From positions 5,580,001 through 5,644,000 of the forward strand of contig NC_087074.1 of NCBI RefSeq assembly GCF_026151205.1: DNA of 64,000 nt. The letters are read 5' to 3'. The position numbers and the translations under genes were made by a program. This document shows positions 1 to 64,000 of this stretch, one piece after another; positions within the stretch are counted from its first letter, which is position 1, and every line of letters begins with the position of its first letter. The DNA is from Bolinopsis microptera (lineage: Eukaryota > Ctenophora > Tentaculata > Lobata > Bolinopsidae). The notes beneath the pieces are model-generated. The model was not told the DNA's origin and did no database searches. It saw nothing but the letters and a program-made list of their open reading frames with translations.

Positions 1-680
1 TGAGTGGTACGAGAAAGGGTTTAAAGCACAGAAAAACTTACTCGCAGGTATTATATTTAACTAGCAGGAACCCGTCTAACCCTAAAGTGGTGTCAAGACT
101 CGAGAGACTAAAATAATTATTACCTATTTAATTCGCGTTTTTGACACCACTTGAGAGTCCAAATTTTGGGCACTAAAATTATTATTCCTTGGCCAATTTT
201 TTATTTTTTCATGCTGATTTGAAGGCCATTAAAGCATTTGACCCAGTCAAAAAAGTTTCAGTTGTATATGTTTTACAGTTTTTGCGGAAAGTCGCGTTAA
301 AGTTGATGCCGTGGTGTCAGTAAAATGGCACGGATATATACACATATATATATCGTCTCGCTTTATATATAGTAAGATATCCATGCAACTTTAATTTACT
401 TGGTTATCTAATTTAGTTTGTTTAATTCTCGAGTGAACTTTGTATTTTCTCACGCTAAAATCAAAGCAAATATGCTCCGTTTACCGTCCACAGAGAATAC
501 CCGTTATTTCGCTTGCATTAACTAGGAGGTATTTTACGACTTGCCGGCTTGGTGTAAGTTCCCTGCTCGAAAATATCCGGTTGGATACGGTTGAATGGTT
601 AAGTAACAATTTATCAAAATATAACGGTTATAAAGCTTGAAAGCTTGAAACATTCCACCGGACGTGGAAACATTTCCGCA
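1..680. other. no gene seen
   Basis: AT-rich sequence with stop codons in all frames at short intervals. The only longer open stretch (440-640, + strand) has no recognisable motif or splice context and reads like chance. Nothing else is supportable. Confidence 0.5.
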
Positions 681-832
681 TTATTATACTGTCCTCTAGA
701 TAATATTATACTGTCCTCTAGATAATATTATACTGTCCTCTAGATAATATTATACTGTCCTCTAGATAATATTATACTGTCCTCTAGATAATATTATACT
801 GTCCTCTAGATAATATTATACTGTCCTCTATA
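681..832. repeat. 22-bp minisatellite, 7 copies
   Basis: Seven near-perfect head-to-tail copies of a 22-bp AT-rich unit containing ACTGTCCTCTAGA. The last copy loses the final TAGA and runs into unique sequence. The copies are almost identical, which points to recent expansion. Confidence 0.9.
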
Positions 833-1391
833 ATGTACTGTCTCTGGTTTAGAGACTCGAGAGTCATTCTTCCTGCATCTAATGGTATTTAGAGCAGTTA
901 AGCTGTGTTGCTGGTAAATACCCACTGGGTACTAATGGCTTGACTGAGCATTCATTGTGGTATGCACAATATGTAATGACTCTGAGTATTATTGATTAGA
1001 TATGGGGGTTGATCCAGGTTCCTGGATCTTGAGTTGGGAGATCTCCGACTGTAGAGTAGTTCTGCAGAGCGCATACCTCGCATACCTCGCTGTGATTCCC
1101 ACAGTTAATTATTAATGATTAATTATTGTAAGATATTTTGTCTGCTCCTTCGATATAAGTAATTTAACTTGAATATTAACTACTTCCCCAGGAATCAATC
1201 TGGCGTGTTTGATCGTGTTAAAGGGAGAGGAGCCCTCAACTAACTACCAACTTCACTCTCTCTGTAAGTTAAATCACTTATTAGTATGATTTACTGTGAG
1301 TTAAATTACTTTTTATTATTTACCTTATTTAGTTGTCGGTGTTACTGAGGATGAGTATTGGTGTGATACCCTGGCTTTGTCAAGGATTAGG
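833..1391. other. no gene seen
   Basis: Unique AT-rich sequence with no exon-like open frame, conserved motif or repeat of note. Confidence 0.4.
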
Positions 1392-1945
1392 TAATGTGTC
1401 ATGTGAGTGATACTTGACAGACAAGAACAAGATTGATTGTAAAAACTTCAATAATAACAAAATAGCTGTCTGGTTATTGGTAAAGGTTAATAATACTCAT
1501 ATTATCAAATCATTTCTTCACTGAGTCTATTAAAAAACAATCAGAAATTTGAATGAATGAAATATCATGTGAGTGATACTTGACAGACAAGAACAAGATT
1601 GATAGTAAAAACTTCAATAATAAAATTGCTGTCTGGTTATTGGTAATGGTTAATAATATGGATATCTAAACTGCACTAGTGGATGATGTAATTGCAAATC
1701 CCAGCACAGTATTCCAGAGGTTTTGCAAATACCACCAAAATCCAATCCTAAAAAAAGTATAATTATGATTAAAAGGCCCATCCCTACTTTTATATTTCAC
1801 CACCATGGTGAATTACAAATATCTCTATTGTCAATAATATGGATATTTAAACTCCACTAGTTGAAATGATGTCATAGACAATGCCAGCACAGTGTTCCAG
1901 ATTTTTTGTATCCATCATTATAAGATCCAATCCTGAAAACAGTAT
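1392..1945. repeat. segmental duplication, two pairs of diverged copies
   Basis: A block of about 100 bp starting CATGTGAGTGATACTTGACA at about 1,397 recurs at about 1,566 with small indels. The following block, starting AATATGGATAT near 1,655, recurs near 1,837 with more divergence. The order A-A'-B-B' suggests duplication of a larger unit followed by decay. No coding potential was seen. Confidence 0.7.
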
Positions 1946-2203
1946 TTACCGTTTCACCAGCAGGAGCAAGGTGTGGTAAGATTAAAGTAGCACACTTGAT
2001 CAACAGGGAGTCAATTATAATCACCAATCCTGAAAACAGTATTTACCGTTTCACCATCAGGAGCAAGGTGTGGTAAGATTAAAGTAGCACACTTGATCAA
2101 CAGGGAGTCAATTATAATCACCAATCCTGAAAGCAGTATTTACCGTTTCACCATCAGGAGCAAGGTGTGGTAAGATTAAAGTAGCACACTTGATGAACAG
2201 GGA
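1931..2203. repeat. 97-bp tandem repeat, three copies
   Basis: Three head-to-tail copies start with TCCTGAA at 1,931, 2,028 and 2,125 (exact 97-bp spacing). They differ at only a few positions, for example CAGCAGGAG versus CATCAGGAG. The third copy breaks off in AACAGGGAGGCTGTC. Confidence 0.9.
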
Positions 2204-2431
2204 GGCTGTCTCCCCCGAGGAGAGCTAGTGGACCAGGTACTCAGGATCCACTTAGTAGACCTTATATTAGCACTACGGATGCGTTTCTTCTCTTTACCAT
2301 GACATTTGAACTACTCCACCCATCGCACATTGCAGTCATATCTCCATTCATGGTCAACAATCATACGATTTTAAGTGGCTCAAGATTTCGATTATGTCGT
2401 TGAGTTCACTTGTGAATTGTGCTGCTAACCC

Positions 2432-2581
2432 TCAATATGTCAAAAAGCTGTCGTTATTGCAAAATTCTGTGCACCTTCGAGCGTTCCATTTCTTGCCATA
2501 TATGGGCATGGCCACAACAATTATTGTTTCTTTACCAACACAATCTACCCATTCCTCTTCAGAAAGAATGCAATGTCTCAT
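2432..2581 (-). pseudogene. short protein-like fragment, possibly a broken gene
   Basis: An ATG-started 49-codon frame with a composition unlike the chance frames around it. It is rich in Cys, Trp and acidic or aromatic residues, with motifs such as EEEWVDCVGKE and YGKKWNARRCTEFCNN. The same frame continues for about 26 more codons beyond the stop before a second stop, which suggests decay. It lies just left of a 3.5-kb repeat element, and a second Cys-rich fragment on the same strand lies just right of that element. I do not recognise the family. It may be the remnant of one gene split by the element, or chance. Confidence 0.3.
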
Positions 2582-2674
2582 TTTATCCAAGTTGATGAAT
2601 CAGCTTGTAAAATAGTAGGTCACATGACCAAAACAACTACAAGACAGTAACAGAACCACCAGGTATATTATAGT

Positions 2675-2708
<34 letters not shown>

Positions 2709-2734
2709 GACATGTCTCCAATGTCTCCCGCACC

Positions 2735-2968
2735 TTATCTTTTCGAAAAAGACAAAGACATTGGAGACATTGGAGACATTGGAGACATTGGAGACACAGC
2801 TTTTGGAGACATTGGAGACATTTGGGACATTTGGGACATTGGGGACATTAGAGACACAGCTTTTGGAGACATTGGAGACACAGCTTTTGGAGACATTGGA
2901 GACATTGGGGACATTTGGGACATTGGGGACATTAGAGACACAGCTTTTGGAGACATTGGAGACACAGC
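2735..2968. repeat. GACATTGGA minisatellite (left arm)
   Basis: Tandem 9-mers GACATTGGA with variants GACATTTGG and GACATTAGA, interspersed with GACACAGCTTTTGGA blocks. It is open in several frames on both strands only because the unit length is a multiple of three. I do not regard the resulting Asp-Ile-Gly or Met-Ser-Pro repeats as proteins. Confidence 0.9.
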
Positions 2969-5958
2969 CTCCTCCTCCTCCTCCTCCTCCTCCTCCTCCT
3001 CTTCCTCCTCAGTCCTCCTCAGTCGTTCTCCTCCTCCTCCTGAGTCCTCCTCCTCCTGAGTCCTCCTCCTCCTGAGTCCTCCTCCTCCTGAGTCCTCCTA
3101 CTCCTCTTCATCCTCCTCCTCTTCCTCCTCAATCATCAGTCCTCCTCTTCAGTCCTCCTCCTCATCTTTCTCGTCAGTCTTCCTCCTCCTCCTCAGTCCT
3201 CCCCAAGTCCCCCTCCTCCTCAGTCCTCCCCCAGTCCCCCCTCCTATTCAGTCCTCATCCTCCTCCTCCTCAGTTCTCCTCAGTCCTCCTCCTTCTCAGT
3301 CCTCCTCCTGAGTCCTCTTCCTGAGTCCTCCTCCTGAGTCCTCCCCCTCTTCCTCCTGAGTCCTCCTCCTGGTTCATCCTCCTCCTAGTTCCTCCACCTT
3401 CTCCTTCTCCTCCTCAGTCATTCTCCTCCTCCTCCTCCTCAGTCATCCTCTTCAGTACTCCTCAGTCCTCCTCCTTCTCAGTCCTCCTCAGTCCTCTTCC
3501 TGAGTTCTCCTCCTCCTCAGTCCTCCTTCTGGGTCCTTCTCCTCCTAGGTCCTCCCCCTCCTCCTCCTATTCACTCCTCAGTTTTCCTGAGTCCTTCTCC
3601 TGAGTCCTCCTCCTGAGTCCTCCTCCTGGGTCCTCCTCCTAGGTCCTCCTCCTTCTCCTCCTCAGTCCTTCTCCTCCTCCTCCTCAGTCCTCCTCCTCCT
3701 CCCTCTCAGTCATCCTCCTCAGCCATCCTCCTCAGTCCTCCTCCTCCTCAGTCCTCATCCTCATCGTCCTCTTCAGTCCTCCTCCTCCTGGGTCCTCTTC
3801 CTCCTCTTCATCCTCCTCTTCCTCCTCAGTCCTCAGTCCTCAGTCCTCCTCCTCATCCTTCTCGTCAGTCCTCCTCCTCCTCAGTCCTCCCCAGTCCCCC
3901 TCCTCCTCCTATTCAGTCCTCCTCCTCCTCCTCAGTTCTCCTCAGTCCTCCTCCTTCTCATTCCTCCTAAGTCCTCCTCCTGAGTCCTCCCCCTCTTCCT
4001 CCTGAGTCCTCCTCCTGGTTCATCCTCCTCCTAGTTCCTCCACCTTCTCCTTCTCCTCCTCAGTCCTTCTCCTCCTCTCCTCCTCAGTCATCCTCTTCAG
4101 TACTCCTCAGTCCTCCTCCTTCTCAGTCCTCCTCCTTCTCAGTCCTCCTCAGTCCTCTTCCTGAGTTCTCCTCCTCCTCCTCCTCCTCAGTCCTCCTTCT
4201 CGGTCCTCCTCCTCCTAGGTCCTCCCCCTCCTCCTCCTATTCACTCTTCAGTTTTCCTGAGTCCTTCTCCTGAGTCCTCCTCCTGAGTCCTCCTCCTGGG
4301 TCCTTCTCCTCCTAGGTCCTCCTCCTTCTCCTCCTCAGTCCTTCTCCTCCTCCTCCTCAGTCCTCCTCCTCCTCCCTTTCAGTCATCCTCCTCAGCCATC
4401 CTCCTCAGTCCTCCTCCTCCTCCTCAGTCCTCATCCTCATCGTCCTCTTCAGTCCTCCTCTTCCTGGGTCCTCTTCCTCCTCTTCATCCTCCTCCTCTTC
4501 CTCCTCAGTCCTCAGTCCTCAGTCCTCCTCCTCATCCTTCACAGTCCTCCTCCTCCTCCCTCTCAGTCATCCTCCTCAGCCATCCTCCTCAGTCCTCCTC
4601 CTCCTCAGTCCTCATCCTCATCGTCCTCTTCAGTCCTCCTCCTCCTGGGTCCTCTTCCTCCTCTTCATCCTCCTCTTCCTCCTCAGTCCTCAGTCCTCAG
4701 TCCTCCTCCTCATCCTTCTCGTCAGTCCTCCTCCTCCTCAGTCCTCCCCAGTCCCCCTCCTCCTCCTATTCAGTCCTCCTCCTCCTCCTCAGTTCTCCTC
4801 AGTCCTCCTCCTTCTCATTCCTCCTAAGTCCTCCTCCTGAGTCCTCCCCCTCTTCCTCCTGAGTCCTCCTCCTGGTTCATCCTCCTCCTAGTTCCTCCAC
4901 CTTCTCCTTCTCCTCCTCAGTCCTTCTCCTCCTCTCCTCCTCAGTCATCCTCTTCAGTACTCCTCAGTCCTCCTCCTTCTCAGTCCTCCTCCTTCTCAGT
5001 CCTCCTCAGTCCTCTTCCTGAGTTCTCCTCCTCCTCCTCCTCCTCAGTCCTCCTTCTCGGTCCTCCTCCTCCTAGGTCCTCCCCCTCCTCCTCCTATTCA
5101 CTCTTCAGTTTTCCTGAGTCCTTCTCCTGAGTCCTCCTCCTGAGTCCTCCTCCTGGGTCCTTCTCCTCCTAGGTCCTCCTCCTTCTCCTCCTCAGTCCTT
5201 CTCCTCCTCCTCCTCAGTCCTCCTCCTCCTCCCTTTCAGTCATCCTCCTCAGCCATCCTCCTCAGTCCTCCTCCTCCTCCTCAGTCCTCATCCTCATCGT
5301 CCTCTTCAGTCCTCCTCTTCCTGGGTCCTCTTCCTCCTCTTCATCCTCCTCCTCTTCCTCCTCAGTCCTCAGTCCTCAGTCCTCCTCCTCATCCTTCTCG
5401 TCAGTCCTCCTCCTCCTCAGTCCTCCCCAGTCCCCCTCCTCCTATTCAGTCCTCCTCCTCCGCCTCAGTTTTCCTCAGTCCTCCTCCTTCTCATTCCTCC
5501 TAAGTCCTCCTCCTGAGTCCTCCTCCTCTTCCTCCTGAGTCCCCCTCCTGGTTCATCCTCCTCCTAGTTCCTCCACCTTCTCCTTCTCCTCCTCAGTCCT
5601 TCTCCTCCTCCTCCTCCTCAGTCATCCTCTTCAGTACTCCTGAGTCCTCCTCCTTCTCAGTCCTTTTCCTGAGTTCTCCTCCTCCTCCTCCTGAGTCCTC
5701 TTTCTGGGTCCTCCTCCTAGGTCCTCCTCCTTCTCCTCCTCAGTCCTACTCCTCCTCCTCAGTCCTTTTCCTCTTCCTCCTCCTCCTCCTCCCTCTCAGT
5801 CATCCTCCTCAGCCATCCTCCTCAGCCATCCTCCTCAGTACTCCTCAGTCCTCCTCCTTCTCAGTCCTCCTCAGTCCTCTTCCTGAGTCCTCATCCTCCT
5901 CCTTCTCTTCCTGAGTCCTCCTCCTGGGTCATCCTCCTCCTAGATCCTCCTCCTTCTC
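2969..5958. repeat. 3-kb TCC/TCCTGAGTCC low-complexity array with higher-order repeats
   Basis: A pyrimidine-rich strand (polypurine on the other) built of TCC units punctuated by CAGTCC and GAGTCC. Larger blocks recur: the module with CATCCTCCTCAGCCATCC appears near 3,714, 4,384, 4,570, 5,243 and 5,803, so there is a higher-order period of about 670 bp plus a 186-bp partial duplication. Non-coding. Confidence 0.9.
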
Positions 5959-5965
5959 CAATCAT

Positions 5966-6166
5966 ACATCTACGTCTCCAGTGTCTCCAATGTCTCCAAT
6001 GTCTCCAAAAGCTTTGTCTCCAATGTCTCCAATGTCCACAATGTCTCCAATGTCTCCAATGTCTCCAAAAGCTGTGTCTCCAATGTCTCCAATGTCTCCA
6101 GGACATGTCTCTGCACCCTATCTTTTCAAAAAAGACAAAAGACATTGGAGACATTGGAGACATGTC
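5966..6166. repeat. GACATTGGA minisatellite, inverted copy (right arm)
   Basis: Tandem CAATGTCTC/GTCTCCAAT units in the opposite orientation to the array at 2,735-2,968, including the same AAAGCTGTGTCTCC interruptions. Together the two form the long inverted-repeat arms of the surrounding element. Confidence 0.85.
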
Positions 6167-6181
6167 ACCCCCCCCATTATA

Positions 6182-6300
6182 TAGTTCAGGTGTAATATTA
6201 TGGCAAAACGCCCAGCCATCCACTGAATGGTTCGACCAATTTCTACACTTCGCCCCAGCAGCTAACGGATTTACTTGAACACAGCGCGGCAATTCTATCG
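6182..6300 (-). pseudogene. Cys/His-rich protein fragment
   Basis: The minus strand encodes RCVQVNPLAAGAKCRNW followed by VDGWAFCHN and PELY, ending at the edge of the 3.5-kb element. The spacing Cys-x(10)-Cys, then GWxFCH, resembles small zinc-binding C-x-n-C...C-x-H modules in which a GxxCxN and a GxxxCxxH are paired. I infer a metal-binding motif but cannot name a family. The frame has no clear start or splice site and runs directly into low-complexity repeat, so it is probably a fragment. Confidence 0.25.
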
Positions 6301-9300
6301 TGTTGGCGTGACGTGTAGACTTTTGTTTGTGGTTACTTAGCTTATATATTTTATTTGAAATACAGGAGAAACGACTCGCAACAAGTTTTGAAGTTATTTA
6401 ACGTGGTCGCCAGGCTGATTGCATAAAATGATACTTCGATAGGTTATCAAACGGCCGGTGCTGGGGTCGACTAAATTTTGTTATTTATATACCAATACCC
6501 AGGAATGTGTTAAAGTTTCATATAGCGCCGTAAAAGCAAGATAGAAACTCCCGGTCCTGGTCCTAATAGAAACTGCCTCCCTGATGGATCACTAAACTGG
6601 TGTTGACTCTATATTTCTGCATTGCTGAGATTTGACTTGGACTGCTCAAGTGTCGGGTCTAATATTAAAGTCACTATTGTGACAATACATTAGAACTTTA
6701 ATATAAAGGCCGAGCACCATTACCTCTGTCCGTGTAATTGAATCGAGCGCCGCAATGTCTGTGTGTGCATAATTCAAGAGGTACTATACCGTGATTTGTC
6801 ACTATTTGAGAGCTGTCCAATAGCCTTGAGGCACCTTTGAGCCACTGCCAACACACATTCGAACTTTAATTGAGACAAATTATGTAGTGTCGAATATATG
6901 AATGCGATTATTGAAAATAAATACATAGTGCGAGATTAGTCATTGCGAGGTTAGTCAGTGCGGTGTATAAGATACCACGTCCTCTCAATTCCTCTCACTG
7001 TATTGATGAATCAGCCCTCTAGATCGCTGAATCAAAACAAAAAGGGGAAATTTCCTATTTCTCCGCAAGTTCATATTAGAGTATATAACCGGTGTACATT
7101 AGATGTATTGTAAAGATTGGTCAAACACGTGCAGTAGAATAGCGCCTCTTTGCTTCAGTGATCACTTTGAAAGTAAACGTTTTAAATAGCAAGTGAGGAT
7201 GAATGAAACGACTTCGTGGACCATTTAAATTCCATACCTTTTAAATATCAAAGCTTTCGTAAATCATTCTAATGTATTTAAGTGATTTCACGGATTCAGT
7301 GGTTTGAATGTTAAATGGGCACCAGATCAAATTACAATGTACATGTTGGACTGAAGAAATTTTGTATTTAATTCCAGAAAATAAAGAGTTTCACCGCGAA
7401 TTAATTGAATCTGCAGAATTTGTAAGGTTTCCCAGTTATCTTCCCTTGTGCCCTCTGCGCAACAATTAAGTCCGCATCTTCAATTGTAACACTCCGAGGA
7501 GAATGTGTGAATGGTTTAGTTACATTTAAGTTCCAAGTACCGAGAGAACTGCAGGTCACGGTATGATATGATCTCTAATCTCTATAATAATAGAAATTAG
7601 AGATCAAATGTGGTCATGTGACTGCGGCCTTTGTTGCTGGTGCCTGGTTTGAGTGGTCAAATAACTTCAAATAACTTAAATAACTTACAACTGACTTTGT
7701 AGTCACAGTGTACACTGGTGGAGTTAGTAAATTATTGAGTTCTGCAATTACTCGGGATAAAACTGAGACAACTGTTAATAAATTGAATAGTGTCACGAAT
7801 AGTGTCACGTGACATTGTCCTGTCACGTGATATTACTTTTTAAGCAATCAAAACTCTCAAACCTTGTCAAATTCTGTAATTTTTGGAATTTGCACCTGCC
7901 AAAATCAGCACTAGTTAAATTTTTAACATACTTAGAACCTCAGGTGTAGTTGTTGATATAGATTTTATAATGTGTGCCAAAATTTTTTGCAATAAATGGA
8001 ACTTGTTAATTGATCTAAAGGCAAGGTAATTATAAATTGTACAGTACTTAACAACAGCGCTAATTATAATTCCTGGCATGGAGAGGACAACTCGTGTGAA
8101 ATGTCGAAAAAAGAGTTGAATCGAAATATTATTAATTTATATAAACAGTGTATGTTCAATAAAGTATGTGTTCAATATAAAGTAAGTGCAAATGTTCATG
8201 TATGTGATACTATATTCCTCACAGAAGCCGCACTCTGTTATAAATCTGCTACTTTAATGTCACCAGCACATAATATCCTATCTTTATGTTAAATATGTTG
8301 AGCGTGTTTACAGCGTTACAGGAACATCTCAACAATTCACTCTAGCACTCACCTTGACGCACTGAGTGGGGAGGCAGTGTTGTGTTATACCACTTTACCA
8401 CTTAGATACCCTGGTTAAACAACGTCCCCGAACAGCTGCATTACAGCAGCTCAGACTTATTGACTTTACTTAATAATGAAACATTTGCCGGGGAGAGCCC
8501 CCTATTGGTGGAGCAATAGTTTCACTGTAATATTGGCAGCAACTTTATCTTAAATTAAACGAGTTCATTAGTTATCAACGCAGGGAGGACACCAACTTTC
8601 TCTCAGTGAAATCTAATAATTATATATTATCATATTATAGGCTAGAGCAAACCCGTATATCAATAATAAACCGCACCCTCGTCCGTCACGTGACGCATAA
8701 CTTGAAACCAAACTGTCAGAGGTGCGGTCACGTGATATTAGAGGTACTGGCGCGTTGTTGTGGGTACAGACCTTGACTGGGAGACCTTACTTGATCAAAT
8801 TTGCACGACTTCTCCTCCCTGTCATGTCGACAAGTGATAAGAAATTCAGGTTCAAGTGTACATAATTTGTCAAAATCTCAATTTTAACGCCGCTAAAAAT
8901 ATGCCCTGAATATAGAATATTCTGAAGGAGAGGGTATGTTTCCGCGCTAGTAGTATCGGGGCATTATAAAGCTATATAATAATGCAGTGTTGTTAGTGTT
9001 GAAGTGTTAAGTACGCACTGGGTTTGAAGTTACTGGGTTAATTGCCTGGCAACCAGGGTACAGGAAGTTAGAAAATATGTTGATATGAATGTTTTAAATT
9101 AACTTTAATGTTAAGCTTGGAATTTGTTATTTTTTTCTGGGAATTTTATGATTTTAACCTGTGGTGATTTTACTGTTTCACAGGCTTAAAATAGTTTAGA
9201 GAATTTGAAACTTTTAAAGATCATAATATATATAACATAATATTGTAAGTTTTAGTCCGGGGAAAGAATGTAAAGAAGTCGCGAGAAGTATCGAAAATGA

Positions 9301-11809
9301 GATGTTTTCCCCGAGCCTTGATGTATGCTCAAACTTCAGTCATTCCCCTGCGTTCATGACTTTGACAGGTGCATTAAACAGATGACTTTGCCACAAAAGT
9401 GTTACAAAATTGTAACACATACAAAATCATCTTGTGAATTTGTGAGCTATCTTTAGATCATTGAAAGATGCTAATTTTTATGGGTTCCCTTCTAGAACAA
9501 ATCTATTTCGTTACTCTTCAATAACAGGACGTGACGTTCAGAAAATATCGGCAAAGCGACATATAATATAATATACATTATTCAACATAATATATTGTAC
9601 ATGTTAACATATAATAATATGTTAGTGGACATTAGTGCCAATAATTGCTCCTCGGTACTTGGTCCTCACTAGTACAGAAGTAAAACGTATGCGGAGGTAA
9701 TCTTATACCTCTCAGTGAATAGCACTGCCGGGTTTATCTGACACTTTTCGTACTATGATGGACTACCCTACATTAGGCACTGTATATCTTATGTATATGA
9801 ATCGTAGGGACTGTTTAATGTTTGATTCCTGGTAGAATTCTCCAAAGGGGCTCATGAAAAACTTAAGAGCATGGTCATATTTCCTTAAAAGGTCAAATTA
9901 TGAGATTTTGAATGATTCTGAAATAAGTGATTGTTATTTCCGATCAGGAGATAACTTGTATTTTACGAGTTTACCACTACATGATTGAAACTGATTAGCA
10001 TAATATGACTAGTTGTGATTCACCAGATTTAGGTTTTCTGCGACTTCAATCCCGAAATGTTTCACAGTGCTGGATTTTTGTTTCATTTACGTGATCTGAA
10101 GGGTGGCTACTACTGGGTAGCACGGCACTATTTATTAATTTATTATAACTTTTCCGCTTTTACAGAGTTTTTCAACTCGTTGCACAGTTTTATGATTTCA
10201 AATTTGTCGAACGACTCGGTAGAATTTTTGGCGCTTAATTTTTGTATGTGTGTTTAAACCTTGTCTGGGACGGAGTTTTATTGAACAATTATTTTAAATC
10301 CTGACGATATTTCTCTAGTCTTCAAGTATTATATACGATCCTAATTCATGCCTCACAAACATGATAAGCGACTATAATATGATTTGTTCAGGTTAGTGTA
10401 GCACGGAACTGGAAGCAGTTTACTATATAATATTAGTATATGAACTTGCACAGATATAATATAACCACAAACTTTGCTGTCAAATTCCTAGACAAGTCGT
10501 CATGTTCCTCAATTCCCCGTGTCTGACTTCCTCAATTCACCGGACCAAACTTTTAATCAACCACCCATAAATTTGTCCAAGAGCTCGCTCTTACTTCAGT
10601 AATCTCTCAAATTAATCTTCTAGATCATGCGATAAACTCAAGCGAGTTCTTGTGAACCCCTGCGCTTAGAATCGACAGCAACAACTGTTAGCATGTCCAA
10701 TGGACGTTTGCAAATGGCAGTGATTATCGTTTATTTGGAGATAGAAGACAGATCATCCACCGGGTTGTGCTCTAATTGGAAGATGTGTGATTTGAATATT
10801 ATTTGGAATGTTATTCTAAGTGGAGGACGATTGATATGCATATTGCTTGCAATTAGGAGTCTATGCTAATGATATTCAAAGAAATTGATAAACTATTTGC
10901 GATTATTTTGTGAACACCGGAGAGCTATAATAAATTGAAAGAAGACAGAATTTGATTTAATGCTGCCCACACTCACAGAGGTCCAGTTAAACTGGATTAA
11001 ATTCATCAAATCAAGAATCTAATGAGGTCGTGAGTTTAATAATCACCAAAAGAGGAGATATAGCTGACAGGTTGATAGAGTTGCAATAGTATCATGGCAT
11101 TACGTGGTTTAGTTGGGGTCTTTGAGTCACGTGTGGCCTGTTTGAATTAGCTGGAGGTGAGGTGTATCCATATTTCATACTTGTCAGGCTTGGTAGAGTC
11201 AACGCACGTGCATAATTCTCAGCGCACGTGCAAATCCGTAATGAATCATTTAGCACACGTGTTATATTGAAATATTGATCGTTCAGAGGTTAACTTTCGC
11301 CAGTAAGTGCTTTAAATGCTGTCAGGTGTTGTAGGTGAAAACGAGTTGCATTACAATTTAACCGAATATTCTGGAAAATATGCATTAAGGTTTGAGTTGC
11401 AGAGTTTTGAAACTGTGATCAATCTTTGAATACAGACCATTATAACGTCTTCATATTAAGGTATAGATGATAGATAATATCGCGTTACACGTGCCTGTCT
11501 ATTTTTAAGGGGCGAAACATCTGTCAAAATATTTGAAGTCTCTACGATGACTGATTGGGTTCTATGATGCAAGAATAAATAATGATTTTATCGTTTTGAA
11601 AGCAGACAAATTGATTTGTTACTGTCATAAAAACCATTTAATTTGTACCGCTGTTTGGTGGATTTTTCAACTGTCAAAAAATAAGCGTATTTTATGGAAT
11701 ATGGTTTCATTTAACACCTCCACTTTTACTTAAATTAATCGCGCAATATTCCTTAATGCTGCATAGTGGTTATTCCATTCCCTTGAGAACATTTAAAATT
11801 TCTGTCATT
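6301..11809. other. long stretch without a supportable gene
   Basis: About 5.5 kb of AT-rich sequence. Open frames are short and lack motifs, paired splice signals or homology I recognise. The only structured features are a perfect 11-bp-stem hairpin at 7,569-7,606 and a few short direct repeats. It could be the intergenic region upstream of the kinase gene or contain undetected small exons. Confidence 0.4.
7569..7606. repeat. perfect inverted repeat (11-bp arms)
   Basis: TGATCTCTAAT is followed 16 bp later by ATTAGAGATCA, its exact reverse complement. Function unknown. Confidence 0.7.
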
Positions 11810-11842
11810 GGATGGATACTACTCGGGCCACTGTGAGATTTA
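11810..11842. repeat. 33-bp direct repeat, left copy
   Basis: A 33-bp sequence including ACTACTCGGGCCACTGTGAG is repeated exactly at 12,602-12,634. The two copies bracket 759 bp. Confidence 0.85.
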
Positions 11843-12601
11843 TTAAAAATATGTATAAATAAATATGTAACATATTATTCAAATAAATAACATAATTATT
11901 AATTACTCATCATAGAACCTTTATATAAGTCTTGAACGGCAATTTGAGCATTTCATACGGTAGAATTACCCACTGTTACACATGCACATTGTTGCATAAT
12001 TGTTTTGACTTTCGACTAAGCTACGCACTTGATGACACAGGACGTCTAAATGAACTTTAAAAAGCCAAGGAACAGATCAGTTATATTGACGATATATAGA
12101 CCGGCATGGAACTATGCAGACAATTAATTATGTAGAGGATTAATTATGCAGAGAATTAATTATGCAGAGAATTATGCAGAGAATGCACTTCAAAACCCGA
12201 TACAGGACCATGCCTCTCAGATCCCTTCTAACTGTAAACATAGTGCGCTGAGTATTACCCGATCACACACATATTCCCCTAGATTTCACCATATTTGGTC
12301 ACATCCTATTTCTCAAGAAATTGAGGGACTTGCTCGACAGTCGACTCTAAGATAGATATAATACTTGATACATATTAGATAATATATACTGAATATATAT
12401 TATAATATATATGTGTCAACGAACTGGGAACTGGGATTACATCACAGCTCATACATTCAATCAAGTTGAGATATATGATAGTTCAGTGAATCAGTATATC
12501 TCCAGTATGACTATGAGTATGACAGATAACAGAACTAAATCGGCTCATTCCACAGCTATTAATATTCCTTGTTGTCATCTTTTCGCAAATTACAAAACAA
12601 G

Positions 12602-12634
12602 GGATGGATACTACTCGGGCCACTGTGAGATTTA
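12602..12634. repeat. 33-bp direct repeat, right copy
   Basis: Exact second copy of 11,810-11,842. The bracketed segment contains short repeats (ATTAATTATGCAGAGA at about 12,120-12,180) but no transposon gene. Confidence 0.85.
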
Positions 12635-14560
12635 AATTCGTTAGTCAGAATGAGACAAATATGTAATGTGACAAATATGTTATGTTATTACTTCAACCAA
12701 TTTGATGTGGACTAGACTATAATTGTTATTTTTTGGAATTTCATTTCATATCATATTTTGTATGTTAAAATGTTAAATATTTTTAGAGAAACTGGAAAAT
12801 TTGCTCCAGATAAAACAACCTGTTACTCTGTTACGGAATGCAGATGATTTAATAGTACTAGTAGCCTACTAGTATTAGTAGTGCAGAGAAATATCGAATA
12901 GTTCCATTTTACTCTACCTATTGTTTAGAGCCGTATTATCTTCCATTCATGATTTATTCATAATGAATATTTGCATTATTTTATATTTATGATTTATTTA
13001 TAATAAATATTTGTATTATCTTATAATGCCTTATACCTAAAATATGGATTTATAAATAGATATGTTAGCAAATAAACTTATTATATAAATTACAATATAA
13101 CCATGTTTATAATATCATTACAATATTATAATCCTGCCACATATAACGGATTACTAAAGTTCTTTAACAGAGATGTAACCGAGTCGTCGTCAGTGGACAT
13201 AATTTAACATTTTACTGGTTGTAATCAGCGCAGTTTGCAACTATTACTCTTCTAAAAGCGTTCTGCAGCATACTATAAATAGAAAATCTACCACAAATTA
13301 GCTTATAACTTATAAGTAAGCTAAGGTTGGAGTAAGGTTGGATCTGCTAAATTCGGAGATGAATAGAGCACGATTTCCTCAATTTTAAAACTTTTGAATG
13401 AGATCAGTTTAAAACATTTGTAGCTCAGCGTTGAATACTGTAATTTTCACATCGGATTTAATGCCTGAAGGAGAATTAGTTGTGTTGAAAACTTTCCTTA
13501 TTTTCGGACGTGATCTGAGCCCGAATATAGCATACCTTTCCGCTTGAACACCACGCTTCAATAGAACTAAAACACTTCTAAAACTTTAACATTCTTCATC
13601 AGGAATTTAGATTGAGTTGTTTTAGGTTACATAATAACTTAACTCATTAGTAAGCAAAGTAACAACACACTTACCGTAATTTCTTTATTCTCTAACTCTC
13701 GTCACAAACAAACATTCTAAATGACATCTTCCATCATCCCGACACGAAACTTCCTTGTCACTCGTTTACAAAACAATTTACTTTTCTTACTTTACCAACA
13801 CATCTCCGAGATAGTCAGAAACATTGACAGGCTGAGTCATTCTAATTACATGAAGTATCAGGTCCGGCCTGGTATTACCTCTACCATTACACATTACCTC
13901 TGCATTCTGTAGAAATTAGAGTGTTACTAATGCAGGAGTAGTAATGCAGGGCTTCTCCATTTCAGCTCTTAGTGCACTTCATTACTTAAGTTGCTATTTT
14001 TGTACTGTGATGTTATTGCTAATCTGTCATGGACACACCAACTTCTGGCAGAACAATAACAAGAGCGCAGCTCGGTATGATCGCCAACCTACGCAGATCA
14101 GGATTGGGCGACATCTGTCCGACTCAGAAAATAGGTTATTATTATAATATGTAAGTTTGAGCGAGTTTCTATGTGCCAAATTTTAGATATCACCTTAAAC
14201 TCAAGAAAATAGTGCTGTCAGACAGATGTCGTGTTACCGCAGATCAGTTACTTCCTTTTACACACCCTATCACGTGACACCGCGGGATAGCTCTTACCAT
14301 CCAATTAATCAGGGGTCATTGCCAGCACTATCTTATTAATTTTATTCGTCTCAACATCAAAATTGCTTTCTATGGACATTTGAGTATGAAAGCAAGTTAA
14401 TGTGTTAAATGTAAGATCAAGAACGAGGAATTATTGTCGAATTTTGCAATCTCTGGCACTGTCAACTGTAAAGTAATGTTCAGAGTAAAATCAGTGTCTG
14501 AAAGTTAGTGTCTCTTAAAATGGATTAGTTCAAATATAGTAAATACGGAGAGTAGTAGAT
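12635..14560. other. no gene seen
   Basis: AT-rich, with short chance frames only (for example 13,721-13,912 and 13,944-14,147, + strand), which lack motifs or plausible splice context. Confidence 0.4.
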
Positions 14561-15121
14561 GTGTTAAGAGCTAAACTGGAGGCTCTTACTCAATATCTTT
14601 GTTAAGAAGTTAAGAGCTTAACTGGAGGCTCTTACTCAATATCTTTGTTAAGAGCTTAACTGGAGGCTCTTACTCAATATCTTTGTTAAGAGCTAGACTG
14701 GAGGCTCTTACTCAATATCTTTGTTAAGAGCTTAACTGGAGGCTCTTACTCAATATCTTTGTTGAGAGCTTAACTGGAGGCTCTTACTCAATATATTTGT
14801 TAAGAGCTAGACTGGAGGCTCTTACTCAATATCTTTGTTAAGAGCTAAACTGGAGGCTCTTACTCAATATCTTTAGAGCTTAACTGGAGGCTCTTACTCA
14901 ATATATTTGTTAAGAGCTAAACTGGAGGCTCTTACTCAATATCTTTGTTGAGAGCTTAACTGGAGGCTCTTACTCAATATCTTTAGAGCTAAACTGGAGG
15001 CTCTTACTCAATATCTTTAGAGCTAAACTGGAGGCTCTTACTCAATATCTTTAGAGCTAAACTGGAGGCTCTTACTCAATATCTTTAGAGCTAAACTGGA
15101 GGCTCTTACTCAATATCTTTG
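14561..15121. repeat. 32/38-bp minisatellite, about 15 copies
   Basis: Tandem units that each contain ACTGGAGGCTCTTACTCAAT. Most units are 38 bp. The right end uses a 32-bp variant lacking GTTAAG, so the array is two-phase. Each 38-bp unit holds the inverted pair TAAGAGC...GCTCTTA and could form a small hairpin. Confidence 0.9.
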
Positions 15122-15499
15122 CTGATTAACAGCGCACTTAACAGGGAATTTGATAAAACATTTTAAGCTTAATGCTAAGTGAATATCATATGTAATACCG
15201 TAAATTGACAAATTTTCACATTCTTTGTTCCACGGAATGCATTATTGTGGCTTTGTCACTTTGTGGCGGGTCTACAACAACCAGATGCGAAAATTGGTCT
15301 TACGACGAATTTTAAAACATTAAATGGTTACAGTGGGGAGGTGATGTAAAGTTGTTAAAAAACAAATGCCGTTGATAGGTCTATTTGCTATTGTCACGTT
15401 CACGGGGAAACCCTGATTTAGTCGAACTGAAGCAGCATTCGTTTGTTGTGGTCCTAAGACACGGAATAAGTTACCGTGTTCAGTAAAATTTTTTATCGA

Positions 15500-15575
15500 A
15501 TGGCGAATCTTTTAAATCAGCTTTTAAAACGTTCTACTGTTTCAAAGCTTCTGAAATTATCGAATGGCCAACATG
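15500..15575 (+). CDS. possible first exon of the ASK-type kinase (uncertain)
   Basis: An ATG opens MANLLNQLLKRSTVSKLLKL and ends at ATG|GTGAGA in phase 1, exactly the phase needed to join the exon at 16,198 (G|GT). If used, the kinase would start here and be about 619 residues, without the long N-terminal regulatory region of canonical ASK proteins. The peptide is not clearly similar to the ASK segment that normally precedes the LLGKKG block, so it could equally be an alternative first exon or coincidence. True upstream exons could lie further left. Confidence 0.3.
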
Positions 15576-16197
15576 GTGAGATACTAACTTATGTATTTTT
15601 GTGACCGCTGGCTACTGAGTATTTCTGAAGAAAATGACTCAAAAGTCACGTAATGTTAAAATTGGAGATATTTCTTTTGTGGAATATTTTTAAACGTTAT
15701 ATTTAGTAATTGAGTTATTAAGGCACGTTATCATTGTCCTAGACTTTATTCATCTTTCTATTTGTTCCGGCAAATATTTACGTCACCGAACATATTGAAA
15801 TCCACAATTCGACAGGGCAATAAATTCGATGATTCATATATTATATTTAAACTTTAAAAATGTAAAAGCTGCTATTGACTTAGCCTTGGCCTTTGTGGCT
15901 TGACAAATGAGCTCCATTCGTCCGTCTGACCCTAATCGTTGACGTGTTCGTCGTAAAATCCAAGATCTTAGGAGTTAGGACTATGCAGGCTCAGAAAGTT
16001 AACTGCGACCAGGTTGAAATTCAGCTCAATAATCAATTGCTGTCAATCGGTCACATAACAAAACCAGTTATTTAAAGTTTTTATTTAAATTTGTCAATCT
16101 AATCAAACCTCAGGCATCCCAGTCTATAATCATCATAAAAAGTCGCTCAGATCCAAAAGTTCAATAAACTAAAAACCTGACCTAATTTCCCCGTCAG

Positions 16198-17405
16198 GTA
16201 TTGATATTGGAGAATTACTCGGAAAGAAAGGACAACTGGAAGAGATAACTGACTACTGGGATCTAGCTACCTCTTTCGAGCTCAATGTCATCCAGAGAAT
16301 GTACAAGCACAGTAACAGAGCAGCCCTCTGTATGTTCAACCTGAAACCTGAACAATGGTTAGTTTACTGTTTGTGAGACTTTATCACACTTTATCTTACC
16401 CTCACATATTTCGTTAACACTCTTTTGGTTCAAACAGCCCTACATCAAACCGGCGCCCTTCTGACTCCCAATGTGTGCCTTGCTGGAAATATTTCTGCCT
16501 TTCGCATGCGTGTTACTGTTTTTTGGGATTCGCTTAGCTGCCCCTTGACAATATTGCAGAAAATTTTAGTAATTCTCGAGAGAGATAATACATGTCTCTA
16601 GAATATTCTCGAGAGAGATAATTTCTCTAGAATATTCTCAAAGGTAAACCATGTTTAGGCGTAGGAGAGTAGGCGTAGGTGTGCTAATACCATTTATTTT
16701 ATCAGTCATCTGCATCATGTGCTTATTCAGAGGGTTTATCCTTGTCAGGTCACGTCTAGAACTACTACTGAGTAGTAGCCCCCGAGCTTTGATGAGATTC
16801 TGTAGAATAATATACTTGTAGAATATTATACTTGTACAGTCTACAGAATCAAACCCAGATCTGAGGGGCCCTTCTGTCGTGCAGCCTGGACACTGAATAA
16901 TCTCATTATTAAGCTATTAGATCTTGTTATTTAATCATTACGGTATTAGCAGTAGTATAGTAGTAGTAAATACATTAAACTCTGAGTAAGAAAAATTAGC
17001 GTTTCAACTTTCAACGTGAAGTTTCTCAAGTAACCCGTAAGTAAACATCACATTAATTATTCTATCCTCACTCTGATTTCTCCGGGATCCTAATTTACCA
17101 AACAGTATCAGTGGATGATCACACTTACACAATAACTGTTATCTGTCGCTTTTTTCAGCCACTGATTTAATTTCCTCTTGTCAGTGTTTTAAAGTGAAAC
17201 ACGGATTTCACACTGCACACGAAACAGAGCTCATCATCACTTCCTCTTAATTCCTCTTAATTAGCCAGATCACGGAGATCACGTATATCCTCCGAGCTGA
17301 TTTCACCAGAATCGTCATCAGAAACCGTTTACATGGGTTCACTTTAGACTTCACATAACGATCAAACTAGTGACTTCATTGAAACTCAATCCTTCACGCC
17401 CTAAT

Positions 17406-17447
<42 letters not shown>

Positions 17448-20400
17448 GTCTGTACACTGTAACTGTATTTGTCAGTCTGGTGATGGTGACTTCACCCCTG
17501 CTGGCAGGGTTACAGTGTTATTATATTGTACGGCTTGGGATGACGTCACACTGCACCTGGTGTGACGTCACCGTGACGAAATACCTGGCAACCACGACAA
17601 TAACAACTCCTCCTCCTGCTGTTGTGGTGTATCTTTGTATGGGTTCTCACTGTTGACTGTGAGTAGTACTACCAAATATACACATCATGATACTAATATA
17701 GATATACTGATCTGCTGATATTCATGTATTAGACACGCTGAAGATACTGATATAGACACACACACACACACACACCTTGGTGTATACCAGGCCTTAATAG
17801 GAAATCTGTGGTATCCTTCATGTACTTATACCCGTACGTACTACGTAGAGTTACATATTTATCACTAAAGATAAGGAACGCATATTATTCATGAATCAAA
17901 TAGGAATATGCGGCTGTACAAGAATGTTAAGGTTATGGTTTTAATTAGGTCAATTTTTGGTGTCATCACATCGTTATCGACGCTCAGTAACACTGAGTAA
18001 TAAAGTACTGTTTCCATTATATAGGGTGCATATAACAAGAGACACATACATAGCACTTAGTTACAGTAAATAAATAAGCACGGTAGTTACTACCGTCTGA
18101 CGCCGCATCGGGTCGTATTATCTTATTTCAGAAACCTCTTCATGTCATCAAGAAGATATTATTTGCAGTATTTGTGTCGGAGTGCGTTCTTCGCCGAGGA
18201 AAAGTTGTAAGCCCGGTAAAATATGCTCAGTACTGCGAATATTTGGTTAATATAAGAGGTGTGGCTTACATAAAACAGTAAACACCGTGTCTTAGGTCAA
18301 GTACCGTTAATACATATAAAATTCGCGAGGTATTTGCGCAATTCAATTACACTTGGCTTACATCCAAAAAAATTCTAGCCCGCCCACAGATTTCGTTAAT
18401 CTCCAAACATCTGCGAATAGAAAAGAACTGTACATGGAAATGTTTATTACCAGAAGTTCGACAGAATGGTTTCCCAGAACAAAGAAAGGCCATGTTGTTC
18501 AATCACAAAGTTAACTCCTCTCACCCTCATCAAACATATACTACTTCAAAGACTTAACTCTCAAGACTTACATTTATCCTCCCCTGATCACAGCTCAGAC
18601 CATATTATGATATAGCCGCTCTCCATGTAGCATGATATAGCAGCTAGCTATATATAATATACAGCAGCTAGACTCGTTTCTTTACATAAAGGTACTACCC
18701 GACAAACTGTTACACCTGAACGGCTTACTTCTAATTTGAAAGAGGAATTAGTGTGTAAGGGAACAGGTGTGTGGAGAGATCACCGAGACATGTGACATTG
18801 CCTCCCTCCATTTAGTGTCATTGGAACCACATTCTAAGCAGCTAGTAGTGGTCTAGACTCTAGATTAAGTTAGATGAAAAACCGGATACCTGGTTACTTG
18901 GTCACCTGGTTACCTGGTTACCTGGTTACCTGGTTACCTGGTTACCTGGTTACCTGGTTACCTGGTTACCTGGTTACCTGGTTACCTGGTTACCTGGTTA
19001 CCTGGTTACCTGGTTACCACGTTCTAAGAAGCTAGTAGTGGTCTAGACTCTGGATTAAGTTAGATGCAAAACCGGATAACCGTAAAAACAGCACCTTTTT
19101 GTTCTGGGAATTATGTTGTCTCATTCTTCAAAAGTTAGAGTTAAAAGTGTTAATGTGGATAAAAACCATGTAAAGTATGTGAGATAATATTCTGACCATT
19201 CTCGTGAGTTGAATTATTAGAGAGAAGCACCGTATGGGTTTTCAGAAAGAGCCTAGCTTGTTTTTTTACAGATTTTTGCGTGGAAAATCTTGTGGAAGTC
19301 AAGTGAATTGAACATACAGCCTGTATCATAAGTGTACACTGTAAATATCTTTGTTCCATGAATTATGCTGTCTAATTCCTCATATAAAAAGTGTGAGGGA
19401 AGCGGTAATGTCACTGTTTTGCAGCTGGCCATTATGCTTATAAAAAACATGTACAGTATGTGACATTTAGAACTTTACTCCGTAGAGTGAAAAGGGAATT
19501 AATAACTTCAGGATTGAAACAAAGTCTCATATTTCTCATTTATCGCGGATTCTTATTATGTTTCCAGATGTTTTAAAAGTTTATAACTAAGTTTAGCTCG
19601 ACAGGCCGTATAAATGGTACTGTGTCAGCTGTACTGTAGTAGATAGTAGTGAAGTAAACAACTTCTCACATTGCTCAGACCGGTTACAACACATTGTCTG
19701 TTTGTGTGAGACGGTGTCTCTTTAAGTGCGACCAGGTTGAGAGCTATGTTGTTAATATTAGCATTTCTAGTTCCACAACACACAGTTCTGGACCTATTTA
19801 GAGCCATATTTGGTTAATTCCAACCATAACTCCTGTGTGGTATATATCATTCAGCATCTGTCTCCACATGTCCCTTCACGACATATGGTCTCGCAGATCA
19901 CGGACAAACTTCCAGACGAAGTCTAAGGGCCACATTTACAAATATTTAGGTCATATACCTTATACAGCTGCTATAAAAATAACAGCTTTTAACGATGAGT
20001 TTGAAAAGAAATGTCTGTAAGTTAATGAGAGTCTAGAGAAATAAGCTGCTGTTGAAACCCAGACATTGACTCACGCTCCCTTGAAGCACAGTTACAGATC
20101 AGGTAATAGACTATTATTACTAATATTTACATGGGGTACTATTGTCTAATAGGCTGTCTCAGTGTCTCTTTGTGGTCTTATAAGAAAGGCTGTTTCTAGT
20201 TACAAATTGTCAGAATCGAAAGCGCTCGGAGTTCAGTATTATATCAAGTGTTTATCCATGTAAGGTTATAGTTTCATGGACCCACTTTCATACATGGTCT
20301 ATCGAAACCATTTCTCGGAAATAATTTTGACTTTTGAGAAAATCAGCACATTTTGTATTCAAGCATCATGAGTACATTTAGGAATGAGAATCAAACTCTG

Positions 20401-23400
20401 AGAAGAAATAATGAAGATTAATGAGATGGGTAAACAGTGATTAATTAACAAGCCTAACGGTAACATGAGATCATGATTGTTTATATCCCTGTTGAGCTGA
20501 TAAGCCTAACTAGTGAGTAGTGTAATACTATGTAATAACCATCAAATTAATCAGACCTAGTGGAGTGACTTCACGACTTTAGTTAAGTGTTCAGCAGACA
20601 AGCATCCTGAGGTCATATGGTCATTCTCCGTGAAACTGTAAACAGCATAGCGCTTATCCGATAAGAATTCATGGTTAATTAAGGTATAGGTCACGTATTA
20701 TTGGTAAAGTTTATGTCAAATTAAGGTCAGTCAACCATGAACCCAGCTTCTCTGAGTGAAAATTATGTTTATAAGCGTGAGAGTGAGAGTATAAATGTTT
20801 CACCAGGCGCCACACGGAGCAGTGAAGAGAATAATGTTGTGTTTCTTTCATCGAATATATTCTGAAAGAATCAAAGCCTGATCACATTATAGGATCGGGT
20901 TTCGCTTGATTTGAGATTATTTAACCAAGATGTGAATGTAACATATTATAACTAGCGAGCATACATATTACATACCTTATAAGAGAGATTCACCATATCT
21001 TTATCGAATTAGCTGGAGCCAGTCTTGCATAGTTTACATGTGCATGCCTACATAATATTAGCATAATATTATGTGGATTCTCATCAGGAACTTTGAGACA
21101 CGTTTTATGGAAGTCTGACGCGGAAATTGGGGTAATTTGTAGGTGAAGTGTTGTTTGAGACTACCCAATCAGGATTACTGGCTGTAGTAAACAAAAGTAG
21201 AGAGACCGACTCAAAAAAGGCATTGTTATTTCTAGACACAAGGCTGTGAATGAACACCCACTAACCCCGTTACATTAACATTGCTAAGCTCTCACATTTT
21301 TAACATATTTTCCCTTTTCAGGATGCTGGAAAGTACGATGGCCAACATCAGACTTATCGAGTCACACCGGCCCAAAACTGAAACAGTCCAGAGCAATGAT
21401 CAGAACATCTACCACTTTTGGACGGACTTCTTTACAGACGCTAGCAGGATCGAAACAACTGAGGATTTCCATTTCCGGGTAAGTAGTGTTTTTGGTTCTT
21501 GATAACACGATCCGTGGAACACGGCGCTTTTCCGCTTTTTTCTGGGAAGAACCGGGCATTAGCTGGTCCTTTAGTAGTTTACAGGAAGTTATTTTAGAAA
21601 TAGTCCTCAACAGTTAGGAGACCGTTGGCTTTGGTTGATTTTTTGGCAGTCTAACATAAATGGATTTCCGGTCCTGAATAATAACTGTTTTTTTAAGACG
21701 ACGGTTTTTTTTTTTCCGAATGGTGTTTACACATTCTATAAATTCTGCGGTCACATATCATCTGACGTACAATTGACGTACAACTGTACAAGTAATATGT
21801 TAAGCTATTTAGATCGAACGAACAGAAGAAAATATCTAGCAACAGTTCGACTAAGACCGGCGCGGAAATTTCTATGAAATTATAGGACCAGTCGCTATCC
21901 ACACAGATAATTTAGAAAGTCGGTATTTATTCCTTTCGAGTGTCGCAATTGAGACACTTTGACACATTCGGGACATTTGCATCTTTTACAAAATTATCTA
22001 TGTCTCATTAAACAGTGATTTTAAAGCCGATTTGTTGGCTCATTGGATGTGAGTTGTGACCAATGTGCTGCACAATCTCAAACCTATCGCCTGATCTCAT
22101 TCACATCTCATAGTAAAAACAACTTTTTTATGATGTGAATATGACAATGTACTACTCGGGCGGACATTAAGGAACATTTCCTACCCACTGTACATTCCTA
22201 GCTGGCATTTTTTCTGTGTAAAAGCAGAAAAATGGTGGACTCTTTATACAAAAGGAGCTCGAACCAATAAGAACCCGAGAAACTATTAAGTACTTTAAAG
22301 TGTAGATGCCCTTTGTCCATCCCTGGACAAGATGGCAGACACCCCACCAACTGCCATCTCGTCTAGATAGTCTGTAATATAAGTTCTCAGTCGCTCAGTC
22401 TGCTACAAGCATGACTCACCTGGCACTTAGCCAGAACCTCATCAAAGTAAAGTAAGTAACTGTGAACTGCGACTCTATTCTCGGATCTGTCAGCTGATTG
22501 GTTTAGAGTGATCACGTGTCCATAAAGTGCTGAACCTGGACCCTCATTCACTGGTGTCTGAAACAGCTAATGTTCTGTATGAAGGTCACGTATATCAAGA
22601 AACTAGTAGTTTAATTAAACTTTATTGAAACCAATAAATTTTAACTCAATCTAATCGAACATGATCTGCAAGTTACTGTTTTTGCAACTTATATCCAGTC
22701 TCTGGTCACGTATATCTCCACGTATATCTCCACGTATATCTCCATACTACATACCAGTAGTTCAATTAAACTTTATTGAAACTGATCAATTATTTTATTT
22801 TCAATAAATTGAACATGGTGTTCGCTTTAACTGTTCTTGTAAGTTTTTGTCAAGCAAGGCACGCTCGTGGTTCTTCAAAATGCTTATCGTATTCATTTAA
22901 AGTTAAAATATTAGATTTAAATGTTAGTAAAGAAATAATGCTAGTAAAACGTTAATAACACTAAATAAAAGGAAACTTACGTAAAGTACCAAGCGTACCT
23001 TGCAACTCGCTAATAACCCTAATCATCATATCTTATAAAACACCACATTTTTGTTAATATCACAGATTCCATTTTAAGGGCACAGTTCAAGAACAGCTGA
23101 GATCTAATTTAATGTTAATTGATCACTTCTCATGTTTACCATTCCATTATTCCAATGTTATCAGTCGTACATATTTTAACTTTGTCTCGTTTACATCTGT
23201 TCAGTAGTGACTTTGTCAGAAGAGGCGTGCCACCAACCATAGGTACCATTTTAACAGTTCAGCCCTGAACAACATGTTATAATATTCAAAATATAACACA
23301 TATTCGTGACACATATTTGTACCGAACTACATGCTGGTACACACATCACTACAACAAGCTAACACGATGTGCTAACAAGCTGCCTATACAAACTAGTACC

Positions 23401-26400
23401 TCTCTGTTACTCTGTAGTAGTGGGGAACAGGGAAATACACTGTACAACACACATTGTTGTATTTTAATTAAAAGTGTAAGCATTAAGAAAAGCTCGCTCT
23501 CAACAATTGTGGCAGTTTGTTTCCACATCATGTGTGCGCCGTTAAGATATATATCACGTGAGACCTGGCCTGTAACAATTTTAATGAGATACGACTTAAT
23601 GTGCACGTGCAACAAAAATACGTCCCCGCACCACGCACACGTGTCCCCAATATCATTAACTGTAAATAACAGTCAGCACTGGATACACAAAGAGATATGC
23701 ATTATGCCTGGTACAAAGGTGAAACTCATTAAATGAGGGCCCTCACACTAGATATAAACCATTGTCATGGTCATTAGACACATTCCACCATACTGCTTCA
23801 TATTTATGAGATACTCCTTTATAATATATATGCTTTTATAATGATATGCGGTCGTTAGATCATGTGTGAAGCTCTCTTCAAGTCTGACTGATCGTATGTT
23901 AACTCATACAGGTCTTTGACTTACTGCCAACTAATGGTATGTTAATAAGTTGGTTTGTTCGTTACTTTGTGGGATTCTCTTTTGTGGGATAATAATGAAA
24001 TATGGTGGTTAAATATGAGATCATAACCTCGTATTAGTTATTTGACTACTAGTATGATGTGCCACATGGTGAACTTCTTGTTCTTTCTACTTCGTCCGTT
24101 AGACGAGCTTCTTGTTTGTGTTATTTGGTCTCTTTACGTTTTGTGCTAATTACTGTGAATGTGTGAATTGTCATGTTATGAGGTATAAGAAGTAGCAGAT
24201 TACTCACTATCACATTATTACTGTTCCTGTTCACTATTATTAGAACTGTTCGATAACTCGATCACTATGTTTTGTTAGGGAGCCAGCTAAATGTGTAATT
24301 ACATTAATCACTTAATAATTACATTAAATTGTTACTCAACACTTCTTATAGATGATAGTCCCTTAGTAACCAGCCTTTGTTGAGACAAACATAATTACAA
24401 TCACATATTAGAGCACAGAGTTCATAACAATTAACTACACTTCAACTCATGTACTAATGATTAGTTTTTATAAGTCGGTTGTTTGTTTGTTAAGTTATTA
24501 CTGAAATCTAAATAGAGTTGTATTATGTTAGTAGTTAAAAGGTATGACTAGTAACCTGTGATCAAAGTCTCCCGAAAGCACGAGTAAGTTTGATCTGAAC
24601 ACATTCTCGAATAATCTCCGTTTTTAATAATAACATTCCAGACCATATCCCTCCTAAACTAGTCTCAACACAGTCATTAGCACTACATTATTATTACAAT
24701 ATGAGGAATAATTGTCTGAAACATTGTCCATATTTCAGACAAAATGAGGGCTGTAAATTTTGTCAGAGTAACATAAATATTACAGATTCTTAGTATCTAT
24801 CACTTGAGGTTAAACATGCAGTTTAGCACGCGCAGTTTATGCTACCCAATGAACTGCCTTCATATTATAAACCCTCACTGCGCATTCTAAGATTTTATCT
24901 GATCGATATCTTTTTCGCCGTACCATTTACCTCTATCTTTAAGTCTTCTTTGTCAAACTTTTTGACCAATCACTTCAGCGAACATTATCTCTCCCAGTTA
25001 TAAGGGAGACATCAAAGGCTTTAAGTGAATGCAAAATACTATGGCTACAACTTTAAATGCTTAAGTATTATATCCATTCTTTGGCTGGAGGAATGACCTT
25101 ATATCCATTATCTTTGTGCAGACAATCATGAATAAATTTATTTGTACAAATTCTAGAATGAGTGCACTAAAACAAAATACATTTAAAAATAGAAACTTAT
25201 GGTTCAAATACAGCTTCCTCTCTCTCCACCTCAAATTTCATTTAAAATGAATACTGGAGTGAATATTAGTTATGCCGAAATAACACACACTGATTTTTTT
25301 CATCAGTGATCTGTGATGACCCATGCACGTTTGACAGAAAATTAACTTTACTGCCATACAAGTTTCCATATCGATCGTGATGAATTACAAAAATGCGTGA
25401 ACTTCATCTTCTATGCCCAATACGACATGACCAGTATAATCGACTGTTGCAGTTCAAGTTTAATGTAATTACTTCTGCTGGAAATCAAATGAATGACATC
25501 ACCTAGGGGCTAGGGTCCTAGGCCTTAGACAGGAAGTCCCACTACTCTTTAAGAAAACTTCTGGCTCACAAAGTTGCGGCAGCGCAGCAATCAGCATTCT
25601 CTTTTCCACAGAATGTTAATAAGTTCCAAGAATTTGTGTTCTCTAAAAGTTGAAAGAGTTTTGTGATAGAAGAAGTAGGTTATCCCCATCTGGCTGTATT
25701 CAGGACGGAGTAAAAGTTAGTCATTTGAATGGAATTTAAAAAAATATTGTCGAGCTTCTCTTACCGACTATCTGTCACCTTCTGACTGAAAATTCATAAC
25801 ATACTTGACCCTTTTATTATTCATAAGTTAAAATTCGCATTAGTGTTGCGAAGTCTTCTCAGACTCCAGCGGGATGTAAACGAATCACCCTTTGATATAT
25901 GCTCAATGAACTGGTAACCTGTATATCTGTTCGCACTAAGCTATCACCCAACATAGACTTCAAAGGGTCCGTCCCGGCAGTCTTAACCTCTGAACCACCA
26001 GGAAATTCACGGTTTCTATTGCTAGTTTTCCGGGCTGACCTTTAGTACAAAATGCGTTTCAGCACTGTTTTCAGCCGCGCAAGTGTGCGCGCGTTTGTTT
26101 TGCACGCTTTATGAATGCCGCGCACTTCAAATCTCTGCTCACTCGCTTTGGCGATTACCGGAAATTGCCAACAGGTACAATAAACATCACAATAACCCGC
26201 TAAACCTATACTAGCTATTGTGTCGGCTTCTTTTATTCACAACCCGGGAAGCTAGGCAGGAAACTCTCGCAAATTACCGCCAAATTTTACAGGTTCTAAT
26301 TTTAGAAGACCACTTGCCGGGGATACGAAAAGAGAAGTATGTTCCTAGCATGATTATAGTTCATACTGACGGTGACGAGGACGGTGTTACTACTATTGAT

Positions 26401-26823
26401 ATTACTCATATTGCACTTCCGCACGCCAAGATGGAGGTATGAATATTTTTTGTCGATTTTAATGCAAACTTAGTTCTTGTCTTATTGTAACGTGAATAAT
26501 ATTTATGGCGATTAATTTATCTCTGAAATAAATAAATCAGTAAAATCGTTTCAAATTTCGTTTTCTTACAATATTTGTTGTCTCAGCGCCAGAACACTGA
26601 AGAGCTTGAAGAAAGGGTGCAACTGAAATGGAGCTACCCACTGGAGCGTATAGTTAACAAGAGCACGGCTAACAAAGACGATCGCAGGGTTGTTATCTAC
26701 GTGAATCCCGACGATTTTGATCTTCATTTCCCGTCAGCTGCTCTCCGCAATCGTTTCCTTGATATTATCTCTCCCTACGTGATGCAGGCTGAGCAAGATG
26801 ATGACAAAAAGGACACAATTGAG
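16198..26823 (+). CDS. kinase gene, exons for the ASK central regulatory domain
   Basis: Four exons. 16198-16357 carries [20 protein letters not shown] and CMFNLKPEQ. 21322-21478 completes the split Trp codon and reads [12 protein letters not shown] ... [20 protein letters not shown]. 26293-26436 begins [19 protein letters not shown]. 26587-26823 holds [20 protein letters not shown]. The sequence of blocks (LLGKKG; split W; FWxDF; VLILE; DDFxxxF) follows the DUF4071/PH-like regulatory region of MAP3K5/6/15. These regions hold the kinase in check and present substrate in vertebrate ASK1. Introns of 5.0 and 4.8 kb separate the first three exons. Confidence 0.8.
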
Positions 26824-29800
26824 GTACTTTTATTGAAACCCTTACTTGGTTGGCATTGTATTTTACTGATGAGTGATGCATTAAGTCACTCTCTTATGCA
26901 GCACGATTTTATCGTACTCGGTAAAGAACTCAAATTATTTGTGATTCTAACCGACGATCTGCTAACAGTTGGAGTACGAAAGAGATGCTCGAGGAGAGAA
27001 ACAAATTCTAGGTCGCGGCACATACGGTGTGGTCTACTCTGCTATTGATAAGCTGACGAAGAGGAAAATTGCTGTCAAAGAAATTACCATTCAAGACGGA
27101 GATGAGTAAGTAGCCACTCATTCTTTACTTAGGGAACAGTTTTTTTTGAGGAATTGATCAGATTAACTATGAGTTTCCTTCTTTAAAAAAACAAAACTCA
27201 TAATATTGATACTTGATAATGTCTCGCGTCAAAGTTTCAATAAATTTGACTTACCTACAACGTTTCCTCAGCTCACAGATCCAGTATTTAGTAGAAGAGA
27301 TAGCACTCCACCAGCGGCTAAAAAACAAGAACATTGTCAGTTATTTGGGTTGTGAAAGAGAGGGTGTAACTGTCAGGATCTTCATGGAGCAAGTTCCCGG
27401 AGGTAAGTCTCAACGGATAACTTTATTTTCCAGGGATTAGTGATAGGATTTTTATTGATTGATGTAATTTATCAAGGGGTTCCAGATGAATTCGGGATTC
27501 CGAATAATGCACGATAAACTTCCACCCTCTAACTTATATACTACAGGTTCACTTCCACCCTCTAACTCATATATTACAGGTTCACTCAGCAAGCTGATCA
27601 AGAACATCTGGGGTCCACTGAAGGGCCAAGAACCGGCCATGAGCCATTACACTCGCCAGATAATCGAAGGCCTTATCTACCTTCACAAACAAAACATTGT
27701 CCACAGGTAAAACACGTGGTAAAACACGTGGTAAAACACGTGCCATATAGCAGAGTTTTAGGTTCGTACCTGGTCTGTAGTTCTAGGAATCCTTACATAT
27801 TCCTAATATTATGATTTGTTTATTGGTGAACCGGGGGAGGTTATAAATGTTTATATTATCACCTACTTTACATGATATTTAGCTGACTCGCTAAGTAACA
27901 TCAAACAGGGATATCAAGCCTGACAACATCCTCATTGACATGTACCGAGGAACACTTAAAATCTCGGATTTCGGAACGTCAAAACGAATCCAGGGATTGT
28001 GTCAAAAGATGGTTAATCTTAAAGGTACGTTTCAGTTTCTAATATGAATTAATATGTACATAATACATACCCATTACCCCCCTCTCTCCGTCCCCATCCG
28101 CAAATGGAGTCGATTTACGCAGACAAACAGTTTGTTGCCGTCTAGAAGTCCACTGCTAAATCTTTAACTCGTTCCTTTTCTGTCAACTGGCAATTTAGAG
28201 AGTTTAGGGTTTCAAAACAATTATGTAACACTGTTCAAAGCACTGCTCAGAGGAGAGGATTTTACAACTTCTTGAAACACTCTCTCTCTCCCTCGCTCTT
28301 TTGGAAGTGTTCCAAATGTTCATACCTAAAGTATGAGATCAGAAGAAAATTCTGTAACTTTGTTGTAAAACTGTAACTGTTACAGGAACGCCGCAGTTCA
28401 TGGCTCCCGAGGTGATCAGAGCCGGAGCCAGGGGTTACGGTCCTCCCGCTGACATCTGGTCTCTAGGTTGTACGTTGCTCGAGATGGCAACCGGCCAGAC
28501 GCCCTTTCATGAGGTACTTAGACATAAAAAACTAATTCTAAACATAGTGGTAGAGTGGTAACTCTAAAGATAGTGGTAGAGTGGTAACTCGAAACATAGT
28601 GGTAGAGTGGTAACTCTAAACATAGTGGTAGAGTGGTAACTCTAAACATAGTGGTAGAGTAGTAACTCTAAACATAGTGGTAGAGTAGTAACTCTAAACA
28701 TAGTGGTAGAGTGGTAACTCTAAACATAGTGGTATCAGTAGTAACTCTAAACATAGTGGTAGAGTGGTAACTCTAAACATAGTGGTAGAGTGGTAACTCT
28801 AAACATAGTGGTAGAGTAGTAACTCTAAACATAGTGGTAGAGTAGTAACTCTAAACATAGTGGTAGAGTGGTAACTCTAAACATAGTGGTATCAGTAGTA
28901 ACTCTAAACATAGTGGTAGAGTGGTAACTCTAAACATGGTGGTAGAGTGGTAACTCTAAACATAGTGGTAGAGTGGTAACTCTAAATATAGTGGTAGAGT
29001 GGTAACTCTAAACATGGTGGTAGAGTGGTAACTCTAAACATGGTGGTAGAGTGGTAACTCTAAACATGGTGGTAGAGTGGTAACTCTAAACATGGTGGTA
29101 GAGTGGTAACTCTAAACATGGTGGTAGAGTGGTAACTCTAAACATAGTGGTAGAGTGGTAACTCTAAACATAGTGGTAGAGTGGTAACTCTAAACATAGT
29201 GGTAGAGTGGTAACTCTAAACATGGTGGTAGAGATAGTGGTAGAGTGGTAACTCTAAATATAGTGGTAGAGTGGTAACTCTAAACATAGTGGTAGAGTGG
29301 TAACTCTAAACATAGTGGTAGAGTGGTAACTCTAAACATAGTGGTAGAGTGGTAACTCTAAACATAGTGGTAGAGTGGTAACTCTAAACATAGTGGTAGA
29401 GTGGTAACTCTAAACATAGTGGTAGAGTGGTAACTCTAAATATAGTGGTAGAGTGGTAACTCTAAACAATTCTAGCATTCGGTTTGATTTTAAACTCCAA
29501 GTGACCAATATTAAAGTAAGGTTTATATTATGGGGAACTGAAAGGTTGATAAATAGCAATTGCAGATAAGGGGAAATAAAACTTATACAATTGATTTAAT
29601 TAATTAGTTAATTAAATTGATTATCTACCTTCTTAACTGGCTGATCGTGGAAATAACAAATGGAATGTTGCTTTACCGGTCCACTATTGTTTAGGCTAAC
29701 GACTAAATCTTGTTAACGAACCATTTGACGGGCTTGTCGTGTGACTCTATCTAACCGTCCCCAATTTGCAGCTGAGATCTGAGTACCAGGTGTACTATAA

Positions 29801-32800
29801 GATTGGTAAATGTATTAGTCCTGCTCTACCGGACGATGTTTCCGAGGAACTCATCGACTTTCTCAAGAGGTTTGTTGTTTCTCTGTGTAATACATGACCC
29901 GCTTGGATTGTATGACGACTTTGTTCGCTTTGTCCTCCAGTTCCTTTATTTGTAATGGGAAGTGATGGAGTTCAGATGATGCTGCAATATATCGCTAACT
30001 ATCCCCTTTTAAGGGGGCCGGGGGGGGGGAGTCTTCATCAAAATTATCTCGAAATCGAAACTAGTCGATTTCGAGAGAATTTTGATGAAGACCCCCCCCC
30101 CCCCCGGCCCCCTTAAAGCATTAAGATGTGAGACCATTTTCAATCCATCAAATTCTGTACATTAGAGAAGCTATTTCACGTATCAGGGCCATTACGTTAG
30201 ATTCTATTTACAGTTGCTTCATTCCTGACGAGGAGAAGAGACCCACGGCTCAGCAGCTTTTGGAGAGCGCCTTCATTGAAAAACACAGGTACCTGCTTTA
30301 ATTTCCCGTTTTACTTTCCAACTCATTTTAATAGGTATAATTTATAAATGACTGTCCAATAAAATTGCCAAGAATTTACCCCAAGACAGTCAATTTTGGG
30401 GATAAACGCCAAGCGGTTTCTCACGCATTATGATGGACTATACAAAAGCACCAAGAGTTCATAAAATTTTGGATAGCATTTCTTGGGAGTAATAGCTAGA
30501 GGACAATACTTGTTCGCACGTTCATTTATCTAAAACTGTTCGTCGTTCGCTCATTATTCCTTTTGCTGTGCCTATATTCTTGCGAATATAAGTATTTAAC
30601 CGATATAACGAGATAAAGTATTGTCTACTTTTATCGTTCTCCGCTATAGAAACTATCGTTTAGTAACTTTATTATCTACAACTAAAGCTCGCATGACCAT
30701 TATCAATCTGTACAATGTTCGACCGTTTGCCAAAAAGATTAAGGTAATATTTTGTAGTTTTTAATCAAAATAGATCAAGTAACTAGTCCATTCGCTGAGT
30801 CTTCACGACTCAACAGCTTGGTCACTTGTTTGTCTCTTTCGAACAAGTTACTTGCGCTTTGAGCATAATTTCTGAGTACATCATCTTACTAACTGTAAGA
30901 TAATTGTTGATAGTTTCTTGACATTATCATAAACAGTTTAGTAATTAACCGAGTCCTGACCGTTAGCTTTTGTGGCCTGTAACTTGAAAAATAACAAGAT
31001 ATCGCCTATAGTTATTATATATTATTGTTATGAAGTTTGAAAATTTATTAAAAATGTGCGCTATTATTTCAGATACGGCAAAGCACCATTGACACCTAAT
31101 TCACCCAATCGTTCCAGGAAACACTACTTACGTAGTGCATCAGGTACGTGTTGCTATGGTTACCACTTAGTGTGAAAAGAGTGAGTATCGTGCAGCCGGA
31201 TCACTCGTGTGTAAACTCACTTCATCTCACATACACACGCGCACAAGCACACGCTCATAAGCACGTGCATCTCACATACACACGCGCAGCAGCACGTGCT
31301 AGTATACTTTTGCAAGTGCTCGGCTCAGCAACTTTTATAGTCTGGTAGCACTTTTCTCTCCAGTTCTCATCCTTCACTCAAACATTAAGCACTGTGTTTT
31401 CGCCAGTCGTTAAGCGAGCAATGTTCTGTGGGGCACGTTCACTCGGTTGAAAAACCTGCATGAACAGTTTCTGTGCTCTTGTATTGCAGTCGAGTGCTTC
31501 AACTCTAAAGCTGCGCTCGCTCAAGTCGAGTGCAAGGCTAGCCTCGACCACTAGTACCGCTGCCATGCTCCTCACTTCACTTCTTGTTTCATGCAAAAAA
31601 TTTAAACCATCTTGTTGTATTTTTAAACGTAACCCTGTAGGGCCCCTGTCGACGGTGGCATCCAATCCTGGCCAAGCTATAGGTGAACAAACACTCCGAT
31701 TATTGCATCCCACTATCTGCCTTATGTGCTGTATTGTCTACTAGGTGGGGGGAGCCGACAATAGACATTACTTTTAGAACAATCCACTTTTAATCTGATC
31801 AATTAATGTCTAATGAGCTACTAGAATGCTCATTATTTACTTCAAAGTATCGAAATGTGTCGTCTCCCCCCAGATTTTGCAAATTCCTCTCTCCTGTTAG
31901 AGAATGTGTATCTTACTACTTTTAAGGAGGGCTAATGATTTTACCATTAGTGCATCACGTGCATTACGTGCATTGCATGTTACTGTCGTTTCACTTGATA
32001 GTGCTCTGCATGTTCCGCATGAACGATTAGCTGTTCACTACAAGATTCAACAAGGTGGGTGAAGAAGAACACGCTGACAGTCACAGTGTCACACGCTGAC
32101 AGTCAGTGTCACACGCTGACAGTCACAGTGTCACACGCTGACAGTCACAGTGTCACACGCTGACAGTCACAGTGTCACACGCTGACAGTCACAGTGTCAC
32201 ACGCTGACAGTCACAGTGTCACACGCTGACAGTCACAGTGTCACACGCTGACAGTCACAGTGTCACACGCTGACAGTCACAGTGTCACACGCTGACAGTC
32301 ACAGTGTCACACGCTAGTCACAGTGTCACACGCTGACAGTCACAGTGTCACACGCTGACAGTCACAGTGTCACACGCTGACAGTCACAGTGTCACACGCT
32401 GACAGTCACAGTGTCACACGCTGACAGTCACAGTGTCACACGCTGACAGTCACAGTGTCACACGCTGACAGTCACAGTGTCACACGCTGACAGTCACAGT
32501 GTCACACGCTAAAGTTTTAAAACAATGCGAACGTTTGTTGGAGGTTCATACTTTACAACATACTCACAGTATGTAGTAAACATTGTTCATTACAATTTAC
32601 AGTTCACTACTCCAACTAACAGTTCATTACTCCGTCCTAATTCTGTGCGAGGTTTAACTCGGTTAGAGATGAGTATGCGTGCAGATTTAGCGCGTCATAT
32701 TTACCTTGTCACATTAATATCACATACCATTAAGAAACACCAGGTATAAAAGCATGTAAGAGAAATATTGGACGACACAGTACTAACATATTATAATATA

Positions 32801-33906
32801 TAATTGTCAATAAGCTACACCAAGTTCACACAACCTATAACAAGTTCACTCTCACAAGTATTCACGTTTCAATATATTTGTCGTGATTCCTTAGAGCGTG
32901 CGTACTGCGTGTTGTTGTGACAGGTCTTTGTTGTTGTGTTGCATTATTAGACGCTGTATTATACTTGTATAACTCCCCTTTTTACCTGGCTGTATTAGTA
33001 ATATAACGCTCTGATGGTCGGACGGTATTAAATCAGATCCGGGCCCTAGTACACAGCTGGGTTGCATGATCTCTCGGTAAGCCAGGGTGATCAGAGTTTT
33101 CTGTTCACAATGTTGTAAATGATTACTGGTTACTTGGTATAATGTTTGTGAGATGACTCGTGAGTGTTTGATCAGTGAATTCTTGTACTGATTTATTCGT
33201 GGGTTCATTTTATCAATTAGGGACTGTGTTTTCATGTTTTTTATATTGGAAAGATTGATACTTTACATTCTATGGTATTTCTCGGCACGAATTTTTAATC
33301 TCATGAAAGTTCCGTTTAAAAATGTATTTCCAAGTGATCTCAGATCTTGGAATGCTTTTGACTTCGAATTTAAACAGAACGCAGACTATCTAAGTATCAA
33401 TCTTGTTGGGTCGCTAAAACCGCATGTGTGAAGTTAAGAGCATGATCCTACGTTAACCTCTCTAACTTATCCTAGGTTAAAACCCGTCAATCAGACTAAA
33501 TGTAGCTTATCTTATCCTGACTTTTATCAATATTTCAGTGCCACATCAATCCTATGGTACCCATTCAAGCACAAGGTATGTATCGTTATAGTTGGTGCTT
33601 CTTTTGTGTAAAAACTTTCTCATGACGTTTAGTTGGGTTTACGCTATAGTTTTATCAACTTGACGCTATGATAACAAATCTTTTGCCTCATTAATAATAT
33701 TTAAGTTCTAGCATTTTACTATTTTCTGTTTTTGTTTCAGTCCTGATTACATCAACAAGAGCATGTCGATGGAGACAAAGAAGCAGCCAAGAGGATCCGC
33801 TTCAGACATGTCCCCCAAGTACGTGCTACTGTTTGTCATTAAAGCTACCAAATATTTACATATTCGTGTATATGTAGATCGGAATGTTGAAAAGCAGCAT
33901 CTATAA
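16198..33906 (+). CDS. ASK-family MAP kinase kinase kinase (14 exons, 5' end uncertain)
   Basis: Apoptosis signal-regulating kinases are cytosolic Ser/Thr kinases that phosphorylate MKK4/7 and MKK3/6 and so activate JNK and p38 under stress. Exons read by eye: 16198-16357, 21322-21478, 26293-26436, 26587-26823, 26969-27105, 27272-27402, 27580-27706, 27909-28024, 28386-28513, 29772-29869, 30214-30288, 31073-31143, 33539-33575, 33741-33818 or read through to a stop at 33,904-33,906. All phases agree. The order is ASK central regulatory region, then catalytic domain, then a short tail. Family hallmarks are ELLGKKG, the VLILE block, [20 protein letters not shown] and GTPQFMAPE. The N-terminal thioredoxin-binding part and the C-terminal coiled-coil/SAM-like part of vertebrate ASKs are not found here. 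Its introns hold several satellites and two G/C-capped hairpin elements. It converges on the TRIM gene. The family call is secure; the ends are not. Confidence 0.85.
16561..16640. repeat. short palindromic duplication
   Basis: ATTCTCGAGAGAGATAAT occurs twice, with TCTCTAGAATATTCTC between and after. It is a small inverted/direct repeat in the first long kinase intron. Confidence 0.5.
17408..17445. repeat. (CT)n microsatellite
   Basis: About 19 CT dinucleotides in the kinase intron. A short (AC)n run lies at 17,756-17,774. Confidence 0.9.
18835..19078. repeat. octamer array flanked by a 60-bp direct repeat
   Basis: About 15 copies of ACCTGGTT (18,888-19,017) lie between two near-identical flanks of about 60 bp (18,835-18,890 and 19,020-19,076). 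Both flanks contain GCTAGTAGTGGTCTAGACTC and end in AAAACCGGATA. The octamer expanded at the junction of a duplication. Confidence 0.85.
19079..21321. other. kinase intron, nothing else seen
   Basis: Remaining intron sequence before the exon at 21,322. Short chance frames on both strands, with no motif or repeat of note. Confidence 0.4.
21479..26292. other. 4.8-kb kinase intron
   Basis: Contains two copies of a diverged 35-bp segment with TTAAACTTTATTGAAAC (about 22,610 and 22,755) separated by three CACGTATATCTC units. A 139-codon open frame at 23,317-23,736 has no motif and is probably chance. No nested gene is recognised. Confidence 0.4.
26969..30288 (+). CDS. kinase gene, catalytic-domain exons
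   Basis: Seven exons encode a complete protein kinase domain. They carry the Gly loop [11 protein letters not shown], the VAIK-type lysine in IAVKE (AAA at 27,077), the alpha-C glutamate in EEIALH, the hinge FMEQVPGG, the catalytic loop HRDIKPDN (split across 27,706/27,909), DFG (Asp codon 27,967) and MAPE, ending in [16 protein letters not shown]. All catalytic residues are intact, so an active enzyme is predicted. In the activation segment the residue just before GTPQF is Lys (28,021-28,023), where ASK1 has the activating threonine. Introns here contain a 26-bp satellite (28,537-29,467), a foldback element (30,013-30,112) and duplicated splice sites. Confidence 0.88.
27518..27583 (+). repeat. 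duplicated splice acceptor (33-bp unit x2) in the kinase gene
   Basis: A 33-bp unit starting ACTTCCACCCTCTAACT is present twice in tandem, and each copy ends in TACAG|GTTC, so there are two consecutive acceptors (AG at 27,545-27,546 and 27,578-27,579). The downstream one is assigned because it gives the canonical ASK reading. Use of the upstream one would add 33 nt with no stop, an 11-residue in-frame insertion just after the hinge glycines. Confidence 0.8.
27707..27742 (+). repeat. 12-bp repeat starting exactly at a splice donor
   Basis: GTAAAACACGTG is repeated three times from the first base of the intron, so the GT donor is followed by two further in-register GTAAAA donor-like copies. 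Confidence 0.85.
28537..29467. repeat. 26-bp intronic satellite, about 36 copies
   Basis: Tandem units with GTGGTAGAGTGGTAACTCTA, beginning about 23 bp after the donor at 28,514. Variants include ATGGTGG, GTGGTATCAGTAG and one 12-bp slippage at about 29,230. A block of consecutive ATGGTGG variants (about 29,010-29,120) shows local homogenisation. Confidence 0.95.
30013..30112. mobile_element. 100-bp G/C-capped foldback element with TTAA target duplication
   Basis: A near-perfect palindrome. The left arm is GGGGGCC, ten G, then AGTCTTCATCAAAATT and TCTCGAAATCGA. The right arm is the reverse complement, ending in fourteen C, GG and CCCCC. The loop is only a few bases (AACTAG region). TTAA occurs on both sides (30,009-30,012 and 30,113-30,116), consistent with a target-site duplication. 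There is no coding capacity. It sits in the intron between two kinase exons. Confidence 0.75.
30289..31072. other. kinase intron, nothing seen
   Basis: AT-rich intron between the last catalytic exon and the first tail exon, without repeats or open frames of note. Confidence 0.4.
31073..33906 (+). CDS. kinase gene, C-terminal tail exons
   Basis: Exons 31073-31143 (with RKHYLRSAS, comparable to the YLRSISLP block just after the ASK1 kinase domain), 33539-33575 ([11 protein letters not shown]) and 33741 onward ([18 protein letters not shown]). The last donor-like site AA|GTACGT at 33,819 may be unused. Reading through adds 29 codons to a TAA at 33,904, with AATAAA at about 34,129. I found no downstream exons for the long ASK C-terminus. 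A candidate 18-codon terminal exon inside the 34.44-kb repeat is phase-compatible but weak. Confidence 0.5.
31746..31872. mobile_element. 127-bp short element with G-run inverted ends (tentative)
   Basis: The left end TGGGGGGAGCCGACA and the right end, read on the other strand, TGGGGGGAGACGACA match at 14 of 15 positions. The interior has a second inverted pair TAATGAGC...GCTCATTA. No convincing target duplication. It resembles a small member of the G-capped group. Confidence 0.45.
32066..32513. repeat. 22-bp intronic satellite, about 20 copies
   Basis: Tandem CACACGCTGACAGTCACAGT-GT units in the kinase intron. A single unit carries a 4-bp deletion (CGCTAGTCAC, about 32,313) and one early unit is shorter. 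The copies are otherwise almost identical. Confidence 0.95.
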
Positions 33907-34440
33907 ACCTGTTAGTGTCTCTAAAAGTGTGTCTTATTTCAACTGTTTAGTGTTTATGTGTGTGCGTGTCTTAGTGAGTTCTGTATCCGATGCGGTTGTG
34001 AGTGGTTGGACTAACCACTGTGGTGAGAGGAAGTAGGAACCTCACGCGATATGAGATATTATTCTTACCCTTTATTCACGGCATCCATCGCGATGTGAGG
34101 TTACTTGATACGATGTAAAGTATGCTCAATAAAAGTTGGATCTCGCTGTTTTATTCTCCAAGTCTCCGACCTCTTTTGTTGGCCGAGGGAGTATATTATT
34201 GTGCCGTAAAAAAATAAAATATTTGTTTTATTATTATATCATTTGTGGCTCGAGCGACTCTGCTGGATTTCTTTCACTAACTGTTTTTTAAATATTGTGC
34301 GCTAGATTTTGAAAGTGAACGTTGTGTGGTGCATCTTTATTTTCAAGAAGGTATAAATACAACCACTTTTTACTTTGAATCATTTCTCGTACGTGTTTCT
34401 CAAGTTCAACATTAAATCTCTCCATCTAGTCTGCTAAATT
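33907..34440. other. probable 3' region of the kinase gene
   Basis: Holds AATAAA at about 34,129 and little else. No exon-like frame for the missing ASK C-terminus was found. Confidence 0.35.
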
Positions 34441-34610
34441 TCAGAAGAGTACTGAAATTAATAACTGGCACAATGTACATGATTTCAGAAGAGTACTGAA
34501 ATTAATAACTGGCATAATCTATATGATTTTAGAAGAGTACTGAAATTAATAACTGGTATAATATACATGATTTTAGAAGAGTACTGAAATTAATAACTGG
34601 CACAATGTAC
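34438..34610 (+). repeat. 42-bp repeat x4, each with an acceptor-like TTTCAG/TTTTAG
   Basis: Four units each read (T)TTYAG|AAGAGTACTGAAATTAATAA. Two units end in TTTCAG and two in TTTTAG. The first could serve as a phase-compatible terminal exon of the kinase (18 codons, then stop), but this is unproven. Confidence 0.75.
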
Positions 34611-35855
34611 ACGATTTATTTTTATACCCAAATTAAAAATCCCGTTTGTTCGGTGTGAAATACAACTTCTACGGCACCAATTTCCCCAGAAACATCACCG
34701 TTAATTAACATCCCTGGTGTGAAAAGTGGGGACACGGTAACGAAACTTATGTGCGCATTTGCATTAATAATATTATATAACATATTATTAATATGCTATA
34801 TAATTCCTGTTGAGTTGTAGCGTGGTTTGAGCTGCTGACCTATGGATGAAGTTTATACTCTCGTCATGGAAACCATAACTGCTCTTCTGTACTCATACCC
34901 CAACCGGTAGGGTATAAGATTGTAAACTCCTAATTTTAACACTTTAAAACTGTTGAAGGGTCACAGCGCCTGAGTGGAATGCTCTGTATGTGTTCATTAA
35001 TGAAAAATAAAATCCGGATTAACTTAGAAATTCGTTAAGTGTCGTTATTTTGTGTTTGTGGGCTTACCTCTGTCTTTGCTTTTTACTTTGAAGTGTTTGG
35101 AACGTTTTACTTGATTGTAGCAGACTCGTACGACGGACTTGGATATATTTTCTGTAGAATCTCGGTATGAATTAAACGCTAATTGTCAGAGCATTTTGAG
35201 CACGCGAAAAACAATTATGGAGTAAATATACTATGCTTTTTTTGTTTCACGAATAAATTGAAGATTACATGACATTGCATGATATTTGATAAATATAAAA
35301 TGACAATTGTATAGAGTCCCTTCTATAAAACTTTCAAACGTGTCTAAATGCCAGCTCAAAACACTGCCCGTTCAAAAAATCAATCTTCGATTAAAAATAA
35401 CCCATTTAAATGTACGCCATAAAAGAGTCGATGATCAAAGATTTGATCCTTATTTTCCTTCAAGCCTGCACGTGCATGTCCTTGGGTCGCACGTGTGCGC
35501 GTTTCCAGCTTGTCCTGTATAGCAGGTCTAACTCCAGTCTCCCGGCGAGCTTTAGTTAAATGCCCAGACTGCTGCATCATACCACGTGACTGCTGCATCA
35601 TACCACGTGACTCTGCATCATACCACGTGACTATCGGCTCAGGACGTCTGTGAGTTGAACACCTGTGGAAATACACTGTTAGTGGTGCTGGTATTCGATA
35701 CTATTTAAGTATAAATACCACTGATCAGTGGATCTGTATCTACTACTCTACTAGAGACTAGAGTTGAAAAAGTCCAATGCTCTGTATTTTATTGTTTGCT
35801 GTTAAGTTTATGTTGAAGGGGTGCGGCTGCCAGTACCATATATTTGAGCATAGCA
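34611..35855. other. intergenic, no gene seen
   Basis: AT-rich. Contains three copies of TGCATCATACCACGTGACT (about 35,571-35,631), a 20/21-bp repeat with an E-box-like CACGTG. Two opposed open frames at 35,307-35,676 overlap each other and have no motifs. Confidence 0.4.
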
Positions 35856-35890
<35 letters not shown>

Positions 35891-36256
35891 AAGTGGATAT
35901 TTGTAGATATTTGGATAATGTCATCCACTTTTTTCGTGAATTATCCATTACAATAATCTACAAATATCTACATTTATCTACAAAAAATGTATATCTCAAA
36001 TATGTGCCCAGAAATTCTACTGAATTTTTGGAGATAAATGTATAAATTTGTAGAATTTGTAGAATTTTCGTGAATTATCCATTGACAATAATCTACAAAT
36101 ATCTACATTTATCTACAAAAAATGTAATCTCAAATATGTGCCCAGAAATTCTACTGAATTTTTGGAGATAAATGTATAAATTTGTAGAATGTCATCCACT
36201 TTTTTCGTGGATTATCCACTCTACATTAATCTACAAATATCTACAAATATCCACTT

Positions 36257-36288
<32 letters not shown>

Positions 36289-36293
36289 TAGCA
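35849..36293. mobile_element. 431-bp G/C-capped inverted-repeat element with CATAGCA target duplication
   Basis: CATAGCA (35,849-35,855) is followed by 33 G, then CCAAGTGGATATTTGTAGAT. The right end is the exact inverse (ATCTACAAATATCCACTTGG, then 28-29 C) followed by CATAGCA (36,287-36,293). The interior is a tandem duplication of about 130 bp containing TCTCAAATATGTGCCCAGAA, itself rich in inverted motifs. No coding capacity. The exact 7-bp direct repeat makes insertion of a discrete element very likely. Confidence 0.8.
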
Positions 36294-36662
36294 ATTTGGC
36301 TCAAAATAGTTCTGCTATTTTCCAATTTGAAAAATCTCCGGAGATTACAGTAGCTACAACTAAAGCACTCACAAGCTATTATGGTCCGTTATGAACTGGC
36401 AACTACATTAACTTTAATGAATATAAATATTCGCATTATGAATATAAACATTGCTATCGCGATCCGTCCTCACTTTAAAAGGAATAATCGATGTTGGGGA
36501 GACATTCTTCACCAAAGTCGCAATAGTTGCAAAGTTTTCAAGACCATGCAATTGCATTTTGCACCTCCTAGTTCACTTTTACCCTTCGTGAATTGGTATC
36601 AAATGTTGTGATCTCTCCTTACAATCATAATTGCGATAGTTACTTCAAAGAGATTGGCTGGT
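36294..36662. other. no gene seen; possible 3' end of the TRIM gene
   Basis: If TRIM exon 17 is spliced at 36,823, a short closing exon for the last NHL blade would be expected here. I could not identify one. A plus-strand open frame (36,381-36,611) lacks motifs. Confidence 0.35.
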
Positions 36663-36837
36663 TGTAGCCATAGTTACCTGAATACGATGATTGTTGCCAT
36701 AGTTACCTGAATACGATGATTGTTGCCATAGTTACCTGAATACGATGATTGTTGCCATAGTTACCTGAATACGATGATTGTTGCCATAGTTACCTGAATA
36801 CGATGATTGTTGCCATAGTTACCTGAATACGATGATT
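36663..36837 (-). repeat. 29-bp repeat x6 duplicating the donor of TRIM exon 17
   Basis: Each unit, on the minus strand, is the last 15 exonic bases (AATCATCGTATTCAG, encoding NHRIQ) plus 14 intronic bases GTAACTATGGCAAC. The first copy is the real exon end; five further copies follow inside the intron, so six CAG|GTAACT donors occur at 29-bp spacing. Reading on without splicing meets a stop within the second copy. Confidence 0.9.
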
Positions 36838-39800
36838 GTTGGTGTCTGAAACGTACAGCACACCATTTCTCTCACAAACCCCGTACGGGAAGTGTAAGAG
36901 TCCTTTCTTTCTCCCGAACCCTCCGAAGCACGCCACCAAGCTGTTGTTTTTATCCACAATCTGAATAAATGTAATTCAAACACAAGGAAATATTTTGTTA
37001 TCTACTCTTTTGCTTACACGTGACGTATTGCTATTAGCAGACTTGTTTCATTTTTAAAACCAGGCTACTCAAGAGCCGCTTAAGAGCTGTTTACGAGCCG
37101 TTTAGGAGTCAATGGCCATGGTCTAAATTCGGGATCTAGATAATAGTGTTCAAATAACATGGTCTAAATTCGGGATCTAGATAATACTATAATAGTGTTC
37201 AAATAACATGGTCTAAATTCGGGATCTAGATAATACTATAATAGTGTTCAAATAACATGGTCTAAATTCGGGATCTAGATAATACTATAACAGTATTCAA
37301 TTTCGAATAATAGTGTTCAAATAACACGATTGGAACGTTTATTGCCATTAAATTGTCTGTTGAAATGATCTGCCTCTCGTCGTGTCTGGGACTGACACCC
37401 GGCTTATTCGACTGTCACTTGAACTTCGTACAGTTTAATCCAATCTAATCTAATCTATATTTAATCTAACTTTGCACTAGCTGTGTTTAACTTTAATGTT
37501 CATTTTCATCTACTCCCCCTATAAACCTTGCCTTCTGAAGCTCCCATATATTGTGAGATGTAAGGAAGCGCTTAGTATAGTGATCACCCCACGTGATCAG
37601 ACCACGTGATCAGACCACGTGATCAGACCGCGTGATCAGACCACGTGATCAACCCACGTGATCAGTAGACTACGAACACTAAGTCGCAAACCCTTCATGA
37701 GTCACTTGAGCGGTACATTTTGCACCGTAAAGGCCCTTACATCATGGCTACGGAAACAACGTCTGTGCTTCTACCAGAGGCCGTAGATATTCTTATCTAC
37801 AGCGCACACTATATCACCATGATAACTTGTCAAACTTCACGGTAAGAGCTCACTGTACACTTGATATCTATAAACGGTGCCATCATTGCCACACTCAGCC
37901 ACTTCTCAATAACCCCCCTGTTAGCGTGTCTCTGTGTTTTGTGTTACCTGGATACGGTGGTTCCGCGTGTCAGTTATTATAACGTTTCCCAAACTGTCAA
38001 TGGTGAGATCTGTGGGGCCGAGGAATTCTCCTGGCCTGTTGCCAACTACCCCGATAGAGCGGGAATACCTGTGTTCACTTGTCAGCACCTGGGGGAGAGA
38101 GTTTAGTGGGGCTATCTTGGTGGTCATTGTACTGGAACAAGACGTGTATCGTTACAGATCATTTTGCCGTTTTTAAACTTTTATCGCTGTTTTTAACGAG
38201 TACCTTGTAATTTGATTTATAACTTCGAGACATATAAATGGGTACAGCAGTAACAAATCAATATAACAAATGTTTTAGTTGGCGCTTTTTCCTTGATAGC
38301 ATTTGCCAAGTATCTTATCGTTTTTTCCTTTCGTGATTATAGCATTTTATAAGCATTGATTCTATCACGTGCATTTAGATAGAAGGTAATTTAAAGCACT
38401 ATCATTCACATTGGTACTGGTTCACGTTACCTATAAATAGTGAGAGATATTCACTCTAAAAACAGTATATTTATAAGATAAGAAACAGCCGTCTTCTAGC
38501 TTGTATCAAATAATACAACTGTGAACTGTCTGACCTGCACGAAGTGGTTGCAGAAGAAGTTGTTGGCGTCCGTAAAGAATATTTGCCCGTCAGTGTCGCT
38601 GGTTACCCCCGTTGGTAGCTGTAGATCGCATGAATGGGGTGACTTGTTGTGTATCTTGTCGACTAGCTCTCCTGTTCTCATGTCAAACACGCTAATGATT
38701 CCTGCAGGGGATTGCTGTATTATATAATATGGTAATTGGTAAGGATGCATTGTGTACACGTTGCATTATTGGTGCATATCATGTGCATATCAAACCGCAA
38801 TCCAGTCTTCTGTCTCGCCTCATATTTATTAAAATTTCGAATTCTAAAGAATAATGCGGTCATTCTGTTAATGATCCTATAGATGCTTATAACAGTTAAA
38901 TGTTAACCCTGCGATTTTAAGATTTCCTATTAAGGCCCGGAGTTGCCCGGAGGAAGTAATATACTCGTTAATCAATGATATTGTAAAGGACTGTTTATCC
39001 TAAAAACTATTCTTCCATTAGATGCATCTGCGTATATCTGCGTCATGCTGTCATTATAACAGTATAAGCAGTGGATTTGAATAGTCTGAAACTGTCAAAA
39101 ATGCACCCATAAATACTAAATACTCGCCTATAAACTATAAACCTCGCATATATTACATACCCATCCCACTGTTTGCGATGTAGATAAAGTCTCCAGATAC
39201 TGCTATGCCGCGTGGAGAATGGAGCTTGTTTTCCCCTAAGAAAGAGAGTTTAGTATTTGTTTCATTTTTATGTTCTCTAAAGCAGTTTCGACTTTCATTT
39301 CACTTTAATGGCCATTATTCTTGTGTTATAGTATCAATAGTTTCAAAGGTACTATGACGTCATGTTGGTAAAGTTAATGAATTGCTGTACCAGTTAGGGA
39401 CATACCGATAAAACGGATGAAGTTCCCGTCTCGGTCGAACACTTGAACTCTGTCATTTCCCGTATCACTAACATAGTGTGTTCCCTCGTGTGTTGTTACA
39501 CCTGTGTAGGAGACTCTTTGTTAGTACGGGTATTAATTAGTAGGATTGATAATAATTAGGATTAATTAACTGTACCATTTTGATCGTTACTTGAGTTTAC
39601 ATCCGTGGAGGAAAGTTTTATTTTGTAGGATCTTGTTCCATTGTTTTTAAAAGATGAGCTCGGAATTTTAACGATTGCTTTTAAAGCTTGGTTATTGGTT
39701 AGCCATGAATAGGTGAGCAAGAAATTAAACAAAAAAGTTGGATTATATGATTTTTTAAAACATTAAATTTCCGAAACAAAATCAGATCAGCAATAACAAG

Positions 39801-42800
39801 CAAACAATTCTTTACAATTAATGTAATAAATAATTAAGCTGCAACTAGGACAGTAAGACTTACAGTTAACAGTTAACACACGTAACATTATACAAATATA
39901 GGTAGACGAAGCTCAGTCAAACTACTCGTCAAACATTTTTTAAACCGAATGATAAAATAATGAATCCTTGTTAAATAAAATATTGCTTTAGAGTCCATCT
40001 CTCTTACACTAACAGTGTAAGACCACTTAAATCTGGTCTCGTTCAAGAGTCCATCTTTCACCGAACTGCTCGTCTACATTGTGCGCCATCTTGAAATGGT
40101 ACTTCTTCCTCTTCTTTACCAATGCCAATCGGGTGGTGTGATCAGCCTGCTTCACCAGCTTGCATCCTGTCGGAGTTACTGCGTTCTTAGGATCTTGTGA
40201 GAACTCAAAGTATCCGGAATCTTGTTCGAAGTTCGCGTTGAAAGGTTTTCCGAGTGAACTTGTGATCTGCTGGGCATTCCATCGGAACTCTGCCTCGTTT
40301 GTCTTACTGGCTTCAATGAAGGTGAATGCGTTAGTTTTCTTATTTTTAAGTAATGGTTTTCCCAATTCCGAAGACACTAGGGACCATTTTCCTGAAATAC
40401 CTATGCTAAATCTCTGAGATTGTGAGTCAAGGTTCGTAGGGTTTCCTCCAACACCGTCTTCAAGTAAGTCAAGGGACTCCCCACTGCCTGCATTCTTTAG
40501 ATTGCAGTCGTTAAGCGCCCACGTGTTACTTTGATCTATGATCCTGGAATCCTTGATGTCTCCCTCTATCTTTACAAGTCTATTGTCGACCACATGGTAT
40601 TCAGGCCTCCGGTATGAGATGATGCGTCCGTAGCTTGTAAAGAACGGAGCAGCTTTCTTCTTCGAGTTCATTCCTAGTTTTGGATGCTTCTTTCCCACAA
40701 TGGTCAGGTAGGAGTTACTTTCTTCGTTTTTAAGGTAGATGACCATCTGCTTCTTACGGTAGTATGTCACAATGTTCTTTGAGCCTTTCTTATTCTTTTT
40801 TCCATTTTTAGAAACTGATGAAACCAACTTGATTTCTCCATCAGTCGCTTTATAGACACCCTTGCAGTGCTCACCCATGAAAGCACACCTATTTTTAGCC
40901 AGCCCGATGTTGCTCAAGTCTTTCTCTGTGAAACTGAGGCTAGCATCGATCACCAAGTAGAGCAGTCCAGATTCCTCCCCGTCTACTTCAGAATAGTAAG
41001 CATTTGCTCGGTCATAATCATAAAATATGACAGTGAAGTATGCCTTACTGAGGATTGCTTTGCCACAGATGTCATCCGCCTCAGTCTCCCAGGTGCCGTT
41101 CTTAAAGTTTCCCCATCCCTTTCCGTAACTTTCCTGTATGATGAAACTTTCCTTGTTGTACCCGATAATAGAATTAGCGTGAGAACCCCCATTCTTGCAC
41201 TTTGCTCCCAGCTTCTTGGCACCAGATCTTGTGTAGGTGGTGACGGCTGGGCCGGTCTGGAGGGCATGCTTCAGTTCCTTCTCTGTGTGGGCTGGAACTG
41301 TCGGTCCAATGAAGACGAACTGATCGTCTAATACGTTGCTGTATTTATTTCCCATCTTATGGCCACAGTCACATCCAGATTTTCCCTCACCCCATGCTCT
41401 GCACGCATTTTTTGTGTAAGGCAACTCATCTCTTGGAACGATCCAGTTGGAATTCCTCGCTAGAGCTGCCATTCTGTAGGGCTGAGTTCCAACGCAGACT
41501 CTTCCATCACAATTCATGAAGTTCTGTATGGAGTAAGGCACCCAGTTTTCCGAAACCAGCGCAATCCTAGCCTCCAGAGCCTGTGTCCCAGAAACTTGTC
41601 CACATGATCCACATGTAGCACCTTGGTATATTGCACTGCTGACTACTCCGCGGTTACTGTTGTCGAAGTAGTCAGGAATGGAAGCCTGGTCATTCCACCA
41701 CCAGTCGTCCACAACATCAGCCTTTTCTCTATCCTCCTCTGTGTCGGACATCTCCTCCTCTTGAGCCTGGGCTAGGAGAGGCAATAGGGCCAGTAGAAGA
41801 AAGAGCTTCATCTCGATGATGTTCACCCCTGTTTCTTTGAGCAAACTTGGCTTTGGAAGAAAGGTGTTTATTTGACCTTTAAAATTCAAAGAATTCAAAA
41901 TTAGGATCGTAAATGTACAGTGGTCGTTCAAAACTACGCAGTTAAAAATTGAAAGATAAATCTTGGCTGTTTGACTCAGACTAAACCGTTTGACGTGTCA
42001 TTTACATCGAGAATAAACGCTTTACAAATGAGATCGGAAAGAACATAAGATGAAAGTTCTCATGCAGGAAGCCGAACATGTTGAAGTGATGAAAGACCTG
42101 GCCATCTCAAGCTTTTAAATGCCGAAATCAATTATTCGACCATTCAGACGATCCACTAAAGCCCTGGAATGGCGTACGGAGGTAGGAGTCTCGTTAAAGG
42201 ATGTCTTCAACTTCACCAAGTGGTCAAATGGGCATTGTGATGGTCTTATGTTTACAATCTATCGTTTGTATCGACGATATTGGTCAATGGTTATCATGAC
42301 CCTCCCAGTAAGTTGTCTATTCCGAAGAAACAAGTATTAGTCGAATATTATTTGGCCTTTGTTTACTGTATTTAGATATAAATACAAACCTGGTATTTCA
42401 GCAGTTATAAACTTATACGACGGAAGTGAGGAAGACTCGTCCGTGGACTTATTCATTATTGGCCGTGGCCGGATGTGAAATTAGTCATACGAGGCTACTT
42501 AAAGGCCACGGATCATAAGTCGGGTCGAATATTTAGGATTAGTTATATATTTATAGTTAGTATTTAGAATGATGGCGATGCCGCAGTTACCGGCCAGTAT
42601 CAGGGTTTTATGTGCTCGGAGATTGGTTCAATTAGTAGATCTGCTAGTATGGACCATGATCGTGCAGTCTAGTTTTGATGACATTTTCGAACCAAACAAC
42701 CTTCTAAAAGAACTATTTAAACAAACCAACGTCTGGTTATTCAGCTCGGGAAATACTCGGCAGATTTGTGAGCGATTTGCAGACTTTATAGGACTGGAGC

Positions 42801-45800
42801 TGGTCACGTGATTTCCTAGGCCATGCCAAGGATCGGCTTTATGTTGACAAATTATGTCTTTATTGGCATATTTACTGTATGTTAATAAATATTAGACAAC
42901 AATATTTGTCGTACTTCTGTATGATTCATTAGCTTCAATACTGAAAGGCCCATACAAGTTGGAAGAACATTAGCACAAAATTTACTAATAATGAATTTAA
43001 ATTAGTGTACTGGAACAGATTGTAATATTTTGACTGTTAATCGCATAAATTTGAGGCCTTGCCAAAGAAGAGTAAGATTTCACAGAAAGCGATCAGATAA
43101 AATGAGAGCATCTCTTGTTTATCTTAATGAGGTCAATTTTACGATTTTAATAATTATTGTCTTTCGTCCTTTGTGGGCCAATATTCCATTACGCGGTTTT
43201 GTACGAAAATGTACCTCTTAGAGTTAGTCCTCGTATTTTATTTGAGGTCTCAGGCCATGGCCTCATGTCATTTTTCTGGCCTCACAAATTGAGGGTCCGC
43301 CGGTTTAGTTGGTCCATAGTTTACAGGGGGTAACATTGGTTCCTTTGACAGAGCTGCTCATACTTCATACTGAATATTTATCCACCAATATGGGAGCAAA
43401 CATCACAAATAGGATACCAGATTTATAGAAGGTCACTGTAAACTGTAAAGTGTAAACTCCCTGAAAACGTCGAATATTCAATAACTCAGTTCTAAATCGG
43501 TTCTTGCACGAGAAAATACTGTTTTTTAATTTTCTCTACTGGCATCAGCTGATTTTAATTTCCCTGAAAGTACCGCGGTATCCTCTCAAAGCGAGATCCT
43601 ACTTTAGTATCTAGGTTGACACTTTAAAGTGGGAGTTATTTTTGGGCAACTTGCTAGATCTTTGTGTAAACTTGGTTGATAGCTTTCGTGTAGCTTTAGT
43701 ATGATGTTTCCGATTTTACGATTTGGAAAATATTAAACGACCGACTTTATGCAAGACGTCGATTGATCAAAATAAAAACATATATTCAATTATGAGCCTG
43801 ACTTTTTTACATTTTACAATCCATCTCATAAATTACAAAAAAATACAAAAACTAAGCTAAACTTCCCGTCAAATAAAATTATTTCTTTACAGCATGCCAA
43901 AGAAAAAAAATCGAATTATCTAGATAACGTCTTAATTGATGGCATCTAAATGTGTTATCCACTGAAATATTCGCTGCCCAATGACAGAAATAACTGAGTA
44001 TATTTGTTAAATCTGGCCCCGCTGGAGGGTCCACCTCTCACTGGCATCATCCACCACTCCGTGAGCCATTCTTACACTGTTCTTCCTCATCAATACCAAT
44101 CTGTTCGCTTTATCTGCCTCCTTTACCAGCTTGCATCCAGTCGGTACCACTGCGTTGTCAGGGTCTCCTGAGAACTCGAAGTATCCGGGATCTTTCTCGA
44201 AGTTCCGGTCGAAAGGTTTCCCGAGTGAACTTACGATCTGCTGAGCGTTCCAACGGAACTTGGCTTCATTCAGCTTGCCTCCTGGTTGGGAAAATGTTTG
44301 AAGCCTGGTCTTCTTGTCATGTAGTAAAGGTCTACCCAGTTTGGAAGATACAAGAGACCATTTCTGTGAAATACCCACACCAAATCTCTGACTGTCGGAG
44401 TTCATGTTAGTTGGATTGCCTGTAATACCATATTCAATCGTTCTGCTCTTTTTCTTGGTGATTGTTATCTCTTTTAAGTCAAGAGACTTCCCAGTGGCTC
44501 GATTCTGTAGATTGCAGTCGTCAAGCGCCCACGTGTTACTTTGATCTATGATCCTGGAATCCTTGATGTCTCCCTCTATCTTAACAAGTCTATTGTCGAC
44601 CAGATGGTATTGTGGGTACTGGTATGATATGAGACGTCCATAACTTGTGAAGAACGGAGCAGCTTTCTTAACGTTGGATGACATCACTAGCTTGGGATAA
44701 CTTTGCTTCATCTTGTTGGTATGTTTCAGTTGTAGGTATGTTTCAGTTGCATCGTTTTGAAGGTAAATCACCATCTGCTTCTTACGGTAGTATGTCACCA
44801 AATTTGGGATGTTCTTCTTCTTCTTCTTCTTTTTTCCCTTTTTGGAAATAGAAGAAATCAATTTGAATCCCTCTTCGAGCGTTTTATAGACGCCCTTGCA
44901 GTACACACCTAGGAAAGCACATCTATTTTTAGCCGTTCCGATGTTATTCAAATCTTTTTCAGTGAAATGTAGACCAGGCTCGTATTCTAAGAAGCTGAGC
45001 TCAGATTCCACCATCTCATCCTCATGATAGTAAGCATTCGCTCTGTCGTAGTCATAAAATATAACTGTGAAATATGCTTTATTGAGGATTGCTTCACCAC
45101 ATGTGCCCTCTATGTTGGTTTCCCAGGTGCCGTTTCCAAATTTTCCCCACCCTTTACCGTAACTTTCCTGTATGAGGAGAGTGTCTTGGGTGTACCCGAT
45201 GACAGAGTTTGCATGACTGCACCCATTTTTGCACTGTACCCCTAGTTTCTTAGCTCCAGATCTTGTGTAACAAGTAGTAGCGGGACCGGTTTGCAAGGCT
45301 AACTTCAGCTTCTCCTTTGTTTGGGCTGGAACTGTTGGTCCAATGAACACGAACTGATCGTCTAGTACGTTGGTGTAATTTCCCATCTTATGACCACAAA
45401 GGCATTTTGTTTTTCCCTCACCCCATTTTTTGCACTCACTCTTTGTCCAAGGCAATTCATCTTTTGGAACGATCCAGTTGGAATTCCTCACTTGAGTCGC
45501 CATTCTGTAGGGTTGAGTTCCAATGCAGATTCTTCCATCACAATTCATGAAGTTCTGTATGGAGTAAGACACCCAGTTCTCCGAGACCAGAGCAATCCTC
45601 GCCTCCAGAGCCTGAACTCCAGAAACCTGCCCACACGCACCACAGGTCACACCTTGATGTATAGCCTGACTAACCACCCCACGCTTGTGGTTATCCAGGT
45701 ATGTAGGAATGGGGCCCTCATTGGTCAGGCCCTGATGAGTCAGCCACCAATCGTCCACAAACTCAGCCTCTTCCTTATCCTCTTCGGTCTCTGTTATCTC

Positions 45801-48800
45801 CTTTCTTATCCACATTATCAGCGCGCCCAGTTCACTGTTGCCTTTCTTTGCCATTTTTAGATCGTCAAGCTCCTGTGCAAAACTTAGTATCGGCACTAAT
45901 GCCAATATAGAAAGGAGTGTCATTGGTATCCTCTGATCGTGTACTTCTTCGTCTGCTGATTAAACTTTGCTTTATTTGGGAGATTTGGTATTAGTTCACG
46001 TTACAAAATCAATTCCGAGACATATGACAAATATCGAACACAGAAAATGAAAAAACCATGTTATGGCAAATGGCAATTATGCAATCACAGTGCTGGCAAG
46101 CACGACCGGTGCATTTATTGTGGGTATACTATGTACCCCCTTTACTATTATACCCCCTTTACTATTATACCCCCTTTACTATTATACCCCCTTTGGTACA
46201 CGTTACAAGCCTCTTTCGTGCACGCGAAGCGTGCACTCCGGCCGGAGGCGGCGGCCGAAGGCCGCCGCCTCCGGAGTTTTTCAGGCATTAAGACTCATCG
46301 GAAGTCGTTCAGCAGATTTATTTTTAGTTCAAAACATTCTAATTTGATGTCAAAGATGACAGGAATAAAAAATAGTTATGTTGAGATTTTTAAGAAATTT
46401 GCATAAAATACTCGCCAGCACTGTTATACGAAATTCGGTAAAAAACCCAAAATCGCCATATTCAGGTGCCTTAAAAACAATGTTAAAATCGAGTTAGAGA
46501 TCTGAAATTTTTCAGGGCGTCTAGACGTTGACCAAATCGACTGCAAAAAAAGTTTCAGGTTTCAGGAACATCGGGAAGTGGGTTTTCTAGAACCCCTGTT
46601 TTACGACAGATTGTCGTGATACAGATATACATACATATATATTCAGGGATAGACGCTTTGCCAGTGAATTATAGGCTACATTCAGGTGTCTTTAGATTCG
46701 TACCTATAAAAGATACAGTCATTTCCGACCACAGGTCTTAAAGATAATCGTCTACACAGTAGTTTACGTTATATTAAAAAATTATTTGACGTCATTATCA
46801 CCCTTTGATGACGTCATCAATTTGAGCATTTTTAAAACCTTATTTTTCACAAAGTAATAACTTTTAAAATTGATTTTACACCATTAAGATGTAATTTTAT
46901 TCAAAATTTGAGGGAATTTTAATCTTAGATAATTGTTCAAGCATTCTGAAAATCTACCGGAAAGTTTTTCTAGCTTGCTCCTTCATAAAGATATTCGTCA
47001 TTGAAGTTTGTGCTTTTTTGAAGAATTATTTTATAAAAACGTCAATTTTGCGATTTAGTATTCTCTGGTGTTGGGCCATGCCTTGGGTTGTGGAGCTCAG
47101 TTCTGCTTCCTATAGGTATAAATTGTGCATTAGGCTAGTTTTAAAGTTGAAAATCGAAAAGTTGCACACGTGGGGACACGCCCAAATTGATAGAAAATTG
47201 CTAAAATCACTGAAAATTGCTGTTTTCGTCATTTTCTGTCAACTTTAGAGTGCCGTTGTGATTACAGTTCTTCTTGAAATACTTTGAAACTTTGCATGCT
47301 TATCAAACTATATATAAAACAATTACATGCAAAAATTTACGGCGATTCAATATTGGATGCGCACGCAACGTCCGCTCAAAGTTTGCACGTGCGAAAGGTG
47401 AGAATTTTGCTCATTCGTGATTTCCAACAAATTCTGCTTTGCCACGACAGTTTAATGTCATTATATATGAATTTAATGCCAACTTGAATGAGTATTAAGT
47501 GGCATATTCAGTCAGTGATCGACCGATATGCTTCCCTAAACACAAGGAAATGTTTTTAAAGGAAAAATTCGAAATCGTTGAAACTTCCTCCTTATTAATG
47601 AAGATATCAGTTTATTAATAAACTGTGATTGGCTGGTCGACCTCGTTGATATCAGTCTAAGATCCTCTATTGGATGCTTCGAAGACAAGTGGTACGTCCA
47701 AAAGAACGGAGTGCCTACAGGTGGAAGTCTGTGTGTGCAGTTGGCCAACATAACTGTATTTTATGTAATGAACAAATGCGTTTACAGTAAAACCGACATG
47801 ATGAAGAGAGTCAGGACTGTAAGACGGTACATTGACGATGGTGCAGGTTTCTTCTACAGCACTGAAAGGAAATTTGACCAGTGGATTTCCGATGTAAACA
47901 AATCCTTGAAAGAATATGGGCTACTCATTGACGAATCCCAATGGAAGGAAGTTGGCACGCCTGTGGCTTTTCTAGATATCGAGTTTTGTTTCGACCCTGA
48001 GGGAAACTTACAAACTGACCTCCATATCAAGGAAACAGATTCAAGGAGCTATCTACATTTTAGCAGTGCACATCCAAACCACATTTATAGTGGAATAGTT
48101 TACAGCCAGTGTATCAGACTCAGGAGAATAATCAACTCACAAGAACGACTGGAAACCAGATTGAGTGAATTAAGCCAAGCATTCAAGGCAGCTGCTTATC
48201 CCTCAAAAATGGTGAACAACATTAGCAAAAAAGTTCTCAACTCAGAAAGAAACCTTGAACGAAGACCTCCCAAGGACAACACACTGAAGCCAGAGATCCT
48301 ACCAATAAGGGTTGTCTCAACCTACGGAAGTGACTCTGACATTGTCACCACAGTGAAAAAGTATGAGGAGAACTTAAAGAAGACCAGAAGTTTTTGTAAC
48401 CTGAGTGACTCAAAACAACAGAGTAACACCCTTGAAGAAAAGAAGAATGGCAAAAAGTTCTTCCAATTTGTCAAGAAAACAGGAAGCAACCTCAAAAGCC
48501 GGTTGGTTAAGGTGAAAGAAATAGCTCTGGGGAATAAGCATGGTCAAACAAGGCCGTGTAGAAAGAAGAACTGTGCAACGTGTGAGTCTATTGATAGTGC
48601 TACACAAATCAGCATCAATGGGAAACGGGTAAAACCAGCACCAGGTACATGCATCACTTACAACATCATATATTTGATCAGATGTAAACTGTGTGAGAAA
48701 CCATACGTAGGCAAATCCACCAGAATGCTACGGGTAAGGTTTGGCGAACACAGAAGAGCATTCTACAAGATCATCAGTGGGCAAAAGGTTGACACGGATG

Positions 48801-51800
48801 ATGACTCTAACTGCGTAGGACTCCACCTCCATATAGAGCATGGACTGACTCAGAAGGAAAATTTTAACAATAGTGTTTCAGTGTGTATCCTAGAAAATTC
48901 AAGTCCTAGTAGTTTAGATGTTAAGGAGCACCGATATATACATGCCTTAAATTCCCTCCGCCCCTCAGGAATGAATAGTACAAACCCTTTTAAGATTCCT
49001 TTATTGCATAATTGATTTTTGTTTTGCCTGAGGGGCTTTCCATAAATTATTTTTTTAAATAATTGGTCCTTTTATTGATGTTTCATATTTCACGGCAGTT
49101 TCCTTTTCAGAGTTTGAGTTTATATTTAGAAACTAACCATACTATCTTTTAGATTTATGTCACTTATGATGGCTCCGGCTGAAAGTACTATGACTCATTT
49201 TATCTAGAAGATTGTAGTTTCATTGCTTCTGAAGTAGCTATCAGTTCGCCGGTCAATGTTGGGTATAATACTCTTGTTATCAGTTTATATTTCGACTTTA
49301 TAAAGTACCCTGACATTATAATCAAAAAGAGATGATATTTTACCAAAACCCATAATCATGGGTAGAGTGGACCGCTGCCAGTGTCTCTCTTTCCCAAACA
49401 AAAGGAAATGATATTAATTTGATTGACCGTTCTCAAATGCAAAATGATACCGAGAATGAAATCGGTCGCTCGCTTTTCCCATTCATTTACAATCGTAATA
49501 GATTAAGAAGAACTGCCCAAAGGCAGCTGTACTCGGCAATAAAGATTCAATAAACTTCAGCTTATTCAATAAGTTATAACTACCACCCTTGTCCCTTACC
49601 CCGAAATACTAGGTATCGACCCGAACGCAACCCAAAGAGATTTTTACAGCATCTGATTGATGTAATCAATCGAAACTAATTTATACAATTCGTAAGCCGT
49701 GAATGAATGGGAAAAGCGAGCGACCGATTTCATTCTCGGTATCATTTTGCATTTGAGAACGGTCAATCATGTTATGGCAAATGGCAATTATGCAATACCA
49801 AATTGATAAAAATTTAAGAAAAAGGAGTACCTGTTCGACTAAAAACAGCAACAACAAAACAAGTTAACGTTGGGGGTAAATGGTAAACCGGCAAGGTTTC
49901 AGTAAAATTCTATGACATCAGACAGAGATTGAATTTATATTTCCAGAAGTAATTACAGTATGTGATAAATAAATCAAACATTTTACACTTCATACTGACG
50001 TAAACTCAATTTGAAGACATAAGCAAAAAATTGAACTGCTTTTTAAAAATGTCCCCTGGCGAAGGCTAACTAAAAAGAGGCGTCACTTGGAATTAAAAGC
50101 ATTTAAAACGAAGCAAAAGGATTTACTATTCGCCGGAATGTTACGGATCCATTTTTATCGATTAAAATTCAGCAAAAATTTGAAAAATCTAGTTTAAAAG
50201 AGCATAGCTTTCTTTAAAAACAATTTAAGAATTTATGATATTTATGTTGACATTTTACGAGTTAGTATATAATATAGAAATACGATCAAATCTTGAAAGC
50301 AGCTGAGTTCAGACTCAGATTGGATTAAAATACGATCAGCCGTTCAGAACGAAGAGTATTGGCGTTCAGCTTCATTAATCTCATTCAACTCGACTTGTTT
50401 TTCATAGACCAAAATTGTATGCAACTTAGTCAGGTACAACGCAATATAATATATTTAAACTAATTACAACACTACAAATCTATTACATTTATTGAGTATT
50501 ATGTATCGTGATGGAAATATTTTAAGCGGGTAAAAGCCAGTTCAAACCCAGGCTACATAACATGAAGACTTTGTTTTAACTTGTATGAAAAGCATTAATG
50601 TTAATATGTACAGCCTAGATTCTACTTTGAAGTAAGGTGACACGACAGTAAATATCTAACTAGTGCGATAAGTGTGAAGATAATTTAAAAAACTGAGCCC
50701 CAAAAGGTATGATTACCAGGATTCAGAGGATAAATGAGGTTAAATTTATGCTTCTTTACTAGTTCACTGACTAGAGTGGATTATTTTGTTCTCTGTATGG
50801 ATTATCTAGTGTACTTTCACTGTAGTTGCAATGTTACTGATCCAAAGGGTCAAAGGCAGCGAAACTTTAGTAAACATCGTATAGAAAATAAGAAATGTGA
50901 TATTTTATAATCGATAACTTAATGAATATCAGTGATATGTTTGATTAATTATAATCAAGATCTCCACTATGAGGTATCACTGACCTTTCCATCTAGGTAC
51001 CCTGATGTTATTTTTTGTGTGATTTATTCATTGTGATGGAATTACTTTACAAACAGAAGGTCATGTCAGCCAATCATGTACAGTATAAATTCTCTACAGA
51101 TGGCACGTGATCGGACTTCCATAATTTACACTTAATTTCCTTAAATGTAGTGGAACAGTGTAATGTCCTCTTCAGTGACTTTGATTGGATAATTATTAAT
51201 TAGCGTTTTTGTTATTCTTCTAACGGGAAAACCTTTCAAAACATGTGTATATAATTTTATATCATTTAAAATGTTCTAGCTTTCGAACTAAAACAAACCA
51301 ATTGTTCTCGACTGTCAAGCTTTTTATCGGCAAAATAACTGTACAAATTATCAGCAAATTGTATGCAAGCAAGTTTGTCGGCATAACAAACTAGCGTATA
51401 TCACTAGCCACAAAGCAAACAAAAGCCAAAGCATGAACAACATTAGTACACATTTTATCAACAACGATGATAGATCAACGTTATGGCATAGTTTATATTA
51501 CTTAGGGCGCAGATCTCACGAATTTGAGCCACAAGGAGGGTTAAATGTCAGTGACCGCCACCCGACTAACTACCCGTCCCCTTGTTTATCTTAATTAAAT
51601 CAATCATCGCCTTTTAGTGATTATTATCTTTTGTCCTTTGTTGAGCTGAATTTAAATATGGCCGTGTTTCTGTGGCTGGGTTTTGTATAAGAATTAGGGC
51701 CATGTCCTTGGGCCATGGCTCCATTTCATTCCTTACAGCGCGTACATCAATACGCCTCCTGTAACTCAGCAAGTCGTTCAATTATCATAGACCATCGGTG

Positions 51801-54800
51801 ATTTTTAATACGAGAAATATTAATCTCAAGAGTTTCATTACAAGGAGCTAGATGTAGGAACTCGAAAACTAGTCCCGGTACTTAAAATACTACTTACTTA
51901 GCGTGAGAAAAAAATTGGTTAATAAAGAAAATGTAAGAGCCACCTGACCAGATTTAATACTTATATTTCTCACGTTGATTTACAGTGGACCAAATAAATA
52001 TAATCGAGTTTGGTGATTCGTACGTGGTATAGGGTTACCGGTACTGAACAATCTGTCTGATTCTGAAGAACATGAGATAAAACAGGAAGAAACCCTATAA
52101 GGTGACACGACTAAGTTCCATCCCGGCAATTTCAAACCAAACAAATTGTGTCTAACTCAGTCTTACTCTTAGAAATAAAATCCATCTGGAATGGTGCCAA
52201 TGGTGGTTATAATGTGTAGATATATAATGTGTTATACATGGTGTTCTCTGTTCATCATACATTAGTACGGTACAGAGAGAGAGAGAGACATTAGTACGGT
52301 TTTTCGATTCATCCGTAGATTAAATCACGAAGGAGTAATCAGCTATATTTGACGCTCATTTTCTCTGTAAATCTATCAAAATTATGTTACAAACAACCAG
52401 TCCAGATATAATTAAAAATTTCTCAAGATGTATAACTGACCTGAAGGACCGTTGAACTGTCCCTGATTGTTTCCTTCCTCTCCAAAGCACATGACACAGC
52501 TCCCACTACTTCTGTCCAACACTTGAATCCTACTGTTGCCCTGAAACGGTCCTATGTTTTCAGTTTGGGTAGTTAATGGTCGGTGAATGTTTGGAAGGGT
52601 TATAATAATGTAAGATTTTGTCAATTTTCTAGTGTAGAAACAGAGTAATTTGACATGGAAATTATGAGAGATGGTGGTGTTTTTATCTCTAAGTTAAAAG
52701 TTTCGAAAATGACACATTGCTCGGATAACTTATAATTCCGGATGGTTCATATTTTATACTGCATCTAATTAACAGTTAAGTTTTTAAAAGTTTCGTGAAC
52801 TTCCACTTGTTAAAAGAGCCATGCTACATTATATCCTCCAAACCTTTCTACCGTATCACAACTGTATCAGACCGTTGCTAATTGCTGACATCTCAACAAA
52901 CATGTTTCAAGATATTATATGAAAATGTACAAGTTTCTAAATATATACTCTTCTTCTTCTTGGTGAGATACAATGAACATCGGCCTTTCAACTTGTTACA
53001 ATTTAACAACATGTGTCCGCTGGATATATTCCTTTTCTTGTGCGCTCTGAGTCATTCTTTTTGTCGGCGTATTATTTTGAGGATTCTGGCTGGTCAGCGA
53101 GATATTTTGCAGTAACATTACAAAGCTTTGTGAACCTTGTGATTTCTGCTTGTATAAGGGTGATAAGTGTTATATTTGAAGAAAGTGACGTCTTTACTCG
53201 GTTGACAGGATGACAGGCCCGTAAATAGCAACTAACACAGTAAATAGCTCGAAACATTCTCAGTCACGTACGTCACTTTGAGAGCTTTAACACGTTATGA
53301 TAACGTATAATACGCTATTTTCGTCACTCTATATATCTGTAACAACTGTCTTGACATCCGACAGGTGAATTACGTCAACTAAACTATGTCACTGTTCATT
53401 TCTTGTCACTAAATTTGTTGTTGACATACACATTCCTTTTTAAACCCCTTGTCAGCATGCCTCTCCAGTCATTATTCATAACTCCGAACATCAGGGCCGC
53501 GTTTTCAGTGCGCTTATCTCCCTCCGCGCTCTTTGGTCAATATTTAACGTTTTAAATTTTAAAACTTCTGTATGTTGCCCCTCGTACGCGTGTATAATAT
53601 ATACACCTGTTAATTGGAAGTTAATTAGAAGTTAATTAGATGTCAGAGTTTTGAATAATTGGTGGTAATTCCTTGTAATTCGTAGTTCCCCTATTGTGGT
53701 TCACCCGTCAACTAATATCTTGAACAATGTTGTCTCGTTATAACAGGCTAGGACTTCTCCTCCTTCGTGTTGACACGTTTCATGAACCAAACCTCACTTG
53801 CCAAATATTTATTGTCCGAAATATGTTGATTTTTGCCGAAAGTTTAACAAGTATATGATAAAGACGCACATAACATGCGACAAGCTCCTGCCAGAATAGT
53901 CAGTTGGTAAACAGTAAATACCGCCAGCTTCTTAACTTCTGCTGACATATCAGTATTTTAATGCGCTTTCTGCTGATTGCTTGGTATACCTCCTATTTTC
54001 TTGGCCTTTTTTTCGTGTTTTACTGTCGGAACATATACGACAGGGCTTCACCCTGGTCTGTCTTTGCCTTGTTGAAAGTTTGTAATTTTAAAACTCCGCT
54101 GTCATATTAACGAGAACGTTACTTACTTTCGGTGTTTTGTCAGGAATTGATTGCCAATTGTATGAGTTTTGAGAAAGGAATAGTTTTTGTATGAGAAGAA
54201 GAAGAAGACCGTCGAGTGTAAAAAGATTAGGATTCAACCCGTAAGTCAACATGTCAACATATTTAAGTCAACATTTCAACGTATTTAAGTCAACAATTTC
54301 AAGACGTTTTGAAATGTTAGTCACCCCAAAATTTTCAAAATGCTCGAGTTTGGTTATGATAGTGAACATTTTATGAAAGTTCGTTTCAACAAAAAATTTT
54401 CAAATTCTCTAAATAATCTCTGTTGGATTGTAAATTCCTCCAGCCAATAAATCTGCTCATTCCAAGAGACGCCGTGTCTGACAACTCTTACATATCATCA
54501 CTAGACTGTCGTTGCCTGGCACCTATTTTTAGTTCCAATGTCCTAGACAGACCTCCCGATCTCGAATCTTGAGACGAATCCTTACAATTGATAGTCTGGT
54601 GTCTAATGTCTAGAACGAACTACGAGTTTTTTGTCTGTGTTATAGTCTATACGTAAGATTGTCACTGATCCTTATCGCTCATTACCCTCTCATCATTTCA
54701 AAACAACATGTTTCTTGCTCTCTATGGTGGCAGGTGGGGCAATATATTCAAACATTCAACTGAGGATAACTGAAATCTTTAAAAATTCATGAAAACACAC

Positions 54801-54966
54801 CGATTAATTTGTCTATAATACCTGATCAGATACAAGTAGATTGTCCTGCTGTGTTATAGCCACTCCGTAAGGGTAGTACAACTGTCCTTCCTCGTGTCCC
54901 TTGCCTCCCAACTCTACTATCGGCGTACGACTGAAGTTCAAGAGTTTAAATTCCCAATTAGTCAGA
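36823..54966 (-). CDS. TRIM gene, NHL-repeat exons
   Basis: Seven exons encode about six NHL units. The recognisable blades are GHEEGQLYYPYGVAI...GNSRIQVLD; NNQGQFNGPSGVTTHEG...VSDTGNDRVQVFD; ENKLHSPRGIAVSGDFIY; LQLPTGVTSDTDGQIFFTD; GEFLGPTDLTIDSLGNVI...RNHRIQ; and KKGLLHFPYGVCERNG...NNHRIQ. These fold as a beta-propeller that binds RNA or protein partners. Exon 12 ends CCT TCA G and exon 13 begins GT GTA, restoring PSGV across a 12.9-kb intron, which is strong evidence that both belong to one gene. The final closing strand is missing or lies in an unidentified last exon. Confidence 0.85.
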
Positions 54967-57900
54967 CTGAGCAGGTTGAGCTGTAGTAATACACAGTTCT
55001 GAGGCGTTAAAACATTTTCATTACTATCTTCAGTAACATCCTGAATCATAAACTCGGTTAATATCAGTTCCTACAAACTACGACTAAGTTACTACGAAGT
55101 CTACGACTGAAGTTATATCATTCAGGGAAGGCTTACTCGGCATTCCATTTTTCAAACCAAAAACTTTAATTTTGAAATTTTAAAAATGCTTTCTCTCATC
55201 CTTGATCCCCTACATCATGGTAATACTTCACTAAATTTTCAATAAACTAAATCTATTGTACCTGATATCCCGGTATCTGGAGATAGTATCCTTTTCAATA
55301 AACTAAATCTATAGTACCTGATATCTATAGTACCTGATATCCCGGTATCTGGAGATAGTATCTAACTAAATCTATAGTACCTGATATCTATAGTACCTGA
55401 TATCCCGGTATCTGGAGATAGTATCTAACTAAATCTATAGTACCTGATATCTATAGTACCTGATATCCCGGTATCTGGAGATAGTATCTAACTAAATCTA
55501 TAGTACCTGATATCCCGGTATCTGGAGATAGTATCTAACTAAATCTATAGTACCTGATATCCCGGTATCTGGAGATAGTATCAAACTAAATCTATAGTAC
55601 CTGATATCCCGGTATCTGGAGATAGTATCTAACTAAATCTATAGTACCTGATATCCCGGTATCTGGAGATAGTATCTAACTAAATCTATAGTACCTGATA
55701 TCCCGGTATCTGGAGATAGTATCCTTGTCCGGTGCTGTGAACTTCACCTCGAAACACGGGTTAGACTCTCTGGCACGTGTTGCACTGCGTTCTGCCCTCC
55801 GGGACGTCAGCGATGTTGTTGTGTTTGTTCTTGGAATATCTGAAAAACACGCATGAGTTACAACTCTGATTATTAGATAAAACAGAATTAATAAGTAATT
55901 TGTCTATGGCCTACCTAATTTATACACTATCTAAAGATCAGTTCTAAACTTCTGGTCATACCTTCAGTAACAGTGTCTTTAGCTTCTTCTTCAACCTCTT
56001 CTTCCGTCGGTCTCTCCTTATACTGTTCCTCATTGATAGCAGCACCTTTCCCAACATTCACCACATCTTTCTTCTCCTTGCCAGCATCTTTGTTATTTTG
56101 CGCAACATTTTCCTTTTGTTTCTCTTTTTTAGTCGGTTGTCCTTCTCTGCTGACATTTCTACTGGCACTTGGCACTTCTGCATCTGAGATATAGTTACGT
56201 TATGAGCAACAGGTTATCTTAGAGTTGGAATCACCTGTCAAGAAATCAACTAAAGCTACTAAATAAAAAGTAAACGCTACAAAACCTTACCCTGTACGAC
56301 AACTTGTTCTGGGGCAACGGCTTTATTCTCAGCCACCGTCTTTTCCTCGCGATATTCCTCGTTATTTTCTGATCTGATCACTTCCTTATAATTTTCTATT
56401 TCTTTCTTTGCTATTTCTTCCCTTGCTTTTTCTTCCCTTGCTTTTTCTTCCCTCTCTATTTCTTCCCTGGCTATTTCTTCCCTTGCCACTTCTTCCCTTG
56501 CCAATTCGTCTCTAGCCAATTCCTCTCTCGCCATTTCTTCCTCATCATATAAGATTTCTTCCTCGTCTTCACCATCTTCAGATCCCTCATCAAAATGAAA
56601 TTCTATTTCGCCAACGCTTGTGATAGATTCCAAAGCGTGTGCCAACATCTTTGGTTTGAACTCGTAGTCGACTTTGGCATCATCGTCCTTAAAAATAATC
56701 AGAATTTGATAATTAAACAAATGGCAGGTAATAATTTTCTGAAAAACGTATGACCAGGACCAGTTATTAAAGCCTAATTTCAATCTTTTTGGGAGGTAAA
56801 CCCATCAGCTTGGCAATACCAACTGTGTTAAGTAACAGCGTAACGATGAGTAAGTTATAAACTCATTAATAATACCTTAGTTACTATAACGTAAGTAAGT
56901 TACAAACTCATTAATAATACCTTAGTTACTATAACGTAAGTAAGTTACAAATTCATTAATAATACCTTAGTTACTATAACGTAAGTAAGTTACAAACTCA
57001 TAATTAATAATACCTTAGTTACTATAACGTAAGTAAGTTAAAAATTCATTAATAATACCTTAGTTACTATAACATAAGTAAGTTACAAATTCATTAATAA
57101 TACATTAGTTACTATAACGTAAGTAAGTTACAAATTCATTAATAATACCTTAGTTACTATAACGTAAGACTTGTTGCAGAGTCTGTAAAGAGCATCGCAC
57201 AGTTCCTCCTCTTTGTAGATTAAGTTTGTATCCGTATCTCCTTCCATTACCTGGTACATGTAGTAATGTAACATATTGTAATATTATGTGTATTGTGTAT
57301 GTATGTATACACATAATATGTTATATTATAAAATAATGTGTATTGCGTATGTATGTATACACATAATATGTTATATTATAAAATAATGTGTATTGCGTAT
57401 GTATGTATACACATAATATGTTATATTATAAAATTATGTGTATTGTGTATGTATGTATACACATAATATGTTATATTATAAAATAATGTGTATTGTGTAT
57501 GTATGTATACACATAATATGTTATATTATAAAATAATGTGTATTGCGTATGTATGTATACACATAATATGTTATATTATAAAATAATGTGTATTGCGTAT
57601 GTATGTATACACATAATATGTTATATTATAAAATTATGTGTATTGCGTATGTATGTATACACATAATATGTTATATTATAAAATTATGTGTATTGCGTAT
57701 GTATGTATACACATAATATGTTATATTATAAAATAATGTGTATTGCGTATGTATGTATACACATAATATGTTATATTATAAAATAATGTGTATTGTGTAT
57801 GTATGTATACACATAATATGTTATATTATAAAATAATGTGTATTGTGTATGTATGTATACACATAATATGTTATATTATAAAATAATGTGTATTGCGTAT

Positions 57901-60900
57901 GTATGTATACACATAATATGTTATATTATAAAATAATGTGTATTGCGTATGTATGTATACACATAATATGTTATATTATAAAATTATGTGTATTGTGTAT
58001 GTATGTATACACATAATATGTTATATTATAAAATAATGTGTATTGCGTATGTATGTATACACATAATATGTTATATTATAAAATAATGTGTATTGCGTAT
58101 GTATGTATACACATAATATGTTATATTATAAAATTATGTGTATTGCGTATGTATGTATACACATAATATGTTATATTATAAAATAATGTGTATTGTGTAT
58201 GTATGTATACACATAATATGTTATATTATAAAATAATGTGTATTGTGTATGTATGTATACACATAATATGTTATATTATAAAATTATGTGTATTGTGTAT
58301 GTATGTATACACATAATATGTTATATTATAAAATAATGTGTATTGCGTATGTATGTATACACATAATATGTTATATTATAAAATTATGTGTATTGTGTAT
58401 GTATGTATACACATAATATGTTATATTATAAAATAATGTGTATTGCGTATGTATGTATACACATAATATGTTATATTATAAAATAATGTGTATTGCGTAT
58501 GTATGTATACACATAATATGTTATATTATAAAATTATGTGTATTGTGTATGTATGTATACACATAATATGTTATATTATAAAATAATGTGTATTGCGTAT
58601 GTATGTATACACATAATATGTTATATTATAAAATAATGTGTATTGCGTATGTATGTATACACATAATATGTTATATTATAAAATTATGTGTATTGCGTAT
58701 GTATGTATACACATAATATGTTATATTATAAAATTATGTGTATTGTGTATGTATGTATACACATAATATGTTATATTATAAAATAATGTGTATTGTGTAT
58801 GTATGTATACACATAATATGTTATATTATAAAATAATGTGTATTGTGTATGTATGTATACACATAATATGTTATATTATAAAATAATGTGTATTGCGTAT
58901 GTATGTATACACATAATATGTTATATTATAAAATTATGTGTATTGTGTATGTATGTATACACATAATATGTTATATTATAAAATAATGTGTATTGCGTAT
59001 GTATGTATACACATAATATGTTATATTATAAAATTATGTGTATTGTGTATGTATGTATACACATAATATGTTATATTATAAAATAATGTGTATTGTGTAT
59101 GTATGTATACACATAATATGTTATATTATAAAATAATGTGTATTGTGTATGTATGTATACACATAATATGTTATATTATAAAATAATGTGTATTGCGTAT
59201 GTATGTATACACATAATATGTTATATTGTAATATTATGTGTATTGTGTATGTATGTATACACATAATATGTTATATTATAATATAATGTGTATTGTGTAT
59301 GTATGTATACACATAATATGTTATATTATAATATTATGTGTATTGTGTATGTATGTATACACATAATATGTTATATTATAATATTATGTGTATTGTGTAT
59401 GTATGTATACACATAATATGTTATATTGTAATATTATGTGTATTGTGTATGTATGTATACACATAATATGTTATATTGTAATATTATGTGTATTGTGTAT
59501 GTATGTATACACATAATATGTTATCTAAAATCAGGTACACTTTGGACTTAAATTACTAATAATCTTTGAAGACAAAATATAAGTTTAAATTCTGTATTTA
59601 ATACAGAATGTTAAGGATTGTTGCCAAGGATGTCTCTGGCATGGCTGTCACGGCTGATGGCCATTACAGATCGCTAATATACGTGAAATATCCTGCCATG
59701 ACGCGGAACATCCAAGATTTAATATAAGATAAAATTATTAAAGTGCATTATCATTCGTTACTATGGTCATGAACTTCACATGTAAGATCACATGATCTCT
59801 GTTGACGTTACATGTCATTAAGAGTTAAGTGATCACAGACCGCCAAATCTGAGGCCAGTTGCTTCTCTCTACCCGTTCTTCCTTTCAAAAGTAAATACTC
59901 TGTCGTTATGCAGTTTTGTAACTACAAAGTTTACCCTACCTTGCTTGACAGAGTTATGCAGAAGTCAGCACGCCCCATGTGTCCTATATTATGCACAGTA
60001 CTGGTAGCTCGCAACCCTTCAATCACTAATCGTATTAGTTAACCACCCCACTGTACAATACTGTCTTAAAGTTAATCTACCTCAGTGACTGTTTGTGAGA
60101 GCTCTAGACTCTTCTTAATGGTGGCACACAGCTCGTTCCGCTTCATCTTTAGGACACTGACCCGATCATATCTCAGATCGTTTAGTTCCTCCAATAGATC
60201 CTTCTTGCGGTGTTTCAGTGCTCGTATCATATCGTCAAACGACCGGTCCAGCTAAACAGGGGAAATGTGATTTATATATATATCATGTGTATCTCACTAT
60301 TTATAAAGCGAGACGATATATATTGTATTATATATGGCAGAGTCAGGCAGAATGAGGTATTATCCAGTGTTGAGCGTCTGATAGACGGGCTGCTGGTAAC
60401 ATTAACGTGTGGGTTCCCCGAATCTATGAAGGTTTTCCATGAATATTGTTTGTCATGACTTTCAGTTCAGCGACCTTAGCAATGCCCACGTTATGATTTG
60501 CAACATTGTGAGGTCGCGTCTGGCCACTAGACGGTCGGATATAGATTAAAATAATGATAGAATTACCATTTCAATTTAATATTTGAATATTTACCAAATT
60601 AAATAGACAAGAACTAAAATTGAACCCTTTGAGACTGAGTGACCAAATGGAATTCACATTATGCCTGCCTCGCAGTCGCATAATTATCAAATAATTACAA
60701 ACTATAGGGAGATTGCGCAAGATAAATTCCATAATGTACAGGTTCCTTTGTAAGTACAGGTTCCTTTGTAAGGTTCCTTTGTAAGTACAGGTTCCTTTGT
60801 AAGTACAGGTTCCTTTGTAAGTGCGTGTTTATACTATAATAAAAGAACGGGGGAACATTTTAGTTTAAGACATGCCACAAATTTTCCTATTAAGAGCTTA

Positions 60901-63075
60901 AATTTCATTTTTTTGAATTTCTTTCGCCAGTATTCCATTTCTATACACTCATCAAAACGCTTAAAAAACAATTAAAATGTCCATATTGGTCGAGCGCGCT
61001 TCACGAGTCACATGTTGAGGCTTTTAACAGGTAATTTTATCAGTTATTTCAAAATTACGTAACTTACCTAATTCTCCATTGGATTATAAATGGCTTGCAT
61101 TTGCTATTTACTTCGCTAAACTTTATTTGCGCTAAACCATCCGCTACTACGGAAATAAAGTTAAAAATCGTTTTTTGTTTGAGATTTACTAGATATCATG
61201 GAAAAACTATAAAACTATAATATTAAGTAGGTAATACTTAGTCTTACCCCCTCTATAGCAGCATCGTGGATAACTTCAGTCTCTTCGATTGACTGTCGTA
61301 TCTCTTCAATCGCTTCCTAAACATATTATGATTATTGTGTACGCCGAATGATATTTATCATTTTGAAGTGCCAGTCACCTACTCATAATATTAACCTCCT
61401 GTTTATGCACATATATGGTCTTTAAATACCAAATTTATACCATAATGTTCAGTGCTGCTGTCAACTTGACGGAGTAAGTAATCCCACCTGTAGTGGGGTG
61501 TGGCGGTCCCTGGCGGCGTTTGCTAAGCTCGTCATGTTCTGGACCGCCGACATGGCGGCGTCTTTAACGGTGCCGACGGCGTGGTCCACGTGGTCACACG
61601 AACATTCCATACAGTATCTGTGTAGTTCGGAGTTTACTGTAACAATTAAGAGTCTACTGTATCAATTTAAGAGTCTATACTTGTGACAGTTAGGGAGTCA
61701 ACTGTAGTAGTTCGTATAAATTGAGTAGGTTGCTGTATAGTAGTAGTTTTAAATCATGGTATTTCTGGAGTACTGCTATAATTTATAAACTATAATCCGG
61801 ATTATAAACTGACACCTGATTACACTTGTGACAAAACATGTCACGGATTATAAACTGACACCTGATTACAGTTGTGACAATACATGTCACGGATCTTGTT
61901 GTGACCGTAGCACATCTCGTAGTTCTTAGCTTTCTCCCGGTCCGTATTATTGTCCGCATTTTCTTCCGCACCGTTGCCCTCAGCTTGAGCATCTGGACAT
62001 ATCTCCAAGACGGCCGATAGGAATCTGTCCGCCAGAAAGTCCATGGGGAAATTCGAAACATTTCCACCCGGAACGTTAACCTCCTGTGAATTACAATAAA
62101 TTACATTTCATATAATATAACGTTAACTTAACCTCCTGTGAATTACAATAAATTACATTTCATATAATATGTTGCTTCATACGTTAACCTCCTGTGAATT
62201 ACAATAAATTACATTTCATATAATATGTTACTTCATAAATTTAAGGCAATTCCCAGATGGATAACTCGCTACAATGTTTATATTTTAAAAAGCGTTTAAA
62301 ATTGAAACAGTTTAGCTGGTAGGTGTTGCCGACCTGTACCACGGTACATAAAGACCGGGTTAAAAGACCCACGTTACTTATTACTTAAAGAGTCAGACCC
62401 TCCCTCTAACGCTACCATCCCTATAACTCCGCAATGTTTAAATCTCTCCCGTTTGGTGCAGATGTCTCTCTTTGATGAATTTACTCGGCGAAGAATGTTC
62501 TAATTTTAGCAACTTAACCTGGTACTTACCTCTTTGCAAGTGGGACAGGTTAGGGTGTGGACGAACAGCTCGTCTCCGCACATTCCTTTGAGGCATTCTT
62601 GACAGAACGAGTGGAGACAGGGCAGCGCACGTGGCTGAAATGGTTTCTCTTTCAACAATTTTTTTCTCTTTCAACAATTTGTTTCTCTTTCAACATTGTC
62701 GCACGGCAACACCACGCTGTCACGGGTGGGACTATCAACGTTAATATGACACAGTTCTTATGATATAAGAGCCGGGTCATTTTAAGATGTTATATTATAT
62801 ATATGCAATTTTAAAATACCACAAATACCCAAAAGTTTACTGGCTATTGTCGATTTTTCACTTCCCTCTAAAGAGGTACCGACAAATACTGTATAAATGT
62901 CATAATAGCCGTGGGTTTACTACGTGTGATCTGTCAAATTCGATGTAATAAATATTCAGTTTATCAATCAATTGATGGGCTGGTTAATAATAACCTCGCG
63001 AAGTTGAGATTTGCAGATGTTACAAGTGAACTGGTTTAGTAGCTGAGTTTCCAGACCCATGCTGGAGCCGGCCAT
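36823..63075 (-). CDS. TRIM-NHL protein (RING, B-box 2, coiled coil, NHL propeller), 17 exons
   Basis: Proteins of this type are usually E3 ubiquitin ligases or RNA-binding post-transcriptional regulators. Exons on the minus strand, 5' to 3': 62995-63075, 62530-62634, 61860-62083, 61488-61617, 61248-61316, 60081-60251, 57149-57250, 56291-56687, 55962-56183, 55695-55839, 54822-54966, 52441-52540, 39406-39501, 39161-39235, 38535-38701, 37948-38088, 36823-36960. All phases agree and give 836 codons with no internal stop. The start is the first ATG (MAGSSMGLETQLLNQ) just before the RING. The C-terminus is probably short of one closing strand. Intron 12 is 12.9 kb and contains two protease genes and a retroelement. 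The acceptor chosen for the exon at 54,966 is the least certain junction. Ortholog not resolved (TRIM2/3/71-like architecture, but no clear filamin domain). Confidence 0.85.
37110..37315. repeat. 49-bp intronic repeat, about 4 copies
   Basis: Units with TCTAAATTCGGGATCTAGAT followed by AATACTATAATAGTGTTCAA, in the TRIM intron between exons 16 and 17. The first copy lacks CTATAATA. Confidence 0.85.
37587..37666. repeat. CCACGTGATCAGA repeat x6
   Basis: A tandem 13-14-bp unit carrying an E-box-like CACGTG next to TGATCA, with one CGCGTG variant, in the TRIM intron. Confidence 0.85.
39507..40026. other. intron and 3' flank of the first protease gene
   Basis: AT-rich. It contains the intron start upstream of TRIM exon 13 and the 3' flank of the protease at 40,027. 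No clear structured element. Confidence 0.35.
40027..41811 (-). CDS. secreted papain-like cysteine protease with large C-terminal extension (copy 1)
   Basis: 594 residues in a single exon. The start is the ATG in front of the signal peptide MKLFLLLALLPLLAQAQ; the frame is open 40 codons further upstream but without a better start. The papain (C1) core carries Q63, CGSC with catalytic Cys70 (codon 41,604-41,602), SIQNFMNC, His211 in GSHANSIIGY, and QESYGKGWG at 226-234. Compared with papain there is one extra residue between Gln and Cys, Gly replaces the invariant Trp after Cys, and Glu227 stands where the catalytic Asn is expected. About 320 residues follow, containing W-rich blocks (KWSLVSSELGKPLL, ERWTLERDQI), perhaps a beta-trefoil-like module (inference). 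It lies on the same strand inside TRIM intron 12 and is a tandem paralog of the gene at 44,007. Extracellular or granule location inferred. Confidence 0.9.
   Translation of the reverse strand: MKLFLLLALLPLLAQAQEEEMSDTEEDREKADVVDDWWWNDQASIPDYFDNSNRGVVSSAIYQGATCGSCGQVSGTQALEARIALVSENWVPYSIQNFMNCDGRVCVGTQPYRMAALARNSNWIVPRDELPYTKNACRAWGEGKSGCDCGHKMGNKYSNVLDDQFVFIGPTVPAHTEKELKHALQTGPAVTTYTRSGAKKLGAKCKNGGSHANSIIGYNKESFIIQESYGKGWGNFKNGTWETEADDICGKAILSKAYFTVIFYDYDRANAYYSEVDGEESGLLYLVIDASLSFTEKDLSNIGLAKNRCAFMGEHCKGVYKATDGEIKLVSSVSKNGKKNKKGSKNIVTYYRKKQMVIYLKNEESNSYLTIVGKKHPKLGMNSKKKAAPFFTSYGRIISYRRPEYHVVDNRLVKIEGDIKDSRIIDQSNTWALNDCNLKNAGSGESLDLLEDGVGGNPTNLDSQSQRFSIGISGKWSLVSSELGKPLLKNKKTNAFTFIEASKTNEAEFRWNAQQITSSLGKPFNANFEQDSGYFEFSQDPKNAVTPTGCKLVKQADHTTRLALVKKRKKYHFKMAHNVDEQFGERWTLERDQI
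41812..44006. other. spacer between the two protease genes
   Basis: AT-rich. An 80-codon plus-strand frame at 42,569-42,811 (start ATGATGGCGATG; includes LVDLLVWTMIVQSSFDDIF and ICERFADFIGLELV) and one at 42,119-42,340 look somewhat protein-like but match nothing I know. No repeats of note. Confidence 0.35.
42569..42811 (+). CDS. hypothetical 80-residue ORF (weak)
   Basis: Starts at the first of three clustered ATG codons and ends in LELVT. Moderately hydrophobic N-terminal half, then FEPNNLLKELFKQTNVWLF. No signal peptide, domain or neighbouring splice signal is recognised. Antisense to the protease cluster and the TRIM intron. It could be a small gene, an exon or chance; the last is quite possible. 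Confidence 0.2.
   Translation: MMAMPQLPASIRVLCARRLVQLVDLLVWTMIVQSSFDDIFEPNNLLKELFKQTNVWLFSSGNTRQICERFADFIGLELVT
44007..45923 (-). CDS. secreted papain-like cysteine protease with large C-terminal extension (copy 2)
   Basis: 638 residues in one exon, beginning with the signal peptide MTLLSILALVPILSFAQ. It is a paralog of the gene at 40,027 along its whole length. The core has Q90, CGAC with catalytic Cys97, SIQNFMNC, His237 in CSHANSVIGY and QESYGKGWG with Glu253 at the papain Asn position, so both copies share the Asn-to-Glu change, the Trp-to-Gly change and the extra residue before Cys. Differences from copy 1 include a longer acidic pro-segment, a lysine run GKKKKKKK at about residue 370, and an inserted loop EITITKKKSRT in the C-terminal part. 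The 2.2-kb spacing and same orientation indicate tandem duplication. Both copies keep open frames and conserved cores, so both are probably functional. Confidence 0.9.
   Translation of the reverse strand: MTLLSILALVPILSFAQELDDLKMAKKGNSELGALIMWIRKEITETEEDKEEAEFVDDWWLTHQGLTNEGPIPTYLDNHKRGVVSQAIHQGVTCGACGQVSGVQALEARIALVSENWVSYSIQNFMNCDGRICIGTQPYRMATQVRNSNWIVPKDELPWTKSECKKWGEGKTKCLCGHKMGNYTNVLDDQFVFIGPTVPAQTKEKLKLALQTGPATTCYTRSGAKKLGVQCKNGCSHANSVIGYTQDTLLIQESYGKGWGKFGNGTWETNIEGTCGEAILNKAYFTVIFYDYDRANAYYHEDEMVESELSFLEYEPGLHFTEKDLNNIGTAKNRCAFLGVYCKGVYKTLEEGFKLISSISKKGKKKKKKKNIPNLVTYYRKKQMVIYLQNDATETYLQLKHTNKMKQSYPKLVMSSNVKKAAPFFTSYGRLISYQYPQYHLVDNRLVKIEGDIKDSRIIDQSNTWALDDCNLQNRATGKSLDLKEITITKKKSRTIEYGITGNPTNMNSDSQRFGVGISQKWSLVSSKLGRPLLHDKKTRLQTFSQPGGKLNEAKFRWNAQQIVSSLGKPFDRNFEKDPGYFEFSGDPDNAVVPTGCKLVKEADKANRLVLMRKNSVRMAHGVVDDASERWTLQRGQI
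46124..46200. repeat. 17-bp repeat x4 at the left end of the retroelement
   Basis: ACCCCCTTTACTATTAT is repeated about four times, the last variant continuing CCCCCTTTGGTACACG. Confidence 0.85.
46218..46276. other. paired GC-rich hairpins with GAA loops
   Basis: GTGCACGC-GAA-GCGTGCAC (46,218-46,236) is followed directly by a stem CCGGAGGCGGCGGCC (46,242-46,256), loop GAA, and its complement (46,260-46,274), then TTTTT. It is strikingly GC-rich for this AT-rich window. Both stems have the same three-base loop. Origin unknown. Confidence 0.8.
47504..49015 (+). pseudogene. Penelope-like reverse transcriptase with GIY-YIG endonuclease, 5'-truncated and frameshifted
   Basis: From 47,711 a 434-codon frame carries the RT palm (PTGGSLCVQLANI, then YIDD at 47,828-47,839), the thumb, the Cys motif C-x4-C-x2-C (PCRKKNCATC) and a GIY-YIG nuclease (IIYLIRCKLCEKPYVGKST, RFGEHR), ending at TGA 49,013-49,015. 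Upstream the same frame extends to 47,582 (INCDWLVDLVDIS), then homology continues in another frame (FPKHKEMFLKEKFEIVE, from about 47,530), so a frameshift lies near 47,580-47,590. RT fingers and any upstream domain are absent. The GIY-YIG plus Cys motif is diagnostic of the endonuclease-positive Penelope class. This copy cannot encode a full enzyme. Confidence 0.88.
49421..49490. repeat. 70-bp inverted repeat, left arm
   Basis: Contains GATTGACCGTTCTCAAATGC and TCGGTCGCTCGCTTTTCCCA. It is reverse-complementary to 49,699-49,768 with one mismatch. Part of the 3' end of the Penelope-like element. Confidence 0.9.
49699..49768. repeat. 70-bp inverted repeat, right arm
   Basis: Inverse partner of 49,421-49,490, separated by a 208-bp spacer and immediately adjacent to the right 29-bp direct repeat. 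Confidence 0.9.
49797..52440. other. TRIM intron 12, no further gene seen
   Basis: About 2.6 kb of AT-rich sequence between the retroelement and TRIM exon 12. No motif-bearing frames. Confidence 0.45.
52541..54821. other. TRIM intron 11, nothing seen
   Basis: Contains short runs such as AAGTCAACAT/TTTCAACGTATTT repeats near 54,240-54,300 and chance frames only. Confidence 0.4.
55252..55724 (-). repeat. 47-bp repeat duplicating the donor of TRIM exon 10 (9 copies)
   Basis: On the minus strand each unit contains the last 29 exonic bases (GATACTATCTCCAGATACCG ... ATATCAG) followed by intronic GTACTATAGATTTAGTTA. The rightmost copy is the real exon end (55,695-55,723); eight more follow in the intron. 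Some units carry an additional partial duplication of CAG|GTACTATAG. Confidence 0.9.
55695..61316 (-). CDS. TRIM gene, coiled-coil and charged linker exons
   Basis: Exon 5 (EAIEEIRQSIEETEVIHDAA) and exon 6 (IRALKHRKKDLLEELNDLR) form a B-box C-terminal coiled coil. Exon 7 (EEELCDALYRLCNKSYVIVT) and the start of exon 8 (KVDYEFKPKMLAHALESI) match the end of that region in TRIM proteins. Exon 8 then becomes an acidic stretch and an internal repeat of five-residue AREEx units (about 11 copies, varied as ARDEL, EREEK, AKKEI), followed by KE-rich exon 9 and basic exon 10. The AREE repeat is unusual for a TRIM linker and would extend a single charged helix. Confidence 0.8.
56855..57172 (-). repeat. 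45-bp repeat duplicating the donor of TRIM exon 7 (7 copies)
   Basis: On the minus strand each unit has the exon tail CTTACGTTATAGTAACTAAG followed by intronic GTATTATTAATGAATTTGTA. The authentic exon end is at 57,149; six further donor copies lie at 45-bp steps (one 47-bp step) in the intron. Confidence 0.9.
57276..59524. repeat. 60-bp hairpin satellite, about 37 copies
   Basis: Exact 60-bp periodicity, with each unit containing GTATGTATGTATACACATAA. Within a unit ATTATGTGTAT pairs with ATACACATAAT to form a hairpin with a loop of about 13 bp. Units vary mainly at two sites (GCGTAT/GTGTAT and AAATAATG/AAATTATG). The last several units have an ATATTATG junction instead. The array lies in TRIM intron 6, only about 25 bp from the acceptor of exon 7. 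Confidence 0.95.
59525..60080. other. TRIM intron 6 remainder, nothing seen
   Basis: Unique AT-rich sequence between the satellite and exon 6. Confidence 0.4.
60738..60825. repeat. 18-bp intronic repeat, about 5 copies
   Basis: GTACAGGTTCCTTTGTAA is repeated with one shortened unit. It contains ACAG|GT but is not at an identified exon edge. Confidence 0.85.
61488..63075 (-). CDS. TRIM gene, RING and B-box exons
   Basis: Exon 1 ends FTCNICKSQLRE and exon 2 continues PRALPCLHSFCQECLKG ... TCPTCKE. Together they give C-x2-C, C-x-H-x2-C-x2-C and C-x2-C, a C3HC4 RING whose intron falls between the first Cys pair and the rest. Exon 3 plus exon 4 give a type-2 B-box: CYGH, then YCHNC, CMEC and CDHVDH, spaced C-x2-H-x7-C-x2-C-x4-C-x2-C-x3-H-x2-H. 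That spacing requires the donor GT|GTCAGT at 61,860 and the acceptor CTACACAG at 61,618, which also restores phase. A RING predicts E3 ligase activity. The linker between RING and B-box is about 67 residues and only one B-box is visible. Confidence 0.85.
61797..61889 (-). repeat. 46-bp duplication of the donor of TRIM exon 3
   Basis: The last part of exon 3 (CCGTGACATGTATTGTCACA ... AATCAGGT) and the following intron GTCAGTTTATAAT are duplicated once in tandem with three differences. The two donors are 46 bp apart, so use of the second would shift the frame and destroy the B-box. Confidence 0.9.
62072..62227 (-). repeat. tandem triplication of the acceptor of TRIM exon 3
   Basis: Three copies (spacing 52 and 56 bp) of intronic AATTTATTGTAATTCACAG followed by exonic GAGGTTAACG. 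The acceptor next to the exon is at 62,084; two further TTCACAG|GAGGTTAA copies lie upstream in the intron. Confidence 0.9.
62644..62697 (-). repeat. 18-bp repeat x3 just upstream of the acceptor of TRIM exon 2
   Basis: TTTCTCTTTCAACAATTT (plus strand) occurs three times. On the minus strand it ends about 10 bp before the TTTCAG acceptor of exon 2. Confidence 0.8.
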
Positions 63076-64000
63076 GTTTACCGTTTATACGCACTATTTG
63101 CTATTGTTACTGAGGTTACCATGTAGATCGAGATCTAGTTATTGAGGTCACGAAGTTGAGCTTCGGTACGTTGCTAAAGAATAATCAACCCGATCATCTA
63201 CATTAATCAGGTTTAACAAATCACAAAGTTTAAACGCAAAATTGGTTAAAATTCACCGAGGATATTAAACGAATACACTGTAAAAATGTTGCGAACAAAT
63301 GTCTGGAAAGCTTCACGCGACACAAGATGGTGTGACACACGAAACACAATGTAATACATGACAAGATAGCAAGTATTATACACGCGACCAGAAGCTGATT
63401 ATGCATGTGTTGAGCATGCAGGCATTTCAAGCTTATCATAATACAATCGCGTCAGCATTTTTAATAATTATAGATTGAGATGATAATGGGGAAACTCTAC
63501 CAGATCAATGTTTAGCACCATGTTGGTCAGGTCTTTAAGAGTGTGTGGTTCGCATGGATAACAAGATATAAGAGAATGGTATCTTTAAATTGGCGTGCAT
63601 GGAGCAGTTGTACTATTTCTGACTGATTATTTGTGATTGTTTTATCAGCTGCTGCACAGCTTCCACATCAATTTATTATAGAAGTTAATATTAAATATCA
63701 TTAAAACGTGGCGCCTGAATAAAACTTCGTGGCCGTCCCTTGAAATGACAAATTGTTATCATGTCACAGTTATACACGTGATCTTCATTACTGCTAAGGT
63801 CTTGGACTCCATCGTTAACTGTAACAGTTGCCATCGAGATAATTTGCGTTTACGACTATTACAATGCTTCGTAACCCACACTACACAATACATTTCCTTT
63901 GGAACATATTTAAAGCTTTTGCTTCGTCCGAGTTCAACCGGTGAGTTAGAATCGGAAAATCGCTAAATTGTTGGGAAAATCGCTAAATTGCCCTTATATA
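63076..64000. other. upstream flank of the TRIM gene
   Basis: AT-rich sequence 5' of the TRIM start codon that must hold its promoter and 5' UTR. I see no distinct promoter motif, CpG island or further coding exon. Confidence 0.4.

What the first reader, a model, noticed from the sequence alone, without database searches (positions are those of the whole stretch)
27518..62697. Tandem repeats repeatedly coincide with splice junctions in two genes
In the kinase and TRIM genes, at least seven tandem repeats either contain an exon edge plus its splice site or start exactly on it: 27,518 (acceptor x2), 27,707 (donor-initiated x3), 36,663 (donor x6), 55,252 (donor x9), 56,855 (donor x7), 61,797 (donor x2) and 62,072 (acceptor x3). 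Units differ in sequence and length (12, 29, 33, 45, 46, 47, about 54 bp), so they are not one mobile repeat. Most junctions read CAG|GT. This fits recurrent tandem duplication of proto-splice-site segments, a proposed route of intron birth or intron growth, or a strand-slippage process targeted to splice junctions. It is the strongest unexplained pattern here.
Basis: partly seen in the sequence, partly recalled or inferred. Interest (0 to 1): 0.85.

Follow-up and report, generated by a model that had tools for sequence, protein, structure and literature searches.

The report
Minisatellites that overlap splice sites
In this animal genome, probably a comb jelly's, short tandem repeats sometimes begin in the last bases of an exon and copy its splice site many times over; a wider sample suggests they land there mostly by chance and survive because only the first copy needs to work.

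Summary
The repeats are real. Six of the seven cited arrays overlap a junction whose exons join in frame in a conserved gene (ASK-like kinase, TRIM-NHL). The seventh (36,823) is a likely donor without a found downstream exon.

Outside the window, 225 introns in two samples of the same genome had arrays over 8 donors and 1 acceptor. Nulls that place array starts at random give a donor excess: declared pooled null P 0.013 (second sample alone P 0.31); collapsed-intron null, 3.8 expected, P 0.030. If introns were about 200 bp when seeded, 7.8 are expected per side: donors ordinary, acceptors depleted (P 0.004).

No array spans both ends of any of 251 introns, against intron birth. Only 1 of 144 downstream donor copies counted keeps an open frame.

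Best reading: ordinary minisatellites in a repeat-rich genome, silent at donors because the exon-proximal copy is used, selected against at acceptors. Introns with up to 52 donor copies are natural tests of splice-site choice. A mild donor hot spot is not excluded.

The parts
27518..27586 (+). 33-bp x2.1 array with acceptor of kinase exon GSLSKLIKN; conserved acceptor at 27,580, upstream copy at 27,547 (33 bp, in frame)
   Evidence: the open reading frame through the upstream copy is
27706..27742 (+). 12-bp x3.1 array starting on the last exon base at donor 27,706|27,707
36662..36841 (-). 29-bp x6.2 array; probable donor at 36,823 (CAG|GTAACTATGG), six identical site copies; downstream exon not found
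55252..55723 (-). 47-bp array with 12 copies of donor GATATCAG|GTACTATA; exon-proximal copy at 55,695
56841..57168 (-). 45-bp array with 7 copies of donor TAACTAAG|GTATTATT (one reads AATG); exon-proximal copy at 57,149
61798..61894 (-). 46-bp x2.1 array; donor at 61,862 after ...MYCHNCNQ and a second copy at 61,816
62073..62237 (-). 52-56-bp x3 array with three acceptor copies (62,191, 62,135, 62,083) before exon EVNVPGGN
26587..33818 (+). ASK-like (MAP3K5/15 type) kinase gene, 11 exons modelled, 10 introns; not modelled further up- or downstream
   Evidence: Pfam Pkinase and ASK_PH
36823..63074 (-). TRIM-NHL gene (RING and B-box by reading only; NHL match), 16 introns modelled
39502..52440 (-). 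12,939-bp intron of the TRIM-NHL gene that holds two long intronless ORFs (one matched Peptidase_C1) and a reverse-transcriptase-like ORF

Best explanation
The arrays are ordinary local minisatellites. Short tandem duplications arose more or less at random in and around introns of a repeat-rich genome, and some grew by slippage or unequal exchange. When a duplication straddles a donor, the exon-proximal copy still ends the exon correctly and all other copies lie in the intron, so the event is silent and the array is free to expand. When it straddles an acceptor, an upstream copy can steal splicing and insert sequence, so most such events are lost. Shown: the arrays, the junctions, the 8:1 donor-to-acceptor ratio outside the window, the lack of enrichment over shuffled positions, and the loss of frame at nearly all downstream donors counted. 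Inferred: use of the exon-proximal donor, selection against acceptor copies, random seeding, and the growth mechanism.
For: Samples: 115 introns (myosin, dynein C-terminal and kinesin exons) and 110 more with the repeat criterion written down beforehand (TCP-1, ABC, DHC_N2, AAA_6). Donors spanned 8 of 225, acceptors 1 of 225 (two-sided binomial on 8:1, P 0.039). Junction coverage 2.0% against 10.7% of positions. Donors plus acceptors 9 against about 7.7 expected by random placement in collapsed introns, P 0.36 (0.13 and 0.18 at two of three stricter repeat settings, 0.35 at the third). With introns capped at 200 bp (median intron without arrays 183 bp) expected 7.8 per side: donors 8 (P 0.52), acceptors 1 (P 0.0036); array edges 1-25 bp inside the intron 8 and 11 against 9.3. 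Of 144 downstream donor copies counted, 1 keeps an in-frame open reading. Four two-copy arrays overrun two whole units by only 0-5 bp, fitting generic short-homology duplication. Published minigenes with two identical donors 52 nt apart favour the upstream one under exon definition (PMC9225289, passages read); 10 of the 12 solved donor-array introns are longer than 250 bp.
Against: Random-start nulls show a donor excess. Pooled null, the one in use when one search was written: 8 against 3.05, P 0.013 (sample 1: 6 against 1.94, P 0.014; sample 2: 2 against 1.11, P 0.31). Collapsed-intron null, adopted afterwards: 8 against 3.83, P 0.030, and 0.006 at TRF score 70 or more (sample 1 P 0.017, sample 2 P 0.50). 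Array edges also cluster 1-25 bp inside the intron: 8 at donors and 11 at acceptors against 4.5 without a length cap. The 200-bp cap is an assumption that I chose after seeing the counts, and the introns that carry arrays are long even when collapsed (median 766 bp over array records). PMC9225289 also reports that under intron definition the downstream donor is preferred, which would make donor duplications in short introns harmful. The window alone has two acceptor arrays. No transcripts were available.
Confidence: 0.72

Rival explanations
1. Tandem duplication is mutationally targeted to exon-intron junctions, donors above all, for example through transcription-linked structures at the 5' splice site.
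For: Donor spans 8 against 3.05 (P 0.013) or 3.83 expected (P 0.030, up to 0.006 at a stricter repeat score); array starts 1-25 bp inside the donor 8 against 4.5, and array ends 1-25 bp inside the acceptor 11 against 4.5; window excess.
Against: The second sample alone shows 2 against 1.11 or 1.64 (P 0.31, 0.50). The excess vanishes if introns were about 200-300 bp when the repeats arose. Junctions lie in arrays less often than positions at large. Acceptors spanned are low, not high.
Confidence: 0.14
2. The arrays record intron birth: tandem duplication of an AGGT-bearing exon segment made new introns.
For: Units contain exon end plus CAG|GT. Fission-yeast introns made of tandem repeats have been described as gained this way (PMC3629103, passages read).
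Against: 0 of 251 introns has one array over both splice sites; the opposite end lies 96-1795 bp outside the array in the nine spanning cases of the samples. Two of the eight donor-array introns share position and phase with paralogous introns in other sampled genes (L033 with L021, L069 with array-free L065). The NHL position HRIQ| carries a solved intron at 37,948 with no array at its junctions, although two arrays lie inside it.
Confidence: 0.03
3. Donor copies are kept by positive selection, as a buffer that makes splicing robust or tunes it.
For: Donor-site copies are well kept: 12, 7, 6 and 2 copies within three mismatches over 16 bp in four window arrays.
Against: Where copies stay in register they differ at few bases over the whole unit too (0 to 6), as recent arrays would. 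143 of 144 downstream copies counted would break the frame or add a stop.
Confidence: 0.05
4. Assembly or gene-model error made the coincidences.
For: No RNA-seq; the junctions were inferred by homology and a splice-site score.
Against: Exons join in frame in conserved domains; 236 of the 240 neighbouring exon pairs tried were solved, 4 of them flagged ambiguous; the arrays differ in unit and gene.
Confidence: 0.05

Closest known systems
Intronic minisatellites (VNTRs; known kind, from general knowledge)
   Same: Local head-to-tail copies of short units in introns, growing the intron
   Different: Here the first copy includes up to 53 bp of exon and the splice site
[quoted passage not shown] fission yeast SPOG_01682/SOCG_00815, potato RdRp; PMC4974935 and PMC3629103, passages read)
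   Same: A tandem duplication carries a splice or proto-splice site
   Different: Here the array sits at one end of an existing intron and supplies both ends in 0 of 251 introns
Novel intron positions in Drosophila by intron sliding or tandem duplication (PMC2891723, abstract and section list read)
   Same: Duplication of coding sequence around a proto-splice site
   Different: No evidence here of a new intron position
Human introns from tandem arrays (Zhuo et al. 2007, PNAS; only the citation seen, in a reference list)
   Same: Introns linked with tandem arrays, by title
   Different: Not read; comparison rests on the title alone

Membership tests
Intronic minisatellite | Head-to-tail copies of a unit of about 10-100 bp | tested here: met
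   units 12-56 bp for the seven window arrays; for the samples
Intronic minisatellite | Copy number varies between individuals | not testable with these tools
   one assembly only
Intron birth by tandem duplication | One array or duplication supplies both the GT and the AG | tested here: not met
   0 of 251 introns
Intron birth by tandem duplication | Orthologues lack the intron | not testable with these tools
   no relatives of this genome are held
Process targeted to splice junctions | Junctions enriched in arrays over shuffled positions | tested here: not met
   9 of 450 (2.0%) against 10.7%
Process targeted to splice junctions | Array starts enriched at donors over random placement | tested here: inconclusive
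   8 against 3.05 (P 0.013) or 3.83 (P 0.030); second sample alone P 0.31 and 0.50; absent if introns were about 200 bp

The most novel reading that the evidence does not exclude
Donor duplication is a self-licensing route of intron growth. Donors are mild hot spots for tandem duplication; once copies push the intron past about 250 bp, exon definition makes the first copy the one used, so each further copy is free. This would explain the 8:1 donor bias, arrays filling up to 95% of an intron, and an intron with 52 near-identical donors.
Probability: 0.14. Interest if true: 0.65.

Novelty: new member of a known kind. Interest (0 to 1): 0.34.

Why it matters
It turns an apparent targeting of splice junctions into something close to the expectation for a minisatellite-rich genome, and it shows how much the answer depends on the intron length used in the null. 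It also supplies natural constructs: introns whose own donor is repeated 2 to 52 times, where among the copies counted all but one downstream copy would break the protein. These allow a direct test in living tissue of which of many near-identical 5' splice sites is chosen. If the donor excess held genome-wide, it would point to a route of intron growth.

Tried and rejected
Position-wise recurrence test: an 18-mer over the junction recurs nearby at 6 of 225 donors and 1 of 225 acceptors, against 10.9% of interior intron positions. Rejected as the main null because interior positions of long arrays count many times, but it too shows no enrichment. Pooled null: the null in use when the second sample was declared; 8 donor spans against 3.05, P 0.013. 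I later preferred the collapsed-intron null because arrays lengthen their own introns; that choice came after the counts. Left edges 1-25 bp inside donors under the pooled null: 4 against 1.82 and 4 against 1.55; right edges at acceptors: 4 against 2.06 and 7 against 1.66. Intron-age test by paralogues: too weak to be general, 82 of 236 introns share a position with any sampled paralogue. UCH exons were searched but not used: few neighbouring exon pairs. NHL paralogues (L091-L093) show NHR[IV]Q|GT sites, but GT there may be a valine codon, so they were not counted. ASK paralogues: no second close gene seen in the listed matches. Rfam and tRNA scans of the window listed nothing.

Limits of the samples. 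Loci were chosen where several exon hits lay close together, so long introns are under-represented: 205 of 228 hits and 169 of 210 hits lay in fetched loci. Exon pairs were tried only if their profile gap was -40 to 6. Sample 2 reuses some dynein genes of sample 1 (other exons), so it is not fully independent. Rows dropped: sample 1, 125 exon pairs, 122 solved, 115 used (4 in the near-duplicate loci L028 and L043, 2 ambiguous, 1 low score); sample 2, 115 pairs, 114 solved, 110 used (2 ambiguous, 2 low score). The low-score rule (above -3) was set after sample 1 was first counted; it removed one intron there and left the donor count unchanged (6). One search counted 6 of the 11 downstream donor copies at 55,695 that one search lists, and none at 27,706, where the frame meets TAA directly after the junction.

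Literature: one search returned 0 papers, seven and four (listings only); none looked like a description of arrays over splice sites. This covers only the held open-access library and those words.

Full report
What the window is. The window lies at C3:5580001-5644000 of an assembly of 264,652,675 bases in 232 contigs. The contigs met (twelve of C1 to C13) are 15-26 Mb long. A published table gives 265 Mb, 13 chromosomes and 346 scaffolds for the ctenophore Bolinopsis microptera, and 248 Mb, 13 chromosomes and 142 scaffolds for Mnemiopsis leidyi (PMC11797021, passages). I infer a lobate ctenophore, probably Bolinopsis; the contig count differs and no sequence comparison was made, so this is not proven. 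The plus strand carries an ASK-like kinase (Pkinase E 1.4e-67, ASK_PH E 6.4e-08). The minus strand carries a TRIM-NHL gene from 63,074 to about 36,823, with 16 modelled introns.

The observation. All seven arrays exist. Six overlap junctions of solved introns. The exon share of the array is 7 bp and 12 bp at the two acceptors (27,580 and 62,083) and 1, 33, 20 and 29 bp at the donors 27,706, 61,862, 57,149 and 55,695. The seventh, at 36,823, follows the same HRIQ motif as the solved donor at 37,948, but I identified no downstream exon and the frame stays open for ten codons. Site copies (16-mer, up to 3 mismatches) number 12 at 55,695, 7 at 57,149, 6 at 36,823, 2 at 61,862 and 1 at 27,706, and 2 and 3 at the acceptors.

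Test outside the window. I sampled conserved genes by Pfam exon hits in the same genome, fetched the DNA, and solved junctions by frame, profile position and splice-site score. Sample 1 (myosin, dynein C-terminal, kinesin) gave 115 usable introns. Before taking sample 2 I wrote down the repeat criterion. Sample 2 (TCP-1, ABC, two dynein motor domains) gave 110; some of its dynein genes are also in sample 1, with other exons. Arrays were called by TRF with score 50 or more and unit 6 bp or more. Donors spanned: 6 of 115 and 2 of 110. Acceptors spanned: 1 of 115 and 0 of 110.

Four nulls. That is depletion, as expected since exons resist repeats. (b) Pooled random starts, in use when sample 2 was declared: 3.05 donor spans expected, 8 seen, P 0.013; sample 2 alone 2 against 1.11, P 0.31; acceptors 1 against 3.83. 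(c) Random placement of one repeat unit in the intron with arrays collapsed, adopted afterwards: 3.83 expected per side; donors 8, P 0.030; acceptors 1, P(1 or fewer) 0.086; both together 9 against about 7.7, P 0.36. With score 70 or more the donor P is 0.006 and the joint P 0.13. Sample 2 alone gives donor P 0.50. (d) The same with intron length capped, because introns may have grown after a repeat was seeded: at 300 bp 6.2 expected per side, at 200 bp 7.8; donors are then ordinary (P 0.28, 0.52) and acceptors low (P 0.015, 0.0036). Array edges 1-25 bp inside the intron, 8 at donors and 11 at acceptors, exceed the uncapped value of 4.5 but fit the 200-bp value of 9.3. Introns without arrays have a median of 183 bp; over the array records the collapsed median is 766 bp, so array-bearing introns have also grown by other means or were long to begin with. 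The cap was chosen after seeing the data and is the weak point of this argument.

Not intron birth. No array covers both ends of any of 251 introns (225 sampled, 26 in the window). Among the eight donor-array introns of the samples, L069 shares position and phase with an intron of another dynein in which no array was called (L065), and L033 with a kinesin intron (L021) that itself has an array 11 bp inside. The other six have no such partner among the sampled genes.

How it likely works. In the 12 solved donor arrays plus 36,823, one search counted 144 downstream copies of the donor. One, 18 bp downstream in L019, would leave an open frame; the rest shift the frame or meet a stop. So the protein needs the exon-proximal donor. 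A published study reports that two identical donors 52 nt apart compete in favour of the upstream one when the exon is defined across itself, and cites older work in which the downstream one wins across the intron (PMC9225289, passages). Ten of the 12 solved donor-array introns exceed 250 bp, the range that paper gives for exon definition. A duplicated donor is therefore often silent, above all in long introns. A duplicated acceptor puts a new AG before the old one. The 8:1 bias (P 0.039) fits that, but selection itself is inferred. At 27,580 the upstream acceptor copy is 33 bp away, in frame and open, a case that could be tolerated.

What remains. The held literature showed intron gain from tandem duplications (PMC4974935 and PMC3629103, passages; PMC2891723, abstract with section list), and Tandem Repeats Finder marks 13% of the Hormiphora genome as repeats (PMC8527503, passage), so a repeat-rich background is not unusual for a ctenophore. 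Searches returned nothing that I recognised as describing arrays over splice sites as a class (listings only, apart from PMC4974935).

Noticed in passing
39,502-52,440 (minus): A 12.9-kb intron of the TRIM-NHL gene holds two intronless ORFs of about 650 codons on the same strand (one matched Peptidase_C1; the other not tested) and a plus-strand ORF at 47,582-49,015 that reads like a Penelope-type reverse transcriptase with GIY-YIG end (recalled, not searched). Hormiphora is reported to have 2357 nested intronic genes (PMC8527503, passages).
   Followed up: partly
35,856-36,287: A run of 33 G, an inner repeat-rich stretch and a run of 29 C, with matching flanks in inverted order: looks like a large palindromic element.
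   Followed up: no
2,756-6,100: A CCT-rich array of about 3 kb flanked by inverted TTGGAGACA / TGTCTCCAA repeats, like one element with a tandem core.
   Followed up: no
57,273-59,524: A 50-bp AT-rich array of 45 copies ends 23 bp upstream of the acceptor of the exon at 57,250; in the two samples 11 arrays also stop 1-25 bp before an acceptor, more than the 4.5 expected without a length cap.
   Followed up: partly
L032 5,685-7,430 (gene orientation): A kinesin intron of 1,818 bp is 95% array, with 51 downstream near-copies of its own donor.
   Followed up: partly
27,547: Possible alternative acceptor that would add 11 residues in frame ([11 protein letters not shown]) to the kinase domain.
   Followed up: no
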